NCBI RefSeq assembly: GCF_030464365.1
Contig: NZ_VCYI01000004.1
Span: forward strand, 62,001-126,000
Direction: 5' to 3'
Length of the DNA stretch: 64,000 nucleotides
From: Methanoculleus methanifontis
GTDB lineage: Archaea > Halobacteriota > Methanomicrobia > Methanomicrobiales > Methanoculleaceae
Shown here: positions 1 to 64,000 of the stretch, in pieces
Numbering within the stretch: the first letter of the stretch is position 1
Layout of the letters: the number at the start of each line of letters is the position of its first letter
Program-made: the position numbers and the translations under genes
Notes under the pieces: model-generated
The model's input: the letters and a program-made list of their open reading frames with translations, nothing else
Databases searched by the model: none
What the model was told of the DNA's origin: nothing

Positions 1-1479
1 AGGGTAAAGGTTTCGGAGGTGCTTGCGTTCGTCCCGCTCCTCGAGGAGTTCCGCGATGATGCTCCGTGTCAACCCATCCGGCTCCCGGGAGAACCGGATA
101 CCGTTCGGCGCCCGCAGTTCGCCGTCAGGGTTCTTCGTCTCGGGCGAGGCGTTGATCGTCATCATCGCCATCGGGTAGAGCGATTTCAGGTCGAGAACAA
201 CCACGTTCTCCCGGAGACCGGTGGCGGGCTCAAAGACGGTCGCCCCCTCGAACTCGTCCCCGGCGGCGAGCCCTTTTGATGGGAGAACGAACCTGCCCGA
301 CGCCTTCCGGAGAACGAAGATGTCGATGACGTTTGAGGAGTTCAGCGTTCGGTCGAGCGGGCACCCGACGTACCGGGCGATCTCCCGGTAAAACTCGATG
401 ATGTTATTTTTCCGGTCGATCCCGACGCAGAGTTCGACGTCGCGGTAGTTGTACTCCACGAGCCGTTTCGGGTCAGACCGCCAGAGCTCGGTGATCGTCC
501 CGGTGTAGCGGACCTTCGTCACCCCGAGTTCATCTTCGGCGATCGCATCGAGCCGGTACGACTCCTTCTGGGCCTGGTGCATCTTCCGGTAAGCGCCGAG
601 GAGATCGAAGATCGACCGTCCACGGACGGCGTTTCGCTCGGTCTGCCCGGGGATACGGGCGAGACCCTCGGCCTTAAGATCGAGCGCCCCCATCCGTTTC
701 ACGATGTAAGGGATGTCGAACTCCACGAAGTTCCAGCCTGAGAGGATATCGGGGTCGCGTTCTTTGACGTAATCGACGAGCCCCTTGAGCATCGAGACCT
801 CATCCGGGTACCGGACGACCCGGTGCCGCTCGTTGACAGAGAGGTCGGGCACGTCGGCCGCCGCCTCGCCGGGCTGCCAGAGGAGCGTCGTGTAGTCGTC
901 GTCGAACGAGTCCCAGCAGGTGACGCAGATGATCGGGTCGCGCTCAGGTTCGGGGAACCCCTGCTCGTCCACGCACTCGATATCCATGATGCAGGTGCGG
1001 GCCGGAGCCTTGATCTCGGCCGGCGCGAGTTCGCGACACTCGATCTCAAAGGCACCATCGAACGATTCAACTGCATCGGCAGGCAATTCGACACCGGCGG
1101 TAAGACCGCAGTCTATCATGAATCGGGTGGTAAACGGGATATCAGCCTCATAGTGCTGCGAAAAGACATCGCGGACGGCACGGACATCGCCGGGACGCCG
1201 GGTGTAGAGCCGCCGGAGGGGAACGGCCTGGATAGAGCGGTAGGTCGTATTCTCTTCAACGCCGACGATCTCCTGCGGGAGAGATCTGCCATCCACCTGA
1301 TCGGCAGGCGCATAGAAATAGGGCCGAAAACCGCTCACCCTAACTTGAATGGCCTTTCCAGATGCGTCCCGACCGAAGATATAAACGACCGGGGTATCGG
1401 CACCGACGTTACCGTACTCCACTTGATGAATACCGACACGGATCTTCCCGAAGTCCTCCAGCGTTGCCGGAACGCTCAT
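1..1479 (-). CDS. polB: DNA polymerase family B, N-terminal part (runs off window)
   Basis: Replicative or repair DNA polymerase with 3'-5' proofreading. The visible 493 residues start with MSVPATLEDFGK at 1479 and run out of the window at base 1, still in frame. The exonuclease motifs are readable: ExoI (MDIEC), ExoII (GWNFVEFDIPY) and ExoIII (YNYRDVELC). Polymerase motif A (DLKSLYPMAMMTINASPET) follows shortly before the edge. The fingers, thumb and motif C lie outside. It starts 20 bases after the mdh stop on the same strand, so the two are probably co-transcribed. Archaeal PolB is usually about 780-900 residues, so a little over half is present. Confidence 0.95.
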   Translation of the reverse strand, partial: MSVPATLEDFGKIRVGIHQVEYGNVGADTPVVYIFGRDASGKAIQVRVSGFRPYFYAPADQVDGRSLPQEIVGVEENTTYRSIQAVPLRRLYTRRPGDVRAVRDVFSQHYEADIPFTTRFMIDCGLTAGVELPADAVESFDGAFEIECRELAPAEIKAPARTCIMDIECVDEQGFPEPERDPIICVTCWDSFDDDYTTLLWQPGEAAADVPDLSVNERHRVVRYPDEVSMLKGLVDYVKERDPDILSGWNFVEFDIPYIVKRMGALDLKAEGLARIPGQTERNAVRGRSIFDLLGAYRKMHQAQKESYRLDAIAEDELGVTKVRYTGTITELWRSDPKRLVEYNYRDVELCVGIDRKNNIIEFYREIARYVGCPLDRTLNSSNVIDIFVLRKASGRFVLPSKGLAAGDEFEGATVFEPATGLRENVVVLDLKSLYPMAMMTINASPETKNPDGELRAPNGIRFSREPDGLTRSIIAELLEERDERKHLRNLYP

Positions 1480-1498
1480 GCCGGACTCAAGCACCCGG

Positions 1499-2365
1499 TC
1501 AACCATCGAATCTCCTGCAGAGATCCCGCACGAACGCTCCCGCCTCCGCCATCTTCGCGGACTCCCAGTCATCGAGTTCCCACTCCTCGATGCCGAGAAT
1601 ACCCTCGCGGCCTATCCGGGCGGGGACGCCGAGGGAACAGCCGGAAAGACCGTATTCGCCGTCGAGCACGCATGAGCAGGGGAGCACTTCCCGCCGGTCG
1701 TCGAGGATCGCCCGGATCAGCATGGCGATATGGTATGCGGGCCCGAAGACCGTACCGCCCTTGCCGCGGATCACCTCCATGCTCGCCCCCCGCATGCGGG
1801 AGAGGATTGCTTCCCGCTCTCTGGAATCAACATCCCTGCCGGTCTTCGAGAAAACCGGCACCTGGCGATCGCCGTGCTCCCCGAGCACCCAGGCAGGCCC
1901 GCTGATCCCCGCTTCGTGGAGGAAGCCGGCAAATCGCGCACTGTCGAGCTGGCCGCCGAAACCGATGCACCGGCGCCTGTCGCTGCCCATCATCTTCCAG
2001 AGGCCGTAGTTGTTCGCATCCATCGGGTTCGTGACGGAGATGACAATCCCGGGGAACTCCTGCAGGAGCTCGCTGCACCGCTTCGCTACCGGGATGTTGG
2101 CCTCGAGAAGGTCGGCCCGGGTCTTGATATCCGGTGTCCTCGGGGTGCCCGCCGCAAAGACGAATATATCGGCATCCCGCATTGCCGCCGTTTTGGTGGA
2201 GACCGCGATGTCGATACCCGTGTGCTGCAGGTCGAGCACCTGCGCCCGGAGGAGGGGGTCGTATACGTCGTAGACGACGATCTCGTCTGCGAGACCAAGC
2301 GCGGCGGAGAGAAACGCCGTCTCACCCCCCACTTTTCCGACGCCCAAGATTGCAAGCGAGGTCAT
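1499..2365 (-). CDS. mdh: malate/lactate dehydrogenase family protein (NAD(P)-dependent malate dehydrogenase)
   Basis: Reversible oxidation of malate to oxaloacetate; in methanogens this feeds the partial TCA pathway. The 288-residue protein has the Rossmann glycine motif near the N-terminus (GVGKVGGETA), an acidic residue ending beta-2 (VVYDVYD), the substrate loop with arginines (GTPRTPDIKTRADLL), the VTNPMD segment and the catalytic histidine in WVLGEHGD. Length is slightly short for the LDH/MDH superfamily (about 300-320) but all core motifs are present. It is the first gene of a probable mdh-polB transcript. Malate rather than lactate as substrate is inferred from the arginine-rich loop and from family context. 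Confidence 0.9.
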   Translation of the reverse strand: MTSLAILGVGKVGGETAFLSAALGLADEIVVYDVYDPLLRAQVLDLQHTGIDIAVSTKTAAMRDADIFVFAAGTPRTPDIKTRADLLEANIPVAKRCSELLQEFPGIVISVTNPMDANNYGLWKMMGSDRRRCIGFGGQLDSARFAGFLHEAGISGPAWVLGEHGDRQVPVFSKTGRDVDSREREAILSRMRGASMEVIRGKGGTVFGPAYHIAMLIRAILDDRREVLPCSCVLDGEYGLSGCSLGVPARIGREGILGIEEWELDDWESAKMAEAGAFVRDLCRRFDG

Positions 2366-2537
2366 AGTATCGATCCTGATCAGAGTTATCGTACATATTG
2401 TGCGCGCAAAGAGGCCCCTGACAGCACGGAGAATAACAATCCGGCGGGGAAAAGAGCCTCTTTACCGCCTCCCGTGCCGGTACCCGGGCTCCGGAGAGCG
2501 GAGCACATTTTTTCCTGTTAGTACACTTGGCGCGAGA

Positions 2538-2548
2538 GTATAATAATA
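2538..2548 (+). promoter_or_regulatory. archaeal TATA box for pyrD-pyrK
   Basis: An AT-rich stretch (GTATAATAAT) stands alone in GC-rich sequence about 27 nt before the pyrD ATG at 2570. That distance would put transcription start at or very near the start codon, so a leaderless or very short-leader mRNA is likely. Confidence 0.6.
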
Positions 2549-2569
2549 CTCTACTCCTACCTTTTTTCA

Positions 2570-3457
2570 ATGGTTGCGCTTTATCCAGGCCCCATCGAGG
2601 TCGGCGGCATCCGGTTGAGGAACCACCTGCTGCTCGCGGCCGGTATCCTCGGTACCACCGGGGCGTCGCTCGCCCGCATTCTCGCGAACGGTGCGGGCGG
2701 CGTGGTCACGAAATCCATCGGCCCGAGCCCGAAAGAGGGGCATCCCGGGCCCTGTCTGGTCGTGGTCGACGGCGGCATCATCAACGCCATGGGCCTTCCG
2801 AACCCCTCGGCCGCGTTCAAGGACGAACTGGCCGCCCTTCAAGGGGAACCGGTGATCGTGAGCATCTTTGCGGGGACGCCGGAGGAGTTCCGGACGGTCG
2901 CCGGGTGGTTCGCCGGTACGGCATCCGGGCTCGAGTTGAATCTCTCCTGCCCCCACGCGGAGGGCTACGGGGCAGCCATCGGGAGCGACCCGGCTCTCGT
3001 GGAGGAGTGTACCCGGGCCGTAGCCTCCCTCGGGGTTCCGACCTGGGTGAAACTCACCCCGAACGTCGCCGATATCGCCGAGATCGGGGCGGCAGCGGAG
3101 CGCGGCGGGGCGGACGCGATCGTCGCGGTCAACACCGTGAAAGCGATGCGGATCTCGACGGCGCTCCGCCGGCCAGTGCTCGGGAACCGGTTCGGCGGAC
3201 TCTCGGGTAAAGCCATCTTCCCCGTCGCGGTTCGGTGCGTCTACGACCTCTACGAGGCGTGCTCCATCCCCATCGTCGGGTGCGGCGGGGTCTCCACCGC
3301 CGACAACGTCGTCGAAATGATGATGGCAGGAGCCAGCGCCGTCGAGATCGGGAGCGCCATCATCGACGACATCGGGATCTTTGCTGCGATCGCAGACGAA
3401 CTTTACAGCAGCGACGGCATCGACGCGGGCGAGATCGTGGGGTGCGCCCATGCATGA
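2570..3457 (+). CDS. pyrD: dihydroorotate dehydrogenase catalytic subunit (class 1B)
   Basis: Oxidises dihydroorotate to orotate in pyrimidine synthesis. The 295-residue TIM-barrel flavoprotein has the family signatures LLLAAGILG, KSIGPSPKEGHPGP, NAMGLPNPS, the LNLSCPHA segment and the C-terminal FMN-phosphate loop GCGGVSTADNVVEMMMAGASAVEIGSA, read in pieces. The 1B assignment rests on the partner gene pyrK, which overlaps its last 8 bases and supplies FAD and the iron-sulfur centre so that NAD+ can be the acceptor. The start at 2570 is the first ATG after a good TATA box. Confidence 0.95.
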   Translation: MVALYPGPIEVGGIRLRNHLLLAAGILGTTGASLARILANGAGGVVTKSIGPSPKEGHPGPCLVVVDGGIINAMGLPNPSAAFKDELAALQGEPVIVSIFAGTPEEFRTVAGWFAGTASGLELNLSCPHAEGYGAAIGSDPALVEECTRAVASLGVPTWVKLTPNVADIAEIGAAAERGGADAIVAVNTVKAMRISTALRRPVLGNRFGGLSGKAIFPVAVRCVYDLYEACSIPIVGCGGVSTADNVVEMMMAGASAVEIGSAIIDDIGIFAAIADELYSSDGIDAGEIVGCAHA

Positions 3458-4214
3458 GCAGATGCCCGCAGGGGTTGTGATAACGGATATCGTGGAGGAG
3501 ACGCCGTCGATCAGAACGTTCGTCTTTGACCGCGAGATTGCAGCGCGGCCGGGCCAGTTCGTGATGGTCTGGGTGCCAGGCGTGGACGAGGTCCCGATGG
3601 CCCTCTCCTCCCCGTCCTCGATCACCGTCCAGAAAGTCGGCGACGCGACCGCCGCGCTCTTTGCGATGCACGAGGGCGACCGGATCGGTGTCAGGGGGCC
3701 CTATGGGAACGGGTTTCCCGTCTCCGGCAGAACGCTTGCCGTCGGCGGCGGCGTCGGGGCCTCCCCGCTGCTGCCGCTGGTCACAGCAGGGCAGGTGGAC
3801 ACCTTCCTCCTCGGCGCCAGGACGGCCTCCGAGCTCCTCTTCGCGGAGAGGATACGCGATGCGGCGACGCTGATGGTCGCGACCGACGACGGCACCGCCG
3901 GCCATCACGGGTTCGTGACGGAACTCATGGCACGGGTGGATCTCGCCGACTTCAACCACATCTGTGTCTGCGGGCCCGAGATCATGATGACGGCGGTGCT
4001 CGCCGTCCTCGACCGTGAAGGGTGTGCCGAGCGGGGGCTGTTCTCACTCCACCGCTACATGAAGTGCGGGGTCGGCCTCTGCGGTTCGTGTTGCACCGAC
4101 CCGCACGGCCTGCGGGTCTGCAGGGACGGCCCCGTCTTCTCCGGCGATGTCCTGCTCGATAGCGAGTTCGGGCATTACGCGCGTGACGCGAGCGGGAGCA
4201 GGCACCGGATCTAG
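3450..4214 (+). CDS. pyrK: dihydroorotate dehydrogenase electron-transfer subunit
   Basis: Moves electrons from the PyrD FMN through a [2Fe-2S] cluster and FAD to NAD+. The 254-residue protein has a ferredoxin-reductase-type FAD domain, a nucleotide-binding glycine motif (AVGGGVGASPLLPL, about residues 97-110), and a C-terminal cysteine set C206, C211, C214/C215 and C224 (KCGVGLCGSCC...VC) that fits the PyrK [2Fe-2S] ligands. The ATG at 3450 lies inside the end of pyrD, giving translational coupling; the reading frame stays open upstream, but an earlier start would overlap pyrD by about 70 bases more. Confidence 0.94.
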   Translation: MHEQMPAGVVITDIVEETPSIRTFVFDREIAARPGQFVMVWVPGVDEVPMALSSPSSITVQKVGDATAALFAMHEGDRIGVRGPYGNGFPVSGRTLAVGGGVGASPLLPLVTAGQVDTFLLGARTASELLFAERIRDAATLMVATDDGTAGHHGFVTELMARVDLADFNHICVCGPEIMMTAVLAVLDREGCAERGLFSLHRYMKCGVGLCGSCCTDPHGLRVCRDGPVFSGDVLLDSEFGHYARDASGSRHRI

Positions 4215-4242
4215 TGCGCCCCTCCTGCCAGAAAAGAGGGGG

Positions 4243-5493
4243 TCAGGCCAGGAAGTCATCCTGGGGCTCGAAGAGAAGGGAGATGATGTTCTCCACCCAC
4301 CCAAGCACCCTTGAGGTTATCGGGACTTCCTCCCGGCCCCCGGCACTCACTTCCGCCGCCGTATCCGCGCTGGCATCCTCAGGAGCCGGGGGGACGGTCA
4401 TGCTGGGCGTTGTGTTGCCCGACGGTTCGGTCTCATTGACCACGCCCTCCGGCGGATTCCAGGCCTCGACCAGGTCCGGATCGTTTGTGAAGAGATGGAT
4501 CGACCGATCGCCCTCGCCGCCCCCGACGACAAGGAACGACCCGTCGGGGGTCACGGCAACGGACTCAGCACGACCGCCGAAGCCGATCTTCTGGACCTCG
4601 GCTCCCGTGCGGTCGAGGACGTGGACCGTCCTGCCGGCTGCAGCGAAGATCCTCCTACCCTCGTTCGTCAGGGCCGTCGAGAAGATGGCGTCCCCCACGG
4701 GGTACTTCCAGAGGTGTTCGCCCTCTCCCGTAGAGAAGTAGACGCACCGGTCGCCCGATCCGGCCGCCACGAACCGCCCGTCCGGGGTGAGGTCAATGCC
4801 CCTCACCAGTTTGCCGGTCCCGTAACTCCAGGACTCCCCTTCCCTGCTATTGAGGAGGTAGACCCCATGGTTATCGCAGCCGATCGCTATTCTGCGGCCG
4901 TTCTCCGATATCGCGAGGGCGTAACTATCGGTTCCCATATCATAATCCCAGAGCTGCTTTTGGTTTCGATCAAAGATGCATACCGCACCGTTGTCGCATC
5001 CAGCTGCGATATACGCACCGTTTGACGATATATCAACGCTCCGGTAGATATAACCCGTCTTCTCGGCCCAGATGAGGTCTCCATCTCTGCTGTAGAGATA
5101 GAGTTTGTCCGCAGCAACGCCGACCCGCGACCCTTCGGGCGATATCCCGACGCCGTTCACACGTGAACCGACGGCGCTTTGCCAGAGGACATCGCCCTGC
5201 TGGTCGAGAAGGTACACCACCGAACCCGCAGAGGCAACGATCGCAGAACCGTCGTGCGTGACCGCCACGGAACTGACCGGGCCGTTTGCCCCCAGTTTCC
5301 AGACGGGAATGTACTCCCCCTCGTCCGCGGAGGCAACCCCACACAGGACAGCGATAAGGCAGCAGAAGAGAAGGAGCAGTGTCGCAATGCGCCCGGCCCG
5401 GCATCCATGGATCTCACGCCTGAAAGGCGTTATCCCGGAATCAGCCCGAGCACTGACGGCAGAACTGGATGGAGTCGCTTCCCCCGATGACAT
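4243..5493 (-). CDS. exported or membrane-anchored beta-propeller (WD40/PQQ-like repeat) protein
   Basis: No enzymatic role can be assigned. After a short N-terminal segment there is one strong hydrophobic helix (IATLLLLFCCLIAVLCGVA) that should be a signal or anchor, ending at ASADEGEY. The rest is about seven blade-like repeats of about 40 residues, each with a pattern such as VSVAVTPDGSxxVVGxxDxxVYLLD, followed by a Pro/Thr/Glu-rich stretch and a short amphipathic tail. The first in-frame ATG is at 5505, but a TATA box at 5517-5526 predicts transcription from about 5494, favouring the ATG at 5493 as a leaderless start. A surface ligand-binding or scaffolding role is inference. Confidence 0.8.
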   Translation of the reverse strand: MSSGEATPSSSAVSARADSGITPFRREIHGCRAGRIATLLLLFCCLIAVLCGVASADEGEYIPVWKLGANGPVSSVAVTHDGSAIVASAGSVVYLLDQQGDVLWQSAVGSRVNGVGISPEGSRVGVAADKLYLYSRDGDLIWAEKTGYIYRSVDISSNGAYIAAGCDNGAVCIFDRNQKQLWDYDMGTDSYALAISENGRRIAIGCDNHGVYLLNSREGESWSYGTGKLVRGIDLTPDGRFVAAGSGDRCVYFSTGEGEHLWKYPVGDAIFSTALTNEGRRIFAAAGRTVHVLDRTGAEVQKIGFGGRAESVAVTPDGSFLVVGGGEGDRSIHLFTNDPDLVEAWNPPEGVVNETEPSGNTTPSMTVPPAPEDASADTAAEVSAGGREEVPITSRVLGWVENIISLLFEPQDDFLA

Positions 5494-5516
5494 CAGGCCT
5501 GACATCTCAGAGAGTG

Positions 5517-5526
5517 TATATATTAT
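5517..5526 (-). promoter_or_regulatory. TATA box for the beta-propeller gene
   Basis: Read on the minus strand the site is AATATATACA, with AT-rich flanks. Its centre is about 27 nt from the ATG at 5493. Confidence 0.5.
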
Positions 5527-5774
5527 TTTCGGGCAACCTACCCCCTCCGGCTTCCGGCACGGTTCGGCGGTTCCTGCCCGCCCTCAACCAGGGACGGGCA
5601 AAGGTTGCCGCGGTTTCGGGAATGCCGGTAGAACATTTTGAGGGATCGCAAGGGCCGGAGCCGGGAACACACCGGCCCGGGCACGGGAAAAAGGGTAGCT
5701 CGCAGGGATGCGGCAGGCAGGGCGGTATCCTGCCGGCTTATGGGCCAGGCATCCGTAAAATCAGCGCGAGACGT

Positions 5775-6398
5775 TCAGCAAGGATCACGCAGGTTGTCAG
5801 TGTCACGTCCTGCCGTGGGATCGATCGACTCCAGGTCTTCAAGGTTGTTGATATTCGTAAACGTCAGGAGACCCGGATCGATCTCGCGAATCTTATCCAC
5901 GCACACGTACCGGGTGTTAAGGCTCCAGATCATCGCCCGGAGCGAGAGCGACTTGTGCTCCTCCAGATAGCCGAGCAGTGCGCTCCTCCGGTAAACCGCG
6001 TGGAGTGGTTCGAGCATATCGGCGTTCCAGCAGGGAATGGCGGCATCGTAGCCGACGGCGGCATCGAAGAGCAGCCGGATCACTCCCGGGTGGATGCAGG
6101 GCATATCGCAGGCGGCAACGAAGACGTAATCGCCGTGCACCGCGAGCGCCCCCGCGTGCAGGCCGCCGATGGGGCCGAGACCTCTCCGGACGTCCGATAT
6201 GCACCTGATATCCCCGATATTGCCGAACCGCTCGCACTGCCCGGGATCCCGCGCAACGACCACGATCTCGTCGACCGCCTCCTTCAGGGTGTCGGTGAGC
6301 CGTTCGATGAAGGTCTTGCCCCTGAACGTAAAGAAGTACTTCTCCCGCCCGCCGGCACGCTGTGCCGCTCCGCCAACAAGGACTATCGCAGATCGCAT
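5775..6398 (-). CDS. mobA: molybdenum cofactor guanylyltransferase-like nucleotidyltransferase
   Basis: Transfers GMP from GTP to molybdopterin to make the guanine dinucleotide cofactor used by, for example, formylmethanofuran dehydrogenase. The 207-residue protein begins MRSAIVLVGGAAQRAGGREK, a variant of the LAGGxSxRMGxxK nucleotide-binding loop, followed by FIERL, a central ACDMPCIHPG segment with the metal-binding aspartate, and a C-terminal HAVYRR region. Length fits MobA (about 190-210). It starts 19 bases after panE ends on the same strand. A second molybdopterin gene, the MobB-MoaE fusion, lies at 41 kb. MobA-like family members with other substrates cannot be excluded. Confidence 0.82.
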   Translation of the reverse strand: MRSAIVLVGGAAQRAGGREKYFFTFRGKTFIERLTDTLKEAVDEIVVVARDPGQCERFGNIGDIRCISDVRRGLGPIGGLHAGALAVHGDYVFVAACDMPCIHPGVIRLLFDAAVGYDAAIPCWNADMLEPLHAVYRRSALLGYLEEHKSLSLRAMIWSLNTRYVCVDKIREIDPGLLTFTNINNLEDLESIDPTAGRDTDNLRDPC

Positions 6399-6416
6399 GC
6401 TCCTCTCTCCCGGCCG

Positions 6417-7328
6417 TCAGAGCCGCTCCCGGAAACGGATCAGCTCGGCGATGCAGGCATTATAAGGCGCCTTGATGCCGTGCCTTTCGGCGAGTGCCGC
6501 CACCGCACCGTTCATGAAGTCGATCTCGGTCTTCCTCCCGCCGGCGATGTCCTGAAGCATCGACGAGTGGTGGGCGGCCGTCGCTGGGAGCTGGGTCGTC
6601 CGGAGATACTCCAGGTACGCCTCCGCGGTCTCCCAGGGGAGGGGGACGCCCTCGGCCTCCGCCACCCGGTAAGCCTCCTCCACAATCCCGGTGACGACCG
6701 CCCATGCGTGCGGATCGACGAGCGCGCCGTAAGGGACGTTCATGAGGGCGCCGAGCGGGTTTAACGCGCAGTTATAGAGGGTCTTGCCCCAGATGTCCGT
6801 CCTGATGCCGGCGGTCGCCTCCGCCCGGATACCGGCCTCCCGGATGAGGGCGGCGAGACGCTCGACCGCGTCATCTGTACCGGACGGGAACCGCCCGAGT
6901 TTCATGGGCGCCGCCTCCACAGAGACGTGAACCGACGCATCGCCCCGCCACTCGAACCCGGTGATGATCATGGCGCCGATGACCCGGTCGGTGAACCGCG
7001 CGATGATCTCTTCGTTCCCGATACCGTTCTGGAGGCTCACCACCTCGCGCCCTCCTATGACGTCGGCGAACTGGCGGCAGATCGCCTCCGTGCCGGTGGA
7101 CTTTGCGGCGACGATGTAGTAGTCGGCGTCCCGCCACGCGTCGGGGAGATCCTCGGAGCAGCTGAACCGGTATGCGTCCTCCCCCCATATGCCCGTCATC
7201 AGAAAGCCCCGTTCCTGCACAGCATCAGCGTGCCGCGTCCTCGCTACGGCGTGAACGTCCGCGACGCGGGACAACTTTGCGGCAACGGTCAGCCCGACCG
7301 CCCCGGCACCCAGGACCACGATCTTCAT
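6417..7328 (-). CDS. panE: ketopantoate reductase (2-dehydropantoate 2-reductase)
   Basis: NADPH-dependent reduction of ketopantoate to pantoate for coenzyme A. The 303-residue protein opens with VLGAGAVGLTVAAKL, the NADP-binding glycine motif, has the SLQNGIGNEE motif in the middle, and an ApbA/PanE C-terminal half with the catalytic lysine in IWGKTLYNCALNPLGALM and the SSMLQDIAGGRKTEIDFMNG signature. Length matches the family. It lies between ogt and mobA on the same strand with short gaps, so it is likely part of one minus-strand transcription unit from the XPD helicase down to mobA. Confidence 0.93.
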   Translation of the reverse strand: MKIVVLGAGAVGLTVAAKLSRVADVHAVARTRHADAVQERGFLMTGIWGEDAYRFSCSEDLPDAWRDADYYIVAAKSTGTEAICRQFADVIGGREVVSLQNGIGNEEIIARFTDRVIGAMIITGFEWRGDASVHVSVEAAPMKLGRFPSGTDDAVERLAALIREAGIRAEATAGIRTDIWGKTLYNCALNPLGALMNVPYGALVDPHAWAVVTGIVEEAYRVAEAEGVPLPWETAEAYLEYLRTTQLPATAAHHSSMLQDIAGGRKTEIDFMNGAVAALAERHGIKAPYNACIAELIRFRERL

Positions 7329-7349
7329 TTCAATAATATTATGGCGGAG

Positions 7350-7817
7350 TTACCTGTTAACTTCTCGCTTTTTCGGCGTGCAGACATCTCCCCGGCGCTC
7401 CATACCAAGCAGGATCTCTTTGATCGCGAGATCAGGGGAGAACCCGCCGATACCGGTCTTCGCGACGACCCGGTGACAGGGCACCACGATCGGGGTCGGG
7501 TTCCGGGCCATCGCCGCCCCGACCGCCCGGGGCGCGGTTCCGACCATCCGGGCAACCTCGCCGTAGGTGACGGTCTCCCCGCAGGGGATTGTCAGGACCG
7601 CACGGTAAATCCCGGCAAAGGTGGTGTCGCCCTCGGTCGCAACGCTCTTGAGCGAAGAGAGATCCGCCGGCCGCCCGGAACAGTAGCGCAGGATCTCTTC
7701 CGGGACCCGGCCGGGGATGCCGTCACGAGCGAACCGCACCCGGTAGACGAGGTCGTCCTGCCACGCGACGTGGACGTGCCAGAGGCCGAACCGGCACGAT
7801 CCGGTCAGGATCGCCAT
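7350..7817 (-). CDS. ogt: methylated-DNA--protein-cysteine methyltransferase
   Basis: Suicide repair of O6-alkylguanine. The chosen start (MAILTGSCRFGLW at 7817) gives 155 residues; the frame is open for 20 codons further, but that would push deeper into the helicase gene. The DNA-binding helix and active site are clear: GETVTYGEVARMVG, then AVGAAMARNPTPIVVPCHRVV with the acceptor cysteine in PCHRV, and GGFSPDLAIKEILL. The start overlaps the end of the helicase gene by 13 bases, coupling two DNA-repair genes. Confidence 0.93.
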   Translation of the reverse strand: MAILTGSCRFGLWHVHVAWQDDLVYRVRFARDGIPGRVPEEILRYCSGRPADLSSLKSVATEGDTTFAGIYRAVLTIPCGETVTYGEVARMVGTAPRAVGAAMARNPTPIVVPCHRVVAKTGIGGFSPDLAIKEILLGMERRGDVCTPKKREVNR

Positions 7818-9814
7818 CTCTTGGCCTCTTTTTTGAAAGCTTCTACGGTGCATGCCGTCATCTCCTCCTGCATCCACGGCGGCAGCCCCGCATGAACCCG
7901 GCGCTCCTGGAACCTCTTCTCCCCGAGGATGAGCATACCCCTGTCCTCAGGCGTCCGGAGCACCCGGCCGAGCGCCTGCAGGGCGCGGTTGACCGCCGGG
8001 AGGGTGTAACTGATGAACTCCCCCTCCTCGCCGAACTTCATCCGGAAGTAGTCGATCACCATCCTGCGGACGCGGTTGAACGGCGCGAGCGGGAGACCGA
8101 TGACGAGCGCCCCCGAGAGCATCTCGCCACGGTAGTCCAGGCCCTCGCTCCACTTGCCGCCGCAGACCGCAAAGAGGATGCCCGAGCGGCCGGTTCCCGG
8201 GAGGGCCATGAACTCCCGGAGCATCACAGCCGATGCCGCGGTATCCTTGGACTCGATGTAGATCTGCTTCTTCCTGATGCGTGGGGCGCAGCGATCCGCG
8301 AAGGTGTTCAGGAGGTCGTAGGAGGGGAAATAGACCGCGAGGTTGCCCGGGAGGCGGGCAAACGTGGTAATGTAGTCCTCGGTTCGTGCGAGGTTCTCTT
8401 TATCCCGGCGCATTGAGTAGGCGGTGGTGATGTCGGTTGCGCAGAAGATACGGCGGTTCTCCGGGGGGAAAGAGTTTGGGAGCGACATCGTCGTGACGGG
8501 AAGGTCGCCGAAGTAGTAGCGCCGGTAACTCTCGATGGGGGAGAGTGTCCCCGAGATCAGAACGCAGCAGGCGTGCGCCTGGGCGATGTCCTGGAGTTTG
8601 GTGCTCGGGTCGATGTTTCTGACCTCAAGCGCCACGGCCCCCTCGTCCTCTTTGCGGTAGACCGTGAGGTAGGCCGGGTCGGCGGCGGAGCGGAAGATCC
8701 GATAGAAGAACTCGGTCAGCCGCTCGATCGCACTCTCCCGGAAATCTCCCGCCTGCATGTTTTTCTCGCGGATCCCCTCGCTGATCTTGAGGAGGTCGTC
8801 CACGATCTCCTCTATGCTCCGGTAGAGCGTGCCGGAGAGGATCATCCGCTGGAAGATGGCGGGGTCGAACCAGTCCTCGGCCTCATGCGAACCCTTGAGC
8901 GCCTCCATGAACCGGGTGATCTGCGGCAGGATCTGGACGATAGCGTCCGCCTGCGGCGACCGCCGGCGTCCGGAGAGTTCGTGGCCGGCCTGTACGACAT
9001 CGCGCTCCTCGATCGTCACGCTCTCGATGCTCTGGACGACGTCCCCGCAGTTATGGGCCTCGTCGATGAGCAGCAGGGCGTCGTGCCCCTCGATCCCGAG
9101 CGACTGGTAGAGTTGTTCCCGGATGGCGTCGTCGAAGAGGTGATAGAAGTTCACGAGCACCACATCGGCGTCCCGGGCGGCATGCATCATCGTGTCGTAG
9201 GGGCAGATGTCGCCGCAGAACCCGGCGAGCTGGTCAGGCCAGATCAGTTCGGTGCTCACCCGCTCGGCCCGGACACGCAGGGCCGCCGACGGGATCATCT
9301 TCAATCCCCCGTCCTCAGGCTCCACGAAGGATTTGCCGTGGACGAAGTAGGGGCAGATGAGCGGGTGCTCCGGATCCATCTTGCGGATCTGCTGTTTTAT
9401 CTGGCGATCGTTTGCCGGGACGAGCGATCCCTTCTGGGCCCGCTCCCGCATCAGCGCGGTCGAGAAGGATTTGACGCCCTCGCATCGCCGGTAGATATCG
9501 CCTTCGCCCCCGAGCGGGCACATGCTGGACTTGCCGATGAGGTAGGCGAACTTGAGGTTGCCGCGCTTCTTCCGGATGAGCTCAAGCTCGCGCATGAACG
9601 TCGCAAGCTGGCTGATGGTCCGGACGGCGACGAAGACTTTGCGTCCCCGGCTCTCCGCAAGGAGCGCGGCGGCCACGCTCGACTTACCGCTCCCGGTCGG
9701 CGCATCGATCATGGCGATGCCGCCGTCGCGTGCGATGGAAGCGGCCGCTTCAAGCATCTCCCGCTGATGGGGCCGGTACTCCCGGTACGGGAACCAGTCG
9801 TCGAGGCTATCCAT
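7805..9814 (-). CDS. XPD/Rad3-DinG type ATP-dependent DNA helicase with Fe-S domain
   Basis: Superfamily 2, 5'-3' helicase of the XPD group used in archaeal repair. The 669-residue protein carries Walker A at about residues 38-46 (APTGSGKSS), motif Ia (VRTISQL), an iron-sulfur domain with candidate ligands C99, C111, C154 and C204, the DEAH box at 251-254, and C-terminal motifs including LISGTLSP, GKWSEGLDY and ALGRVLRTPEDRG. Length is close to archaeal XPD. It overlaps ogt downstream. Whether it is the true XPD orthologue or a DinG-like paralogue cannot be settled by eye. Confidence 0.93.
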   Translation of the reverse strand: MDSLDDWFPYREYRPHQREMLEAAASIARDGGIAMIDAPTGSGKSSVAAALLAESRGRKVFVAVRTISQLATFMRELELIRKKRGNLKFAYLIGKSSMCPLGGEGDIYRRCEGVKSFSTALMRERAQKGSLVPANDRQIKQQIRKMDPEHPLICPYFVHGKSFVEPEDGGLKMIPSAALRVRAERVSTELIWPDQLAGFCGDICPYDTMMHAARDADVVLVNFYHLFDDAIREQLYQSLGIEGHDALLLIDEAHNCGDVVQSIESVTIEERDVVQAGHELSGRRRSPQADAIVQILPQITRFMEALKGSHEAEDWFDPAIFQRMILSGTLYRSIEEIVDDLLKISEGIREKNMQAGDFRESAIERLTEFFYRIFRSAADPAYLTVYRKEDEGAVALEVRNIDPSTKLQDIAQAHACCVLISGTLSPIESYRRYYFGDLPVTTMSLPNSFPPENRRIFCATDITTAYSMRRDKENLARTEDYITTFARLPGNLAVYFPSYDLLNTFADRCAPRIRKKQIYIESKDTAASAVMLREFMALPGTGRSGILFAVCGGKWSEGLDYRGEMLSGALVIGLPLAPFNRVRRMVIDYFRMKFGEEGEFISYTLPAVNRALQALGRVLRTPEDRGMLILGEKRFQERRVHAGLPPWMQEEMTACTVEAFKKEAKRWRS

Positions 9815-9935
9815 TGCATATAGTTCGACGTCTTACGTCAATGTAGTTTGGGTGCCCGGGGCGAAAGTGAACGGTGGCGGTGCTGCCCGAACGGCGGAAG
9901 GGAAGGTGAGCGCAGACCAGGACGGGGTGACGAAA

Positions 9936-9947
9936 GTATTATATGCC
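9936..9947 (+). promoter_or_regulatory. TATA box for the small membrane protein gene
   Basis: The sequence GTATTATATGCC lies about 38 nt before the ATG at 9980, in otherwise GC-rich DNA. Confidence 0.55.
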
Positions 9948-9979
9948 ACTCCAGTTATCGCTCGCCGGTGAAAAATCAC

Positions 9980-10234
9980 ATGTCTTTCAAGACCGAGGTC
10001 ATTGAAAAGGTATCGGCTCTTCTCGCGGCTGCATTCGGCCTGATCGCCGCTCTCGCATGGAACGGCGCCATCCAGGAACTCTTCACGGTTATATTCGGTG
10101 AGCAGGGCTCGCTCGTTGCACTGTTTGCGTACGCCGTCATCGTGACGATCATCGCGGTGATCGCGGTCATCCTGATCGGCCGCGCTGCAGCGAAGGCGAA
10201 GAGAGAGGATGAGGTAGCGGCAACAAGAAGATGA
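9980..10234 (+). CDS. small two-helix membrane protein (DUF5654-like)
   Basis: An 84-residue protein starting MSFKTEVIEKVSALLAAAFG. It has an amphipathic N-terminus, one hydrophobic segment (about residues 13-28, interrupted by a tryptophan-asparagine pair) and a second long one (about 45-67, LVALFAYAVIVTIIAVIAVILIG), ending in a charged tail. This layout resembles the small archaeal DUF5654 family, for which I know no function. The open frame extends 44 codons upstream, but the TATA box at 9936 rules that out. It precedes corA without overlap. Confidence 0.75.
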   Translation: MSFKTEVIEKVSALLAAAFGLIAALAWNGAIQELFTVIFGEQGSLVALFAYAVIVTIIAVIAVILIGRAAAKAKREDEVAATRR

Positions 10235-10288
10235 AGCCCAAAAATCCCTTCATTTTCGATAAACCCTCCTGAACCAGTCGGATACCCT

Positions 10289-11311
10289 ATGAGCCTGCAC
10301 GACGACCGGGTGACGGGTGGAACGACTCCCCGCTCACGACCGGTCACCGTCACAGTCATCGATTACGATGAGTCCCACCTCGAAGAGCGAACGTATACGC
10401 TGCCGGAGATCCGGCTCCCGGCTCGCCGTCCGGCGGTCACCTGGATCGACGTCGACGGCGTCCACGATACCAAGGTGATCCAGGCGGTCGGGGATGCCGT
10501 CGGGATTCACCCCCTGACCCTGGAGGACATCTCGAACACCCGCCAGCGGCCGAAGATCGAGGATTACGGTGATTACCTCTACGTTGCAGTCCGGATGCTC
10601 GCTCCCGGCGACGGCGAGTTCCACAGCGAACAGGTCAGCCTGGTGCTCGGGAGAGGCTACGTCATATCCTTCCAGGAACACCCGGGCGACGTCTTCGAGC
10701 GCATCCGGGAGCGGCTGCGTGCGGGAGCCGGGCGGCTCCGAAGCGAGGGGGCCGATTACCTCTTCTATGCTCTGCTGGACGCGATCGTCGACGGTTACTT
10801 CGCCGTGATCGAGGAACTCGGGGAGCGCATCGAGACGGTCGAGGAGGAGGTGGTGGCGGACCCCGACCGGGAGACCTTGCAGGCAATCTACGCCTTGAAG
10901 CGGTCTCTTATAGCGCTCCGACGCTCGGTCTGGCCGCTCCGCGAAGCGGTTGCACAACTTGAACGGGGCGAATCGTCCCTGATCGGGGAACAGACGCTCG
11001 TCTACTTCCGGGACGTCTACGACCACACCATAGAGGTCGCCGAGACGGTGGAGACCTACCGGGATACAATGTCCGGAACCCTTGATGTCTACCTCTCGAG
11101 CCAGAGCAGCAAGATGAACGAGATCATGAAGGTCCTCACCATCATCGCCACTATCTTCATCCCGCTCACCTTCATCGCCGGGGTCTACGGCATGAACTTT
11201 GCATATATGCCGGAGATCAGCCATCCCTGGGGCTATCCCCTGGCCCTCGCCTCGATGGCGGCGGTCGCGGTCGCGATGCTCCTCTACTTCAGGAAGAAAG
11301 GGTGGATCTGA
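10289..11311 (+). CDS. corA: CorA-type magnesium/cobalt transporter
   Basis: Pentameric divalent-cation channel. The 340-residue protein has the long cytoplasmic alpha/beta domain, a coiled long helix (IVDGYFAVIEELGERIETVEEE region) and two C-terminal membrane helices. The first ends in the family hallmark YGMNF, the second ends in LYFRKKGWI. Length fits. A close paralogue follows at 12.56 kb with mscS between, so the three form an ion and osmotic-stress cluster, all on the plus strand. Confidence 0.95.
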   Translation: MSLHDDRVTGGTTPRSRPVTVTVIDYDESHLEERTYTLPEIRLPARRPAVTWIDVDGVHDTKVIQAVGDAVGIHPLTLEDISNTRQRPKIEDYGDYLYVAVRMLAPGDGEFHSEQVSLVLGRGYVISFQEHPGDVFERIRERLRAGAGRLRSEGADYLFYALLDAIVDGYFAVIEELGERIETVEEEVVADPDRETLQAIYALKRSLIALRRSVWPLREAVAQLERGESSLIGEQTLVYFRDVYDHTIEVAETVETYRDTMSGTLDVYLSSQSSKMNEIMKVLTIIATIFIPLTFIAGVYGMNFAYMPEISHPWGYPLALASMAAVAVAMLLYFRKKGWI

Positions 11312-11350
11312 ACCGCGGCCGCCACCCTTTCCCGCCCCATAAGCCCGGAT

Positions 11351-11361
11351 ACCATTATATC
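11351..11361 (+). promoter_or_regulatory. TATA box for mscS
   Basis: ACCATTATATC sits about 80 nt before the mscS ATG at 11439, suggesting a leader of roughly 55-60 nt and transcription separate from corA. Confidence 0.45.
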
Positions 11362-11438
11362 GCGCAACGTCAAAACCCGCGCCATCTTGCTGCTGGGAGA
11401 AGCAGGCCGCGTGCGCCGGGAGCAGCAGGGCGAGGGGT

Positions 11439-12422
11439 ATGCAGGCGGACCGAAGAAACCCGGAGAGGCAGGAAGAGAGACGGGCGACGCTGAGAACCGT
11501 CGCCGTCATCGTGATCTCCGGCACCGCCACGGCCCTGTTCCTGCTTGCAGCACTCCTCTACCCGGACATCTTCCTCGAACGCGTCTTCTACACGTCCCTC
11601 ACGATCAGCCTCGTCTACTTCTTCTTCCTCGTCGTCGAGTCGCTCACCCTCCGGCGCATCAAGGACGAGCGGGAGCGCTACTCGTTTCGGAGAACGGTGT
11701 CCATCTTAAAGTTCGTCGTCGTCGCCGTCATCCTCCTCCGGGTCTGGATCGACACCAACTACATCTTCGTCGCCTACGGGATCATCGGTGCCGGGATCGC
11801 CGTCGCGCTCCAGGATCTCTTCAAGAACTTCGTCGGCGGGATCCTGATCATCGTCTCGCGCACCTACCAGATCGGCGACCGTATCGAGATCAGCGAGACG
11901 ATGGGCGACGTGATCGATATCGGGATCCTCGCGACGAAGATCCTGGAGATCCACGCCCGCGACGTCAAGGGTGATCAGGCCACGGGCAGGATCGCCGTCG
12001 TCCCGAACGGTGCCGTCCTGTCATCAAGGGTCTTCAACTACACGATGGATCACACCTTCGTCTGGGACGAGATCTCTATCCCCATCACCTACGGGTCGGA
12101 CTGGCGGCGGGCGGTCTCCCTCTTCCTCGATATCGTTCGCCGGGAGACAGCGGCGACGTCCGGACGGGCCGAGCAGGAGATCGAGAGGATCGGCATGCGT
12201 TACTACCTGCCGAGGAGAGAGGTGGAGCCGTCCGTCTACCTGACCCTCACCGACAACTGGATCGACTTTTCTATCCGGTACGTGACCGATGTCCGGAGGA
12301 AGCGGGCCACGAAAGACGACCTCTCCCGTAAACTCCTCGAGGCGGTCGAAGCGGCCGACGGTATCGCCATTGCGACCGAGAACATCATCGTCTACGACGG
12401 CGGGCCGTTCAAAGACGCGTGA
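11439..12422 (+). CDS. mscS: MscS-family mechanosensitive ion channel
   Basis: Tension-gated channel that vents solutes on hypo-osmotic shock. The 327-residue protein has three hydrophobic helices (about residues 20-40, 45-65 and 85-105), then the pore-lining region (YGIIGAGIAVALQDLFKNFVGGILI) and the beta-domain signature (RTYQIGDRIEI, then PNGAVLSSRVFNYT). The C-terminal alpha/beta vestibule domain is complete. A GAGGGG ribosome site precedes the ATG. It lies between the two corA paralogues. Confidence 0.93.
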   Translation: MQADRRNPERQEERRATLRTVAVIVISGTATALFLLAALLYPDIFLERVFYTSLTISLVYFFFLVVESLTLRRIKDERERYSFRRTVSILKFVVVAVILLRVWIDTNYIFVAYGIIGAGIAVALQDLFKNFVGGILIIVSRTYQIGDRIEISETMGDVIDIGILATKILEIHARDVKGDQATGRIAVVPNGAVLSSRVFNYTMDHTFVWDEISIPITYGSDWRRAVSLFLDIVRRETAATSGRAEQEIERIGMRYYLPRREVEPSVYLTLTDNWIDFSIRYVTDVRRKRATKDDLSRKLLEAVEAADGIAIATENIIVYDGGPFKDA

Positions 12423-12438
12423 TCGGCCCGACAGTGAT

Positions 12439-12447
12439 GTTTTATAC
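12439..12447 (+). promoter_or_regulatory. TATA box for the second corA
   Basis: TTTTATACC is centred at about 12443, so transcription should begin near 12470. That makes the ATG at 12458, the only start codon in the uninterrupted frame, unlikely to be on the mRNA. Confidence 0.55.
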
Positions 12448-12563
12448 CTTGGGATGAATGCCCCTTCCCCGAGAAGGTGTCCGTGGCCCCTGCCGGGCGG
12501 CTCGCCGGGACCGGCAGGGTGTATCCGCCTCTTCTCCCGGGAGCAGGCAGTCCGGAGGTGGTG

Positions 12564-13561
12564 ATGCGGCCGGAAAAACCTGTGGGATACTCTCGATCCG
12601 GGTAATCGACTACACAGTAGACCGCCTCGAGGAGCACGAATGCATCGAACTCAACGAGGCCTGGTCGTGGATCGGCCGGGAGACGGTCACCTGGATCGAC
12701 GTCGTCGGGGTGCCGGAGCGCGACGAACTCGTGGTTCTCGGCAGACAGGCGGGGATCCACCCGCTTACGATGGGGGATATCACGGCCCCGGACCAGCGGC
12801 CGAAGGTGGAGGAGTTCGGGAGTTACGTCGCCGTCATTGCGAGGATGCTCTCGGAGAGAGACGGCAGGGTCGCAAGCGAGCAGGTCAGCCTGATCTTCGG
12901 GGAGAACTACATCATAACGTTCCGCGAGCAGCCCTTCCAGGTCTTCGAACAGGTCAGGGAGCGGCTCAGGAACGAGCTGAGCGTCACCCGTGGATCGGGG
13001 CCGGATTTTCTCGTCTACACGCTCCTCGACGCCATGGTGGGCGTCTACCTCGCCATCCTCGACGCGGTCGACGACCGGGTGGAAGACCTTCAGGGCAGGG
13101 TTCTGGCCTCCGCGGACCCGCTTGCCTTAAAACAGATCTACGAACTCAAAGAAGATCTCCTGACCATCCGGAGAGCGGCCGTCCCGGCACGCGAGGTTCT
13201 CGGGGCGCTTGCAAGCCGGGAGTTGAGCCTTGTCCGGAAGGAGACGATCCCGTACTTCCGGGATATATACGACCGGTGCATCCAGGCGGCAGAGGTCGCG
13301 GAGTATACCAGGGATACCCTCTCCGGCGTGATGGATCTCCATACCTCGAACCAGAACAACAGGCTCGCCGAGATCACAACGATCCTCACCATCGTCGCGA
13401 GCATCTTCATTCCTTTAAGCTTCATCACCGGGTTTTACGGGATGAATCTCAGGGACATACCGCTCGAAGACTCGCCGCTCGGGTATCCGTTCGTCCTCCT
13501 CCTCATGGTAGGCGTCGCGTTCGCGATGCTCCTTTACTTCAGGAAGAAAGAGTGGATATGA
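12564..13561 (+). CDS. corA: second CorA-type transporter; 5' end needs a -1 shift at an A5 run
   Basis: Paralogue of the 10.3-kb CorA with the same layout, ending FITGFYGMNL, a second membrane helix and LYFRKKEWI. The uninterrupted frame runs from 12458, but that ATG lies upstream of the expected transcript start and gives an unnatural Arg/Gly/Ser-rich leader. A GGAGG site at 12554-12558 instead precedes an ATG at 12564 in another frame, which ends after 13 codons at 12603-12605. Reading five codons (MRPEK) and then slipping back one base at the AAAAA run (12574-12578) joins exactly to TCGILSIRVIDY, which aligns with VTVTVIDYDE of the first CorA. A missing base in the sequence, a true mutation or a programmed shift are all possible. 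Joined length is about 332 residues, against 340. Confidence 0.85.
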
Positions 13562-13634
13562 CGGCGGGCCCCGCGGCACGGGGAGAGGGGCGGCAACCCC
13601 CTTTTTGTAGCGAGAATGCCAACACTTCTCCATT

Positions 13635-14975
13635 ATGGCAATCCATCCCATCGACTACCGGTACGGCACTTCGGAGATGCGTGCCGTCTGGAGTGAGGAG
13701 AACCGCTTCCGGGCTATCGTCACGGCCGAAGTGGCGCTGGCACGAGCGGAGGCGGCGCACGGGATGATCCCCCGCGAGGATGCGGAGACGATCGCGATCT
13801 CTGCGCATGACGCGCGCCTCGAGCGGGCGAAGGAGATCGAGGCCGAGATCAACCACGATATGATGGCGATCGTCAAGGCCGTCACCGAGGTCTGCGGCGA
13901 CGCCGGGCGGTGGATTCACTACGGCGCGACCTCGAACGACATCCTGGATACGGCAACCGCCCTGCAGGTCCGCGAGAGCCTTGCGCTCATCGAGGAGAAA
14001 CTCGGTAAACTCCTCTGTGTGCTTCTTGCCCGGAGCGCCGAGACGAAGACCCTCGTCTGCGCCGGCCGCACCCACGGGCAGATCGGCGTCCCGACGACCT
14101 ACGGCCTCCGGTTCGCGATCTGGGCGAGCGAGGTCTCCCGGCACATCGAGCGGCTCCGCCAGATGCGACCCCGGGTCGTTGTCGGGCAGCTCACCGGTGC
14201 CGTAGGCACCCAGGCGGCCCTCGGGGATGCCGGTATCGAGATCCAGGAGACGATGATGGAGTTCCTCGGGATCGGCGCCGTGGACGTCTCGAACCAGATC
14301 ATCGCACGGGACCGCTACGCGGAGTACTTCATGCTCCTCGCTAACATCGCGACGACGCTCGACAAGATCGGGCTTGAACTCCGGCTGATGCAGCGCTCCG
14401 AGATTGGGGAACTCGCGGAAGCGTTCGGGAAGAAGCAGGTGGGCTCGAGCACGATGCCCCACAAGAGAAACCCGATCAAGAGCGAGCAGGTCTGCGGCCT
14501 TGCCCGGATCGTGCGCTCCGCGGTCGAACCGGCACTGCAGAACAACGTCCTCTGGGACGAGCGCGACCTGACGAACTCCTCCCCCGAACGGGTGCTCTTC
14601 CCCGAGGCGTCGGTGCTCGCCGACCATATCCTCAACGTGATGATCGGCGTGATGGATGGCCTCGAGTTCAACAAGGCAAACATCCGGAAGAACCTGATGC
14701 TGCTCCGGGGCGTGAACCTCGCCGAGTCGGTGATGATCGACCTCACGAAGCGGGGCATGAGCCGGCAGGAGGCCCACGAAGCGATGCGGACGGCGAGCAT
14801 GCAGGCCCTCGCCGAAGACCGCGATCTCGCCGAGGTGCTCGGCGAGCGGCCCGAGGTCACGGCGTTCGTCACCCGCGAGGAACTCAACGCACTCCTCGAC
14901 CCGGACGCCTACATCGGGACGGCCGTCCGGCAGGTGGAGCGGCTGATCGAGAAACTCACGCCGCTCTGCCGGTGA
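13635..14975 (+). CDS. purB: adenylosuccinate lyase
   Basis: Cleaves SAICAR and adenylosuccinate in purine synthesis. The 446-residue protein starts MAIHPIDYRYGTSEMRAVWS and has the fumarase/lyase superfamily regions: HYGATSNDILDTA (C1), GRTHGQIGVPTTYG (C2 with catalytic histidine) and GSSTMPHKRNPIKSEQ (C3, signature loop with catalytic serine). Length fits archaeal PurB. It stands alone between corA and a 1-kb non-coding gap. Confidence 0.96.
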   Translation: MAIHPIDYRYGTSEMRAVWSEENRFRAIVTAEVALARAEAAHGMIPREDAETIAISAHDARLERAKEIEAEINHDMMAIVKAVTEVCGDAGRWIHYGATSNDILDTATALQVRESLALIEEKLGKLLCVLLARSAETKTLVCAGRTHGQIGVPTTYGLRFAIWASEVSRHIERLRQMRPRVVVGQLTGAVGTQAALGDAGIEIQETMMEFLGIGAVDVSNQIIARDRYAEYFMLLANIATTLDKIGLELRLMQRSEIGELAEAFGKKQVGSSTMPHKRNPIKSEQVCGLARIVRSAVEPALQNNVLWDERDLTNSSPERVLFPEASVLADHILNVMIGVMDGLEFNKANIRKNLMLLRGVNLAESVMIDLTKRGMSRQEAHEAMRTASMQALAEDRDLAEVLGERPEVTAFVTREELNALLDPDAYIGTAVRQVERLIEKLTPLCR

Positions 14976-15410
14976 AGGGATCCCGGGGCGGGGTGCGCCG
15001 CCGCATCCCGTCCGATCACCGGCAACGACGGCCATCATCGCGATAAAAAAAACGTCCCTTCACCACATCTTTTTACCAACGCGGCACAGGGTGGCGTTAT
15101 CTCACCGGTGTGAACGATGGCCGCTTCTGCACGAGGACAGTGGTTGGGCGAAACGGAAGGAGTCGCTCAGAACTCTTCCGCGATGCCGTAACCGTAGGAC
15201 CGTAGTACCTCGCTCCCCGGCATGCCGGACGGTCCCCCGGGAACCAACCGATACAAGAAAAACCAGATCTCTTGAACCTCTTCCGCGCCTGCTCCCGACG
15301 AACGCAACTCCCGGGCACGACGGTTCACCGGACGCGCACCTGACGATGCTCAAAGGACGCTCCCTGAGGAGCATCCTGATCCTGAGGATTCACGCCTCCC
15401 CGGGGCGACC

Positions 15411-15521
15411 CTTGAAGATACACTCAGCGAGATATGGTCGAGCGTGGTGGCGCTGATCCTCTACCCCGTCGTCGTCTTTGCCGTCGCAGACACGCGGTTC
15501 ATGCGGACGGATATCCGATGA
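15411..15521 (+). pseudogene. remnant of a membrane-protein C-terminus
   Basis: Reading from 15411 gives LEDTLSEIWSSVVALILY then PVVVFAVADTRFMRTDIR and a stop. This looks like the last membrane helix and cytoplasmic tail of an integral membrane protein such as an ABC-2 type permease. No start or upstream body in frame is recognisable: further upstream the same frame is rich in proline, aspartate and arginine and lacks helices. I take it as the leftover end of a decayed gene; the parent family is a guess. Confidence 0.35.
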
Positions 15522-15994
15522 TAGACGGGCGCGCACTTTCGCTCCCGGGAGGGGCTGCATCAGAGGCAGGCCGATTATTCCACCGGGTTTCGATATTTGG
15601 GGGAGGTATGCAGGATTCTTACCGGGGTACGCACTCATACCCGCGATCCGGGGACTGAGGTACATTTCCACTGGATATCGGCCGTACTGCCGGGAGATGG
15701 AACAACGAGGGCATGTCAGGAGAAGGAGACGGCCCGGGTACAGCCACGACAGTTCGATGTTTGTCACAGAAAAGGTATATGGGGGAACGTTGACGCCTTG
15801 AACGGTGACACCGCGTACGGTATCCCGCGGGGGCCGGGAACCCCGATTGCCGTCGTATCCCGGCCCCAAAAGCGTGCCCGGAGGGCAATAGGGCTGCTGG
15901 GTGCCAGAGGATAGCCGTTGCGGTTCCGTGTTCCTCCAGGCACTGTTACGGAATTTCGAGTGACATAGTATTGCAATGGGAAAGAAATGTGCCG

Positions 15995-16002
15995 AAATAT
16001 AT
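15995..16002 (+). promoter_or_regulatory. TATA box for the TolB-like gene
   Basis: AAATATAT is centred about 30 nt before the ATG at 16029, supporting that start over the in-frame ATG at 15987, which lies upstream of the TATA box. Confidence 0.5.
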
Positions 16003-16028
16003 CCATGAGACGCACAGGAGAGGCCTGT

Positions 16029-17186
16029 ATGAACCGAAAAGCGATATGTATCGTCCTGCTGCTGATCGCGTCCGCTCTCCCGGCAGCGGCTGCACCCGCC
16101 GTCCAGCTAACAAACGATTCGGCATTCAATTCGTATCCTTTCTGGTCGCCGGACGGTGCCAGGATCGCCTTCGTCTCATCCGACGGAGTCCATGCCGGTA
16201 TCCGGGTGATGGAGCGCGACGGCCAAAACCCGGTACCGGTGACGGACGACCGTTCGTGGAATCTTTTCACCGAGTTCGATCCCTGGTCGCCGGACGGGAA
16301 GAAACTCCTCTTCCTCTCCGACGACGGAGGAGGGCTCGACCTCTGGACGATGAACCCGGATGGGACCGGGAAGGTGCGCCTGACCGAAAGCGGCTGCATC
16401 GTCCCCATTCCGGGGCTCTCCGGCTACGGGGCGGACTGGAGCGCCGATGGGAGGGGGATCGTTTATACCTCCTGCCTCTTCGATGATGCGGCCATCCAGG
16501 AAGGGTCGCCTGCGGTGAACCTCTCGGCCATCCGCACGGAAGCGGACATCTGGATCATGGACGCGGACGGGGGTAACAAGAAGCAGCTGACGACCGATGG
16601 AGATGCGCGTTTGCCCCTGTGGCAGCCGCAGGGGGACAGGATCGCATACCTCGCAGACAGAACCGGGAACCGGGAGATCTGGACCATGCAGAGCGACGGA
16701 ACGGGCAAGACACAGGTGACGTTCAGCGAGGGGAGCGTATCCGGGTATTCCTGGTCCCCGGACGGCACCAGGATCGCCTACGTCGTCGCGTCACCGCCGG
16801 GGACATTGCCGGAGTTCTCTCTCTGGGTTATCGATAGCGACGGATCGGGTTCGGAGCAATTGACAACCGGAAACCGGGACACATCACCAGTCTGGTCGCC
16901 GGACGGTACCAGGATCGCCTTCCGGTCGGAGTCGCGGGACCGGGCGCTCTGGGTGATGAAGAGCGATGGTTCCGGCCTCGCACCCCTCGGTCCTGATAAT
17001 CCGGCATACATGATGCACCAGTGGTCTCCCGACGGCAGAACGATCGTCGTGAGCGATGGAAACGACCTGTATGCGATCCCGCTCGAAGATCCGGCGGCAC
17101 CCGCATCGCCGGGATTTGAGGTAGTTTCTGCAGCGGGTGCACTGCTTCTCACGGCATGTCTGCTCAGACTGCGAAAGCAGGAATGA
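16029..17186 (+). CDS. exported TolB-like beta-propeller protein with PGF-CTERM-like sorting tail
   Basis: The 385-residue protein begins MNRKAICIVLLLIASALPAA, a clear signal peptide. The body is a series of PD40/TolB blades, each with a WSPDGxxIAF-type core (for example YPFWSPDGARIAFVS and SPVWSPDGTRIAFRS). The C-terminus is PASPGFEVVSAAGALLLTAC followed by LLRLRKQE: a PGF motif, one hydrophobic helix and a short basic tail. That is the pattern recognised by archaeosortase, so the protein is probably anchored to the cell surface and processed. Its ligand is unknown. Confidence 0.85.
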   Translation: MNRKAICIVLLLIASALPAAAAPAVQLTNDSAFNSYPFWSPDGARIAFVSSDGVHAGIRVMERDGQNPVPVTDDRSWNLFTEFDPWSPDGKKLLFLSDDGGGLDLWTMNPDGTGKVRLTESGCIVPIPGLSGYGADWSADGRGIVYTSCLFDDAAIQEGSPAVNLSAIRTEADIWIMDADGGNKKQLTTDGDARLPLWQPQGDRIAYLADRTGNREIWTMQSDGTGKTQVTFSEGSVSGYSWSPDGTRIAYVVASPPGTLPEFSLWVIDSDGSGSEQLTTGNRDTSPVWSPDGTRIAFRSESRDRALWVMKSDGSGLAPLGPDNPAYMMHQWSPDGRTIVVSDGNDLYAIPLEDPAAPASPGFEVVSAAGALLLTACLLRLRKQE

Positions 17187-17452
17187 GTGAAGAGCGGAGA
17201 CATGCCGCATGAAGGCGATTACCGGTGGCATTATGGACCGCAAAACGTTAACAGGTTGCGCCATCGCCGCCTTCACATATCACTCTCCTTCTCCCGTGCT
17301 CCCCACCGTGCGGTTACCACGCGGACGGCAGCGGCGATATAACCCATCCAGCCAGACCAGTATGGTAAGCCAAGAAGCGCTCAGCAACCACCCAATGGAG
17401 ATAATCCTTCATCCGTGAGCACCGCAAGGTGTGAGCGGGTATCCCCCTCCCG

Positions 17453-17489
17453 GTAGTGATGTTTTGGGACAAACTCATTGCATCACTAC
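17453..17489 (+). repeat. inverted repeat, 9-bp arms and 19-nt loop
   Basis: GTAGTGATG at 17453-17461 pairs exactly with CATCACTAC at 17481-17489. It lies in the 349-base gap between the converging ends of the TolB-like and FmdE-domain genes, nearer the latter. A shared terminator hairpin is possible, though no T-run follows. I see nothing else in the gap from 17187 to 17535. Confidence 0.6.
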
Positions 17490-17535
17490 GGGAACCATGA
17501 GTCCAAAGACCCGGATCAAAGGAACACTTCTCGGA

Positions 17536-18621
17536 TTACGCACTGGTCGCGCACAGCATCCCCACCACCTCATAGGGATTGTTGGCCGGATTCTTCAGGT
17601 CGGCAAGCATCTGTTCGTTCACCTCGAACTCCTCCATCACCGTGACGTAGTCCCCGGGGTTCCCGATGTTCTGGACCATCTCGACGGTCCGTGTGGGCTT
17701 CTCTCCCCACGAAGGCCCGGTCCAGGGCGTCGAATCGAACTGGAACCCAAGGGCAAGCGCACGGCCGGTCTTCTGTTGACCATCCCAGCGGATGAAGATT
17801 CCCGCCGGGCGGGTGCCGTACGCCTCCGTCAGTGCCTGTTCGTCTTCCCCGGAGAGCGGGAAGATGTAGTGGCCGCCTTTTCCGGGGGTAAGGTCCCAGA
17901 GGATCGGAAATATGTCGTCCTTGCACCACATGGGACAGGAGATGACCACATAGGAAGTATCGTTGGTGATCGGCATCTCCTGCTCGACGTACGTTGCGAG
18001 CAGATATCCGCTGGATACACCGGGACAGAAGTGATTGTGGAGCATGACGCACGACATGAGGTCGTACGGTGCCCCGTGCGCCCATGCGTTGGCGATCGGA
18101 ACCAGCGAGGACGCGTCACCCAGGTCCTTCATGGTCGCATTCCCTACCTCGGTGTCGGCGAGCATCTTATTCAGGTCGCCGGTGACGACAACGACCTTCG
18201 AGAATGTCTTAAGGAGGGGCGTCGCCTTCAGTTCGGCCGGACTTTTGGTGTAACTGGCTTCGTCGGGCACCAGGTAGACGGCCTCTCCGGACTTCTTGTT
18301 ATAAAAGTAGAACCAGAGCGGTTTCCAGTCGGCCCGGTTCACCTGCCAGAGCGTGTTGTCCCCGTTCTGCAGGCCGCTTACCTTTGTGATCCCCGATACC
18401 GCCCGCTCGGTCGTCTGGCCGTCCACGACGGCACGACCGGCGTTGGTCAAAACAAGGACATTCGGATCACCTTTACTGAATTTCAACTGGTCCATCGCGG
18501 TCAATGCCGCACGCTGTCCCAGTTCGTCCATACGATCCGCGTCCGGCAATGCCGCCATTGCCGGGAAGCAGAGCAGGCATACCAGCAGGATGCCGGATAA
18601 CAGCTTAATAACATTCTTCAT
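17536..18621 (-). CDS. exported FmdE-domain (formylmethanofuran dehydrogenase subunit E-like) protein
   Basis: The 361-residue protein starts MKNVIKLLSGILLVCLLCFP, a signal peptide ending near AMAALPD. The second half has the FmdE hallmark MLHNHFCPGVSSGYLLATYV, followed by CPMWCKDDIF with two more cysteines; the His and Cys residues are the expected zinc or metal ligands. The N-terminal half, with VLTNAGRAVVDGQTTERAV and a YLVPDE segment, is not a family I can name. FmdE-like proteins can accompany molybdenum or tungsten enzymes, but the exported form has no established role that I know. Confidence 0.8.
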   Translation of the reverse strand: MKNVIKLLSGILLVCLLCFPAMAALPDADRMDELGQRAALTAMDQLKFSKGDPNVLVLTNAGRAVVDGQTTERAVSGITKVSGLQNGDNTLWQVNRADWKPLWFYFYNKKSGEAVYLVPDEASYTKSPAELKATPLLKTFSKVVVVTGDLNKMLADTEVGNATMKDLGDASSLVPIANAWAHGAPYDLMSCVMLHNHFCPGVSSGYLLATYVEQEMPITNDTSYVVISCPMWCKDDIFPILWDLTPGKGGHYIFPLSGEDEQALTEAYGTRPAGIFIRWDGQQKTGRALALGFQFDSTPWTGPSWGEKPTRTVEMVQNIGNPGDYVTVMEEFEVNEQMLADLKNPANNPYEVVGMLCATSA

Positions 18622-19211
18622 AGTATCGTCGCGCAGGAATCCCGGATTTCAACCGGGAGGGATGCGCGGCCTCCATTGTAATCAGTTCAAGGTCTGCGGG
18701 CGGCGCAGAATGCACCGGTCTCTTCCCGTAGCGATACCACAACGTGACCCTGACGTCACGTCCAGCATAAGCATCACGCCGATAACCAGCGAGACAGTGT
18801 TCTCATCGTTCCCTCTCTCATGCAACATTCACCATTGCCTCTTCAGCCGGGCAAGTCTCTCCGCGGCTGACTATGAGGGAATAATACTAACAATAATAAA
18901 AATATGATCATATGTAATTATACCCGCAACAAATAGCACACAACATATATCGCCACCCCCAATAGATACCATGCAAACACGTAGCGAGGCGGCAAGGCCA
19001 CGCGCCCGAGGTGACGCTTCGCCGGGTTCGGGCAGCCGTCTCAGCCCGGGGAGGGCAGATTCAGGCTGAAACCCTCCAACCCGCCCGCATTTCGTGCCGG
19101 CCGGTGTACGCACATTTATAGTCCAACAGTGCAAACACTGACACGGATCCGTTTTTTGAGGCGATCGCGCACCGCGTGAACCTCACGGCGACAACTGCCG
19201 GATTACGGAAT
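18622..19211 (+). other. gene-free promoter-rich stretch
   Basis: About 590 bases between two divergent genes. The part at 18880-18960 is strikingly AT-rich and holds the 12-bp palindrome ATATGATCATAT (18902-18913) and a TATA-like ACATATATCG (about 18943). A further TATA box at 19115 serves the next gene. No protein-like frame is visible, and nothing else is recognised from 18960 to 19100. Confidence 0.5.
19115..19120 (+). promoter_or_regulatory. TATA box for the asparagine-synthetase-like/gatCAB run
   Basis: ACATTTATAGTCC has its TATA core at 19115-19120, about 95 nt before the first likely start. No other good TATA box is seen before gatC, gatA or gatB, which overlap or abut. Confidence 0.5.
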
Positions 19212-20219
19212 ATGCCGACCATGAACCTGACGGGCTGGATCGAACGTGACGGGGTGCGGCTTTCCCCTGCCGACGCGGAGCGGATGCTCGAAGACGAACC
19301 AGAGGCCCTCGCCCGGTGCGGCGGCGAGTTCCTGCTCACCTACGGTGACTGCACCGCCCGCGACGCTCTCGGCATCATGCCCGGCCCGGTTCCGCCGGGA
19401 ACCGTATGCTGCGACGGGCGGGAGGTTGCCCGGATAACCCCCGATCCGGCGCCCTGCACCCTCGAAGAGGCGATCGTCACCGCGGTCAGTCTCCGGAGCG
19501 ATGAAGGCGCGGTGGCGTTCTCCGGCGGCGTGGACTCTGCTCTCGTCGCCCACCTCGCCCGCCTCCCCTGCGTGGTCGTGGGGCTCCGCGGGTCGCACGA
19601 CGTCAGGCGGGCCGCCGCAGCCGCCCGGATGATGGAACTCGACCTCGATATCGTCACGCCGACCGAGGAAGAGGTCGCGGAGGCCCTCGCCCGGGTCGTC
19701 CGGGTCATCCCCGACCCGACGAACCCCCTCGAGGCCTCGATCGCAACGACCCTCTCCTTCGTCGCCGCATGGGCGGAAGAGCACGGACACACCCGGATCC
19801 TCGCCGGGCAGGGAGCGGACGAACTCTTCGGCGGCTACGCCCGCTACCTCACCTCCCCCGACCTCGCGGCGGAGCTCGAACGGGACTTCGCCGACCTCGG
19901 ACGCCAGAGAACGCGGGACCAGGCGGTTGCGGCGCTCCACGGGGCATACTTCTCGATGCCCTACCTCGACGTCAGGGTGGTGCGCGCCGCTCGAGCAATC
20001 CCGGCCGAGGAGAAGGTGCGCGGCGGGGTGAGAAAACACCCCCTGCGCAAGATCGCAGAACTGCACATTCCCGCTGAAATCGCCCGGTCCGAGAAGAAAG
20101 CGATGCAATACGGGAGCGGAATCTGGAGAACGATGCGACGGCTCGCACGTGACAATGGTTATAAAAAGTCGGTACAAGGGTACTTAACGGATATCAGTAG
20201 GGCGGAACATGATTACTGA
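19212..20219 (+). CDS. asparagine-synthetase-like ATP-pyrophosphatase with degenerate glutaminase half
   Basis: The 335-residue protein has the PP-loop SGGVDS at about residues 104-109 and the AsnB-type motif ILAGQGADELFGGYARY, so it should adenylate a carboxylate (aspartate in the family). Normal AsnB is above 500 residues with an N-terminal Ntn glutaminase beginning Met-Cys. Here only about 95 residues precede the PP-loop domain; they keep a trace of that fold (GGEFLLTYGD then ARDALGIMPG, like the family's ARDRxGxKPL) but no Cys2 nucleophile. Start choice (19212, 19221 or 19176) is uncertain. It overlaps gatC by 11 bases, tying it to tRNA amidation. Confidence 0.8.
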   Translation: MPTMNLTGWIERDGVRLSPADAERMLEDEPEALARCGGEFLLTYGDCTARDALGIMPGPVPPGTVCCDGREVARITPDPAPCTLEEAIVTAVSLRSDEGAVAFSGGVDSALVAHLARLPCVVVGLRGSHDVRRAAAAARMMELDLDIVTPTEEEVAEALARVVRVIPDPTNPLEASIATTLSFVAAWAEEHGHTRILAGQGADELFGGYARYLTSPDLAAELERDFADLGRQRTRDQAVAALHGAYFSMPYLDVRVVRAARAIPAEEKVRGGVRKHPLRKIAELHIPAEIARSEKKAMQYGSGIWRTMRRLARDNGYKKSVQGYLTDISRAEHDY

Positions 20220-20478
20220 GAGCGATATTGAACATATAGCAGAACTTGCGGATATCGGCATTTCAAAAGACGAGGTGCCGGAGTTCACCACCCAGTTCAA
20301 TGCAATCCTGGACTACTTCGAGGTTCTCGACACCGTCGAGGGAGAAAGCGCCCCAGACGCCGGGATCGTGAACGTCTTCCGGGACGACGAGCCCCGGCCG
20401 TGCCTCTCGCAGGAAAAAACCCTCGAAAACGCAGGGTCGACCGAGAACGGGTTCATCAAGGCGCCGAGGGTGATGTGA
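20209..20478 (+). CDS. gatC: Asp/Glu-tRNA amidotransferase subunit C
   Basis: Small belt subunit (89 residues) that wraps and stabilises GatA-GatB. It shows the family pattern of an N-terminal helix pair (ITESDIEHIAELADIGIS), a middle FNAILDYFEVLDTV and a C-terminal region with RDDEPRPCL and FIKAPRVM. The ATG lies inside the end of the asparagine-synthetase-like gene, and its stop abuts the gatA GTG, so expression is coupled. Confidence 0.93.
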   Translation: MITESDIEHIAELADIGISKDEVPEFTTQFNAILDYFEVLDTVEGESAPDAGIVNVFRDDEPRPCLSQEKTLENAGSTENGFIKAPRVM

Positions 20479-21780
20479 GTGGCGGGAACCCTCGAATTCT
20501 CGCCGGACGACCGGTACAACGCCTTCATCACCACCTGCCGCCAGGCGCCGTTCTCTGACGGGGCGCTCGCCGGCACCGCCGTCGCGGTCAAGGACAATAT
20601 ATCCACGAAGGGCATCCAGACCACCTGCGCATCGAAGATCCTCGAAGGCTACGTCCCGCCGTATGACGCTTACGTCGTGGAACTCCTCCGGCAGGCTGGA
20701 GCCGCGATCGTCGGCAAGACCAACATGGACGAGTTCGGGATGGGCACCACCACCGAGACGAGCGCGTTCGGCCCCACCCAAAACCCAGCGGACCCGTCAA
20801 GGGTGCCCGGCGGGTCGTCCGGCGGGAGCGCCGCCGCCGTCGCCGCGGGCCTCGTCCCGATGGCACTCGGCACCGATACCGGCGGCTCGATCCGGTGCCC
20901 CGCGGCGTTCTGCGGGATCGTAGGGCTCAAACCCACCTACGGCCGGGTCTCCCGCTACGGCCTCATTGCCTACGCGAACTCCCTCGAACAGATCGGGCCG
21001 ATGGCGCAGACGGTGGAGGACGTCTCGAAACTGATGTCGGTGATCGCACGGTACGACCCCCGCGACTCGACGATGATCGACCGTCCGTACGACCACCGGC
21101 CGTCGGCCGAGATCAAAGGGCTCCGGGTCGGGATACCGGAGGAGTACTTCGGCGAAGGCGTCGACCCCCGTGTCGCGGAGAGCGTCCGCGACGCCGTCGG
21201 GATCCTCGAAGGGCTCGGCGCCGAGACCGTCCCGGTGAGCATCCCCGGCATGCGGCACGCGCTCGCGGCCTACTATGTCATCTGCACGAGCGAAGCCTCC
21301 TCGAACCTCGCGAGGTTTGACGGCGTCCGCTACGGCCCGGCGGTCGATACCAGGAAGTCCTGGCACGAGGCCTATCAGGACCTGCGGCAGGAGTTGTTCG
21401 GCGCGGAGGTCCGGCGCCGGATCATGCTCGGAACCTTCGCGCTCTCCGCAGGCTACGCCGGGAAATATTATGCGAAGGCGCAGATAGCCCGCCGCAACAT
21501 CAGAGAGGACTTCGAGCGGGCATTTTGCGACGCGGACGTCATCGCCGGCCCGACGATGCCGACGACGGCCTTCCGCCTCGGCGAGAGGTCCGATCCGATC
21601 TCGATGTACCTCTCCGACATCCTCACGGCACCCGCGAACCTCGCCGGGATCCCGGCGATATCCGTCCCGTGCAGTACGGTGGACGGCCTCCCCGTGGGCC
21701 TCCAGATCATGGGGAGACAGTTTGAGGACGAGCGCGTCGTCGATGCTGCGTTTGCCTACGAGCAGGAGGTGAGGGCATGA
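20479..21780 (+). CDS. gatA: Asp/Glu-tRNA amidotransferase subunit A (amidase)
   Basis: Releases ammonia from glutamine and channels it to GatB. The 433-residue amidase-signature protein has the catalytic lysine in VAVKDNIS, the amidase-signature glycine/serine run [15 protein letters not shown] and the cis-serine/nucleophile region [17 protein letters not shown]. It starts with GTG directly after the gatC stop. In archaea GatCAB makes Asn-tRNA(Asn) from Asp-tRNA(Asn), while Gln-tRNA is left to GatDE, so the likely substrate here is Asp-tRNA(Asn). Confidence 0.96.
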
Positions 21781-23192
21781 AGACGATCGTCGGGCTCGAG
21801 ATCCACGTCCAGCTCTCGACCGCGACAAAGCTCTTCTGCGGGTGCTCGACGGACTACCGCGACGACGAGCCGAACACCCACTGCTGTCCGGTCTGTCTCG
21901 CCCTGCCCGGAGCCCTCCCGCGCCTGAACAAAAGGGCGGTCGAATACGGCCTCCGCGTCGCAAAAGCCCTCGACATGAAGGTTCTCGAAGAGTCGGAGTT
22001 CGCCCGGAAGAACTACTTCTACCCCGACCTCCCGAAGGCCTACCAGATCACGCAGTACGACAAACCGCTCGCGGTCGAAGGGACGGTCGAGATCGAGGAC
22101 GACGAAGGACATGAGAAGATCGTCCGGATCACCCGGGTGCACCTCGAAGAGGACCCGGGGAGGCTCGTCCACGTCGCGGGCGGCTCGAAGTACTCGCTCG
22201 TCGACTACAACCGATCGGGTATCCCGCTTCTTGAGATCGTCACCGAACCGGACATGCGCTCCCCGCAGGAGGCACGCCGGTTCCTGAACAAACTCAGGAC
22301 GGTCCTCGAGTATCTCGGCGTCTTCGACGGCGAGCGGGAGGGGGGCCTCCGCGTGGACGCAAACATTTCCCTTGAAGGCTCCGAACGGGTCGAAGTCAAG
22401 AACATCTCCTCCTACAAGGGCGTCGAGAAGGCCCTCACCTTCGAGGTGACCCGGCAGAAGAACCTGCTCCGGCGCGGACAGAGGGTGACGAGAGAGACCC
22501 GCCACTTCATGGAAGGCCGCGGGATCACCACCTCCTCACGGAGCAAGGAGGAGGAGCACGACTACCGCTACTTCCCCGAGCCCGATCTCCGGCCGCTCCG
22601 CGTCGCGGACTGGGTCGCGGCGATCGACCTCCCCGAACTTCCCACCGCCCGTAAGAACCGGTTCATGACGCAGTACGGCATATCGCTCAACCACGCCCGG
22701 ACACTGACCGGCGACCCAAAACTCGCCGACTTCTACGAGGCGGTCGCCCACGTCGATCCGGTTCTTGCCGCCACCTGGGTTGCCGACACGCTGCTTGGAG
22801 AACTCAACTATCGTGACATGGGCATCGCTGCCGTCCCGGTCGAACGCATCGCGGAACTCCTCGCGCTTCTGCGGTCGGAGACGATCACCGATACGGCCGG
22901 CGTCCAGGTTCTGCGGGAGATGCTCGACACCTGTGCCGCCGGCAAGCCCTGCGAGCCTCCCGCCATGATCGTGGAGCGCGAGGGGCTTGCCAGGGCCACG
23001 GGAGACGAGTTCACGCAGGTCGTCGAGAAGGTTATCGCCGCGAACCCCCACGCCGTGGAGGACTACCGGGCAGGCAAGAAGGGAGCCCTGAACTTCCTCG
23101 TGGGGCAGGTGATGAAAGAGACCCGCGGACGGGCGGACCCGAGGGAACTCGGGAAGATCGTATCCGAATATATTGACACAGGCGGGGTGTAA
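21777..23192 (+). CDS. gatB: Asp/Glu-tRNA amidotransferase subunit B
   Basis: Binds the mischarged tRNA and phosphorylates its side chain before amidation. The 471-residue protein begins [21 protein letters not shown] and carries the zinc-type cysteines (C20/C22 area and CCPVC), the GatB signature [17 protein letters not shown], and C-terminal helical and YqeY-like domains ending [23 protein letters not shown] ribosome site lies within the end of gatA, and the ATGA overlap couples the two. Confidence 0.96.
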
Positions 23193-23198
23193 TCCGCA

Positions 23199-25994
23199 GT
23201 GCACTTGATCATCGCAGAGAAGAACATCTCGGCAAATCGTATCGCGCAGATCCTCGCCGGCAACGAGAAAGTAAGAGCGAAAAAAGACGGAAAGGTATCC
23301 ACCTACTCCTTCGACACGAAGACGGTGGTCGGCCTCAAAGGGCACGTGGTGGAGGTGGACTTCGAACCCGGCTACACGAACTGGCGAAGCGAGACCCACA
23401 CGCCGCGAACCCTCATCGACGCAGGCATCGTCAAGAAGCCGACCGAGAAGAAGATCGTCAGCCTCATCCAGAAACTTTCGAAGAAGGCGGATCTCGTCAC
23501 CATCGCGACCGATTACGATACGGAAGGAGAACTGATCGGGAAGGAAGCCTACGAACTCGTCCGTGCGGTGAACCCCGGCGTCAGGATCAACCGTGCCCGG
23601 TTCTCCGCGATAACCCCGGCGGAGATCCGCACCGCGTTTGAGAACCTGACCGACCTCGATTTCGACCTCGCGTCTGCCGGCGAGGCCCGCCAGACGGTCG
23701 ACCTGATGTGGGGGGCAGCGCTGACCCGGTTCATCAGCCTCGCGGCACGCCGGGGCGGCACGAACATCCTCTCCGTCGGCCGGGTGCAGAGCCCGACGCT
23801 CGCCATGATCGTCGAGCGGGAGCGCGAGATCGAGAGTTTCGTCCCCCAGACCTACTGGATGCTCTCGCTTGCAACCGAGAAAGACGGCGTACCGATCGAG
23901 GCGCGGCACACCGCCGGGCGATTCACCGACCACGAAGCAGCCCTCGCCGCGGAGGCGGGGACAAAGGAACCGCTCGTCGTCGCGGACATCAAAGAGGGGC
24001 AGAAGAACGACCGGGCGCCGACACCGTTCGACACCACGACCTTCATCGTCGCGGCGAGCCGCCTGGGGCTCTCGGCGGCAAACGCGATGCGGCTTGCCGA
24101 AGACCTCTACATGAACGGGTACATATCCTACCCGAGGACCGACAACACGGTCTATCCTAAATCGCTGAACCTGAACGCGATCCTCAATACCCTCAAAGGG
24201 GGAGTCTTCGATAAGGACGTCGCCTGGGTGCAGCAGAACCGGCGGCCCGTCCCGACCCGGGGCAAGAAGGAGAGCACCGATCACCCGCCGATCCACCCGA
24301 CGGGCTCCGCGACCCGCGAGGCTCTCGGACAGGACCGGTGGAAGGTCTACGAACTCGTCGTACGGCGGTTCCTCGCGACCCTCTCCCCCGATGCGAAGTG
24401 GGCGACCACCAGGTGCACCTTCGATGCGTCTGGAGAGCCTTACAAAGCCACGGGCGGCAGGCTCCTCTACGCCGGGTGGCGCCGGGTCTACCCCTACTCG
24501 GAGGCCAAGGAGAACATCCTCCCGGTGCTCGCCCCCGGCGAGAGGCTGCCGATCAAGAAGGTGAGCCTCGAGGAGAAGGAGACGCAGCCGCCAGCGCGCT
24601 ACTCCCAGAGCCGGCTCATCCAGGTGATGGAGGAACACGGCCTCGGCACGAAGAGCACCCGACACGAGGTGATCGGCAAACTCGTCTCCCGCCGCTACGT
24701 GGAAGGCAACCCCCTCCGCCCGACACTCGTCGGCAGGGCGGTCATAGACGCGCTCGACAACCACGCCGAGACGATCACGGAGCCGGAGATGACCCGGACG
24801 CTCGAGGAACACATGGAGTTCATCAAGCAGAGTCGGCGCTCCCGCGACGACGTCGTCACCGAGTCCCGCGAGATGCTGCACCGGGTCTTCGACAAACTCG
24901 AGGCGCACAAGTCGGAGATCGGCACCGAGATCATGGAGCAGACCGCCGAGGAGCATACCGTCGGCCCCTGCCCCGCCTGCGGCCACGATCTCCGGATCCG
25001 GCACATCGGCGTCTCGCAATTCATCGGGTGCACTGGCTACCCCGAGTGCCGGTTCAACATCAGTCTGCCCGGCAGCACCTGGGGTAAGGCAATCCGGGTC
25101 GAAGCGACCTGCCCGGAGCACAACCTCTCCCACGTCCGCCTGATCAGGAAGGGCGCCCGCCCGTGGGACATAGGCTGCCCGCTCTGCAGCCACATCGCCT
25201 CGAACGTCGAGGCGCTCCGGATGATGCCCTCGATGACCGACGACCTCATGCAGCGTCTGCACGCGCACCATATCTACACGGTCTCCGAGATCGCGGGCAT
25301 GCAGCCTGAAGATCTCGCAAACACCGTCGATGTCGACACAAAAGAGGCTGCGCAACTCGCGAGAGAGGCAGAGGATGCGCTCGAGGTTCTCCGCCGCCGT
25401 TCGGAACTCAGGAAGTTCGTCCGCAAGATTGTCCCCCCGAGAAGGGGCCGGAGCCACGCGAAGATCATCAAAAACCTCCTCGAACAGGGGATCGGCGATA
25501 TCCACGCGCTTTCGGTGGCCGACATTGCGGCGCTCAAGAAGGCCGGCATCCCGGAGACCGCCGGAACCGAACTCCTGGAATCGGCCCGCGGGCTCTGCAA
25601 CGAACGCGCCCTCCGGGAGGCCGGGGTTCCCGCGGTCAGCCTGAAGAAGTACCAGGCAGGCGGCGTCGCAAGTCCCGATGACCTCTGTTACCTCCCCATC
25701 CCCTACCTTGCAAGCAAAACCGGCATTAACCCAGAAACCGTACATAAACATGTGGATCTGGTCTGCAGGCACCGCGGGCGCCCCACCCCGCAAAAGATCA
25801 CCAAACCGATGTTTGAGCGCGGGCGCAAAGAACTCCTGGAGATCCCAGGGCTCGGCGAGGCGACCGTGGACAGGCTCTACCTTGCAGGCATTTACGACGC
25901 CGCAACGCTTCGGGAAGCCAATCCCGAGGAGATATCCTCCATCACCGGCATCCCGAAGGCCAGACTCCGCGACTACATCGGCCACCTGAAGTGA
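23199..25994 (+). CDS. topA: DNA topoisomerase I (type IA)
   Basis: Relaxes negative supercoils. The 931-residue protein starts with GTG at 23199 (MHLIIAEKN). The TOPRIM domain has the glutamate in IIAEKN and the DYDTEG acidic motif (about 105-110); the catalytic tyrosine is Y311 in YISYPRTDN. After the toroidal domain come two zinc-ribbon-like cysteine sets (CPACGHD...CTGYPEC and CPEHN...CPLCSH, residues about 590-670) and a long C-terminal part with helix-hairpin-helix repeats (for example LLEIPGLGEATVDRLYLAGI). The HhH tail makes it longer than bacterial TopA. It follows gatB by 6 bases. Confidence 0.95.
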   Translation: MHLIIAEKNISANRIAQILAGNEKVRAKKDGKVSTYSFDTKTVVGLKGHVVEVDFEPGYTNWRSETHTPRTLIDAGIVKKPTEKKIVSLIQKLSKKADLVTIATDYDTEGELIGKEAYELVRAVNPGVRINRARFSAITPAEIRTAFENLTDLDFDLASAGEARQTVDLMWGAALTRFISLAARRGGTNILSVGRVQSPTLAMIVEREREIESFVPQTYWMLSLATEKDGVPIEARHTAGRFTDHEAALAAEAGTKEPLVVADIKEGQKNDRAPTPFDTTTFIVAASRLGLSAANAMRLAEDLYMNGYISYPRTDNTVYPKSLNLNAILNTLKGGVFDKDVAWVQQNRRPVPTRGKKESTDHPPIHPTGSATREALGQDRWKVYELVVRRFLATLSPDAKWATTRCTFDASGEPYKATGGRLLYAGWRRVYPYSEAKENILPVLAPGERLPIKKVSLEEKETQPPARYSQSRLIQVMEEHGLGTKSTRHEVIGKLVSRRYVEGNPLRPTLVGRAVIDALDNHAETITEPEMTRTLEEHMEFIKQSRRSRDDVVTESREMLHRVFDKLEAHKSEIGTEIMEQTAEEHTVGPCPACGHDLRIRHIGVSQFIGCTGYPECRFNISLPGSTWGKAIRVEATCPEHNLSHVRLIRKGARPWDIGCPLCSHIASNVEALRMMPSMTDDLMQRLHAHHIYTVSEIAGMQPEDLANTVDVDTKEAAQLAREAEDALEVLRRRSELRKFVRKIVPPRRGRSHAKIIKNLLEQGIGDIHALSVADIAALKKAGIPETAGTELLESARGLCNERALREAGVPAVSLKKYQAGGVASPDDLCYLPIPYLASKTGINPETVHKHVDLVCRHRGRPTPQKITKPMFERGRKELLEIPGLGEATVDRLYLAGIYDAATLREANPEEISSITGIPKARLRDYIGHLK

Positions 25995-25998
25995 CACC

Positions 25999-26691
25999 AT
26001 GCACGCGAACTGGAAGACCTGGGCACACGTAACGAAACTTGACCCCGATAAACGCCTCCCCGAGGGAGCCGTTGAGGAGATCGCGACGAGCGGGACCGAC
26101 GCCCTGATGCTCTCGGGCACGCTGAACGTGACGCAGGAGAATCTCCATGAACTCCTGGATCTGGTCTCCTCCTACGGGCTGCCGCTGGTGGTGGAACCAG
26201 CGAGCCCCGACTGCGCCATCTTCGATGGGGGGATCGACTACCTCTTCGTGCCGAGCGTGATGAACACGAACGACGTCCGCTGGGTCGTCGGGAAGCACTA
26301 CACCTGGCTCCACCAGGCGAGCAGCGTCGACTGGGAGATGGTGGTGCCCGAGGCCTACATCGTCCTCAACCCGAACTCGGCCGTCGGGCGGGTGACGGGA
26401 GCAGACTGCAGCCTCTCGACTGAGGACGTTGCCGCGTTCGCGCAGATCGCGGACCGTTACTTCCGGTTCCCGATCGTCTACATAGAATACAGCGGAACCT
26501 ACGGGGATCCCGCAATCGTGCAGGCGGCGGCCGGGGCGGTCGAGCACGCCGTTCTCTACTACGGCGGCGGGATCCGTTCGGCCGAGCAGGCGGCGGAGAT
26601 GGGCCGGTATGCCGACACGATCGTCGTGGGGAACGCGGTCTACGAGGAAGGGATCGACGTGCTCCGGGCGACGGTCCGGGCGGTACATTGA
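25999..26691 (+). CDS. phosphoglycerol geranylgeranyltransferase (GGGP synthase)
   Basis: Forms the first ether bond of archaeal membrane lipids from sn-glycerol-1-phosphate and geranylgeranyl diphosphate. The 230-residue TIM-barrel protein belongs to the GGGPS/PcrB family: KLDPDKRLPEG near the start, SGTDALMLSG, the FVPSVMNTNDVRWVVGKH segment, a YIEYSGTYG motif and the phosphate-binding end ILYYGGGIRSAEQA-like region (read VLYYGGGIRS). Length fits the short group. It starts 4 bases after the topA stop, within the same plus-strand run. Confidence 0.93.
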   Translation: MHANWKTWAHVTKLDPDKRLPEGAVEEIATSGTDALMLSGTLNVTQENLHELLDLVSSYGLPLVVEPASPDCAIFDGGIDYLFVPSVMNTNDVRWVVGKHYTWLHQASSVDWEMVVPEAYIVLNPNSAVGRVTGADCSLSTEDVAAFAQIADRYFRFPIVYIEYSGTYGDPAIVQAAAGAVEHAVLYYGGGIRSAEQAAEMGRYADTIVVGNAVYEEGIDVLRATVRAVH

Positions 26692-26694
26692 GGC

Positions 26695-27393
26695 ATGCCC
26701 GAGATTTCAATCGTCCTGATCGAACCTCTCTATGAGGGGAACGTCGGGTTTACCTCCCGGGTGATGAAGAACTTCGGGTTCACCCAGCTGGTTCTCGTCA
26801 ACCCCTGCGCACTCGGCGACGACGCGATCATGCGTGCCTCCCACGCCCGTGACGTCCTCGAGGGCGCCCGGCGGATGACGGTCGAAGAGGTCTATAACGA
26901 GTTCGACTTCGTGGTCGCGACGACCGGCGAGGTGAGCAAGTCGGTCTGCACCCCGATGCGGATGCCCTACTACGTGCCGGCGGAGGTCAGGGAGATTGTC
27001 GCCGACATCGACGGGACGGTCGCGATCCTCTTCGGGCGGGAGAACTGGGGGCTCGCGAACACCGAACTCAAACGGGCGAACCTCATCTGCACCATCCCAA
27101 CCTCGGAGATCTACCCGATCCTCAACCTCTCCCACGCGGTGGGCATCCTCTGCTACGAGCTCGCGAACCTGCCGCGCGGGACTTACCCGCTCGCGGGGGC
27201 CGTCGAGATGGATTCGCTCTACCGGCATATCGACGCGTTCCTGAACCGGATCGATCACCCGGACTTCAAGCGGGAGAACACGATGACCCTGATCCGCCGG
27301 GTGCTCGGCCGGACGAAACTGACCATCCGCGAGGCAAGCACGCTTCATGGGCTGATGCGCCGGACGGAGTGGCATCTCGAAAACAAAGAATAG
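26695..27393 (+). CDS. trmJ: tRNA (cytidine/uridine-2'-O-)methyltransferase, TrmJ type
   Basis: SPOUT methyltransferase that 2'-O-methylates position 32 of tRNAs in archaeal and bacterial TrmJ. The 232-residue protein shows the family's N-terminal [26 protein letters not shown] then RASHA, the knot-forming [14 protein letters not shown] and [23 protein letters not shown], with a C-terminal helical extension. Spacing to its neighbours is a few bases. The exact target nucleotide is inferred from the family. Confidence 0.92.
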
Positions 27394-27415
27394 TTTGCGG
27401 GAGAGATGTACTGGA

Positions 27416-27979
27416 ATGATTCTTGTCGACTGGCAGATAGAAGACCGCATCAGGCGCGGGCATATCAGGGTTGATCCCTTCGAACCCAGCCAGATCCAGC
27501 CCAACTCCCTGGATATAAGGCTCGGTTCGCACTTTGTCTGGTACGTTCCGGGGGAGACCGTGATCGACCCCTACGACAGCGAGACCGTCTGCAGAGAGAC
27601 CGAAGAGACGGTGGCCGACTCGATCGTCCTCGCACCGGGCCGGTTCCTCCTCGCCGAGACACTCGAGGCGATCGAACTCCCCGACGACGTCGTTGCGAGC
27701 ATCGAGGGGAAGAGCAGCATCGCGCGCCTCGGGGTCGAACTCCACCAGACGGGAGGCTGGATCGACGCGGGCTTTCGAGGGACGATCACGCTCGAGATGT
27801 GCAACGTGAACTCCCGGCCGGTCAAGGTCTACGCGGGGATGCCGATCGGGCAACTGGTCTTCTACAGAACAGATCGCGCCGCGCGCCCCTACAACATGAA
27901 GCAGGACGCGAAGTACATGGACCAGCGGCAGGCGACCCTCTCCCGCTACCACGAGAACGCGCGCCGCGCAGAGGAGTGA
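27416..27979 (+). CDS. dcd: dCTP deaminase (possibly bifunctional dCTP deaminase/dUTPase)
   Basis: Makes dUTP from dCTP for thymidylate synthesis. The chosen start [10 protein letters not shown] at 27416 gives 187 residues, close to archaeal Dcd; seven open codons lie upstream. Trimeric dUTPase-fold motifs are [10 protein letters not shown], the [10 protein letters not shown] motif, [17 protein letters not shown] and [10 protein letters not shown]. Archaeal homologues such as that of Methanocaldococcus also hydrolyse dUTP to dUMP; whether this one does cannot be read from sequence alone. Confidence 0.93.
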
Positions 27980-28043
27980 TGCCGGGAATCCGGCGAGAAC
28001 AGCGGCCCGGAACTCATGCTCCCCGGCCGCCGAGCGCCATGCA

Positions 28044-28050
28044 CTATATA
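28044..28050 (+). promoter_or_regulatory. TATA box for thrS
   Basis: CTATATA in GC-rich surroundings, about 44 nt before the thrS ATG, implies a leader of about 15-20 nt and independent transcription of thrS. Confidence 0.6.
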
Positions 28051-28090
28051 GCAGGAAAACAGATATTGAACGATTCAACTGGGGATACCA

Positions 28091-29926
28091 ATGCGACTTC
28101 TTCTGATCCACTCTGATCACATCGAATACGAGGCCCGGAAGAAGACGAAGGTCGCCGAAGAGGATGCCGTCCCAAAGGACGCACTCGATGAGGCGCTTGC
28201 CGTCTTCTGCGCGGTTGAGTCTGTCGACGAGGAGAACATCGAGGATGCCGTCAGGCAGGCGGCCGACGAGATCGTTGCCACCGCCCGGCAGCTCGGCACC
28301 ACCAATATCATGATCTACCCCTATGCCCACCTCTCCTCCAACCTTGCATCACCTGATGCAGCGGTGAACGTTCTTAAGGGCATTCAGGAAGCTCTCAGCG
28401 GTATGGACGGCTTCGTCGTGAAACGCGCGCCGTTCGGCTGGTACAAGGCGTTCTCGCTCTCCTGCAAGGGCCACCCGCTCTCCGAGCTCTCGCGGACGAT
28501 CGTCCCGGGCGAAGGGGCGCCCGCGCCCAAAAAGGAGATCGAACACGAATTCTTCGTCATCACCCCCGAAGGGGACCGCAAAGATGCGGTCGATTACGCG
28601 AAGGAGGAGACGCCGTTCGCCGCCCTGATCCGGAAGGAACTCGGGCACCCGGGGCCGGATGGGGGCGAGCCGGTGCACGTAGACCTGATGCGCGCGAAGG
28701 AACTCGTGGAGTACGAACCGCGCTCGGACGTCGGGCACCACCGCTGGATGCCCCGGGGCAAGCTGATCCGGGACCTTCTTTCCGATTACGTCCTTACACA
28801 GGTGCTCGACTACGGCGGGATGCCGGTCGAGACCCCGGTGATGTACGACCTCGGCGATAAGGCGATCGCAGAGCACGCCGCCAAGTTCGGGGAGCGCCAG
28901 TACCGGTTCAAGAGCGGCAACCGCGACATGATGCTCCGGTTCGCGGCGTGTTTCGGGATGTTCTCGATCATGCACGACATGCATATCTCCCCGAACACCC
29001 TCCCGATGAAGCTCTATGAACTCTCGACCTACTCGTTCCGCCACGAGCAGAAGGGCGAGGTGATCGGGCTGAAGCGTCTGCGCGCATTCACGATGCCCGA
29101 TATGCACACCCTCTGCCGGGACATGGACGGCGCGCTCACGGCGTTCGAGGAGCAACTCGCGATAGGCTGGAAGACCGGCGACGACCTCGAAACCCCGCTC
29201 GTCGGGATCTTCCGGTGCACCCGCGACTTTTTCGACCAGTACGAACTCTGGGTGAAGGGGATCGTCGCGAAGTCGGGCGTGCCGATGCTGATCGAGGTTC
29301 TCTCGGAGCGGACCCACTACTGGATAGCAAAGGTCGACCTCGCGGCGATCGACGCACAGGGAAGACCCATCGAGAACCCGACCGTCCAGATCGACGTCGA
29401 GAGCGCGGACCGGTTCGATATCAAGTACCGTGCCCCGGACGGGACGGAGATCCACCCCCCGATCCTCCACTGCTCGCCGACGGGCTCGATCGAGCGGGTG
29501 ATCTGCGCGATGCTCGAGGGCACCGCGGCACAGGAGGTTCCCTCGTTCCCGACCTGGCTCGCCCCGACCCAGGTCAGGCTGGTGCCGGTGGCGGAGCGCC
29601 ACGTCTGTTTCGCGGAAGAGATCGGCACCCGGCTGAACGCGGCCGGCATCCGGGCGGACGTCGACGACCGGGACGAGAGCGTGAACAAGAAGGTCCGCGA
29701 GGCCGGGATGGACTGGGTGCCGTACGTCGCGGTGATCGGCGACCAGGAAGCCGAGACCGGCCGGCTCATGGTCACCATCCGGAAACTCTCGGAGAAGAAA
29801 AAGCCCTACAAGGAGATGATGACCGAGAGCGAGCTCGTCCAGGCGGTGAAGATAGAGACCGCCGGAAAGCCCTTCCGCCCGCCCTACACACCGAAGCTTC
29901 TGTCGAGGAAGCCCCGGTTTATTTAA
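28091..29926 (+). CDS. thrS: threonyl-tRNA synthetase, archaeal type
   Basis: Charges tRNA(Thr). The 611-residue protein starts [20 protein letters not shown], the archaeal D-aminoacyl-tRNA-deacylase-like editing domain (about residues 1-140), instead of the bacterial TGS/SAD domains. The class II catalytic core follows, with zinc-ligand cysteine in [10 protein letters not shown], histidines and motif 2 in [20 protein letters not shown], and motif 3 near [18 protein letters not shown]. The anticodon-binding domain ends the protein. A T9 run follows the stop. Confidence 0.96.
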
Positions 29927-29932
29927 TCACTC

Positions 29933-29941
29933 TTTTTTTTT
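29933..29941 (+). terminator. oligo-T terminator after thrS
   Basis: Nine consecutive T residues begin 7 bases after the thrS stop, the usual archaeal intrinsic termination signal. Confidence 0.6.
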
Positions 29942-29949
29942 GCGAGAAA

Positions 29950-30690
29950 ATTTGAGGCGCGACGGCCCGAAGGGTGCGATGGTCCAAAGGACCGGAGCTT
30001 GAGAAAGCGCGAAGCGTTTTCGGGGTCGGAGCGCGAGCACCGCGGGTGACTTGCGACGGCTCATAAAAACAGGAGCGTGGTCACCGTCAGGTGTGGCTTG
30101 TAACGGTTCGTTAAAACCGGAGCTTAGTCACGTATGCCTTGCAACGGATGTGCCGTCCGTCGCGTCTTTCAGACTGTCACGCTCAGGAACGAAGTTTAAG
30201 CAGATGAAACGGATAGTAGCAGGCGAAGCGGTTGGGCGACACCTAGCACGGATCGCATGGGGGGTATCGCCCCTGGGGGTGGGGCTGACGGGGAGTGCGA
30301 CGGTTCATAGAACCGGAGCTCGACCACCGTCAGGTGGGAAGGGGGGAGCATCCCCCCTCCCCTGTCTCCACATACGAAGGAATTCCTATAACCCCACCCC
30401 ACCCAGCCTCCTCCTCCGCGCCTTCGGTGCTCAAACTCTTGCTGTTCCAGCAGTCGTTACCCGACCCAGGGGGCGGGGGCTATCGCCATTGGGGAGACAA
30501 CTGGCCGTAGGGCAGTTGCTTGAGAAGAACGAAGTTCTTCGAGTTTCTCAAGCTCGCTACGCTCGCACTCCGCACCCTTCGGGTGCTCGAGCTCCGGGCG
30601 TTCCGCCCATCGCACTCCCCGTCAGCCCCTCCCCGCGTGGCGATGTCCACTGGAAATCCTCGTACGGTTTGTGATGTTTCTGAAAACAGT
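29950..30690. repeat. repeat-rich gap: degenerate 45-bp double-hairpin units plus GC-rich module
   Basis: No gene is credible here. From 29955 to about 30210 lies a plus-oriented string of degenerate units with short hairpins (GGTCC AAA GGACC, CGC GAA GCG, CACC GTCA GGTG) joined by GGAGC...GAG linkers. At 30259-30370 is a GC-rich module shared with 56562-56628 but with one extra unit of about 45 bp (about 30295-30340). At 30417-30498 is a unit shared with 56331-56400. At 30515-30650 the pattern recurs in the opposite orientation (GCACCC TTC GGGTGC, GGGCG TTC CGCCC, CTCCCCGTCAGCCCC). The remaining stretch to the next gene (30690-30823) shows nothing I can name. Confidence 0.75.
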
Positions 30691-30823
30691 AAGGCGGGAA
30701 ACCAATGTTTGACATCGTCAGTTTGGCCACTCCATCTTCCCATCCCCAAACCAGCCCCATCCTGCCACACCGCAGACACCCACCGGCCGGTCCAACACCA
30801 CACCAAATCCGCCCCTGACAAGG

Positions 30824-30832
30824 TTTAAAAAC
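30824..30832 (+). promoter_or_regulatory. TATA box for the rubrerythrin-like gene
   Basis: TTTAAAAAC is centred about 27 nt before the ATG at 30855, pointing to a leaderless transcript. Confidence 0.6.
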
Positions 30833-30854
30833 CCCGGATGCTACTGTCCCACCG

Positions 30855-31322
30855 GTGCATGAAGTCATGGACACCGAAGAATACCGTTCTATCATATCGA
30901 ATGCCATCGACCGCGAGATCGAGGCATACACCTTCTACCGCACCGTCAGGGAGAAGGTCACGGATGAGAACCTGAAAAACCTCTTCAACGAGCTCGCCGG
31001 GGAGGAGAGCCAACATCGGAAGACCCTCGAAGCCCTTCTCACGAAGGAACCTGCGAAACTCGCGTTCAACACAAAGCGGGACTACAAGGTTGCCGATACC
31101 CTGGAGACGCCACCGCTCTCGGCCGACTTAAAGCCGCTCGACGGCCTCGTCATCGCAATCAGAAAAGAACTCGATGCGATGCAGATGTATACCCAGCTCG
31201 CGAGCCTGAGCGTGGACCCTGAGCAGATCGAGCTCTTCGAGAGCCTCGCCGCGATGGAGCGCGGCCACAAGGCGCGCCTCGAGGACATCTACACCAACAT
31301 GGCGTTCCCGGAAGCCTGGTGA
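30855..31322 (+). CDS. rubrerythrin-like ferritin-fold di-iron protein
   Basis: Probable peroxide-reducing or iron-handling four-helix protein. The 155 residues contain two helix pairs with the ligand pattern of rubrerythrins: EIEAYTFYRTV then GEESQH in the first half, and ELDAMQMYTQLA then AAMERGHKARLEDIY in the second. No C-terminal rubredoxin domain is present, so it would need an external electron donor. The TATA distance supports the start at 30855; the ATG at 30867 is the alternative. A T10 run follows. Confidence 0.85.
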   Translation: MHEVMDTEEYRSIISNAIDREIEAYTFYRTVREKVTDENLKNLFNELAGEESQHRKTLEALLTKEPAKLAFNTKRDYKVADTLETPPLSADLKPLDGLVIAIRKELDAMQMYTQLASLSVDPEQIELFESLAAMERGHKARLEDIYTNMAFPEAW

Positions 31323-31349
31323 ATGCGGGGCTTCGCGGCTCCGCTATTC

Positions 31350-31359
31350 TTTTTTTTTT
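31350..31359 (+). terminator. oligo-T terminator after the rubrerythrin-like gene
   Basis: Ten T residues begin 28 bases after the stop codon. Confidence 0.6.
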
Positions 31360-31404
31360 GCACGCGGAGGGAGAAAAAGAGAGGGGTGCAGGCTCTCCCC
31401 TGCA

Positions 31405-32256
31405 TCAGTCGACAGCGCAGTAGGCCCCCTTGAAGAACCAGTTCCGGTAGACGATCGGGGTGATGAGCGTGGTCAACAGACTCGTCAGAACGATCACCAC
31501 GAAGACGTTCTGGCCGATGAGTCCTGACTCGAGCCCGATCAGGGCAACGGTCATCGCCACCTCGCCCCGCGGCGCCACCCCGAACCTGACAATGAGGGAG
31601 TCCTCACGGCACATCCCCATCACCGGGGCGGGGAGACCGCACTCAATAACCTTGGTGGCGATGGCAACGAGGGTCAGGGCCACCAGGAAGAGAACCATGT
31701 CGGGGGTGAGCGCACGGATGTCCGCGAGGACCCCGGGGATACGAAGAAGATCGAGGCGAAGACGATCTGGAAGTACTCGGCACCCTCGTGGACGCCCTTA
31801 CTCTGTCGGAGTTTGACTCCGGCGAAGGCGATCCCGGCGAGGAATGCGCCGATGATGCCAGATAAGCATGCTGGTCGCTGTCAGCGCAGTACCGATGAAG
31901 ACCGCACTTGTAAAGTCGAACCCGAAGAGGACAGCGGTTGCGTAGCCACCTATCCAGGGTATGACCACGCCGAGGAGGCCTATAACACCGTAGCGTGGAT
32001 CGACGATGTCCTTGATATTGAACTCGAAACCGATGACGAAGAGGAGGAGGATGGCCCCGAGATGCGCCAGGGTCGCGACGAAGTCCGTGTAAGTGATCAG
32101 GCCGAGCACGCTCGGTCCGACCAAAACCCCCACAAGAATCGCCCCGATCGTCGCCGACTGGTTGATGCGGGATGCCACAAGGTAGCCGGCGAGCGCGAGG
32201 AAGAGAAGGAGGCTCATTTGAATCTCAATTGCTAGGGCAGCGCTTTCCATTGTCAC
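31405..32256 (-). pseudogene. broken Na+(K+)/H+ antiporter gene (CPA2/KefB family)
   Basis: The start at 32256 gives a normal N-terminus: helices in LLLFLALAGYLVASRI, the ILVGVLVGPSVLGL motif, ILLLFVIGFEFNIKDI and FIGTALTATSMLI. At about 31868 the frame jumps straight to IIGAFLAGIAFAGVKL, leaving out the central helices with the usual acidic transport motif, and needs a frame change. A second shift near 31738 is needed to join FASIFFVSPG to GVLADIRALTP and MVLFLVALTLVAIATKV. The tail to YRNWFFKGAYCAVD is intact. So there is an internal deletion of roughly 70 or more codons plus frameshifts, and no functional transporter is expected. Confidence 0.85.
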
Positions 32257-32383
32257 CCATGATCTGGGAGGGAGGCCTTGAGAAGTATGTGGAACACCGG
32301 AGAGTTGCAGCGCGATCCGGAACCGCCTCTCCGCTGCGCCGGAGATTCCACTGCCGATACGGGTCTAAGGCATCACCCCGCCA

Positions 32384-34301
<1,918 letters not shown>

Positions 34302-34422
34302 TCTCGTATGCTTGCCGTACGCCAAAAAATCTCTTCCGGTTTCGCCGCCGAACAGGATGAGGGTTCCGCGAAATACTCACACGGAAGCAAGATACGACAA
34401 TGTGAAGGCCGGGCGAATGTAG

Positions 34423-34495
34423 TACCCCCGGGCGGATTCGAACCGCCGTCGCCGGATCCAAAGTCCTGCATGATTGACCACTACACTACGGGGGT
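34423..34495 (-). tRNA. tRNA-Gln (anticodon TTG)
   Basis: On the minus strand the acceptor stem ACCCCCG pairs perfectly with CGGGGGT, followed by discriminator A and no encoded CCA. The D-arm GTGTAGTGGTCAATCAT is the usual Gln/Glu type. The anticodon loop is CTTTGGA (anticodon TTG) on the stem CAGGA/TCCGG, which has one A-G mismatch at the second pair. The T-arm GGCGG TTCGAAT CCGCC is perfect. Total 73 nt, no intron. Confidence 0.93.
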
Positions 34496-34609
34496 ACAAG
34501 AAACCTAAACCACCGATACCCGCGGCATCGGCTCCTATATTCTATGTAGCGCGGGATTATATCGGTTTGGTCACAGGCAGATCGGGGGGGAGGGGACCCA
34601 CCCGGACGC

Positions 34610-35959
34610 TCACGTCCGATCGAAGTCGTCCTCGAACCTGACGATGTCGTCCTCGCCGGTGTACTCCCCGATCTGGACCTCGATCAGTTCGAGCGGCAGG
34701 AGGCCGGGGTTCGCGAGCCGGTGGACCGTTCCCGCCGGGACGAAAGTGGACTCGCCGTTGCGCAGAAGAGAGGTCTCGTCCCCGATCGTTACCTCGGCGC
34801 ACCCGGTGACGACCACCCAGTGCTCGGAGCGGTGATGGTGCATCTGCAGCGATAGCCGCCGTTTCGGGGGGACGGTTACCCGCTTGATCTTATACGCCTG
34901 TCCCTCCTCGAGGTTCGTGTAGGAGCCCCAGGGCCGGTGAACCTGCGTGTGGAAGAGAGCACGCGAATCCCCCTTCTCACGGAGGGCCTTTGCGATCTCG
35001 CCCACCCGCTGGGCCTCGTCCCGGGCGGCGACCAGGATCGCATCCTTCGTCTCGACGATGGCAAGGTCGTGAACCCCGACGGTGGCGACCAGGCGGTCGG
35101 CGATGATCAGGTTTTCGGAGGAGTCGATCCCGATATGCTCGCCCCTGACCGCGTTCCCGCTCCCGTTCTTTTGGAGAGCGGCGTAAAGTGCGTCGAAGTT
35201 CCCCACGTCGCTCCAATCACATTCAAGCGGCACGACCGCCGCCTTCCGGGTCTTCTCCATGATCCCGTAATCGATGGAGAGAGCGGGAGTTGCGTTGTAC
35301 GCCTCCTCGAGGGGCTGCTCGAACGCCCGGGCCACCTCCGGTGCGCACGTCTCGCACTCGGAGAGGAAGAGACCCGCGTCGAAACAGAACATTCCGGAGT
35401 TCCAGAGGTAGCCGTCGGCGACATACCGGCCGGCGGTCTCGAGATCGGGCTTCTCGACGAAGGCGTCCACGAGTGAACCTTCCTCGAGAGGCTCGCCGGG
35501 CCGGATATAGCCGTATCCGGTGTGCGGCGATGTCGGCCGCACCCCGAAGGCCACCAGGCAGTCCTTGCTAAGCCGCTCCGCCCGGCGGAATGCATCCTGG
35601 AACGGACCGGCCGCGGTGATCAGGTGATCCGAGGGGAGAACCGCGACCGTGTCCGGCCCGTCCCGGGTGATCTCGCGGGCGCCGTAGTAGATCGCCGGCA
35701 GGGTGTTCTTGCCCACCGGCTCCACGAGGACACGGCAGTCGCACCCGATGGCGGCGAGCTGGTCTCTGACCAGGAACCGGTGATCGGTGTTCGTGACGAT
35801 GGCGATTTCCTGCGGCGAGGAGAAGAGGAGCGCCCTCTTCACGGTCTTCTGGAAGAGAGACTCGTCGTCGACGAGTGGGATGAACTGTTTCGGGTAGTGT
35901 TCCCTTGAGAGCGGGAAGAGACGGGTGCCGCTCCCGCCTGCAAGTATGAGCGTCTTCAT
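34610..35959 (-). CDS. manC: mannose-1-phosphate guanylyltransferase / mannose-6-phosphate isomerase (bifunctional type)
   Basis: Makes GDP-mannose for surface glycans. The 449-residue protein has the nucleotidyltransferase start LILAGGSGTRLFPLSREHYPK, the VLPSDHLI and GVRPTSPHTGYGYI motifs, FVEKPD and NSGMFCFDA. A C-terminal cupin domain has the type II phosphomannose-isomerase signature in RPWGSYTNLEEGQAYKIKR, then LSLQMHHHRSEHWVVVTG. Length is typical for type II ManC. A sugar epimerase (36.7 kb) and glmM (41.8 kb) nearby suggest a loose nucleotide-sugar region. Confidence 0.94.
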   Translation of the reverse strand: MKTLILAGGSGTRLFPLSREHYPKQFIPLVDDESLFQKTVKRALLFSSPQEIAIVTNTDHRFLVRDQLAAIGCDCRVLVEPVGKNTLPAIYYGAREITRDGPDTVAVLPSDHLITAAGPFQDAFRRAERLSKDCLVAFGVRPTSPHTGYGYIRPGEPLEEGSLVDAFVEKPDLETAGRYVADGYLWNSGMFCFDAGLFLSECETCAPEVARAFEQPLEEAYNATPALSIDYGIMEKTRKAAVVPLECDWSDVGNFDALYAALQKNGSGNAVRGEHIGIDSSENLIIADRLVATVGVHDLAIVETKDAILVAARDEAQRVGEIAKALREKGDSRALFHTQVHRPWGSYTNLEEGQAYKIKRVTVPPKRRLSLQMHHHRSEHWVVVTGCAEVTIGDETSLLRNGESTFVPAGTVHRLANPGLLPLELIEVQIGEYTGEDDIVRFEDDFDRT

Positions 35960-36171
35960 GGGATCGACTCCGTGCCGGAGGCACTCGATTGTACACTCTT
36001 TCGGCAGGAAGGATAAAAACGTAAGGTTCTCCGGGAGTTCTCGCGGTGCGGCGAGCCGAACCGGGGCACTCGTGCCACGAGTGCATGGCGGGGTACACTA
36101 TACAGCAACCCGTATCGCACCCAACAGTGTATCGGCCCCGACCCCCCGGAAAAATGAGTGAACCTGCCCGG

Positions 36172-36615
36172 TCAGGCCCGGGTCATCGTCGAGTTCCCCG
36201 GGTAGAGAGCCCGGGCCTGCGGGTCGAGGTCTTCGGCCATCGCAAGAACATGCTCGGCCTCATGGTAGTTCCCAAGCCTGCCGAGCACCATGCCGTACGT
36301 CACCAGAGCAAAGATGCACGACCGGTCGATCGCGAGTGCCTGCCTGCACGCAAGCGCCGCTTCCTGGGGCCGGTCGAGCCGGGTGAGGATCACCGCCCGG
36401 TTGTTCCAGGCGTAGACATCATCGTTTTCGCAGAGTATTGCTGCACTGAATGCAGCGAGCGCTTCCTCGTAGCGCCCCTGCCGTTCAAACGCCACCCCCC
36501 TGTTGTTCAGGGCAGCCGGATCATACAGACCCTCCGTGGCGACGTCGCTGTACGCCCGTGACGAATCTCTGTCATCACCCTTGCGGGGCATCTCCGGTGT
36601 AACCAATTGGGGCAT
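36172..36615 (-). CDS. tetratricopeptide-repeat protein
   Basis: A 147-residue protein with about three TPR units (for example LNNRGVAFERQGRYEEALAAF, then AWNNRAVILTRLDRPQEAALA and LVTYGMVLGRLGNYHEAEHVL) after a hydrophilic N-terminus. No signal peptide or membrane segment. TPR proteins scaffold partners; the partner is not evident. A good TATA box lies about 35-40 bases upstream, so it is a separate transcription unit between manC and the epimerase gene. Confidence 0.8.
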   Translation of the reverse strand: MPQLVTPEMPRKGDDRDSSRAYSDVATEGLYDPAALNNRGVAFERQGRYEEALAAFSAAILCENDDVYAWNNRAVILTRLDRPQEAALACRQALAIDRSCIFALVTYGMVLGRLGNYHEAEHVLAMAEDLDPQARALYPGNSTMTRA

Positions 36616-36647
36616 ACGTCTGCACCTCGCCCCCCTTTACTGTGGAG

Positions 36648-36660
36648 TAACGATATATAG
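36648..36660 (-). promoter_or_regulatory. TATA box for the TPR gene
   Basis: Read on the minus strand the site is ACCTATATATCG, 33-45 nt before the start at 36615. Confidence 0.55.
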
Positions 36661-36726
36661 GTTCCTGCACCTCCCGCGCCCGGGAGTGTGGCGAACCCGG
36701 ATCAGCAAATCAGGTCCCCCAGAAGG

Positions 36727-37662
36727 TTACCGGCCGCCGTCGCGGAACCACGCCACCGTTTCGCGGAGCCCCGCTTCAAGCGTGGAGTGGGGAGAGAACC
36801 CGAAGGCATCCTGAGCCCGGGTGATCTCAGCGAGGGAGTCGCGCACGTCCCCCGGCCGCGGCGGTTCGTATATCGGCTGGTGGTGTATGCTGGTGATCTC
36901 CGCGAGAATGGATGCAAGGTGATTCAAACTGATCCTGCTGCCCCCGGCTATGTTGAAGACGCCGGAAGCGCCGCCCTCCATTGACAGGATGTTCGCCCGA
37001 ACCACGTCGGTGACAAAGATGAAGTCCCGGGTCTGCTCTCCGTCGCCGTAGATGATCGGCGGCTTATCCTCAAGCAGGCGGGTGATGAACTTCGGGATCA
37101 CCGCCGCGTACTCGGAGTTCGGGTCCTGCCGGGGACCGAAGACGTTGAAGTAGCGCAGAAATACCGTCCGGATGCCGTAGAGGTCGGCGAACACCTTACC
37201 GTAGTACTCGCCCGCGAGTTTCGAGACCGCATAGGGGGAGAGCGGTCCCGCCGCCATCGTCTCGCGTTTGGGGAAGACCGGATCGTCGCCGTAGATCGCC
37301 GAGGTGGAAGCCGCAACAACCGTCGGGACGTTGCACTCCTTTGCGGCCCAGAGAACGTTCAGGGTTCCAGTCACGTTCACCGCGTTCGTCTCCAGCGGGT
37401 TTGCCACGGATCGGGGAACCGAAGCGACGGCCGCCTGGTGGAAGATACCATCCGCCCCGGCGCAGGCGTCGATGAGCAGGTCGAGATCGGTGACGCTCCC
37501 CTCGATGAATATCACCCGGGGGTGAACCAGGAGATGATCGATGTTCTCTCGCCGTCCGGCGGAGAGGTCGTCGACTATTACGACTTCGTGACCGTTGCGT
37601 GCCAGCCGCTCTGCGAGGTTGGATCCGATGAACCCCGCCCCGCCCGTGACGATGTAACGCAT
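36727..37662 (-). CDS. galE: NAD-dependent sugar epimerase (UDP-glucose 4-epimerase type)
   Basis: Extended short-chain dehydrogenase acting on a nucleotide sugar. From MRYIVTGGAGFIGSNLAERL at 37662 the protein is 311 residues. It has the NAD glycine motif, DDLSAGRRENI, HQAAVASVPRSV, the catalytic serine region ASTSAIYGD, catalytic YAVSKLAGE (YxxxK), and RYFNVFGPRQDP. This is the archaeal UDP-glucose/GlcNAc 4-epimerase subgroup. The 41-codon open stretch upstream is not family-like. Substrate identity is inferred. Confidence 0.92.
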   Translation of the reverse strand: MRYIVTGGAGFIGSNLAERLARNGHEVVIVDDLSAGRRENIDHLLVHPRVIFIEGSVTDLDLLIDACAGADGIFHQAAVASVPRSVANPLETNAVNVTGTLNVLWAAKECNVPTVVAASTSAIYGDDPVFPKRETMAAGPLSPYAVSKLAGEYYGKVFADLYGIRTVFLRYFNVFGPRQDPNSEYAAVIPKFITRLLEDKPPIIYGDGEQTRDFIFVTDVVRANILSMEGGASGVFNIAGGSRISLNHLASILAEITSIHHQPIYEPPRPGDVRDSLAEITRAQDAFGFSPHSTLEAGLRETVAWFRDGGR

Positions 37663-37830
37663 ATGGATTGGTAGGCGTTCCAGTGATTTGAGCGTTGCCG
37701 GAGGGGAAGATCGGTTGGGAGAAAGATGCGCCTGCACAGGACAAGCAGTCAGCGCCTTGCAAGTGGGTTCAGATACTGCCCCCAACCCCCCGCCGCCACC
37801 GCTCTGATGCGGGAGGATTCAGATTTCTGT

Positions 37831-38056
37831 CGAATCACGCGAAGCCGCGAAGAACGCGAAGGGAAGTCGTCAATACCCCCGGCGAATCACCAGTCTATGG
37901 CAGATCTCGGTCGGCGGGCCGGGAGTCTTCCATGCTCCGGCCCGTGGAGGATGCCAAACCCACACAGGTGCTCTATGCTGAGGGTGAAAGGGATGCTGAT
38001 TCCATGGGAGTCACAAAATCCAACTTCGCGCCTTCCGCCTTCGCGTGAGATCTTGT
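37831..38056. repeat. two facing copies of a dispersed CGCGAAG-type repeat
   Basis: TCACGCGAAGCCGCGAAG followed by AACGCGAAGG occurs near 37835-37861 on the plus strand. Its counterpart, read in reverse (CGCCTTCCGCCTTCGCGTGA), is near 38031-38050. Further copies are near 39887-39915 (reverse) and 43474-43510 (forward). The rest of the gap 37663-38169 shows only a cluster of TATAG boxes (38128-38155) just past the recombinase stop and no gene. Confidence 0.65.
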
Positions 38057-38169
38057 CACCATCCATTCCTGACGTCGGAGCATGAACCCGCTAGCCACTC
38101 TAAGACTCCCATGCCGGACCACACCCATATAGCACCATATAGTTTATTTGTATAGCCCGAGCGGCCCGA

Positions 38170-39090
38170 TCACTCCTCCTTTTTTCCGTTCGAGAGCGGG
38201 AAATACTGCTGATAGACGCGTCTGCGCTCGTCGATGTCGGTGTGCAGGTAGATCTCGGTCGTCTTGATGGAGGAGTGCCCCAGGTTCTCCTGCACGACGC
38301 GGAGGTTCTTCGACCTCCGATAGAGTTCGCTCGCGTAAGAATGGCGAATTTTATGTGGCGTAATCCCGGAAGGAGCGCATTGCTTGAAGAGATGCTGGAC
38401 GGTTCGCGGGGAGATGTGGTTGCCCTGCTGACCTATAAAGAGCGGCCCCTCGATCTTGTTGCCGATGAACCGGTTAATCTCTTCGAGCGTCTCTTCGTCG
38501 ATGAAAACAGTCCTTATCTTGTCACCCTTGCCCTTCACCCGTATCGTCTGCTCCTCGAAATCGATGTCCTCAACATTTATAGCACAGAGTTCCGAAACAC
38601 GGACACCAGTGGCGTAGATGAGGCGAACTATCAGCCGGTCGCGCTCGTTCTCGATGGTGTTGATCAGGCGGATGACCTGACTGTGTTTAAGGTATTTCAG
38701 TTCCTGATTCTTGATCCGGGGCCGCTCCACCCCGAGCATCGGGTCGGCGACAACGGCCCCCTGCACGTAGAGATACCTGTAAAACGAAGAGAGCGTCGAG
38801 ATCATCCGGTGGAGAGTCTTGGGCTTATAATCCTGATTCTCCGCAAGATACGAGAAGAAATCAGTAACAAGAGCTGCAGAGACGTTGACGTCCGCATCCA
38901 GCGGAGCGCTCTCGAACGCAGTCTCATCGAACGAGACCTCACCGGAATCCGAATTCTGCCGCAGCCAGGCGTATCGGGCGAAACGCCGAATGGTCTGCAG
39001 GTATTTTTCGATGGTCCGGGGCGAATAATTCCGCATCCGGAGGTAACTGCTGAAGCGATCCAGCCATTCCGAGAAACAGGCGTTTTCCAT
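38170..39090 (-). CDS. tyrosine recombinase of the Xer type
   Basis: Site-specific recombinase. From MENACFSEWLDRFSSYLRMR the protein is 306 residues, with the N-terminal SAM-like core-binding domain and a catalytic domain showing all expected residues: R in YATGVRVSELCAI, the K-region VKGKGDKIRTVFI, HKIRHSYASELYRR (HxxR), LGHSSIKTTEIYLHTD with the second histidine and the nucleophile tyrosine. The length and lack of extra domains fit chromosomal XerA-like proteins rather than a phage integrase. The frame is open 26 codons upstream, past a likely AT-rich promoter element, so I start at 39090. No integrated element is visible around it. Confidence 0.9.
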   Translation of the reverse strand: MENACFSEWLDRFSSYLRMRNYSPRTIEKYLQTIRRFARYAWLRQNSDSGEVSFDETAFESAPLDADVNVSAALVTDFFSYLAENQDYKPKTLHRMISTLSSFYRYLYVQGAVVADPMLGVERPRIKNQELKYLKHSQVIRLINTIENERDRLIVRLIYATGVRVSELCAINVEDIDFEEQTIRVKGKGDKIRTVFIDEETLEEINRFIGNKIEGPLFIGQQGNHISPRTVQHLFKQCAPSGITPHKIRHSYASELYRRSKNLRVVQENLGHSSIKTTEIYLHTDIDERRRVYQQYFPLSNGKKEE

Positions 39091-39915
39091 TGTACAATAA
39101 ATTAAATAACGGAGCATATCAATATTGCGGTAAATGCCTATTCCCCGCAACGGATCGTATCGCCACAAAAACAGGACCCCACACAGGGAGGTTCACCGAC
39201 CCCATACACACCCACGCCGAGAGAGCCAATGCAAGAGGGCATCCCGATCCCCGGACAAACGCGACAGACGGGCAGATACACAACAGGAGGAACGACCCCA
39301 CCGGAGGCATGCCCCCACGGGAGGCGGCCCAGAATCCCCGGCGTAGGCTCCAGAAAAGCCCAAAAACGCATCCCAGAGGTTGCAGACAGATCGGGCCGAC
39401 CAGAACCCTAAAAAAAGTATGGTGATGCAGATAGTGTCGGAGTTAGGAGGTATGAAGGGGCCGCCATCCCAGGTGGACAGGGAAGCAAACCCTGTGGAAT
39501 ACGTCCTCATTCAAGTATATGAACCCCTTACCGCGCGGGGAGAAAGTGAACGACCAGGGAGCAGCACCGGCGCCACGCGACCCGCACCCCCCGCCCACAT
39601 ATAAATGACCCCCACAATCAAGCACAGGCGCCCGATCGACCACTCCAGCAACCTCCACTATAGACCCAGGCATGATCAGCGCTCAAAATTGCGATACGAG
39701 GGCACCGGATCCCGATGACCCGGCGTAGAATACCAGGGCCACAGCACACCCGGGAGAAAAGGCAAGGCAGAGACCCTCCAGCAAGCGTTTCATACAACCG
39801 GGTATTTATCCGAACCCAGCTCTCATCGGAACATCGCACCCACGAGATCAGGCAACTCAAACGCTACACCTTGTGGGAAAGTCGTCTTTCGCGGCTTCGC
39901 GCTCTTCGCGTGAGA

Positions 39916-40014
39916 CCTTATCACCACCTTATCACCACCTTATCACCACCTTATCACCACCTTATCACCACCTTATCACCACCTTATCACCACCTTATCA
40001 CCACCTTATCACCA
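39916..40014 (+). repeat. tandem repeat, 9 perfect copies of an 11-bp unit
   Basis: The unit CCTTATCACCA is repeated nine times without a mismatch. It begins right at the end of a dispersed CGCGAAG-type repeat whose tail reads GCGTGAGACCTTATCACCA. The single-copy relative at about 38044-38065 ends GCGTGAGATCTTGTCACCAT, so the array looks like an expansion of that tail. Confidence 0.95.
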
Positions 40015-40302
40015 CCTCACGCTAAAGGCGGCCAGAAATCCGCCAGGTCACGAAAGGGAACCGATGATTGGACCTCCTCAAAAATTTGAACCTGATTCGG
40101 GCGTCTTCACCCAGTTGCCTAAAGGAATGCCGTTCCCGACGATCGATACCGCCTTTGAAGCCCAATACAATTTCAACCGCCCGATCGATGCCGGCCCCCC
40201 AAGCGGCGATTATTGCACTCCAAACGGAGCGCCACGCCACCTACATCACCGACTTACCCCCCCAACACCTGGGAGCAAAGAGGCACACATAAACCCCATA
40301 AT

Positions 40303-40310
40303 GCTATATA
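40303..40310 (+). promoter_or_regulatory. TATA box upstream of the DUF5806-like gene
   Basis: GCTATATA, followed by G, in a GC-rich setting. Predicted transcript start near 40332 leaves a leader of about 110 nt before the ATG at 40445. Confidence 0.5.
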
Positions 40311-40444
40311 GTGAAAGGAGGCGATCGTGACGCCGGCAGCACCTACACAGCAATCCGATCCCGGCGGCGCATCCGGTTTCTTTTGAACCACCGCCGTTCA
40401 ACCAGCCTTATTGAAATAGCAAAACCAACAAGAAGGTAGGTAAA

Positions 40445-41047
40445 ATGGAAGATCCTGACAGCATCAAAGACCCGAACAAGTACCAGAAATTCAAGAAGGT
40501 GGATGGCGCCACCTACCAGCGGGTCAACCAGTTCCTGCGCAAACACACCCACATCACCGCACGTGAATGGGCCATAGCACGGCTCTGCGCAGACTTCAAG
40601 ACCACCAGCGGCTCGGAGATGACGTTCATCGGTGAGAACCTTCCCGAACTCTGCCCGTTCATGGTTGACTCCTACTCGCCGCAGGCGGTCAACCAGGCAC
40701 GGAGCTCGTTCAAGAAGAAGGTGAAGAAAGCCGGAGCCACGTTCTTTTACGGGGCCATGTGCGGCTTTTTCACCGCGGAGGAACTCGACGAGATCCTCTT
40801 TGAGGCGAGCGAAGTCGCCCGGTTCTTGCTAGAGGTAGAAGGAACGAGCCTGAACCTCGACGACGAGATCGACGTCGAGGACAGAATCACGGAGGTGATG
40901 CGGGGCGTGGCCGAGGCTGCTTCGGTCATCCTAAAGGCCAGGCCCGGCCAAGAGGATGTGACCCCGGAAGTCGAGAGCCAGGAAGTAGAAGAACCAGGAG
41001 AAGAACCGGAAGTACACGATCAAGAAGAAGGAGAGGAAGAAGTATGA
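40445..41047 (+). CDS. conserved methanogen protein (DUF5806-like) with acidic tail
   Basis: The 200-residue protein begins MEDPDSIKDPNKYQKFKKVD and has a conserved-looking core to about residue 160 (REWAIARLCADFKTTSGSEM, NQARSSFKKKVKKAGATFFY), then a tail made almost only of E, V, P, Q, D and G. I recall this N-terminus from an archaeal uncharacterised family (DUF5806) but know no function. No membrane segment or cysteine pattern. It overlaps the MobB-MoaE fusion by 4 bases, so they are co-translated. Confidence 0.8.
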   Translation: MEDPDSIKDPNKYQKFKKVDGATYQRVNQFLRKHTHITAREWAIARLCADFKTTSGSEMTFIGENLPELCPFMVDSYSPQAVNQARSSFKKKVKKAGATFFYGAMCGFFTAEELDEILFEASEVARFLLEVEGTSLNLDDEIDVEDRITEVMRGVAEAASVILKARPGQEDVTPEVESQEVEEPGEEPEVHDQEEGEEEV

Positions 41048-41799
41048 AGATCATACAGGTCGTCGGCCGTTCGAACGCCGGGAAGACCACGTTCATAAAG
41101 AACCTGATCGGGGCGCTTTCCAGACATGGGGGCGTCGGAGCAGTCAAACATCTGGGGCACCACGGCTTTTCGCTTGAGCCCGGCAAGGATACCACCGCGT
41201 ATTATGAATCGCATGCCGCTATATCCGGTGGTGTCGATGAAGAGAAATCGGTCATCGTCAGGCGCGAGAACGATCTTAACCCTACCCTGGAGGCCCTCTG
41301 CAACGCCGGGATCGAGTATGCTATACTCGAGGGATTCAAGTCGAGATCGTTCCCGAGGATCGTGATCGGCGATCTCGATAGCGAGAACGTCGTGCTCCGC
41401 AACCCCACCATCGAGGAGGTGATCGCCGCACTCGACCGATTCGAAGACTACTATACCGTCGAGGGGCTGGTCAGGGAACTGAAGCGCGAGTGCGACATCT
41501 CGCACGCCGGGGCCATCCTCACGTTCAACGGAATCGTCAGGGAATGGTCGGGGGACGACCGGACCGAATACATGGATTTCAACGAGACCGTCGACGCCGT
41601 GGCGGAGAACATCCGGAAAGAGATGGAAACCGTCCCGGGAATCATCGGCGCCCGGTTCTACCACCGGAAAGGGCGCCTCTATGCTGGAGAGGATATAACA
41701 TATCTTGCTATACTTGCGGAACACCGGCAGGAGGCGTTCGCCGCCGCCGCCAACGCAATTGACAGGCTAAAACGAGAACTACACGACGTGGAGAAGTGA
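41044..41799 (+). CDS. MobB-MoaE fusion, molybdopterin cofactor protein
   Basis: Residues 1 to about 130 are a MobB P-loop domain: GRSNAGKTTFIKNLIGAL (Walker A about 8-16), AVKHLGHHGFSLEPGKDT and ILEGFKSRSFPRIVI. Residues about 148-251 are a MoaE molybdopterin-synthase large-subunit domain: SHAGAILTFNGIVREWS, TEYMDFNETVD and LAILAEHRQEAFAAAANAID then RLKREL. MoaE normally ends with a PxWKxE motif that helps form the active site; here the chain ends HDVEK instead. So the MobB half looks competent and the MoaE half may be altered. No MoaD is in the window. Domain calls are by eye but clear. Confidence 0.88.
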   Translation: MKIIQVVGRSNAGKTTFIKNLIGALSRHGGVGAVKHLGHHGFSLEPGKDTTAYYESHAAISGGVDEEKSVIVRRENDLNPTLEALCNAGIEYAILEGFKSRSFPRIVIGDLDSENVVLRNPTIEEVIAALDRFEDYYTVEGLVRELKRECDISHAGAILTFNGIVREWSGDDRTEYMDFNETVDAVAENIRKEMETVPGIIGARFYHRKGRLYAGEDITYLAILAEHRQEAFAAAANAIDRLKRELHDVEK

Positions 41800-41803
41800 T
41801 GGG

Positions 41804-43174
41804 ATGCGAAATGGAAAACAGATGTTTGGAACGAACGGCGTGCGGGGTGTGATCGGAGAGACGATGTCGCCGGCCCTCGTCCTCAAGATCGGCGCAGCGC
41901 TCGGATCGATGAGGAGAGGCACCATCGCAGTCGGCAGAGACACGCGAACATCCGGCGAAGCCCTGACCCATGCCCTCAAGGCCGGACTCCTGATGACGGG
42001 GTGCGACGTGGTGGACATGGGCGTCCTCCCCACCCCGGCCCTGCAGTACATCATCAAGACCAACCGGTTTGGCGGCGGCGCGATGATCACCGCATCCCAC
42101 AACCCGCCCGAGTATAACGGCGTGAAGATCGTCGAGGCCGACGGTACCGAGATGTCCGATGAGGAGATCATCCGGCTCGAAGGCCGGTTCTTTGCAGAGG
42201 AGTTCGATGTGGTCGAGTGGGACGGTGTCGGCAAGGAGAGCGCCGCACCCGTCCGGCTGGAGGAGTACATCGAGGCCGTCGTGAACCACTTCCCGGAAGG
42301 CATCGGCAAGGGCATGACCGTCGTCGTCGACCCCGGCTCCGGGCCCGCAGCGCTCACGACCCCGATCATCCTCTCGAGGATGGGGTGCCGGGTCCATACC
42401 ATCAACGGCAGGCTCGACGGCACCTTCCCGGGCCGGATGCCTGAACCGACACCCGAAGGATTGCAGCCCCTCTCGGAGATGGTTCTCGCTACGGGCGCCG
42501 ACTTCGGGGTGGCACACGACGGCGACGCCGACCGGGCGGTCTTCGTCGACACCAAAGGACGCTATATAGAAGAGAACTACGAGTTCGGTCTCATCGAGGA
42601 CTATGTCTGCGGTAGGAACGGCAGCGGGCTCGTCGTCACCCCGGTCGCTACCTCCAGGTTGATCAGGGATATTGCGGAGAAACACAACTGCACCGTCGAC
42701 TACACAGCCGTAGGGAGCATTTACGTTGCGAGAAGGATGATCGAACTGATCGGCGAGGGCAGGAACGTCTCGTTCGGGGGCGAAGGAAACGGCGGGCTGA
42801 TATATCCCGACCACCAGTTCTGCCGGGACGGGGGCATGACCGCCGCCATGATGGTGGCGGTGCTCGCGAGCCATCAGAACAGAAAACTCTCGGATATCGT
42901 CGACGAACTCCCCGCGTATCACCTGGTCAAGGAGAAATACCACACTGGCGACCCGTCCGCGCTGGTCCGCACCGTCGAAGAGGCATTCGCGGGAGAGACC
43001 GTCGAGAAGATCGACGGCATCAAGATCATCAGGGACAACGTCTGGGCGCTGGTGCGGGCATCGGGCACGGAACCGATGATCAGGATCATGATCGAGGCAA
43101 AAGACCCGGCCGTCGCGGACGCCATGTACCGGGAGATTATGATGGTTGCGATGGACGGGACGCCCAGAGCATGA
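41804..43174 (+). CDS. glmM: phosphoglucosamine mutase-like phosphohexomutase
   Basis: Interconverts hexose-6- and -1-phosphates, probably glucosamine phosphate, for UDP-GlcNAc. The 456-residue protein has FGTNGVRGVIGE, VGRDTRTSGEAL, the phosphoserine loop ITASHNPPEYNGVKI, the metal loop AHDGDADRAVFVD, sugar-binding GGEGNGGLIYP and the phosphate-binding RASGTEPMIRIMIE. The last residues MDGTPRA are encoded by the first unit of the 45-bp tandem repeat, so the natural C-terminus may have been replaced. Start could also be the ATG at 41822. Archaeal members can also act on mannose or glucose phosphates. Confidence 0.92.
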   Translation: MRNGKQMFGTNGVRGVIGETMSPALVLKIGAALGSMRRGTIAVGRDTRTSGEALTHALKAGLLMTGCDVVDMGVLPTPALQYIIKTNRFGGGAMITASHNPPEYNGVKIVEADGTEMSDEEIIRLEGRFFAEEFDVVEWDGVGKESAAPVRLEEYIEAVVNHFPEGIGKGMTVVVDPGSGPAALTTPIILSRMGCRVHTINGRLDGTFPGRMPEPTPEGLQPLSEMVLATGADFGVAHDGDADRAVFVDTKGRYIEENYEFGLIEDYVCGRNGSGLVVTPVATSRLIRDIAEKHNCTVDYTAVGSIYVARRMIELIGEGRNVSFGGEGNGGLIYPDHQFCRDGGMTAAMMVAVLASHQNRKLSDIVDELPAYHLVKEKYHTGDPSALVRTVEEAFAGETVEKIDGIKIIRDNVWALVRASGTEPMIRIMIEAKDPAVADAMYREIMMVAMDGTPRA

Positions 43175-43298
43175 GCACCGCAGGTGCGAAGTGCGATGGA
43201 CGGGACGCCCAGAGCATGAGCACCGCAGGTGCGAAGTGCGATGGACGGGACGCCCAGAGCATGAGCACCGCAGGTGCGAAGTGCGATGGACGGGACGC
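43148..43298 (+). repeat. 45-bp tandem array, 3 perfect copies plus 16 bases
   Basis: Units start at 43148, 43193, 43238 and 43283 (partial). Each holds two mini-hairpins, GGG ACG CCC and CACC GCA GGTG, joined by AGAGCATGAG and closed by CGAAGT. The first unit contains the last nine codons of glmM including its stop. Confidence 0.95.
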
Positions 43299-43727
43299 GA
43301 CCGGCCGAAGGGCGGGAGCATGAGAAAACGCGAAGCGTTTCGAGTTGCGACGGTTCAGTAGAAACGACTGCAGTAGGACAGGAGTTCGAGCACCGTCAGG
43401 CGCGAAAGAGAGTCATACATATAACCGAACTTTGCCTCCTTCGCGGCTCGCAGACAGGTTATGAGAGACAACGCGGCCTCACGCGAAAGACGCGAAGCCG
43501 CGAAGTGCGAAGGACAACACCCTTTGGGCCAGAGCACGAGCACCAGGTGCACGCGGTCTGTCTGGCACGATCGCCTCACCGCGCCCGACCCCTCACCGCA
43601 GGATCGGCACCCCCATAGAGCAGTTCTGCCCGGGGTGCTCGGGATGACCGTTATCCTCTACCTAATCCCCGATATTTTTGAGGAACACTCCAATTCCGTT
43701 GAAAAACATTCTTGTGAGAGGAGGGCA
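43299..43727. repeat. degenerate hairpin units and a dispersed CGCGAAG repeat
   Basis: After the perfect array the pattern decays: GCC GAA GGGC, then AAACGC GAA GCGTTT (about 43324-43338), GACGGTTCAGTAGAAACGAC, and GAGCACCGTCAGGCGCGAA. A forward CGCGAAG repeat is at about 43474-43510, then GAGCACGAGCACCAGGTGC at about 43535. From 43580 to the TATA box at 43730 I recognise nothing and see no gene. Confidence 0.6.
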
Positions 43728-43729
43728 AT

Positions 43730-43737
43730 CTATATAT
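43730..43737 (+). promoter_or_regulatory. TATA box for the helical-repeat protein gene
   Basis: CTATATAT, about 55 nt before the ATG at 43788. A GGGAGAG ribosome site follows at about 43770. Confidence 0.6.
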
Positions 43738-43787
43738 CTGATAATAGACATGCATGATGCAGAACCCACGGGAGAGCGCTGATCAAA

Positions 43788-46700
43788 ATGGATGGAAAAC
43801 TACAGATAAAACAGAAGATCAACTCCGCTATCTCTTCTGGTGATCTGCGTGAGCTTGAAAAGGTGGTTTCGGACATATCAGAGACCCAGACGAGGAAGGA
43901 GAAGCGATCACTCTACGAGCAGATGAATGCCGCCCTGGTCGAAGCGGCGTTTAACGAAGGCCAACCGGAACTCTTAAGCCAGCTCGTCGAACTGACCAGA
44001 GAAGAGATATTCGACCTCACCAAACGCACCGCCGCTGTCTATAGCGAGAAAAAAGACGCACCATGGTTCTCGGCGATATTCACCCTTGTCGATAAACTCG
44101 ACCGCAAAAGCCATCAATCCGATATCCTCGCCAGGATCTCCCGTGACCTGGTCCAGGCCGGGGTCGATACCGGCGACATCCACTACATCGAAAAAGCTGG
44201 AGAGGCCTTCGATAAGATCAGCATCCGCAAATACCGTTCAGCAATCCTCTCGGAGATCATCCCGCTCTTCATCCAATACGGACAGAAGCATCAGAACGTC
44301 GACATCATGCAATATGCCCTCCAGATGCTTCCCGAAATCGGCGACATATCGCGGCAATCGCAACTCCACGCCGACGTGGCCCGGGCAATCGCCGGAGCGG
44401 GGATCGAATCCGGCGACATTAACCTCGTGATCAGCGGGCTTTCAAGCGCCACGGAGATCAACCAGAAGATCCGGCGCACCAACTCGATCGCCGACATCGT
44501 GGAAGCTGCCTGGAAATCCTCTCTGAAGAAGGAGATCTCTGATATCGAACGGGCCCTCGACTCTCTCCCGGATATCCCCGAAGAGCGGCTCACGGAGGTT
44601 CTCGCAATCCTGACCGAGCAGCTCCTCGACCGCCAGCGGGACAAGAAACAGGTATACACCAAACTGCTCAGGATCGACGACGAAAAACCGTGGGCAGGCC
44701 AGACCCTCGTCCTCGAACTCCTGAAGAAAGCCGAGCGGAGCGGGGAGCGCTGGTTCCTCGAGAAGGCATTCGAGTTCAACGCCCGGGGCGCAGAGACCCA
44801 ACTCCCCATCGAAGAGATCGTCCTCTCCGGGATCGCGGTCGTTGAGAAGAGCGGCAACCCGACCATCCTCCTCGACATCACACCGCTGATCGACGAGTCC
44901 TGCGATGCTGCGAAAGCGGCTCAACTCTACCGGCAGATCACCGACGCACTCTCCCGAATGGGGGACTTCTATCACGCAATCGAGGTGATGAAAAAAGCCA
45001 GCAGCAGTGCGCAGAGGATAAACGCCCAATTTTTCGATACCAGTGTCCGCCTGATCAAGGAGGGTGTCCGGCGCGACGAGATCGGGCTCGTCCGCGAGAA
45101 CATCCTCGCCACACTGGATATCGATATCGCCGATTCGCTGGTTCACCAGGCGGTGACCGACTTCTGCAAGGAGTACGACTTTGACGAGGTCGTCAGGCAC
45201 ATACCGGCCATAAAGGAACTCGCGGGCTCGCACCGCACACAGGACACCCTGCTTCTCGAGTGCAACACCATCCTGATCGAGCGGGGGTTCGTCCGCCAGA
45301 AGGAGCCGTCGGCGCTCGTTGATCTGGTGAGCCAGATTGGAGAACAAGACCTGCGCGAGCAGGCAATCTCAACCATCGCAGTCGAGATGGCAAGGATCGG
45401 CGTCGCCCGAAAAGACCGGGATCTCCTCCGGCACGCGACCGGACTCACCTGCGAGATCATGGATCAGCGAGCGCGGGCCGAAGCGATGGGAGGCATCGTC
45501 GATCAGGCTGCCGTGCTCGCAGTCGAGGACGGTGACCTCGACCTGCTCCACGGGATGCGGGTTCTCTCCACGTCCCTCTTAGAGCAGGACTACTGCCTTT
45601 TTGCGATGGGCAAGGTCGTTCACGGCCTGATCATGTACGGGATCGAACAACTCTCGCTCCAGGCGCTGGACGAGGCGGCCCAGATCCTCTCCCAGATTGC
45701 CGACCCGTCCCTGCAGCGGCAACTGGCCGATCCCCTCGTCGAAGGCTACGTCCGGGTCGGGAGCCTGCAGGTGGCAGACCAGATCTCCCGGGGGAAGGCG
45801 CAGATCTTCGACGGCATGATGGAGCCGTTCGAGATCGCGCTCGACCTCCTCAAGGCCAGCACCCCGCACGAGGAGATATCGATCAAGATAGCAAGTTACG
45901 TCGATATCATGCTCGAGTACACGCAGGTCTACGCAAGCCCGATCTTTGCGGCGCCCATGTCGTTCCTCTCCCTGGAGATCGACGGGGAGTACGAGCGGAC
46001 CGCCATGATCCAGCGGATCCTCACGTTCTTCACCGACTACACGAAAGAGTTCGACTCGGCCGATCCCTATGAGGTGACGGCGTATCTGCTCGAGGGGATC
46101 GAAGGAGGTGCAGCAGCGCAGCCGGTGCTCGAACTGATGTACCGGCTCCTCGAGCACACCAGCGACGTCTATGCACGCTACACCGGGATGTACCGGATCG
46201 TGAGTGCCTACTCGGCTCTCGAAAACGTTGAGCAGGCCGAGACGATCATCCGGAGGCTCCACGAGACCATCGGCGATCTCTCCGACCCATCCGTCCGCGC
46301 GATCATGCTCTCCGACCTCGCCGGACTCATGGCCGGGATCGATCACGATGCAGCCAGGGAGTATCTTGCCGAGGCGCAGAAGACGCTTGATGACATAGGG
46401 ATCGAGCGGGAGGCATTCGTCAGGAAGAACCTGATCTATGCCGCAAGGAACCTCAGTGCTGTAAGCCGGCAGGAGAAGGACGTCGAATGGGCTATGGGAC
46501 AGGTCGGCAGGATCGAGGATCCGGTCGAGTACGTGGACGCTCTCGCGGCGGTCTTCGACATGGTCAGCGAACCTGCACAGAGAAAAGAGATTCTCTCGTC
46601 GATGTGTCACACTGTCGTGAACATCCCCTCTCCCTACGTCCGGCTCTCGATGCTCTTTGACGTGGCGCAGTTCGCCGAGACGTACGGTGACGAAGAGGAG

Positions 46701-47351
46701 ATCGAGGAACTGCTAAACGGCATGGAGAGAACGGCCGGTTACATCCAGATCCCGTTCATCACCGCCATGACGCAACAGCGGATGGCCCAGATGCTCTTCT
46801 CGTTCTACCGGGCGAGCGGGAAACCTGCCGCCCGAGAGCGTGCCGCCGATATCGTCTCCACCATCGATGACGACAGGATCCGGTACAACCTGACGGTCCA
46901 GCTCGAGCAGACTATGCCTCAGTCCTGGAAGAACACGGTCTATGCCAGGATCCTCGACTGCCGGGACAAGATCCGGAACAGCGAGTACACCACAAAGGAC
47001 ATGGTCACGCTCGATCGGGCGATACGTGCGGCGCCCGACAGAGCGAAGCGGGCAGCCTACTACACGGAACTCTACCTCATCGCCCGGGGCGCGGGGCAGC
47101 AGGAGGTTGCGGACAGGATGCTGCTCTGCGCGCTCGAAGAGGCACGGATCATCAGGCCGCTCTCACGCCGGGCGTTCGTGCTCGGCGACATGGCGTGCCG
47201 GATCTATGCGGAGCGTTACGAAGACCGGTCAAGGGAGATCCTCGATCTGGCCGTGAGCGAGGCGCTCAACATCCGCGACTCGACGATCCGGGACGAGGTC
47301 TACGACGAGCTGGATATGTCCATGCGGATCATCCAGGAGCACTGGCTGTGA
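43788..47351 (+). CDS. giant alpha-helical repeat (TPR/HEAT-like solenoid) protein
   Basis: An 1187-residue soluble protein without signal peptide, membrane segment or enzymatic motif that I can see. It is built throughout of short helix pairs with patterns like ISRDLVQAGVDTGDIHYIEK, VARAIAGAGIESGDINLV, SEIIPLFIQYGQ and LADPLVEGYVRVG, each unit about 35-45 residues, so a long TPR- or HEAT-like superhelix is expected. That suggests a large scaffold. The downstream acylphosphatase start overlaps its stop (GTGA), so both are read from the same message. I do not recognise the family. Confidence 0.85.
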   Translation: MDGKLQIKQKINSAISSGDLRELEKVVSDISETQTRKEKRSLYEQMNAALVEAAFNEGQPELLSQLVELTREEIFDLTKRTAAVYSEKKDAPWFSAIFTLVDKLDRKSHQSDILARISRDLVQAGVDTGDIHYIEKAGEAFDKISIRKYRSAILSEIIPLFIQYGQKHQNVDIMQYALQMLPEIGDISRQSQLHADVARAIAGAGIESGDINLVISGLSSATEINQKIRRTNSIADIVEAAWKSSLKKEISDIERALDSLPDIPEERLTEVLAILTEQLLDRQRDKKQVYTKLLRIDDEKPWAGQTLVLELLKKAERSGERWFLEKAFEFNARGAETQLPIEEIVLSGIAVVEKSGNPTILLDITPLIDESCDAAKAAQLYRQITDALSRMGDFYHAIEVMKKASSSAQRINAQFFDTSVRLIKEGVRRDEIGLVRENILATLDIDIADSLVHQAVTDFCKEYDFDEVVRHIPAIKELAGSHRTQDTLLLECNTILIERGFVRQKEPSALVDLVSQIGEQDLREQAISTIAVEMARIGVARKDRDLLRHATGLTCEIMDQRARAEAMGGIVDQAAVLAVEDGDLDLLHGMRVLSTSLLEQDYCLFAMGKVVHGLIMYGIEQLSLQALDEAAQILSQIADPSLQRQLADPLVEGYVRVGSLQVADQISRGKAQIFDGMMEPFEIALDLLKASTPHEEISIKIASYVDIMLEYTQVYASPIFAAPMSFLSLEIDGEYERTAMIQRILTFFTDYTKEFDSADPYEVTAYLLEGIEGGAAAQPVLELMYRLLEHTSDVYARYTGMYRIVSAYSALENVEQAETIIRRLHETIGDLSDPSVRAIMLSDLAGLMAGIDHDAAREYLAEAQKTLDDIGIEREAFVRKNLIYAARNLSAVSRQEKDVEWAMGQVGRIEDPVEYVDALAAVFDMVSEPAQRKEILSSMCHTVVNIPSPYVRLSMLFDVAQFAETYGDEEEIEELLNGMERTAGYIQIPFITAMTQQRMAQMLFSFYRASGKPAARERAADIVSTIDDDRIRYNLTVQLEQTMPQSWKNTVYARILDCRDKIRNSEYTTKDMVTLDRAIRAAPDRAKRAAYYTELYLIARGAGQQEVADRMLLCALEEARIIRPLSRRAFVLGDMACRIYAERYEDRSREILDLAVSEALNIRDSTIRDEVYDELDMSMRIIQEHWL

Positions 47352-47635
47352 AGACGATCGAGATCCGGGTTTCAGGAAGAGTGCAGGGCGTCGGGTTCCG
47401 CGCATGCATCAAGAGGATCGCCACCAACCTCGGCGTCGGCGGCGAGGCAATGAATCTCCCCGACGGGCGGGTGCTCATCACCGCAACCGCCGACCCGGTC
47501 ATTCTCGACAAGTTTGTCTCTATGCTGTACGGGTGCCCCCGGGTCGTCATCAGAGAACTCGTCCAGCAGGAGATCTCTCACGCCCCTTACCCCGAGTTCA
47601 CCATCCAGCGGGGCAGTTACCAGTACAGCACGTGA
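47348..47635 (+). CDS. acyP: acylphosphatase
   Basis: Hydrolyses acyl phosphates. The 95-residue protein begins with GTG at 47348, four bases inside the preceding gene. It shows the family motif SGRVQGVGFRACI with the catalytic arginine, and NLPDGRVLI in place of the usual NLPDGxVE with the catalytic asparagine. Length is standard. Its last 19 bases overlap tail-to-tail with the cas1-like gene on the other strand. Confidence 0.93.
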   Translation: MKTIEIRVSGRVQGVGFRACIKRIATNLGVGGEAMNLPDGRVLITATADPVILDKFVSMLYGCPRVVIRELVQQEISHAPYPEFTIQRGSYQYST

Positions 47636-48552
47636 AACTCGGCGTTTGCAAGGAGCGCATCCCGCACAATGCGCACCTGCGCGTCGATACGGTCCTGATC
47701 GATGGAGTCACGGAGCGCCGCGGCCAGCCGGGCCGAGATATCGCTACCCAGATAGCACCTCTTTTCGCTGCATTCGTAATCCCCGCTTTTGATCTCTTCG
47801 CGGGCAAACCGGATGACGGTGCGATCCACCATCGAGGCTTTCTGCGGTTCGATGAGGTCGTGGATGAAACTCCCCGCCCCTTCATGAAGCATGCCGAGGT
47901 CGGGATCGAGGTGCGCCCCGACCACCGAGACGCAACAGTTGCCGTAAAGCATCGCGTATCCGAGCGAGAACATGGCATTGACGGGATCGAGGTACGGGCG
48001 GCTCGTCCTGCGGCGGAACCCGAGTTCCGGCGGGAGTGCGCGGGAGAGGATCTCGTAGTACATATCGGCGGTCAGGCGGGAGAGCCGCCGCAGATTCTCC
48101 ATCGTGACCGAGGCCGAGAGTTCCTCCCGGGCCTGGTGGAGGAAGTCGAGTTCTCCGGCGTAGAAGATGTCGTGTCCCGTGTGGGTGTAGAGTTCCTCGA
48201 TGAGAAGGAGCCTCGACTGGAGGGCGGCCCGCGCGAGCGGCTGCGCGAACCGGTGGGGGCCGGCCCGCTCCTGGGAGAGGCGCACCGCCCCGTCTGGCCG
48301 GTAGCCGTAGGGGTAGAGGTACCCGACGGGTGTACCGTCGATATCGAAGATGGTGATGGCAGCGCCGGCTTTGAGGAGATTTGTCACCGCCGAGGTGTGC
48401 AGGGTATGCCCGCCGACGATAAGGAGATGTTTCACCGCCTGTATGGGATAACGCCGGGTATTGCTCCCGCGCGCGATGATTAACTCCTGTGTCGTCGCCT
48501 TGATGTGCCCCCCGTAGCCGAAGATGGGGAGCCAGGGTTCCGTCGCTGTCAT
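47617..48552 (-). CDS. stand-alone Cas1-family protein
   Basis: Cas1 is the integrase of CRISPR adaptation. From MTATEPWLPIFGYGGHIKAT at 48552 the protein has 311 residues with the full two-domain layout: N-terminal beta domain (VKHLLIVGGHTLHTSAV), then RPYLDPVNAMFSLGYAMLYG, AHLDPDLGMLHEG and HDLIEPQKASMVDR. The metal-ligand histidine (H223) and acidic pair (D232, E235) are present. In the usual IxGxEGxAAxxYF helix I read RRLSRLTADMYYE, so serine 158 sits where the first catalytic glutamate is expected. No cas2, other cas gene, CRISPR array or casposon polymerase lies nearby (polB is 46 kb away). Confidence 0.88.
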   Translation of the reverse strand: MTATEPWLPIFGYGGHIKATTQELIIARGSNTRRYPIQAVKHLLIVGGHTLHTSAVTNLLKAGAAITIFDIDGTPVGYLYPYGYRPDGAVRLSQERAGPHRFAQPLARAALQSRLLLIEELYTHTGHDIFYAGELDFLHQAREELSASVTMENLRRLSRLTADMYYEILSRALPPELGFRRRTSRPYLDPVNAMFSLGYAMLYGNCCVSVVGAHLDPDLGMLHEGAGSFIHDLIEPQKASMVDRTVIRFAREEIKSGDYECSEKRCYLGSDISARLAAALRDSIDQDRIDAQVRIVRDALLANAEFHVLYW

Positions 48553-48953
48553 CCAATCACTCTGGAAAGGAGTATTGGGCGGTTTTTGGTGATTAATGCA
48601 TCGAATCTCCCGGATACAGAGAGAATGCAATATCAGGGTAAGGGTGGCAGAGCAGCCGGGCGGCCACCTGTGCCGCCGCCGTCCGGTGCGGGTGCCTGAG
48701 GGGGCTGCTCGGGAGACGTTTCGGGGAGAAAACACCCTGACGGCACAGGACAGTGGAGCCGGAGCAGTGGACTGTCACGGCGTGACACGCCACGCATTGA
48801 CAAACCTTTTCCGCACCGCCGGCTCATATAACGGTAAAGTATGCCCGACGGCCTGCCGGAGCGGGACCGTCAGGGGTATCGCAACTAGATACCGGGCAAT
48901 ATAGCCGGAATGGAGCACGATCTCTCCAACCGGCGAACAACCGATGGGATACT
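48553..48953. promoter_or_regulatory. divergent control region between cas1-like and paaK genes
   Basis: About 400 bases. For cas1-like, an AT-rich GCATTAATCACC lies about 40 nt upstream (48588-48600, minus strand). For paaK there are two TATA-like boxes, TCATATAACG (about 48823-48832) and GCAATATAGCC (48896-48906). The inverted repeat GGTATC...GATACC (48875-48880 and 48888-48893) lies just before the second and could be an operator. The middle shows nothing else I can name. Confidence 0.45.
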
Positions 48954-50243
48954 ATGTTCTGGAATAGAGAGATGGAGACGATCCGGCCTGACGAACTCGC
49001 GGATCTGCAACTGAAGCGGCTGAAATGGTCGCTAGCCCAGGCACAGAAAGTAGGGCTGTACCAGAGAAAACTGAAAGATGCCAGCGTCTCGCCTGACGAC
49101 ATCAGGACGCTCGACGACGTGGAGAAACTCCCCTTTACCTACAAAAAGGAGCTCCAGGCGGGATACCCGTTCGGCCTCTTCGCGGTTCCCTTGAAAGAGA
49201 TCGTCCGAATTCACACCACCTCCGGCACGACGGGCAAGCCGACCGTTGTCGGCTACACCCGGCAGGACCTGGATAACTGGTCGGAACTGATCGCACGGAA
49301 CATGATGATGATAGGTCTTTCCGAGGACGACGTCTTTCAGAACGCGGTTAACTACGGCCTCTTCACCGGCGGCCTCGGGTTCCACTACGGCGCCGAGAAG
49401 ATCGGGATGACCGTGATCCCGAGCGCGACCGGAAACACCCGCCGCCAGATCGAGATGATCGAGGACTTCGGGGTGACTGCCATCCACTGCACGCCAAGTT
49501 ATGCCCTTCACCTCGCCGAGGTGGCCGAGTCGATGGGAAAGACGCTGGATACCCTGAAAACGGGGATATTCGGGGCCGAACCCTGGTCGGAGAGCATGCG
49601 GGCAGAGCTCGAACGGCGTCTCGGGGTGAAGGCCTACGACAGTTACGGGCTCTCGGAGATGTACGGTCCCGGCGTAGCGTTCGAGTGCCCGGAGAGGGAC
49701 GGGCTTCACATCTGGCACGATTCCTACCTTGTCGAGATCATCGATCCGGAGAGTGGCGAGCGGCTCGCTCCCGGGGAGCGCGGCGAACTCGTCATCACAC
49801 CGCTCGTCAAAAACGCCCTGCCGCTCGTCCGCTACCGCACCGGCGACGTGACCCGGCTGATGGATGACGGGTGCGTCTGCGGGCGCGGGCAGAAGATCGA
49901 GCGGATAACGGGCCGGAGCGACGATATGCTGGTCATCCGGGGGATCAACGTCTTCCCGTCACAGATCGAGCACGTGCTGCGGGCTCTCCCGGAGGTCGGG
50001 GGGCAGTTCATCGTATATATTGATCGCGTCAAACATCTGGATGAGATGACTATCGAGGTAGAGATGAGCAGGGCAGGGTTCTCCGGCGAACTCCAGGATC
50101 TCGCTCGCATGCAGAAGAAGATCTCCGGCGAACTCCACAATACGCTCGGCCTTCGGACCGCGGTGAAACTGGTGGAGCCCGGAACGCTCCCCCGGTTCGA
50201 AGGGAAAGCGAAGCGGGTGATCGACCGCCGGGGGGCGATCTGA
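48954..50243 (+). CDS. paaK: phenylacetate-CoA ligase family protein 1
   Basis: Adenylate-forming ligase that activates an aryl or short acid to its CoA ester. The 429-residue protein has the AMP-binding loop HTTSGTTGKPTVVGYT, the DSYGLSEMYGPGVAFEC motif, YRTGDVTRL and the C-terminal GRSDDMLVIRGINVFPSQIE hinge. In methanogens these ligases are thought to act on indoleacetate or phenylacetate from amino-acid metabolism; the substrate here is not readable. Its stop overlaps the next start by one base. Confidence 0.92.
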   Translation: MFWNREMETIRPDELADLQLKRLKWSLAQAQKVGLYQRKLKDASVSPDDIRTLDDVEKLPFTYKKELQAGYPFGLFAVPLKEIVRIHTTSGTTGKPTVVGYTRQDLDNWSELIARNMMMIGLSEDDVFQNAVNYGLFTGGLGFHYGAEKIGMTVIPSATGNTRRQIEMIEDFGVTAIHCTPSYALHLAEVAESMGKTLDTLKTGIFGAEPWSESMRAELERRLGVKAYDSYGLSEMYGPGVAFECPERDGLHIWHDSYLVEIIDPESGERLAPGERGELVITPLVKNALPLVRYRTGDVTRLMDDGCVCGRGQKIERITGRSDDMLVIRGINVFPSQIEHVLRALPEVGGQFIVYIDRVKHLDEMTIEVEMSRAGFSGELQDLARMQKKISGELHNTLGLRTAVKLVEPGTLPRFEGKAKRVIDRRGAI

Positions 50244-51544
50244 TGGCTTCGTGGAACCCGCGGACGGAAGAGATGCCGCTCGATGAGCTGCGGCGGCTCC
50301 AGTTCAAACTCTTGAAATCCCTGGTATATCGGCTCTACAGTTTCAACGAGTTCTACCGGCGCCGGATGAAGGAGCACCAGGTCCATCCCGACGACATCAG
50401 GACACTTGAGGATGTCGCGAAACTCCCGTTCATGTACAAGAGCGACCTGCGGGACGGCTACCCGGACAAGATCTTCACCGCCGAACGGAATGAACTGGTC
50501 AGGTACCACGTCTCCTCCGGGACGACGGGAAAACCGACGGTCGTTGGCTACACGGAGCGTGATATCGAGAACTGGAGCGAGTCGCTCGCGCGGGCGTTCT
50601 CCTCCTGCGGCCTCGGGCGGGGCGACGTTATGCAGGTGAGTTACGGCTACGGCCTCTTCACCGGCGGCCTCGGCGCCCACTACGGTGCCGAACGGGTCGG
50701 CGCGACCGTTCTTCCGACGAGCGTCGGGAACACCGAGCGGCAGATCGAACTCATGCAGGATCTCCACGTCACTGCCATCGCCTGCACCCCCTCCTACCTC
50801 CTCCACATGGGAGAGGTGGCGGAGAAGATGGGCATCTCGATCAAGAACGACACCGATCTTCGCATGGGCTTCCTCGGCGCCGAACCCTGGTCGGAGCAGA
50901 TGCGGGGCAGGATCGAGGACTGGCTCGGGATCCGCGCCTACGACATATACGGGACGAGCGAACTCTCCGGCCCGATGTTCACCGAGTGCGCCGAACAGCA
51001 GGGGATCCACATCTGGGGCGACCTCGCTCTCATTGAGATCATCGATCCCGCGACCGGCGAGGTGCTCGGGCCCGGCGAACAGGGCGAGCTGACGATCACC
51101 ATGCTGCAGAAAGAGGCGCTTCCCATGGTCAGGTACCGGATCGGCGACCTCACGGCAATCGAGGAAGGAACCTGCGCCTGCGGGCGGACCCATCCGCGTA
51201 TCGGCCGGATCCGCGGGAGGGTGGACGATATGCTGATCGTCCGGGGCATCAACGTCTTCCCGTCGCAGGTGGAGCACGCGCTGCTCGAGATCCCCGAGGT
51301 CGGCAGGCATTTCCAGATCGTCGTCGACCGCAAAGGTGCGCTCGACTCCATGCTCGTGCGGGTGGAGGTGAGCGAGGAGGCGTTCTCCGACAAGATCACC
51401 GAACTGATGGTGATCAAGAAGGCCGTGGAACACCGCCTGCGGAGCTCGCTAAACGTGGGCGTGGATGTCGAACTGGTCGAACCGGGAACTCTTCCGCGGT
51501 TCGAAGGCAAATCGAAGAAGGTTGTTGACAGGAGGTCATTATAA
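50243..51544 (+). CDS. paaK: phenylacetate-CoA ligase family protein 2
   Basis: Close relative of the preceding gene (433 residues) with the same landmarks: VSSGTTGKPTVVGYTERDI, AYDIYGTSELSGPMFTEC, YRIGDLTAIEEGTCACG and GRVDDMLIVRGINVFPSQVE. The pair looks like a tandem duplication that has diverged. One-base overlaps on both sides show a tight three-gene operon with the ACT protein. Confidence 0.92.
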   Translation: MASWNPRTEEMPLDELRRLQFKLLKSLVYRLYSFNEFYRRRMKEHQVHPDDIRTLEDVAKLPFMYKSDLRDGYPDKIFTAERNELVRYHVSSGTTGKPTVVGYTERDIENWSESLARAFSSCGLGRGDVMQVSYGYGLFTGGLGAHYGAERVGATVLPTSVGNTERQIELMQDLHVTAIACTPSYLLHMGEVAEKMGISIKNDTDLRMGFLGAEPWSEQMRGRIEDWLGIRAYDIYGTSELSGPMFTECAEQQGIHIWGDLALIEIIDPATGEVLGPGEQGELTITMLQKEALPMVRYRIGDLTAIEEGTCACGRTHPRIGRIRGRVDDMLIVRGINVFPSQVEHALLEIPEVGRHFQIVVDRKGALDSMLVRVEVSEEAFSDKITELMVIKKAVEHRLRSSLNVGVDVELVEPGTLPRFEGKSKKVVDRRSL

Positions 51545-51975
51545 TGGAGAAATCGTATATCGTCAAACAAATCTCCATCTTTTCGGAGAATCGCCCGGGG
51601 CGTCTCGCGGCTATCGCCGGCGCGCTGCGGGATGCGGGGATCAACATATTTGCGTTCAGTATCGCCGAAGCGGACGGGTTCGGTGTCGTTCGCGCGCTCG
51701 TCGACCGGCCGGAGGACGCATACCAGACGCTGACCGAACTCGGGTTCCGCGTCTCGTTCACCGACGTCATCGGTGTGAAGATGCGCGACGAGCCCGGCGG
51801 CCTCTCGGAGATCGCGTCGATCCTCGGGGACGCCGGGATCAACATCGAGTACGCCTACGCCTACTCGGGAAAAGATGCGGCCGTCCTGATCCTGCGCGTG
51901 GATCTGGTCGAGGACGCCGTCCGGCAGATCCTCGCCCGCGGCGGGGAACTCCTCAAGGCATCCCTCTCCCGGTAA
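51544..51975 (+). CDS. double ACT-domain protein
   Basis: The 143-residue protein consists of two ACT domains: KQISIFSENRPGRLAAIAGA at the start and DEPGGLSEIASILGDAGINI in the second half, each with the D/N-x-PG-x-L ligand turn. ACT domains bind amino acids. As the last gene of the paaK-paaK operon it probably senses an aromatic or branched amino acid and regulates the ligases; this is the usual arrangement for such ligases, but the ligand is inferred. Confidence 0.9.
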   Translation: MEKSYIVKQISIFSENRPGRLAAIAGALRDAGINIFAFSIAEADGFGVVRALVDRPEDAYQTLTELGFRVSFTDVIGVKMRDEPGGLSEIASILGDAGINIEYAYAYSGKDAAVLILRVDLVEDAVRQILARGGELLKASLSR

Positions 51976-51981
51976 CCCGGA

Positions 51982-52347
51982 TCACACAGGGGCCCGGGGC
52001 GCTCCCGGGCCCTCGGCCTCGTCCTTGCGGAACATGTGGACCCTTCCCGCGATGCGCCTGATCGGGAGGACGAACGCAAGGCCCATCCCGGGCTGGTCCA
52101 GTTCTGCGGCGGCGACGATTGCATCGAGCACCGCATCCGTCCGGTCGGCGGCAACGGCCGTTAAGATGATCTCTTTCTCGGGTTCGATGGCGATCCCGAG
52201 AAGCGTCTTTACCTCATGAATACCGGTTCCACGGCCGAGGAGAATGGTTCCTCCTTCAGCCCCGGCACCGCGGGCCGCCGCGAGCACCGGCTCGGACCAG
52301 CCCCGTTTTACGATCGTGATGATCAGTTCGTTACCGTAATCGTTCAT
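51982..52347 (-). CDS. PII-family regulatory protein of a DUF1538 operon
   Basis: The 121-residue protein has a PII-like ferredoxin fold: NELIITIVKRGWSEPVLAAA, GGTILLGRGTGI, IALTAVAADRTDAVLDAIVA-type strand-helix (read IILTAVAADRTDAVLD), and a short tail. It lacks the long GlnB T-loop sequence, so it is a divergent PII relative. It overlaps the preceding DUF1538 gene by 4 bases and ends the operon, suggesting that it gates that transporter as GlnK gates Amt. Confidence 0.82.
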   Translation of the reverse strand: MNDYGNELIITIVKRGWSEPVLAAARGAGAEGGTILLGRGTGIHEVKTLLGIAIEPEKEIILTAVAADRTDAVLDAIVAAAELDQPGMGLAFVLPIRRIAGRVHMFRKDEAEGPGAPRAPV

Positions 52348-53075
52348 GTATCTTCACCTCGTGTTCTCCGGTAGAGGACGCCGAGCATCAGCACCGAGAG
52401 GATGGGTGCAAGCGCAATCAGCGCGATCAGCCCGAACCCGTCCACGACGGGGTTGCGGCCCTCGATCCCCGCCGCAACCCCGACGGCAAGGGAGAGGAGG
52501 AAAGTGACCGCCATCGGGCCGGTGGCGACACTCCCCGAGTCGAACGCTATCCCGACAAACTCCTTATCGGTGAAGAGAAGAAGGACGATGACCAGGAGGT
52601 AGCCGGGGATAAGGAGCCACAGTAGCGGGATACCATAAACAAGGCGGCCCATCCCGAGCGATACGGAGACGGCGACCGCAAGAGAGAGGGTATAGAGGAT
52701 CAGGGACTCCCCGATGTAACCGCTCGACGACTCCTCGACCTGATAGCCGAGAACTCTGACTGCAGGCTCCGCATAGGTAGCGAGAAAACCGAGGAAGAAC
52801 CCGAACGGGATGAGCAGCCATCGCTGGTCGAACGCGGCTAAGGCCTCACCGATCTCCCTGCCCGCCGGGAGGAACGCGACGTTGACGCCCTGGAGAAAGA
52901 GAACCATGCCGAGAGACGCGAGCAGGATGCCTTTGGCGAGGTTCACGACGTAGACTCGCGGAAGTTTCAGGTAGAGCACCTGGAAAACCGAAAAGAAGAT
53001 GACCAGGGGAAGGAGTGCCTGGACAACCTCGAGGGCAACCTGGCCGATCCCGGCGAGAAACGCCGCTGCGATCAT
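52344..53075 (-). CDS. DUF1538 membrane protein B
   Basis: A 243-residue integral membrane protein with about six or seven hydrophobic helices (for example ALLPLVIFFSVFQVLYL, SVATGPMAVTFLLSLAVGVA, FGLIALIALAPILSVLMLGV). The repeated SGSVATGPM and DGFGLIALxALAPIL motifs match DUF1538. It is homologous to the next gene upstream, and in other organisms the two halves can be one protein, so the two products probably form a heteromeric transporter. Substrate unknown. ATGA overlaps on both sides. Confidence 0.88.
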   Translation of the reverse strand: MIAAAFLAGIGQVALEVVQALLPLVIFFSVFQVLYLKLPRVYVVNLAKGILLASLGMVLFLQGVNVAFLPAGREIGEALAAFDQRWLLIPFGFFLGFLATYAEPAVRVLGYQVEESSSGYIGESLILYTLSLAVAVSVSLGMGRLVYGIPLLWLLIPGYLLVIVLLLFTDKEFVGIAFDSGSVATGPMAVTFLLSLAVGVAAGIEGRNPVVDGFGLIALIALAPILSVLMLGVLYRRTRGEDT

Positions 53076-53767
53076 GCGTAGACCAACCCCATTACCATAA
53101 CGCCGAGGATGGGGGCGATCGAGGCGAGCCCGATCAACCCGAACCCGTCTGTGAGAGCCGAACGTCCGGCAAGAACCGCACTGACACCGGTTCCGAGCGC
53201 CAGGATGATCGGGATCGTCAGGAGCCCGGTGGTAATCCCCCCCGCATCAACAGCGACCGCGAGAAACTCAGGCGATGAGAACGGCGCAAGGAGGAGGATT
53301 GCACCATACCCCACGACGAAGAGATACGCGAGAGGAAACCCGAAGATGATGCGGAGGACTGCAACGGTGATGACAAAACCCACACTGACCGCGATCGCGA
53401 GGAGCAGGGGGCCCGAGGGGATACCGGCTCCGGGCACGGCATCAAGCATCTCGGTGAGGACACGGAGGTTCGGCTCCGCCACGATCGTCAGGAACCCAAA
53501 GAGGAACGAGCCTGCGACGACCAGCAGGAGCGAGCCCCGGGCGGGCAGTTCCGAACCTATCGCCTCGCCGACGGGCAGAAGGCCCGCCTTGACACCGGAG
53601 AGGAAGAGCGCTATCCCGAGGATCACCATACCGCTTCCGAGCAGGAAGAGGAGGAGATCGGAAGGCGGAACCCGGAGAAGGACGATCTTGAAGATGGTGA
53701 TGACGAGGATGATGGGGAGAACTGCCCGAAGAACCTCAAAGACCGACTCCCTGATATCCTGCATCAC
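53072..53767 (-). CDS. DUF1538 membrane protein A
   Basis: A 231-residue membrane protein paralogous to the next one: VLRAVLPIILVITIFKIVLL, then AGGITTGLLTIPIILALGTG and DGFGLIGLASIAPILGVMVM. The shared GGITTGxxTIPxIL and SGSVATGPM loops may be pore or substrate motifs. It is the first gene of the operon and has its own TATA box (minus strand, about 53808-53817), 41-50 nt upstream. Confidence 0.88.
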   Translation of the reverse strand: MMQDIRESVFEVLRAVLPIILVITIFKIVLLRVPPSDLLLFLLGSGMVILGIALFLSGVKAGLLPVGEAIGSELPARGSLLLVVAGSFLFGFLTIVAEPNLRVLTEMLDAVPGAGIPSGPLLLAIAVSVGFVITVAVLRIIFGFPLAYLFVVGYGAILLLAPFSSPEFLAVAVDAGGITTGLLTIPIILALGTGVSAVLAGRSALTDGFGLIGLASIAPILGVMVMGLVYA

Positions 53768-53807
53768 CTTACCGTTCCTCCCCGGTGATCAGGTATTCTG
53801 TCGTAAG

Positions 53808-53817
53808 CAGAAATAAA
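53808..53817 (-). promoter_or_regulatory. TATA box for the DUF1538-PII operon
   Basis: Minus-strand TTTTATTTCT lies in the 68-base gap between the HPS-RraA gene and the first DUF1538 gene. Confidence 0.45.
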
Positions 53818-53835
53818 AGCGGCGCTTGCCCCCGA

Positions 53836-55125
53836 TCAGTGCCGTTTCTCCCATTTCAGGAGTTCGGAGACCTCCGAGAGCGTCCGGCCGCGCCGGATCT
53901 CCTCGCGGATCCGCTCTTCGTTCTTCTTGACCTCCATCGCCCGGCGTGCGACCTCGTAAGCGCGCTCCCGGGGGACCACCACGACCCCGCTCTCGTCGGC
54001 GACGATCCAGTCGCCCGGCCGCACCTCCTGTCCGCAGCAGGCGACCTCGGTGTTGATCTCCCCGAGACCCTTGGGCTCCCCGGCATTCGGGACGGTTGCC
54101 GTGGCAAAGACCGGGAACTTCATCTCCCGGATATCATCCACGTCCCGCACCGCTCCGTCGATCACGATACCCACGACCCCGCGGTTCTCCGCGGAGTGGG
54201 TGGCAAGTTCGCCCCAGGGGGCGACGTCCGTCCTCCCTTCGTTTCGGACGACGAGGACGTCTCCCGGCCCGGCGACGTCGATCGCCTCAACAGGTTTTGC
54301 CCAGTCGCCGGCGAGGGTCCGGACGGTCACCGCCCGGCCGACCGCCTTTACCCTGCCGCAGATGGAGACGACCCCTGCCATTGCGCCCTTCCGGTGCATG
54401 GCATCGGTGACGTTCAGTGCGGAGACCGCTTCGAAGAGGCGGCGGATAGCTGCGTCCTGGCTCTCTTCCTCCCGCGGCCGGATCTCGGGCTGGTCGATGG
54501 CCTCCCGGACCCGCCGCGCCGCGCCGGTCACGTCGGCGGCCTTGACGATGTTTCCTCCCACGATGACGATCGAGGCACCGGCGGCGACCGCCTCGGATGC
54601 GGTCTCTGCATCGAGCCCGCCCGCAACGGCGACGGGCGTGCCCACTTCCCCGGCAAGGCGGCGGAGGAGGTCGAGCGACGACCTGCCGATCATCTGCTGG
54701 TCGATACCGACATGGGCATTGATGTAGTCGACGCCGAGCGCGGCAAGTTCCCGCGACCGGGAGACGGGGTCGGCGACGTTGATGAGATCGGCCATGAGCC
54801 GGACGCCGTACTTGCGGGCGGAGCGCACCGCCTCGACGATCACGGCATCGTCGGCGTCGGCGAGGATGCAGACGACACCGGCGCCGGACTTCGCCGCCAT
54901 CTCCACCTCGACCGCCCCGGTATCGGCGATCTTCATGTCCGCGACGATCTCGTGGCCGGGGAAGCGTTCCCGGAGCGTCCGCACGGCCTGCATCCCCTCG
55001 CTCTTGATCAGGGGCGTCCCGACCTCAATCCAGTCCGCACCGCCACGGACTGCCTCATCTGCGATCTCAACCGCACGATCGAGCTCGAGAAGATCGAGCG
55101 CCACCTGGAGAGTAGGCGTTGCCAT
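53836..55125 (-). CDS. 3-hexulose-6-phosphate synthase / RraA-like fusion
   Basis: Residues 1 to about 210 are a hexulose-phosphate synthase (orotidine-decarboxylase fold): [31 protein letters not shown] with the DxKxxD motif, and [20 protein letters not shown]. Residues about 220-429 are an RraA/DlpA-like domain: [47 protein letters not shown] and [17 protein letters not shown]. In archaea the synthase usually runs backwards to make ribulose-5-phosphate and formaldehyde. The RraA partner may be an aldolase-like or unrelated activity; its role is not established. Confidence 0.9.
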
Positions 55126-55226
55126 GCAGTACAGTATGGCGGGGTTCTATTTATCTGGTGCCGGGCCGGGGAAACCTATATGACGTGAGATGCTTGAGAT
55201 GGTCGCCGGCATGGATGTGATGACGG
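55126..55226. promoter_or_regulatory. divergent promoter pair, HPS-RraA and LLM oxidoreductase
   Basis: AGATAAATAGAA (55147-55157, minus strand) lies about 27 nt before the HPS start. CTATATGACG (about 55175-55184, plus strand) lies about 47 nt before the oxidoreductase ATG. Both genes share this 101-base gap. Confidence 0.5.
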
Positions 55227-56189
55227 ATGGTCAAAATCGGTTATAAACTGGCGTGCGAGGAGCACGGCCCACTGGAACTCGTCTGCAACGCCCGCCAGGC
55301 GGAAGATGCCGGCTTTGCGTTTGCCATGATATCGGATCACTATCACCCCTGGACGAGTAAGCAGGGGCAGAGCCCATTTGTCTGGAGCGTCATCGGCGGC
55401 ATCTCGCAGGTGACGGCGGATCTCCCGCTGGTGACGGGCGTCACCTGCCCGACGATACGGATTCACCCCGGCATCATCGCCCAGGCCGCCGCAACCGCCG
55501 CCATGATGATGCCGGGGCGGTTTGCCCTTGGCCTCGGGTCGGGGGAGAACCTCAACGAGCACGTCTTTGGCGACCGCTGGCCTCCGGCGCCGGTCAGGAT
55601 CGAGATGCTCGAGGAGGCGGTAGAAGTTATCCGGCTGCTCTGGAAGGGGGGGATGCAGGACTACTACGGCGCCTTCTACACGCTCGAGAACACGCAGGTC
55701 TTCTCGCTCCCGGAGGAACTCCCCCCGATCTACATCGCGTCGGAAGGCCCGATCAGCGCGTCCATGGCCGCGCGGGTCGGTGACGGGTTCATCAACCCGG
55801 GCAGCAACGCCGAGGAGAACCTCATCATCTTCCGCGACTCGGGGGGTGGCGATAAACCGGCATACATCGAGGCGTCGGTCTGCTGGGCCCAGACCGAGGA
55901 GGAAGGGCAGAGGACGGCTTACGAGCAGTGGCCGATTCCTGCAAACACCGGGGAACTCAACCGGCTCCTCCCCACGCCGACCCACTACGAGCAGGCGGCG
56001 AAGATGGTGACGCCGGAGGACGTGGCGGAGCACGTCGTCTGCGGCCCAGACCCGGAGGCGCATATCAAGAAGATCGAGGAGAGCATCGGGAAGGGGTTCG
56101 ACCACGTCTGCATCCACCAGATCGGGCAGCAGCAGCGGGAGTTCATGGAGTTTTACGCGAAGGAGGTTCTGCCGCATTTTGGGAAATGA
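55227..56189 (+). CDS. F420-dependent LLM-class oxidoreductase (G6PDH/Adf-like)
   Basis: The 320-residue bacterial-luciferase-type barrel starts MVKIGYKLACEEHGPLELVC and has MISDHYHPWTSKQGQSPFVW, GVTCPTIRIHPGIIAQAAAT, ALGLGSGENLNEHVFGDRWP, and KKIEESIGKGFDHVCIHQIG at the end. These match the F420-dependent glucose-6-phosphate dehydrogenase-like subfamily, which in methanogens includes secondary-alcohol dehydrogenases (Adf, known from Methanoculleus thermophilus). The substrate is not readable; an alcohol is a reasonable guess. Confidence 0.88.
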   Translation: MVKIGYKLACEEHGPLELVCNARQAEDAGFAFAMISDHYHPWTSKQGQSPFVWSVIGGISQVTADLPLVTGVTCPTIRIHPGIIAQAAATAAMMMPGRFALGLGSGENLNEHVFGDRWPPAPVRIEMLEEAVEVIRLLWKGGMQDYYGAFYTLENTQVFSLPEELPPIYIASEGPISASMAARVGDGFINPGSNAEENLIIFRDSGGGDKPAYIEASVCWAQTEEEGQRTAYEQWPIPANTGELNRLLPTPTHYEQAAKMVTPEDVAEHVVCGPDPEAHIKKIEESIGKGFDHVCIHQIGQQQREFMEFYAKEVLPHFGK

Positions 56190-56309
56190 CGGCGCTACAG
56201 AAGAGGGTTTTGGAGGCACAAACCCGGGCGAGGGCAAGCCGCGGTAGGCGGAAAACACCAGTGATTGTGGGTCTTGCCAAGTAAAACCTACAAATGAGGA
56301 GAGATCCCA

Positions 56310-56425
56310 GTGCAGTGGACCGTGGGGCTACGCACCTTCGGTGCTCAAACTCCTGCCGTTCCAGCAGTCGTTCCCCGCCCCGGGGGCGGGGGCAGTCATG
56401 GCGATATCCCCACGGTCCACTGCAC
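56310..56425. repeat. 116-bp element bounded by a perfect 18-bp inverted repeat
   Basis: GTGCAGTGGACCGTGGGG (56310-56327) pairs exactly with 56408-56425. Inside is one double-hairpin unit in reverse orientation (CACC TTC GGTG, CTCAAACTC linker, CTGCC...AGCAG), then a C/G-rich palindrome (CCCCGCCCCGGGGGCGGGGG). The unit recurs at 30417-30498, without the 18-bp arms. Confidence 0.9.
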
Positions 56426-56561
56426 CGGGACTTTTCCCTCGCTTTTTTCGCATTTTGGCTGTCGCCACTCGCATCTGGCAGCGTTTGTACTCCTATCTTT
56501 CGACCCGTTAGATCTCCATATGCCGTTCTTCGGAGTATCGCCTGCCCAATGCACGGATTTC

Positions 56562-56628
56562 AAGGGGATATCGCCCTTGGGGGTGGGGCTGACGGGGAGG
56601 GGGGAGCATCCCCCCTCCCCTGTCTCCA
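56562..56628 (+). repeat. GC-rich module, copy without the 45-bp unit
   Basis: It begins AAGGGGATATCGCCCTTGGG, continues GGTGGGGCTGACGGGGAG, and ends in the hairpin GGGGGGAGCATCCCCCC plus TCCCCTGTCTCCA. Copy two is at about 30259-30370, split by one extra unit right after GACGGGGAG. The rest of the gap (56190-56309, 56426-56561, 56629-56743) has no recognised feature. Confidence 0.85.
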
Positions 56629-56743
56629 GCCCATAATTGTGATGCTACGCTCACATGTGACAGCAGGCGGAACGTCCTGATCTTAAACATTCTATGCCAC
56701 TAACCACCCCCGGGCAAAAACCCCCAGACCAGCCCAAAAAAAG

Positions 56744-57082
56744 TTACAATTCCTCCGGCTCCTCCTGATCCGTCCGCACCCGGCAGATGCTCTCGACCGG
56801 CAGGACGAAGATCCTGCCGTCGCCCGGCCTGCCGGTCCGGCCGTTCGCCCGGACGATCCCGACGATCCGCTCGACATCGCCGTCCCTGACGACCATCTCG
56901 ATCTTCACCTTCGGGATGAGTTCGACCGGCACCGTCTTTCCCCTGAACCGGAGGGCGATGCCCTTCTGCGCCCCCCGCCCCATCACCTCGCTCACGGTCA
57001 TCCCGTAGATGCCGTCGGCCTCGAGCGCCGCCCTCACGGTGTAGAACATCTCGGGCCTGATGACTGCAGTAACCATCTTCAT
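56744..57082 (-). CDS. glnK: PII signal-transduction protein GlnK
   Basis: Binds ATP/ADP and 2-oxoglutarate and plugs the ammonium channel. From MKMVTAVIRPEMFYTVRAAL the protein is 112 residues with the PII pattern: GIYGMTVSEVMGRGAQKG, a T-loop region (IALRFRGKTVPVELIPKVKI) and the C-terminal signature TGRPGDGRIFVLPVESICRV. The usual uridylylated T-loop tyrosine is not evident. It follows amt by 10 bases on the same strand, the standard amt-glnK pair. The frame is open 19 codons upstream, overlapping amt. Confidence 0.94.
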   Translation of the reverse strand: MKMVTAVIRPEMFYTVRAALEADGIYGMTVSEVMGRGAQKGIALRFRGKTVPVELIPKVKIEMVVRDGDVERIVGIVRANGRTGRPGDGRIFVLPVESICRVRTDQEEPEEL

Positions 57083-57092
57083 CCGCACCACC

Positions 57093-58286
57093 TCACACCC
57101 GCACGGACTCGCCGTGCTGGGCGATGTCCAGTCCAACATACTCTTCCTCCTCGGTGACCCGCAAGCCCATCGCTACATCGACGACCTTTGCGATGACGTA
57201 GGTCACGCCGAACGAGTAGGCCACGACGACGGCCACATCCACGGCCTGGATGAGGAGCTGGCCCGAGTTCCCGTAGAACAGGCCGTCAATGCCCCCGATA
57301 GCCGCGGCCGCAAAGATCCCGGTTGCGAGAGCGCCGAAGATGCCGCCCACGCCGTGGATCGCCCACGCATCGAGGCTCTCGTCGAGTCCCTCACGAACCC
57401 GGAAGAGCAGGGCACCGTAGCAGACGAGACCGGCAGCGGCCCCGATGGGAATCGCGGCCATGGGTGTGACGAACCCGGCCGCCGGCGTGATGGCTACGAG
57501 CCCGGAAATCGCCCCGCTGATGATCCCGACCGATCCGGGTCTGCCGCGAACCCAGGCGGCACAGAGCCAGGCGAGAGCCCCGGAAGCGGCGGCGATGTTC
57601 GTTGCTACGAACGCGTTTGCCGCAAGGCCGTCCGCGGCGAGAGCGCTCCCGGCGTTGAACCCAAACCACCCGAACCAGAGGAGCGCCCCGCCGAGGAGGA
57701 CCATCGGGATGTTGTTCGGTTCCATGCCGTGGCCGCCGAACCCGAGACGCTTCCCGATGACGAGCGCGAGCGCCAGCGCCGAGAACCCGGAGCTGATGTG
57801 AACGACCGTGCCGCCGGCGAAGTCGAGCGCACCGAGTTGCGCCGCCCATCCGCCGCCCCACGCCCAGTGGGCAAGCGGGTCGTAGACCAGCGTCGTCCAG
57901 AGGAGGCCGAAGACGACGAACGAACTGATCTTTATCCGCTCCGCAACCCCGGATGTCACGATTGCAAGCGTGAGGCCCGCAAAGACCATCTGGAAGGCCA
58001 TGAAGAGCAGATCCGGAATACCGTCGCCCTCCATCCCGACACCCTGCAGGAAGGCGTACTCCAAGCCCCCGATCAGCCCGTTGATGTCGGCGCCGAAGGA
58101 GAGGCTGTAGCCGCAGACGACCCACTGGATGCTGACGAGGGCGAATGCGATGAACGCCAGCGCAAGCATGGAGATGAAGTTCTTCCGCCGCACGAGCCCG
58201 CCATAGAAGAGCCCCACTCCCGGGGTCATCAGCATGACCAGTGCCGTACAGACAAGGATAAACGCCGTGGCGCCGGAATCAATCAT
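57093..58286 (-). CDS. amt: ammonium transporter
   Basis: Trimeric ammonia/ammonium channel. The 397-residue protein has about eleven membrane helices, the twin-histidine region ([11 protein letters not shown] and [20 protein letters not shown]), the [19 protein letters not shown] signature and [18 protein letters not shown] short cytoplasmic tail ([20 protein letters not shown]) gives the GlnK docking end. Start [19 protein letters not shown] is typical of archaeal Amt without a signal peptide. Confidence 0.96.
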
Positions 58287-58429
58287 AGTCCGGCTCCCGG
58301 CTCACCCACAAAGTGTTCTCGCCATTCATCGGAAGGAAGTTTCCTTCTTACAAATATAAATTTTTCTGTTTGTGTGCGCAACGGAAGGACTGATGCATCT
58401 GGAGGTACAGATCATATCTGCGTGATGCG

Positions 58430-58978
58430 ATGAGCACGAAGGGCGATGTCCGGCAGGTCTGCGCCCGCCTGCGGTCGGCGAAGACCCAAAGGGAACTCGC
58501 GAAGATCCTCTACCATGCGGTATCAGGCTACTCGCTCTTCGACCTCCAGGAGATGCGGGGGAGGGTGGAGCGCGACCTCCGATCAGTTCCCGCCGGATAC
58601 CGGCGACGCCTCTACCCCAGCGCGATGGAGCAGATCTTCGAGACGCACCACACCCTCATCGTCGCTGGCCGCCGCGGAGATCCGGGAGACGGGGAGAGGC
58701 TGCTCCCGGGCGAGTTCCAGGACTTCTGCGACATGGTCGAGGAGACATGCCTTCGCGGAGGCGAGGAGGAGCGGCACCTCGAACTCCTCTACTTCCTCCT
58801 TGCCGCCTTCAACATCTTCGTCCTCGACCGCCCCGCTCACCCCGTGGGCACGCCGTTTCCCGGCGGGTTCGAGGTCGAGGTCAGGAACGGGGAATACCTC
58901 TGCCCGGTCAGGGAGAAGGCCGACGACGTCGAGAACGCCCTCTGCCCCTACTGCCCGGCAAAGCAGAGCGACGGATGA
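58430..58978 (+). CDS. DUF2115 family protein
   Basis: The 182-residue protein has the shape of the methanogen-specific DUF2115 family: N-terminal helices (DLQEMRGRVERDLRSVPAGY), a middle with FQDFCDMVEETC, then HPVGTPFPGGFEVEVRNGEY and a C-terminal CPVREKADD...ALCPYC cysteine trio that may bind zinc. No function is known to me. It is convergent with the nitroreductase gene and has no clear operon partner. Confidence 0.85.
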   Translation: MSTKGDVRQVCARLRSAKTQRELAKILYHAVSGYSLFDLQEMRGRVERDLRSVPAGYRRRLYPSAMEQIFETHHTLIVAGRRGDPGDGERLLPGEFQDFCDMVEETCLRGGEEERHLELLYFLLAAFNIFVLDRPAHPVGTPFPGGFEVEVRNGEYLCPVREKADDVENALCPYCPAKQSDG

Positions 58979-59018
58979 AGAAGGCGCAGCAAAAAAAAGA
59001 GATCTCCGATATACGGTT

Positions 59019-59549
59019 TTATTCTTCTTCCTCGTAACGCTCGAAGAACGTGACCTCGTCGGGGACTTTTTTCTCCTTGATCTGGATTTCCTCGGGGTAT
59101 CCTGCAGGCACGAGCGAGACAAGCGTGTACTCCTCCGGGACGTTGAGGAGTTTCCGGACATCCTCGGCATAGTCCTTCTTCTCCCCCGCAACCCAGCAGG
59201 TTCCGACACCCCACGCCTGGAGCGCGAGGAGGAGCTGCATCGTCGCCGCACAGCAGTCTTCGAGGTAGTATTTCGCATCCCGCTTCCCGAAGACGGCGAA
59301 ACAGATGGGCGCATCGGCGATGAACCTGGCGTTCTCGGCGAGATCGGCAATCGCCTTCAACGTATCGCAGTTCTGGATCGTCCCGAAGAGCCAGGGCTGC
59401 TCGTTTCGCGCGGTCGGGGCAAGCCGTGCGCAGTCGAGGGCGTCTTTTACAATCTTATCCTCGATAGGGCTGTCCTTGTACTTCCGCACGCTGTGCCTGC
59501 TCCGTATCACGGTGACACCGAGATTAACCGTTCCACCAATCGGACTCAT
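59019..59549 (-). CDS. nitroreductase family FMN protein
   Basis: The 176-residue flavoprotein has the family N-terminus VTVIRSRHSVRKYKDSPIED (FMN phosphate arginines), ARLAPTARNEQPWLFGTIQN, QLLLALQAWGVGTCWVAGEK and the C-terminal VPEEYTLVSLVPAGYPEE. Members reduce nitro-aromatics, quinones or flavins using NAD(P)H. The first nine residues (MSPIGGTVN) may not belong; GTG starts further in are possible. The physiological substrate is not inferable. Confidence 0.88.
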   Translation of the reverse strand: MSPIGGTVNLGVTVIRSRHSVRKYKDSPIEDKIVKDALDCARLAPTARNEQPWLFGTIQNCDTLKAIADLAENARFIADAPICFAVFGKRDAKYYLEDCCAATMQLLLALQAWGVGTCWVAGEKKDYAEDVRKLLNVPEEYTLVSLVPAGYPEEIQIKEKKVPDEVTFFERYEEEE

Positions 59550-59625
59550 GCAACGATGGTGGGCACTCCTGGCCTAAATACCTTGGGGAAATGGAGGAAG
59601 GAAGGACTCCGGCAGAAAGGCCGGC

Positions 59626-60828
59626 CTAGAAGAGGCCCCGTATCATCTCCACCATGTTCGAGAACCCCTCGACGATGACCACGGTCGGATCGATCCCGAG
59701 GACCGGGAAGATGAAGAGGAAGTAGATGATTGTCCCGAGCGTGCTCCCGACGTTCGCGAGAGCTGCAACCAGCACCACGCGGAAGAGCGGGATCCGCCGC
59801 ATCTCTGCAAGAGTCTCCGCCTCGATGATCTGCCGGAATTCTCCGGCGGCGGGCTTGCGTATCTTCGCCTCGACGATGGCGGCAAACCATCCCGCCGCAA
59901 GCAGGGGCAGGGGGTTGAGCGACGTCATCCAGGAGACCGCAAACGCCGTGGCGGCCGAGAGGGGATGCCCGCCGGCAACCAGGGTGAACACAGCACACAA
60001 AACCCCGTTGATCAGAACCCAGTAGAGGAGAGCGGTCAGCAGGACGTCGAGCCCCACGCCCGAGAAGGCTATCGCGGCGATCAGGAGGAGGAAGAGAATG
60101 GTGACGCCCACTCCGATGATCTTCGCCCACGGCAGGGTCTTCACCCCGGCGGTCAGAGTCGGGAGCGGCGGCAGCGTCTCCGGTGCGTCCAGATAGCGCT
60201 GCACACCCTGGATATGCCCGGCGCCGACGACGGCGAGCACCCGTTCGTACCGGCCGGTGAGCATCAGAACCTGGTGGGCCAGGTAGGCGTCCCGTTCATC
60301 GATCAGGGCCTGTGCGCCCCGGGGAGAGAACTTCCTGAACTCCTCCATGGCGGCGCTCACGACGTCCTGGTCCGTGAACTCGTCGACGTCGATCTTCTGC
60401 CCCTCGACACTCACGAGCGAATAGATCAGGGCTCCGATGAGTTTGATCTTCTCCCAGATACCCATCCGGCCCCAGAACCGGGCAAGTGTGATCCGGATAT
60501 CCCGGTCGATGAGCGCCACGGGCTTCTGGTGCGCCTCGGCCTCCTCGACGGCGGCGAGCATCTCGGCACCGGGCTTCACGCCGGTTTCTGCGCCGATCCG
60601 CTGCTGGATGTAGGTGAGCACCCACTGAACGAGGAGCTGGCCGAAGTTCCCGCTTTTCAGGATCTCCCCCACCGAGGGTTCGGCCGCCTCCTCTCTGAGC
60701 GATATGAACCGTCCCCGGTCGAGCTCGACACCGACAATATCGGGCTGGAACTCCTCGATGACAGACCGAACCTCCTCGACACTCTTCTGCGAGACATGCG
60801 CCGTCCCGACAAGGCGGATCTCACCCAT
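59626..60828 (-). CDS. TraB/GumN-family membrane protein
   Basis: The 400-residue protein opens MGEIRLVGTAHVSQKSVEEV, the TraB/PrgY start with a conserved TAHVS, then DIVGVELDRGRFISL and a second conserved histidine in VLAVVGAGHIQGVQRYL. This erythromycin-esterase/TIKI-like fold is thought to be a metal-dependent peptidase or pheromone-shutdown factor. The last 170 residues contain about four to five membrane helices (IIGVGVTILFLLLIAAIAFS, NVGSTLGTIIYFLFIFPVLG). The archaeal role is unknown. Its ATG overlaps the stop of the next gene upstream. Confidence 0.88.
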   Translation of the reverse strand: MGEIRLVGTAHVSQKSVEEVRSVIEEFQPDIVGVELDRGRFISLREEAAEPSVGEILKSGNFGQLLVQWVLTYIQQRIGAETGVKPGAEMLAAVEEAEAHQKPVALIDRDIRITLARFWGRMGIWEKIKLIGALIYSLVSVEGQKIDVDEFTDQDVVSAAMEEFRKFSPRGAQALIDERDAYLAHQVLMLTGRYERVLAVVGAGHIQGVQRYLDAPETLPPLPTLTAGVKTLPWAKIIGVGVTILFLLLIAAIAFSGVGLDVLLTALLYWVLINGVLCAVFTLVAGGHPLSAATAFAVSWMTSLNPLPLLAAGWFAAIVEAKIRKPAAGEFRQIIEAETLAEMRRIPLFRVVLVAALANVGSTLGTIIYFLFIFPVLGIDPTVVIVEGFSNMVEMIRGLF

Positions 60829-61363
60829 CGAGCACCTTCACGCCTTCGCTGTCGATCACAACGCGTTTCCCCGGCGGCACCGCCGCGTCATGGAAGACGG
60901 CGCGGATACCGGCTTCTTCTACCGCCTCGGCGGCCTGCCGCCTGCAGATATTGGCCGCCGCATCGTGCGCATCGCAGGGGGAGAGCGGCACACCGAGACC
61001 GGGGCACTCCGATACTGCGAGGTCGTCGTCCACCAGCATGAAGGGATAGGTGCGGCAGATCCAGGGGCGGTGAGCGTAGATCGAGCACCGCCCGTCCCGG
61101 AGGAAGATGCAGGCATCGGCCGTTCGCCTGAGACACCATGCAAGGGTGTACTCGGCGCCGTTCCCGGCATCGATAAAGTCGGGATAGGGCTCGGCAACCT
61201 CGTCCCAGACCATACCGGTCGCCGCCATGATTGCCCGGACCTCGGCCGGGCTCACCAGCACGAGGTTCGAGTCCTCCGCAACCCGCCGGCAGCAGGCGCC
61301 GCACCCTCTGCAACGAAATCCAATCGACCCGAGTTGAGCCGCAACGTCATCTACTCCGAGCAT
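60821..61363 (-). CDS. YkgJ-type cysteine-cluster protein
   Basis: The 180-residue protein has the zinc- or iron-chelating family's CxxCxxCC core in FRCRGCGACCRRV (about residues 17-28), further cysteines in YTLAWCLRRTADACIFL, GRCSIYAHRPWICRTYP and later ECPG. These eight-cysteine proteins bind a metal, possibly Fe-S. It overlaps the TraB gene at one end (8 bases) and the guaA subunit gene at the other (13 bases), so three unrelated functions share one message. Confidence 0.88.
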   Translation of the reverse strand: MLGVDDVAAQLGSIGFRCRGCGACCRRVAEDSNLVLVSPAEVRAIMAATGMVWDEVAEPYPDFIDAGNGAEYTLAWCLRRTADACIFLRDGRCSIYAHRPWICRTYPFMLVDDDLAVSECPGLGVPLSPCDAHDAAANICRRQAAEAVEEAGIRAVFHDAAVPPGKRVVIDSEGVKVLDG

Positions 61364-61905
61364 ATCCTGTCAAAATTCTCAAAGAGAAGCCGTCCGTTGA
61401 CGGTATGGCTGACCTCCGGGTGCCACTGGATGCCGTAGAGGTGTTCATCGGGAGATGCGATTGCTTCCACGCCGCAGATAGACGATCTGGCAAGCCGGAC
61501 AAACCCTTCCGGCACAACCGAGACCTCATCCGCGTGCGATGCCCATACCTGTATCCGATCGGGGTAGCCCTGGAGAAGGGTGTTTTGTTCGAGGGTCTCG
61601 ACCTCGACCGCACCGAACCCGCCGCTCGCACCCTGACGGATCGCGCCCCCGCGGGCTGTCGCCATGATATGCAGCCCAAGGCAGATGCCGAGAACAGGAA
61701 GACCGAGATCGAGGTATGCCGGAGCGACACCGGCGCGCTCAAGGGTCGGGCCGCCACCGAGGATGATGCCCCGGCAGCCCCGGGCGACCTCGGCCGGCGG
61801 CGTCTCGTTTGAGACCATCGTGGCCTCGATATCCATGTCACGGAGCGTTCGGAGGATCAGGTGGTTGAACTGTCCGTGATTGTTGACCACATAGAGTGGA
61901 AGCAT
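61351..61905 (-). CDS. guaAA: GMP synthase glutaminase subunit (GMPS subunit A)
   Basis: Class I glutamine amidotransferase that supplies ammonia for XMP to GMP. The 184-residue protein starts MLPLYVVNNHGQFNHLILRT and has the nucleophile elbow VLGICLGLHIMA, and the His-Glu pair in GIQWHPEVSHTVNGR. In archaea this subunit is separate from the PP-loop synthetase subunit, which is not in the window. It is the first gene of the overlapping run guaAA - cysteine-cluster - traB. Confidence 0.94.
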   Translation of the reverse strand: MLPLYVVNNHGQFNHLILRTLRDMDIEATMVSNETPPAEVARGCRGIILGGGPTLERAGVAPAYLDLGLPVLGICLGLHIMATARGGAIRQGASGGFGAVEVETLEQNTLLQGYPDRIQVWASHADEVSVVPEGFVRLARSSICGVEAIASPDEHLYGIQWHPEVSHTVNGRLLFENFDRICSE

Positions 61906-61943
61906 TGCTTATAGATAGATGCAAAAAGGTAATAGTCCTTCCC

Positions 61944-62960
61944 TCAGGCGTACTTCTTGACGAAATCGAAGACTTTGCGGGAGATCTCTTCGGGCTCATG
62001 GCCCATGAGGTACGCGAGCGTCAGGGCCCCTCCGGCCCCCATCCCTTCCTTGACTTCGCCGATGCAGTAGCGGGCGAGCCCGACGTGCCCGAGCTCGGCG
62101 AAGTTCGGATCAACGTAGTACGCGGCGGTGCCGACGTCGGCAACCGACCGGACGAACCCGGCGGACGGATCGTCCCTGACGTAGACCGTCGTCGCAAGAC
62201 CGGGCACCCGTCTTCCGAGCGCCTTCAGGACGGCCGCAACGGCAAGCATCTGGGTTCCGCCGGCAAACATGACTTCGCCGGAGTAGGCGCTCGCGATCCC
62301 TGCAGCGACCGGCATCATGGGGTCGCCCGCGGCACGGAGGATCTCGAGGGGCTCTCTTGCGCCCGTCGCGTCGACCCGGGCGAGCACTTCCCGGCAGACG
62401 GCGTCTTTCAGTCCAAGAGGGTTCTCTACAAACGCGCTACTGACCGAGGCGTCGTAGCCGAGCGCCCGCAGAACGCAGAGGGCGGTGGTCGTACCGCCGG
62501 GGACGCACTCCCCGAGCATCAATAAATCGCTGTACTGTGAGAGAAGCCTCCCAACCGCTTCGCCCCGCTCGAAGAGGGCTTCCGTCTGCGGCACCGCGTC
62601 CTCCGTCCGCGGATCGCCGCCGGGGCTCCCGTAGACGTCGATGCAGGGGACGGTTGGCGTATGGGCAAGCCCTGCGTTGATGATGACGGGGGCAAGCCCG
62701 GTCAGTTCCACCATCGACCGGGTGATGCTCGCGGGCGTCGGGCAGCCGGTGGGGGTGTTCGGCCGGGCCGGAACGCTCGTGATCGCGCCGGTCGTGACGA
62801 GCTCCGCATCCAGGTTTGGGGTGAGCAGGGTCTTTTCGGGGGTCGGCCCTGCGCCGGATATGCCGGGGACGGTGGAGAGCATGGTGTTACCGAGAACGAG
62901 CGCCAGCATCGGGCGCTTTGGCCTTATCCCCGGGTCTTCTGAGAGGAACGGGTTGGACAT
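61944..62960 (-). CDS. CobT-like nicotinate-nucleotide dimethylbenzimidazole phosphoribosyltransferase (TIGR00303 type)
   Basis: Activates the lower ligand for cobamide assembly. From MSNPFLSEDPGIRPKRPMLA the protein is 338 residues, with glycine-rich segments resembling the archaeal CobT-like family: LVLGNTMLSTVPGISGAGPT, GECVPGGTTTALCVLRALGY, AGIASAYSGEVMFAGGTQML and the C-terminal EVKEGMGAGGALTLAYLMG with the conserved glutamate. It lies divergent from cobZ-cobS, which complete the same branch. The longer frame to 63080 is not family-like. Confidence 0.9.
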   Translation of the reverse strand: MSNPFLSEDPGIRPKRPMLALVLGNTMLSTVPGISGAGPTPEKTLLTPNLDAELVTTGAITSVPARPNTPTGCPTPASITRSMVELTGLAPVIINAGLAHTPTVPCIDVYGSPGGDPRTEDAVPQTEALFERGEAVGRLLSQYSDLLMLGECVPGGTTTALCVLRALGYDASVSSAFVENPLGLKDAVCREVLARVDATGAREPLEILRAAGDPMMPVAAGIASAYSGEVMFAGGTQMLAVAAVLKALGRRVPGLATTVYVRDDPSAGFVRSVADVGTAAYYVDPNFAELGHVGLARYCIGEVKEGMGAGGALTLAYLMGHEPEEISRKVFDFVKKYA

Positions 62961-63085
62961 TGTGTACAGGATAGGTACCGTGAGGTAGAAGAGATTGCTG
63001 TCGGAGCGTGGGGGAGGAGTGTGGTGGTCGGGCGTGGGCGGGGAGGGGGGCGCAGTGGATGGGTGTGGGTTTCCACACATCGGAA

Positions 63086-63277
63086 CTTCGCCGGTCGTGC
63101 CTACGGGGCTTAAACTCGGTTCCTACGGAACCTCGCCACTCGCACCTACAGGGCTTAAACTCGGTTCCTACGGAACCTCGCCACTCGCACCTACAGGGCT
63201 TAAACTCGGTTCCTACGGAACCTCGCCACTCGCACCTACAGGGCTTAAACTCGGTTCCTACGGAACCTCGCCACTCG
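63086..63277 (-). repeat. 45-bp tandem array, one degenerate and three identical copies plus 12 bases
   Basis: Units start at 63086 (degenerate), 63131, 63176, 63221 and 63266 (partial). Read on the minus strand each unit holds a perfect hairpin GGTTCC GTA GGAACC, a GAGTTTAA linker, a weaker hairpin GCCC TGTA GGTGC, then GAGTGGCGA. Confidence 0.95.
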
Positions 63278-63420
63278 AAAACGCTTCACGTTTTCTCGAG
63301 CTCCGGCCGCTCGCACCGTCCAGTGCGAGCGCCCATCGCCGTTCGCACCTCCGGTGCTCACGTTCGCTACGCTCACGCGTCGAAGACCTTCGGTCTTCTC
63401 CGAGCGTCGTTAATACCAAA
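63278..63420 (-). repeat. degenerate double-hairpin units next to cobZ
   Basis: It contains GAAAACGC TTCAC GTTTTC, CTCGAGCTCCGGCCG, GCTCGCACCGTCCAGTGCGAGC (a 7-bp stem), then GCACC TCC GGTGC and GAAGACC TTC GGTCTTC. They follow the minus-oriented array without a break and stop about 40 bases before the cobZ start. The stretch 62961-63085 has no visible feature. Confidence 0.75.
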
Positions 63421-63455
63421 CCCAAAAATACCTCCCCAAACCAAATAATTCAACA

Positions 63456-63899
63456 ATGTTCGAGATAGAGCGCAGATTGGAAGAGAAGGGCATCGTAAGG
63501 AGAGATATCGTCGCCTCCGCGATGGAACTCTACGTTCCCCACGGAATAGAGGCGGATGAGGCCGCGCGCAGGCTTGACGCAAAGATCGGGAAGGCGCTTG
63601 AGGATCCGAATATTTCATCGCTCCTCCTCGGTGCCCTCCTGCTCGAGGACGAACTCTACGTGAAGCGGAAAGACTCCGAGATCGCCGACGACCCGGTCTT
63701 CCTCCTCTCCGACGAGATCATCGGGATGGCCATCGCTGAGGTGATCGGGGGAACCTACGCGCGGTTCGAGTTCACCCGCTACGACCAGAAGAAGCCGGGG
63801 ATCCTGGGCAAACTCGGACCGTTCCTCGACGACGCCGTCGCCGGGCTGATCGCCGGCTGCACGTCGCGCCTCTACAGCGAGTCGATGGGATCGATGTGA
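63456..63899 (+). CDS. cobZ: alpha-ribazole phosphatase CobZ (PgpA-like fold)
   Basis: Removes the phosphate from alpha-ribazole-5'-phosphate in archaeal cobamide synthesis. The 147-residue protein resembles phosphatidylglycerophosphatase A: MFEIERRLEEKGIVRRDIVA, LLLGALLLEDELYVK, DDPVFLLSDEIIGMAIAEVI with the acidic D...DE active-site pair, and ILGKLGPFLDDAVAGLIAGC. CobZ was characterised in Methanosarcina mazei. The 4-base overlap with cobS and the divergent CobT-like gene favour CobZ over a lipid phosphatase. Confidence 0.85.
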   Translation: MFEIERRLEEKGIVRRDIVASAMELYVPHGIEADEAARRLDAKIGKALEDPNISSLLLGALLLEDELYVKRKDSEIADDPVFLLSDEIIGMAIAEVIGGTYARFEFTRYDQKKPGILGKLGPFLDDAVAGLIAGCTSRLYSESMGSM

Positions 63900-64000
63900 G
63901 ATCAGTCCTCGCCCTCCTGCAGTTCTGCACCTCGCTCCCCCTCGGGAGACCGGTCGGCTTCGAGCACTTCGCCCGCCGCTCCTACCTCTACCCGCTCGCC
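63896..64000 (+). CDS. cobS: cobalamin synthase CobS, N-terminal fragment (runs off window)
   Basis: Joins adenosylcobinamide-GDP with alpha-ribazole at the membrane. Only 35 residues are visible, starting with GTG at 63896 inside the cobZ stop: VRSVLALLQFCTSLPLGRPV then GFEHFARRSYLYPLA. This matches the CobS N-terminus, where an LxFxTxLPxG motif precedes a P.AG membrane segment. The frame is open to the window end. Confidence 0.85.
   Translation, partial: MRSVLALLQFCTSLPLGRPVGFEHFARRSYLYPLA

Follow-up and report, generated by a model that had tools for sequence, protein, structure and literature searches.

Double-hairpin units in the window

The window, a 64,000-nucleotide stretch of the Methanoculleus methanifontis genome, contains short double-hairpin units in four gaps. 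The consensus unit consists of TGCGA, hairpin 1 (∼6 bp), GAGC, NYGAG, hairpin 2 (4–7 bp) and CG, plus ∼3 nt. From TGCGA to the CG 3′ of hairpin 2, the unit spans 42–44 nt with a short hairpin 2 and otherwise up to ∼48 nt. An unfiltered covariance model (CM) finds 17 matches in the window at E≤0.083 (13 at E≤0.01), all within the four gaps (4, 6, 1 and 6 matches at 30, 43, 56 and 63 kb, respectively). Units are present at each of the four loci named in an initial annotation, but the family is not confined to them and has 158 CM matches (E≤1) across the source genome.

In the 30 kb gap, one unit interrupts another. The left part of the outer unit (29959–29974, plus strand) comprises GCGA, the left arm of hairpin 1, GAA and GGG, and the right part (30026–30048, plus strand) reads TCG GAGC GCGAG CACC GCG GGTG. 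The inner, inserted unit (29975–30025, plus strand; CM match at 29974–30025, 44.4 bits) runs from TGCGA to CG plus GGG, so that GGG flanks it on both sides. Rejoining 29959–29974 with the sequence from 30026 onward generates a canonical 15-nt hairpin 1 (locus L165 of the nested-insertion test described below). Next on the plus strand comes a solitary unit that measures 46 bp with its extra 3 nt (30296–30341; CM match at 30295–30341, 45.7 bits), and the corresponding place in the relative G057 is empty (filled/empty pair C25:92293). The minus strand carries a degenerate unit (30414–30459, 24.9 bits) and the top-scoring unit of the window (30568–30615, 64.8 bits). The "degenerate string" previously described here is partly a unit nested in hairpin 1 of another, with other units on the opposite strand.

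All units of the 43 kb gap lie on the plus strand. Tandem unit 1 (43147–43191), identified by tandem-repeat detection, sequence and CM, is followed by unit 2 (43192–43236, 57.9 bits), unit 3 (43237–43281, 46.9 bits) and a truncated fourth unit recognized by sequence (43282–43295). A phosphoglucomutase-family gene (Pfam PGM_PMM domains) ends at 43174, and its TGA stop codon is located in the linker of tandem unit 1. Downstream are a unit of another subtype with the hairpin CCGGCC GAA GGGCGG (43296–43345; CM match at 43295–43345, 38.3 bits) and two degenerate units (43362–43407, 20 bits; 43505–43554, 22.1 bits). The 56 kb gap contains a singleton (56328–56373, minus strand, 44.2 bits) that starts at the inner edge of a 33-nt inverted repeat found by repeat search (arms 56298–56330 and 56405–56437).

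The 63 kb gap accommodates a four-unit tandem array on the minus strand (63093–63272; units 63093–63137, 63138–63182, 63183–63228 and 63229–63272), observed by tandem detection and CM. The low scores of these units (14.8–18.0 bits) are explained by their variant linker, GAGT TTAAG. The array is adjoined by an other-subtype unit (63273–63316, 19.6 bits) and followed by a short or degenerate unit (63341–63378, 24.5 bits), both on the minus strand. Tandem-repeat detection gives a period of 45 for both arrays, with 100% matches at 43 kb (43147–43298) and 96% matches at 63 kb (63081–63277).

Family size and genomic distribution

The source-genome matches listed for analysis number 150, at E≤0.0042. 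The same CM yields 146 matches in a relative with a complete genome (G048), 81 in a sister-genus genome (G082), and 6 and 4 in two low-copy congeners (G055 and G075, respectively). The many intergenic matches in Methanoculleus support the initial annotation. Two MAFFT alignments that mixed hairpin-2 lengths were misaligned and were left out of model building. Genome-wide, the pattern GCGA-N9..19-GAGC-NYGAG occurs 117+96 times, compared with 26+14 times for the reversed pattern, an excess over chance. A plain scan of the window for GCGA..GAG[CT] hairpins gives 31 occurrences versus 20–34 in 20 Markov sequences, which is the chance level; the signal depends on the whole unit. Carriage of the repeat by viruses was considered and rejected: viral contigs contain 18 pattern matches, and their best model score is 20.8 bits (E 0.0083), taken as chance.

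Only 3 of the 150 units overlap predicted genes, and the rest are intergenic. The repeat explains part of the long intergenic gaps in the source genome. Among gaps of at least 150 bp, divergent gaps are avoided (7/76 versus 33/86, Fisher p=1.8×10⁻⁵) and convergent gaps are enriched (29/76 versus 12/86, p=5×10⁻⁴). In same-direction gaps, unit orientation shows no bias (32 with the genes, 31 against). Inverted neighboring units number 23 versus 5. In the complete genome G048, a two-arc fit of unit orientation to chromosome arm or replication strand is no better than shuffles.

Fold, loops and covariation

The stems vary with compensation, and the linkers are far less variable. Covariation is observed in 295 cells versus 85 after shuffling, and a flank-anchored test gives a paired fraction of 0.76 versus 0.50 (maximum 0.59 in 1000 shuffles). 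The compensatory stem change and linker conservation that were first noticed by inspection are supported, with the reservation that some of the linker conservation stems from the collection itself, as the collecting patterns and the model already contained GCGA, GAGC and GAG. In hairpin 1, the pair outside the G·A steps covaries (GC 104, AU 20, GU 7) and is unpaired in 0 of 131. Covariation of the outer Y–R pair of hairpin 2, suggested by 22 units, failed to reach significance (p=0.11).

None of the collecting patterns required the CG tail, the loops or the T that precedes GCGA. GNA loops predominate in hairpin 1 (76/93) and hairpin 2 (51/57), and four-base loops are mostly GNNA (15/19 and 32/40, respectively), which extends the earlier description of mostly three-base loops. 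In isolated units, the position after hairpin 2 is C in 61/69 and the next is G in 67/69. Folding favors the sense strand in 117 of 121 units with DNA parameters and in 114 of 121 with RNA parameters; as both prefer the same strand, energy cannot tell an RNA form from a DNA form. On one strand, hairpins, loops and linkers are preserved even as the sequence of the stems varies.

Selection on the unit fold is likely, as the initial annotation had suggested, yet not proven, because replication-templated palindrome correction can also make stems covary. A purely mutational origin, in which tandem slippage and template-switch correction of quasi-palindromes produce the compensatory changes without fold selection, would account for the perfect tandem arrays and for one orthologous site at which the stems differ wholly between species while the flanking gene is 96% identical. 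Stem correction is, however, an insufficient explanation for the conserved GNA/GNNA loops and CG tail, and precise insertion at new sites and nested insertion with a 2–3-nt addition also speak against such an origin. We consider it very unlikely.

Evidence for insertion

The initial annotation overlooked the mobility of the units. Filled/empty pairs are found across ∼77–200 kb of synteny in eight genomes, and the empty and filled sites of aligned species differ by a single unit or a few together. Copies have inserted into intergenic DNA, into two further families of intergenic repeats and into hairpin 1 of copies already in place. The phosphoglucomutase site is readable in 29 of 30 genomes (source included); by eye, 18 are occupied and 11 empty at one position, and 3 of the 18 occupied sites are degenerate, some cut down to hairpin 1. 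A scripted count of 16/10/3 differs in that the empty L211 was misplaced and the three degenerate sites were set apart. Some of these apparent insertions may instead reflect loss of a unit from the other lineage.

Nested insertion was tested by cutting out each of 135 units together with a few following nucleotides. With 3 nt, a canonical 15-nt hairpin 1 is re-formed in 10 cases, and with 2 nt in 4 other units. The remaining seven lengths between 0 and 8 re-form none, and 50 shuffles at 3 nt give a mean of 0.26 and a maximum of 1. A 3-bp target duplication on insertion is likely but unproven. Fourteen filled/empty events judged clean by eye show five exact duplications, one with a one-base shift, three with two of three bases and five without a match. 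The triplets match in 4 of the 10 nested cases (hand count), compared with ∼2.3 expected from random triplet pairing. Isolated units match in 12 of 69 cases versus 4.2 expected (maximum 10 in 200 shuffles), but a different offset pair gives a higher z, and the signal is weak position by position. A 5-nt duplication was dropped as a reading, since the CG 3′ of hairpin 2 is conserved.

Filled and empty sites, together with nested insertions that restore the host hairpin upon excision, indicate mobile DNA rather than primarily an RNA gene. A structured RNA (3′-UTR stabilizer, terminator or small RNA) selected as RNA and spread by duplication would fit the strong covariation, the convergent-gap enrichment and the sense-strand preference under RNA parameters. 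Against this stand the independence of unit direction from the genes in same-direction gaps and the unit sites that are empty in relatives; moreover, tolerated insertion would give the same convergent bias, and Rfam offers no match. Searches of the entire window and of 20 loci that carry units find no family but tRNA, and a lax Rfam search of 281 bases yields one match at 13.4 bits against a gathering score of 48. We regard the RNA explanation as distinctly unlikely; of the two forms proposed initially, RNA or cruciform DNA, the former is not supported. Instead, the units are probably copies of a tiny mobile element, non-coding and non-autonomous, that belongs to Methanoculleus and its close kin.

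Comparison with REP sequences and candidate enzymes

According to PMC3733652 and PMC3116915, REP/BIME sequences are 20–50 bp, intergenic, present in ∼10² copies, and arranged as inverted doublets and clusters. The Methanoculleus repeat shares these properties with the REP/BIME/REPIN sequences of the GTAG and CGTC superfamilies, as well as a conserved foot beside a variable stem and uneven spread among relatives. It differs in having two hairpins instead of a single stem-loop, GCGA/GAGC/NYGAG/CG flanks where REPs carry a GTAG or CGTC tag, an archaeal host and a habit of nesting in its own hairpins. The foot is GCGA in 109, ACGA in 18 and GTAG or CGTC in 0 of 131 distinct model matches, a count biased by a model built from GCGA units. 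The repeat is REP-like and probably not a REP family proper.

No mobilizing enzyme was found in searches for Y1 and Y2 transposases and reverse transcriptase. Y1_Tnp (PF01797) has no match in the source genome, which led to rejection of RAYT-driven mobility there; across the order it is present in 30 of the 232 genomes searched, and within the genus it matches in 7 of 35 (one below cut-off), 5 of the 7 being low-copy. A true REP/BIME family, moved by a RAYT (Y1 transposase) since lost from most genomes or residing in rare carriers, would explain the size, intergenic placing, inverted neighbors, clusters and genus-specific amplification, and CGTC REPs likewise lack a transposase association (PMC3733652, including its Table 1). 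The distribution of PF01797, the absent tags and the second hairpin nevertheless make it unlikely. Y2_Tnp (PF04986), the transposase of IS91-type elements, matches 0 of 40 genomes, although control genomes gave no match either. RVT_1 occurs in 4 of 40 family genomes and is absent from the source, G048, G052 and G082. This scarcity weighs against retroposition, in which an RNA copy of the unit would be reverse transcribed and then inserted, a mechanism suggested for the double-hairpin elements of Allomyces (PMC2800124); despite that precedent and a unit structured on one strand, we judge this route highly improbable.

A proposed model of movement and related elements

For the mobile-element reading, an enzyme supplied in trans may recognize a folded single strand during replication or repair. 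The recognized shape would be a pair of neighboring hairpins, with loops of the GNA type and G·A-flanked feet. The enzyme would cut and insert the unit, favoring targets themselves able to form hairpins. The 45–47-bp tandem arrays might arise by insertion beside a copy or by later slippage, and units at one site may be swapped for others through recombination. RNA effects, such as 3′-end stability and occasional stop codons, would be a by-product. We advance only tentatively a more specific proposal: an archaeal element of 42–48 nt would travel as folded single-stranded DNA, mobilized by an enzyme other than a Y1 transposase or a reverse transcriptase that recognizes shape and not sequence, and would insert preferentially into the hairpins of its own relatives with a 3-nt duplication. 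If true, the element would, to our knowledge, be among the smallest mobile elements. Apart from that proposal, the mobile-element reading provides archaea with a REP-like mobile repeat that shows clear filled/empty sites and nested insertions, in a group whose genomes mostly lack the usual REP enzyme, and RAYT-less movement of REP-like repeats becomes a testable question. The many stem variants of a single fold constitute a natural library.

Mitochondrial double-hairpin elements (DHEs), which belong with other repetitive hairpin elements of organelle DNA, are mobile and consist of a pair of hairpins with a short linker between them. The Methanoculleus units likewise combine two linked hairpins with mobility; a short double hairpin that is insertion-variable between related species is common to both (PMC2800124). 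DHEs reside in organelle DNA and the present unit on an archaeal chromosome, and homology is not claimed. According to the same paper, the Allomyces DHE has no flanking duplication, in contrast to the 2–3-nt addition here. Miniature elements of the MITE type are also short non-autonomous insertions with a probable target duplication, but the 42–48-nt unit lacks terminal inverted repeats, and the Y1 and Y2 searches found no partner transposon.

The initial view that no such family had been described is nearly right: Rfam contains no matching family, and a literature search for this family by sequence found no paper. It is qualified by the resemblance to DHEs and by two M. marisnigri satellite families, Fam_48_45_4 and Fam_102_51_3, tabulated as 45-nt and 51-nt tandem repeats (PMC6749651, table rows). 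The likeness lies in genus and tandem unit length; the rows give no structure, dispersion or mobility. An array of model matches in G052 is spaced at 46 nt. Arrays also lie where the assembly is broken: four contigs (C9, C13, C23 and C27) each start less than 300 bp from units.

Architecture and covariation of the double-hairpin unit

The double-hairpin units described in the initial annotation are present in the window sequence. Tandem Repeats Finder delineates one array at 43147–43298 (period 45, 100%) and another at 63081–63277 (period 45, 96%). An unfiltered window search with R1, a covariance model made from 10 units of the source genome, yielded 17 matches at E ≤ 0.083, every one within the four gaps at about 30, 43, 56 and 63 kb, and the next-best match has an E-value of 0.25. 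The GCGA..GAG[CT] hairpin alone occurs 31 times in the window versus 20–34 times in 20 Markov sequences, with no excess over chance. Extending the pattern with the linker gives 213 genomic occurrences versus 40 for the reversed control.

The unit consists of TGCGA, hairpin 1, GAGC, NYGAG, hairpin 2, CG and ∼3 nt. Of 115 distinct units, 91 have a 15-nt hairpin 1, and the hairpin 2 stem contains 4–7 bp. Conservation of GCGA, GAGC and GAG is partly built in because the patterns and model that collected the units contained them; the collecting patterns did not require the T that precedes GCGA, nor did they require the loops or the CG tail. The conserved features are located on one strand, and in 117 (DNA) or 114 (RNA) of 121 units this strand folds more favorably than the complementary one. 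A very short hairpin 1 (CC GAA GG or CC GGA GG) is observed between the usual GCGA and GAGC at position 38053 of the relative G052 and at locus L311 of the relative G055.

The compensatory stem changes proposed in the initial annotation were substantiated. In an alignment of 131 distinct units, which leans towards R1 because it was fitted to the model, 94.5% of the cells are paired (75.6% in shuffles) and 295 cells are changed on both sides (85 in shuffles; none of the slid structures exceeds 70). A model-free analysis of 52 distinct 15-nt hairpin 1 inserts, anchored on the flanks only, gave 76% Watson–Crick pairs versus 50% in shuffled inserts (maximum of 1000, 59%). One frequent hairpin 1 contains a G·G mismatch at pair 4 (19 of the 52 inserts).

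Of the hairpin 1 loops, 76 of 93 triloops are GNA and 15 of 19 tetraloops are GNNA. Hairpin 2 displays GNA in 51 of 57 triloops and GNNA in 32 of 40 tetraloops (21 GNYA and 11 GNRA). Loops of the GNA type characterize hyperstable DNA minihairpins, for example d(GCGAAGC). At the feet of both hairpins, GA faces GA (of 131 rows, 130 and 130 facing 130 and 129 for hairpin 1, and 131 and 130 facing 130 and 100 for hairpin 2). The pair outside the hairpin 1 G·A steps covaries (GC in 104 rows, AU in 20, GU in 7 and none unpaired). This covariation favors a hairpin 1 helix that would run through the tandem G·A pairs. For the outer Y-R pair of hairpin 2, the covariation test was not significant (p = 0.11).

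Distribution of the unit among genomes

The source genome (2.61 Mb) contains at least 158 R1 matches at E ≤ 1, with 150 of 4173 candidate places scored, and the best 150 of the 158 all have E ≤ 0.0042. The 423 kb fetched around the best 150 contain 227 matches at E ≤ 0.05. In the order, 38 of 232 genomes have an R1 match at E ≤ 1e-4 when 26 candidate places are scored in each. These genomes comprise 32 of the 35 Methanoculleus genomes, for which the initial annotation had suggested a covariance-model scan, one from a different genus within the family, and five from elsewhere that have 1–2 matches each. Wider scoring (E ≤ 0.01) identified 146 matches in G048, 81 in G082, 6 in G055 and 4 in G075. 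In the phylum, 19 of 392 genomes match at E ≤ 0.001, 15 from the genus (source genome included) and four weak. A strict unit pattern retrieved 31 stretches from 84,980 species genomes, all titled as Methanoculleus, Methanomicrobiales archaeon or Euryarchaeota archaeon bins. G085, from another family of the order, contains a few weak but plausible units (loci L288, L297 and L303; E = 1.1e-4 to 8.6e-4).

No Rfam family matches the unit, in line with the initial annotation, which knew of no described family with this layout. No description of the unit was found among the papers listed in searches of an open-access library. The literature compared covers REP elements (PMC3733652, PMC3116915, PMC6006769), hairpin elements in sponges (PMC2800124), minihairpins of the d(GCGAAGC) type (PMC10527192) and PMC3035220. 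A 45-nt family of M. marisnigri is tabulated in 'Satellites in the prokaryote world' (PMC6749651). Among long-repeat families, section 10 of that paper names one Methanocella family as the sole non-coding archaeal exception, and a dispersed intergenic Methanoculleus family is therefore not recognized in that section.

Genomic placement

Based on gene calls from a simple codon-model gene finder, three of the best 150 units overlap predicted genes, 17 lie at gene edges and 130 reside within 76 gaps. These gaps are same-direction (40), convergent (29) or divergent (7), compared with 41, 12 and 33, respectively, of the gaps of ≥150 bp without any of the best 150 units. Units are depleted in divergent gaps (Fisher p = 1.8e-5) and enriched in convergent gaps (Fisher p = 5e-4) in this comparison, in which one of the 76 unit-bearing gaps measures 120 bp and weaker units may be present in some of the gaps used for comparison. 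Same-direction gaps hold 32 units that run along the genes and 31 that run against them. In the complete genome G048, neighboring units within 1.5 kb (tandems merged) have opposite orientations in 23 cases versus the same orientation in 5, and no chromosome-arm bias was detected.

Insertion and flanking triplets

The unit is demonstrated to insert, and insertion is likely to add about 3 nt, which probably originate as a target duplication. Synteny alignments of eight genomes (∼77–200 kb each, unbroken blocks of ≥9 kb excluded) contain 131 indels of 38–110 bp, one event often being counted in several pairs; at least 30 of these, among those listed, contain units. Fourteen clean events were selected by eye from 30 unit-bearing indels and three further events, with complex rows excluded. 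Exact flank matches were observed for AAG/AAG in the source genome (C25:154040, versus G070), GAG/GAG in G052, ATA/ATA in G056 (a nested pair of 90 bp), GGT/GGT in G070 versus G054 (two units) and AAG/AAG in G057 (nested). A GAG match with a one-base shift occurs in G051, and two of three bases match in three events (window position 30296; G051, nested; G057). The triplets do not match in 5 of the 14 events.

In a test for nesting, 135 units were excised together with 3 nt, which restored a canonical 15-nt hairpin 1 in 10 cases (shuffle mean, 0.26); the source genome contributed 79 of these units and 8 of the restored cases. Excision of the unit plus 2 nt restored hairpin 1 in four other units, and the seven remaining added lengths within 0–8 nt restored none of the 135. 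With tandem arrays included, the two flanking triplets are identical in 36 of 114 units versus 11.9 expected. Among 69 isolated units the count is 12 versus 4.2 expected, and a different pair of offsets gives a higher z in this set; the signal is weak when taken position by position.

The 3′ end of a phosphoglucomutase-family gene matches in 34 of 35 genus genomes; 30 sites were fetched (source genome included), and 29 were readable. By eye, 18 of the 29 carry units, all at one position, and 11 are empty. Among the occupied sites, three are degenerate, some others contain only hairpin 1 and one consists mostly of unread bases. A script count (16/10/3 plus one unread) differs because it misplaced the empty locus L211 and set degenerate sites apart. 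The nearest relative, whose gene is 96% identical, has different unit stems at this site. At window positions 43147–43174, the linker of the inserted unit supplies the stop codon (TGA) of this gene, and the C-terminal tail is therefore altered relative to empty-site species.

Candidate enzymes

The RAYT-type transposase domain Y1_Tnp (PF01797) is absent from the source genome; 7 of 35 genus genomes have a match. Its carriers include the low-copy or unit-free genomes G055, G064, G067, G075 and G078, and it also occurs in the high-copy genome G062 and, below the cut-off, in G077. The transposase-rich, unit-poor genus member G078 has 18 Y1_Tnp matches and no unit match at E ≤ 1e-4. The reverse transcriptase domain RVT_1 is present in 4 of 40 family genomes and was not found in the source genome. 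A search for the IS91-type domain Y2_Tnp (PF04986) gave 0 matches in 40 genomes, and the control genomes were likewise silent.

Associated intergenic repeats

Units are often nested in a CTCACGCGAAG..CGCGAAG intergenic repeat, for which the pattern CTCACGCGAAG-(0-12)-CGCGAAG matches 117 times in the genome versus 0 for the reversed control. This genome-wide repeat, a string of GCGAAG mini-hairpins, is located at 43475–43510 and 39893–39915 in the window. Its arms often form inverted pairs with a spacing of ∼40 bp; some pairs enclose double-hairpin units and others do not. Units also often sit in a second host repeat, GGATATCGCCATTGGGGGAG-GGGCTGACGGGGAG. A third, mosaic repeat at window positions 30258–30375 and 56298–56625 combines GTGCAGTGGACCGTGG ends, GATATCGCC, GGGGCTGACGGGGAG and a GGGGGGAGCATCCCCCC hairpin.

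An 11-bp tandem repeat, ACCTTATCACC (window 39890–40030; 9.4 copies, 100%), is flanked by a CTCACGCGAAG-type arm on one side and a CTCACGCTAAAGGCG-like arm on the other. Another 11-bp tandem repeat, ATGAACGATGA, at ∼182430–182530 of source contig C25, differs in copy number from G052. The region of ATGAACGATGA is 97–99% identical between the source genome and G052, and most of the compared stretch averages ∼90%.
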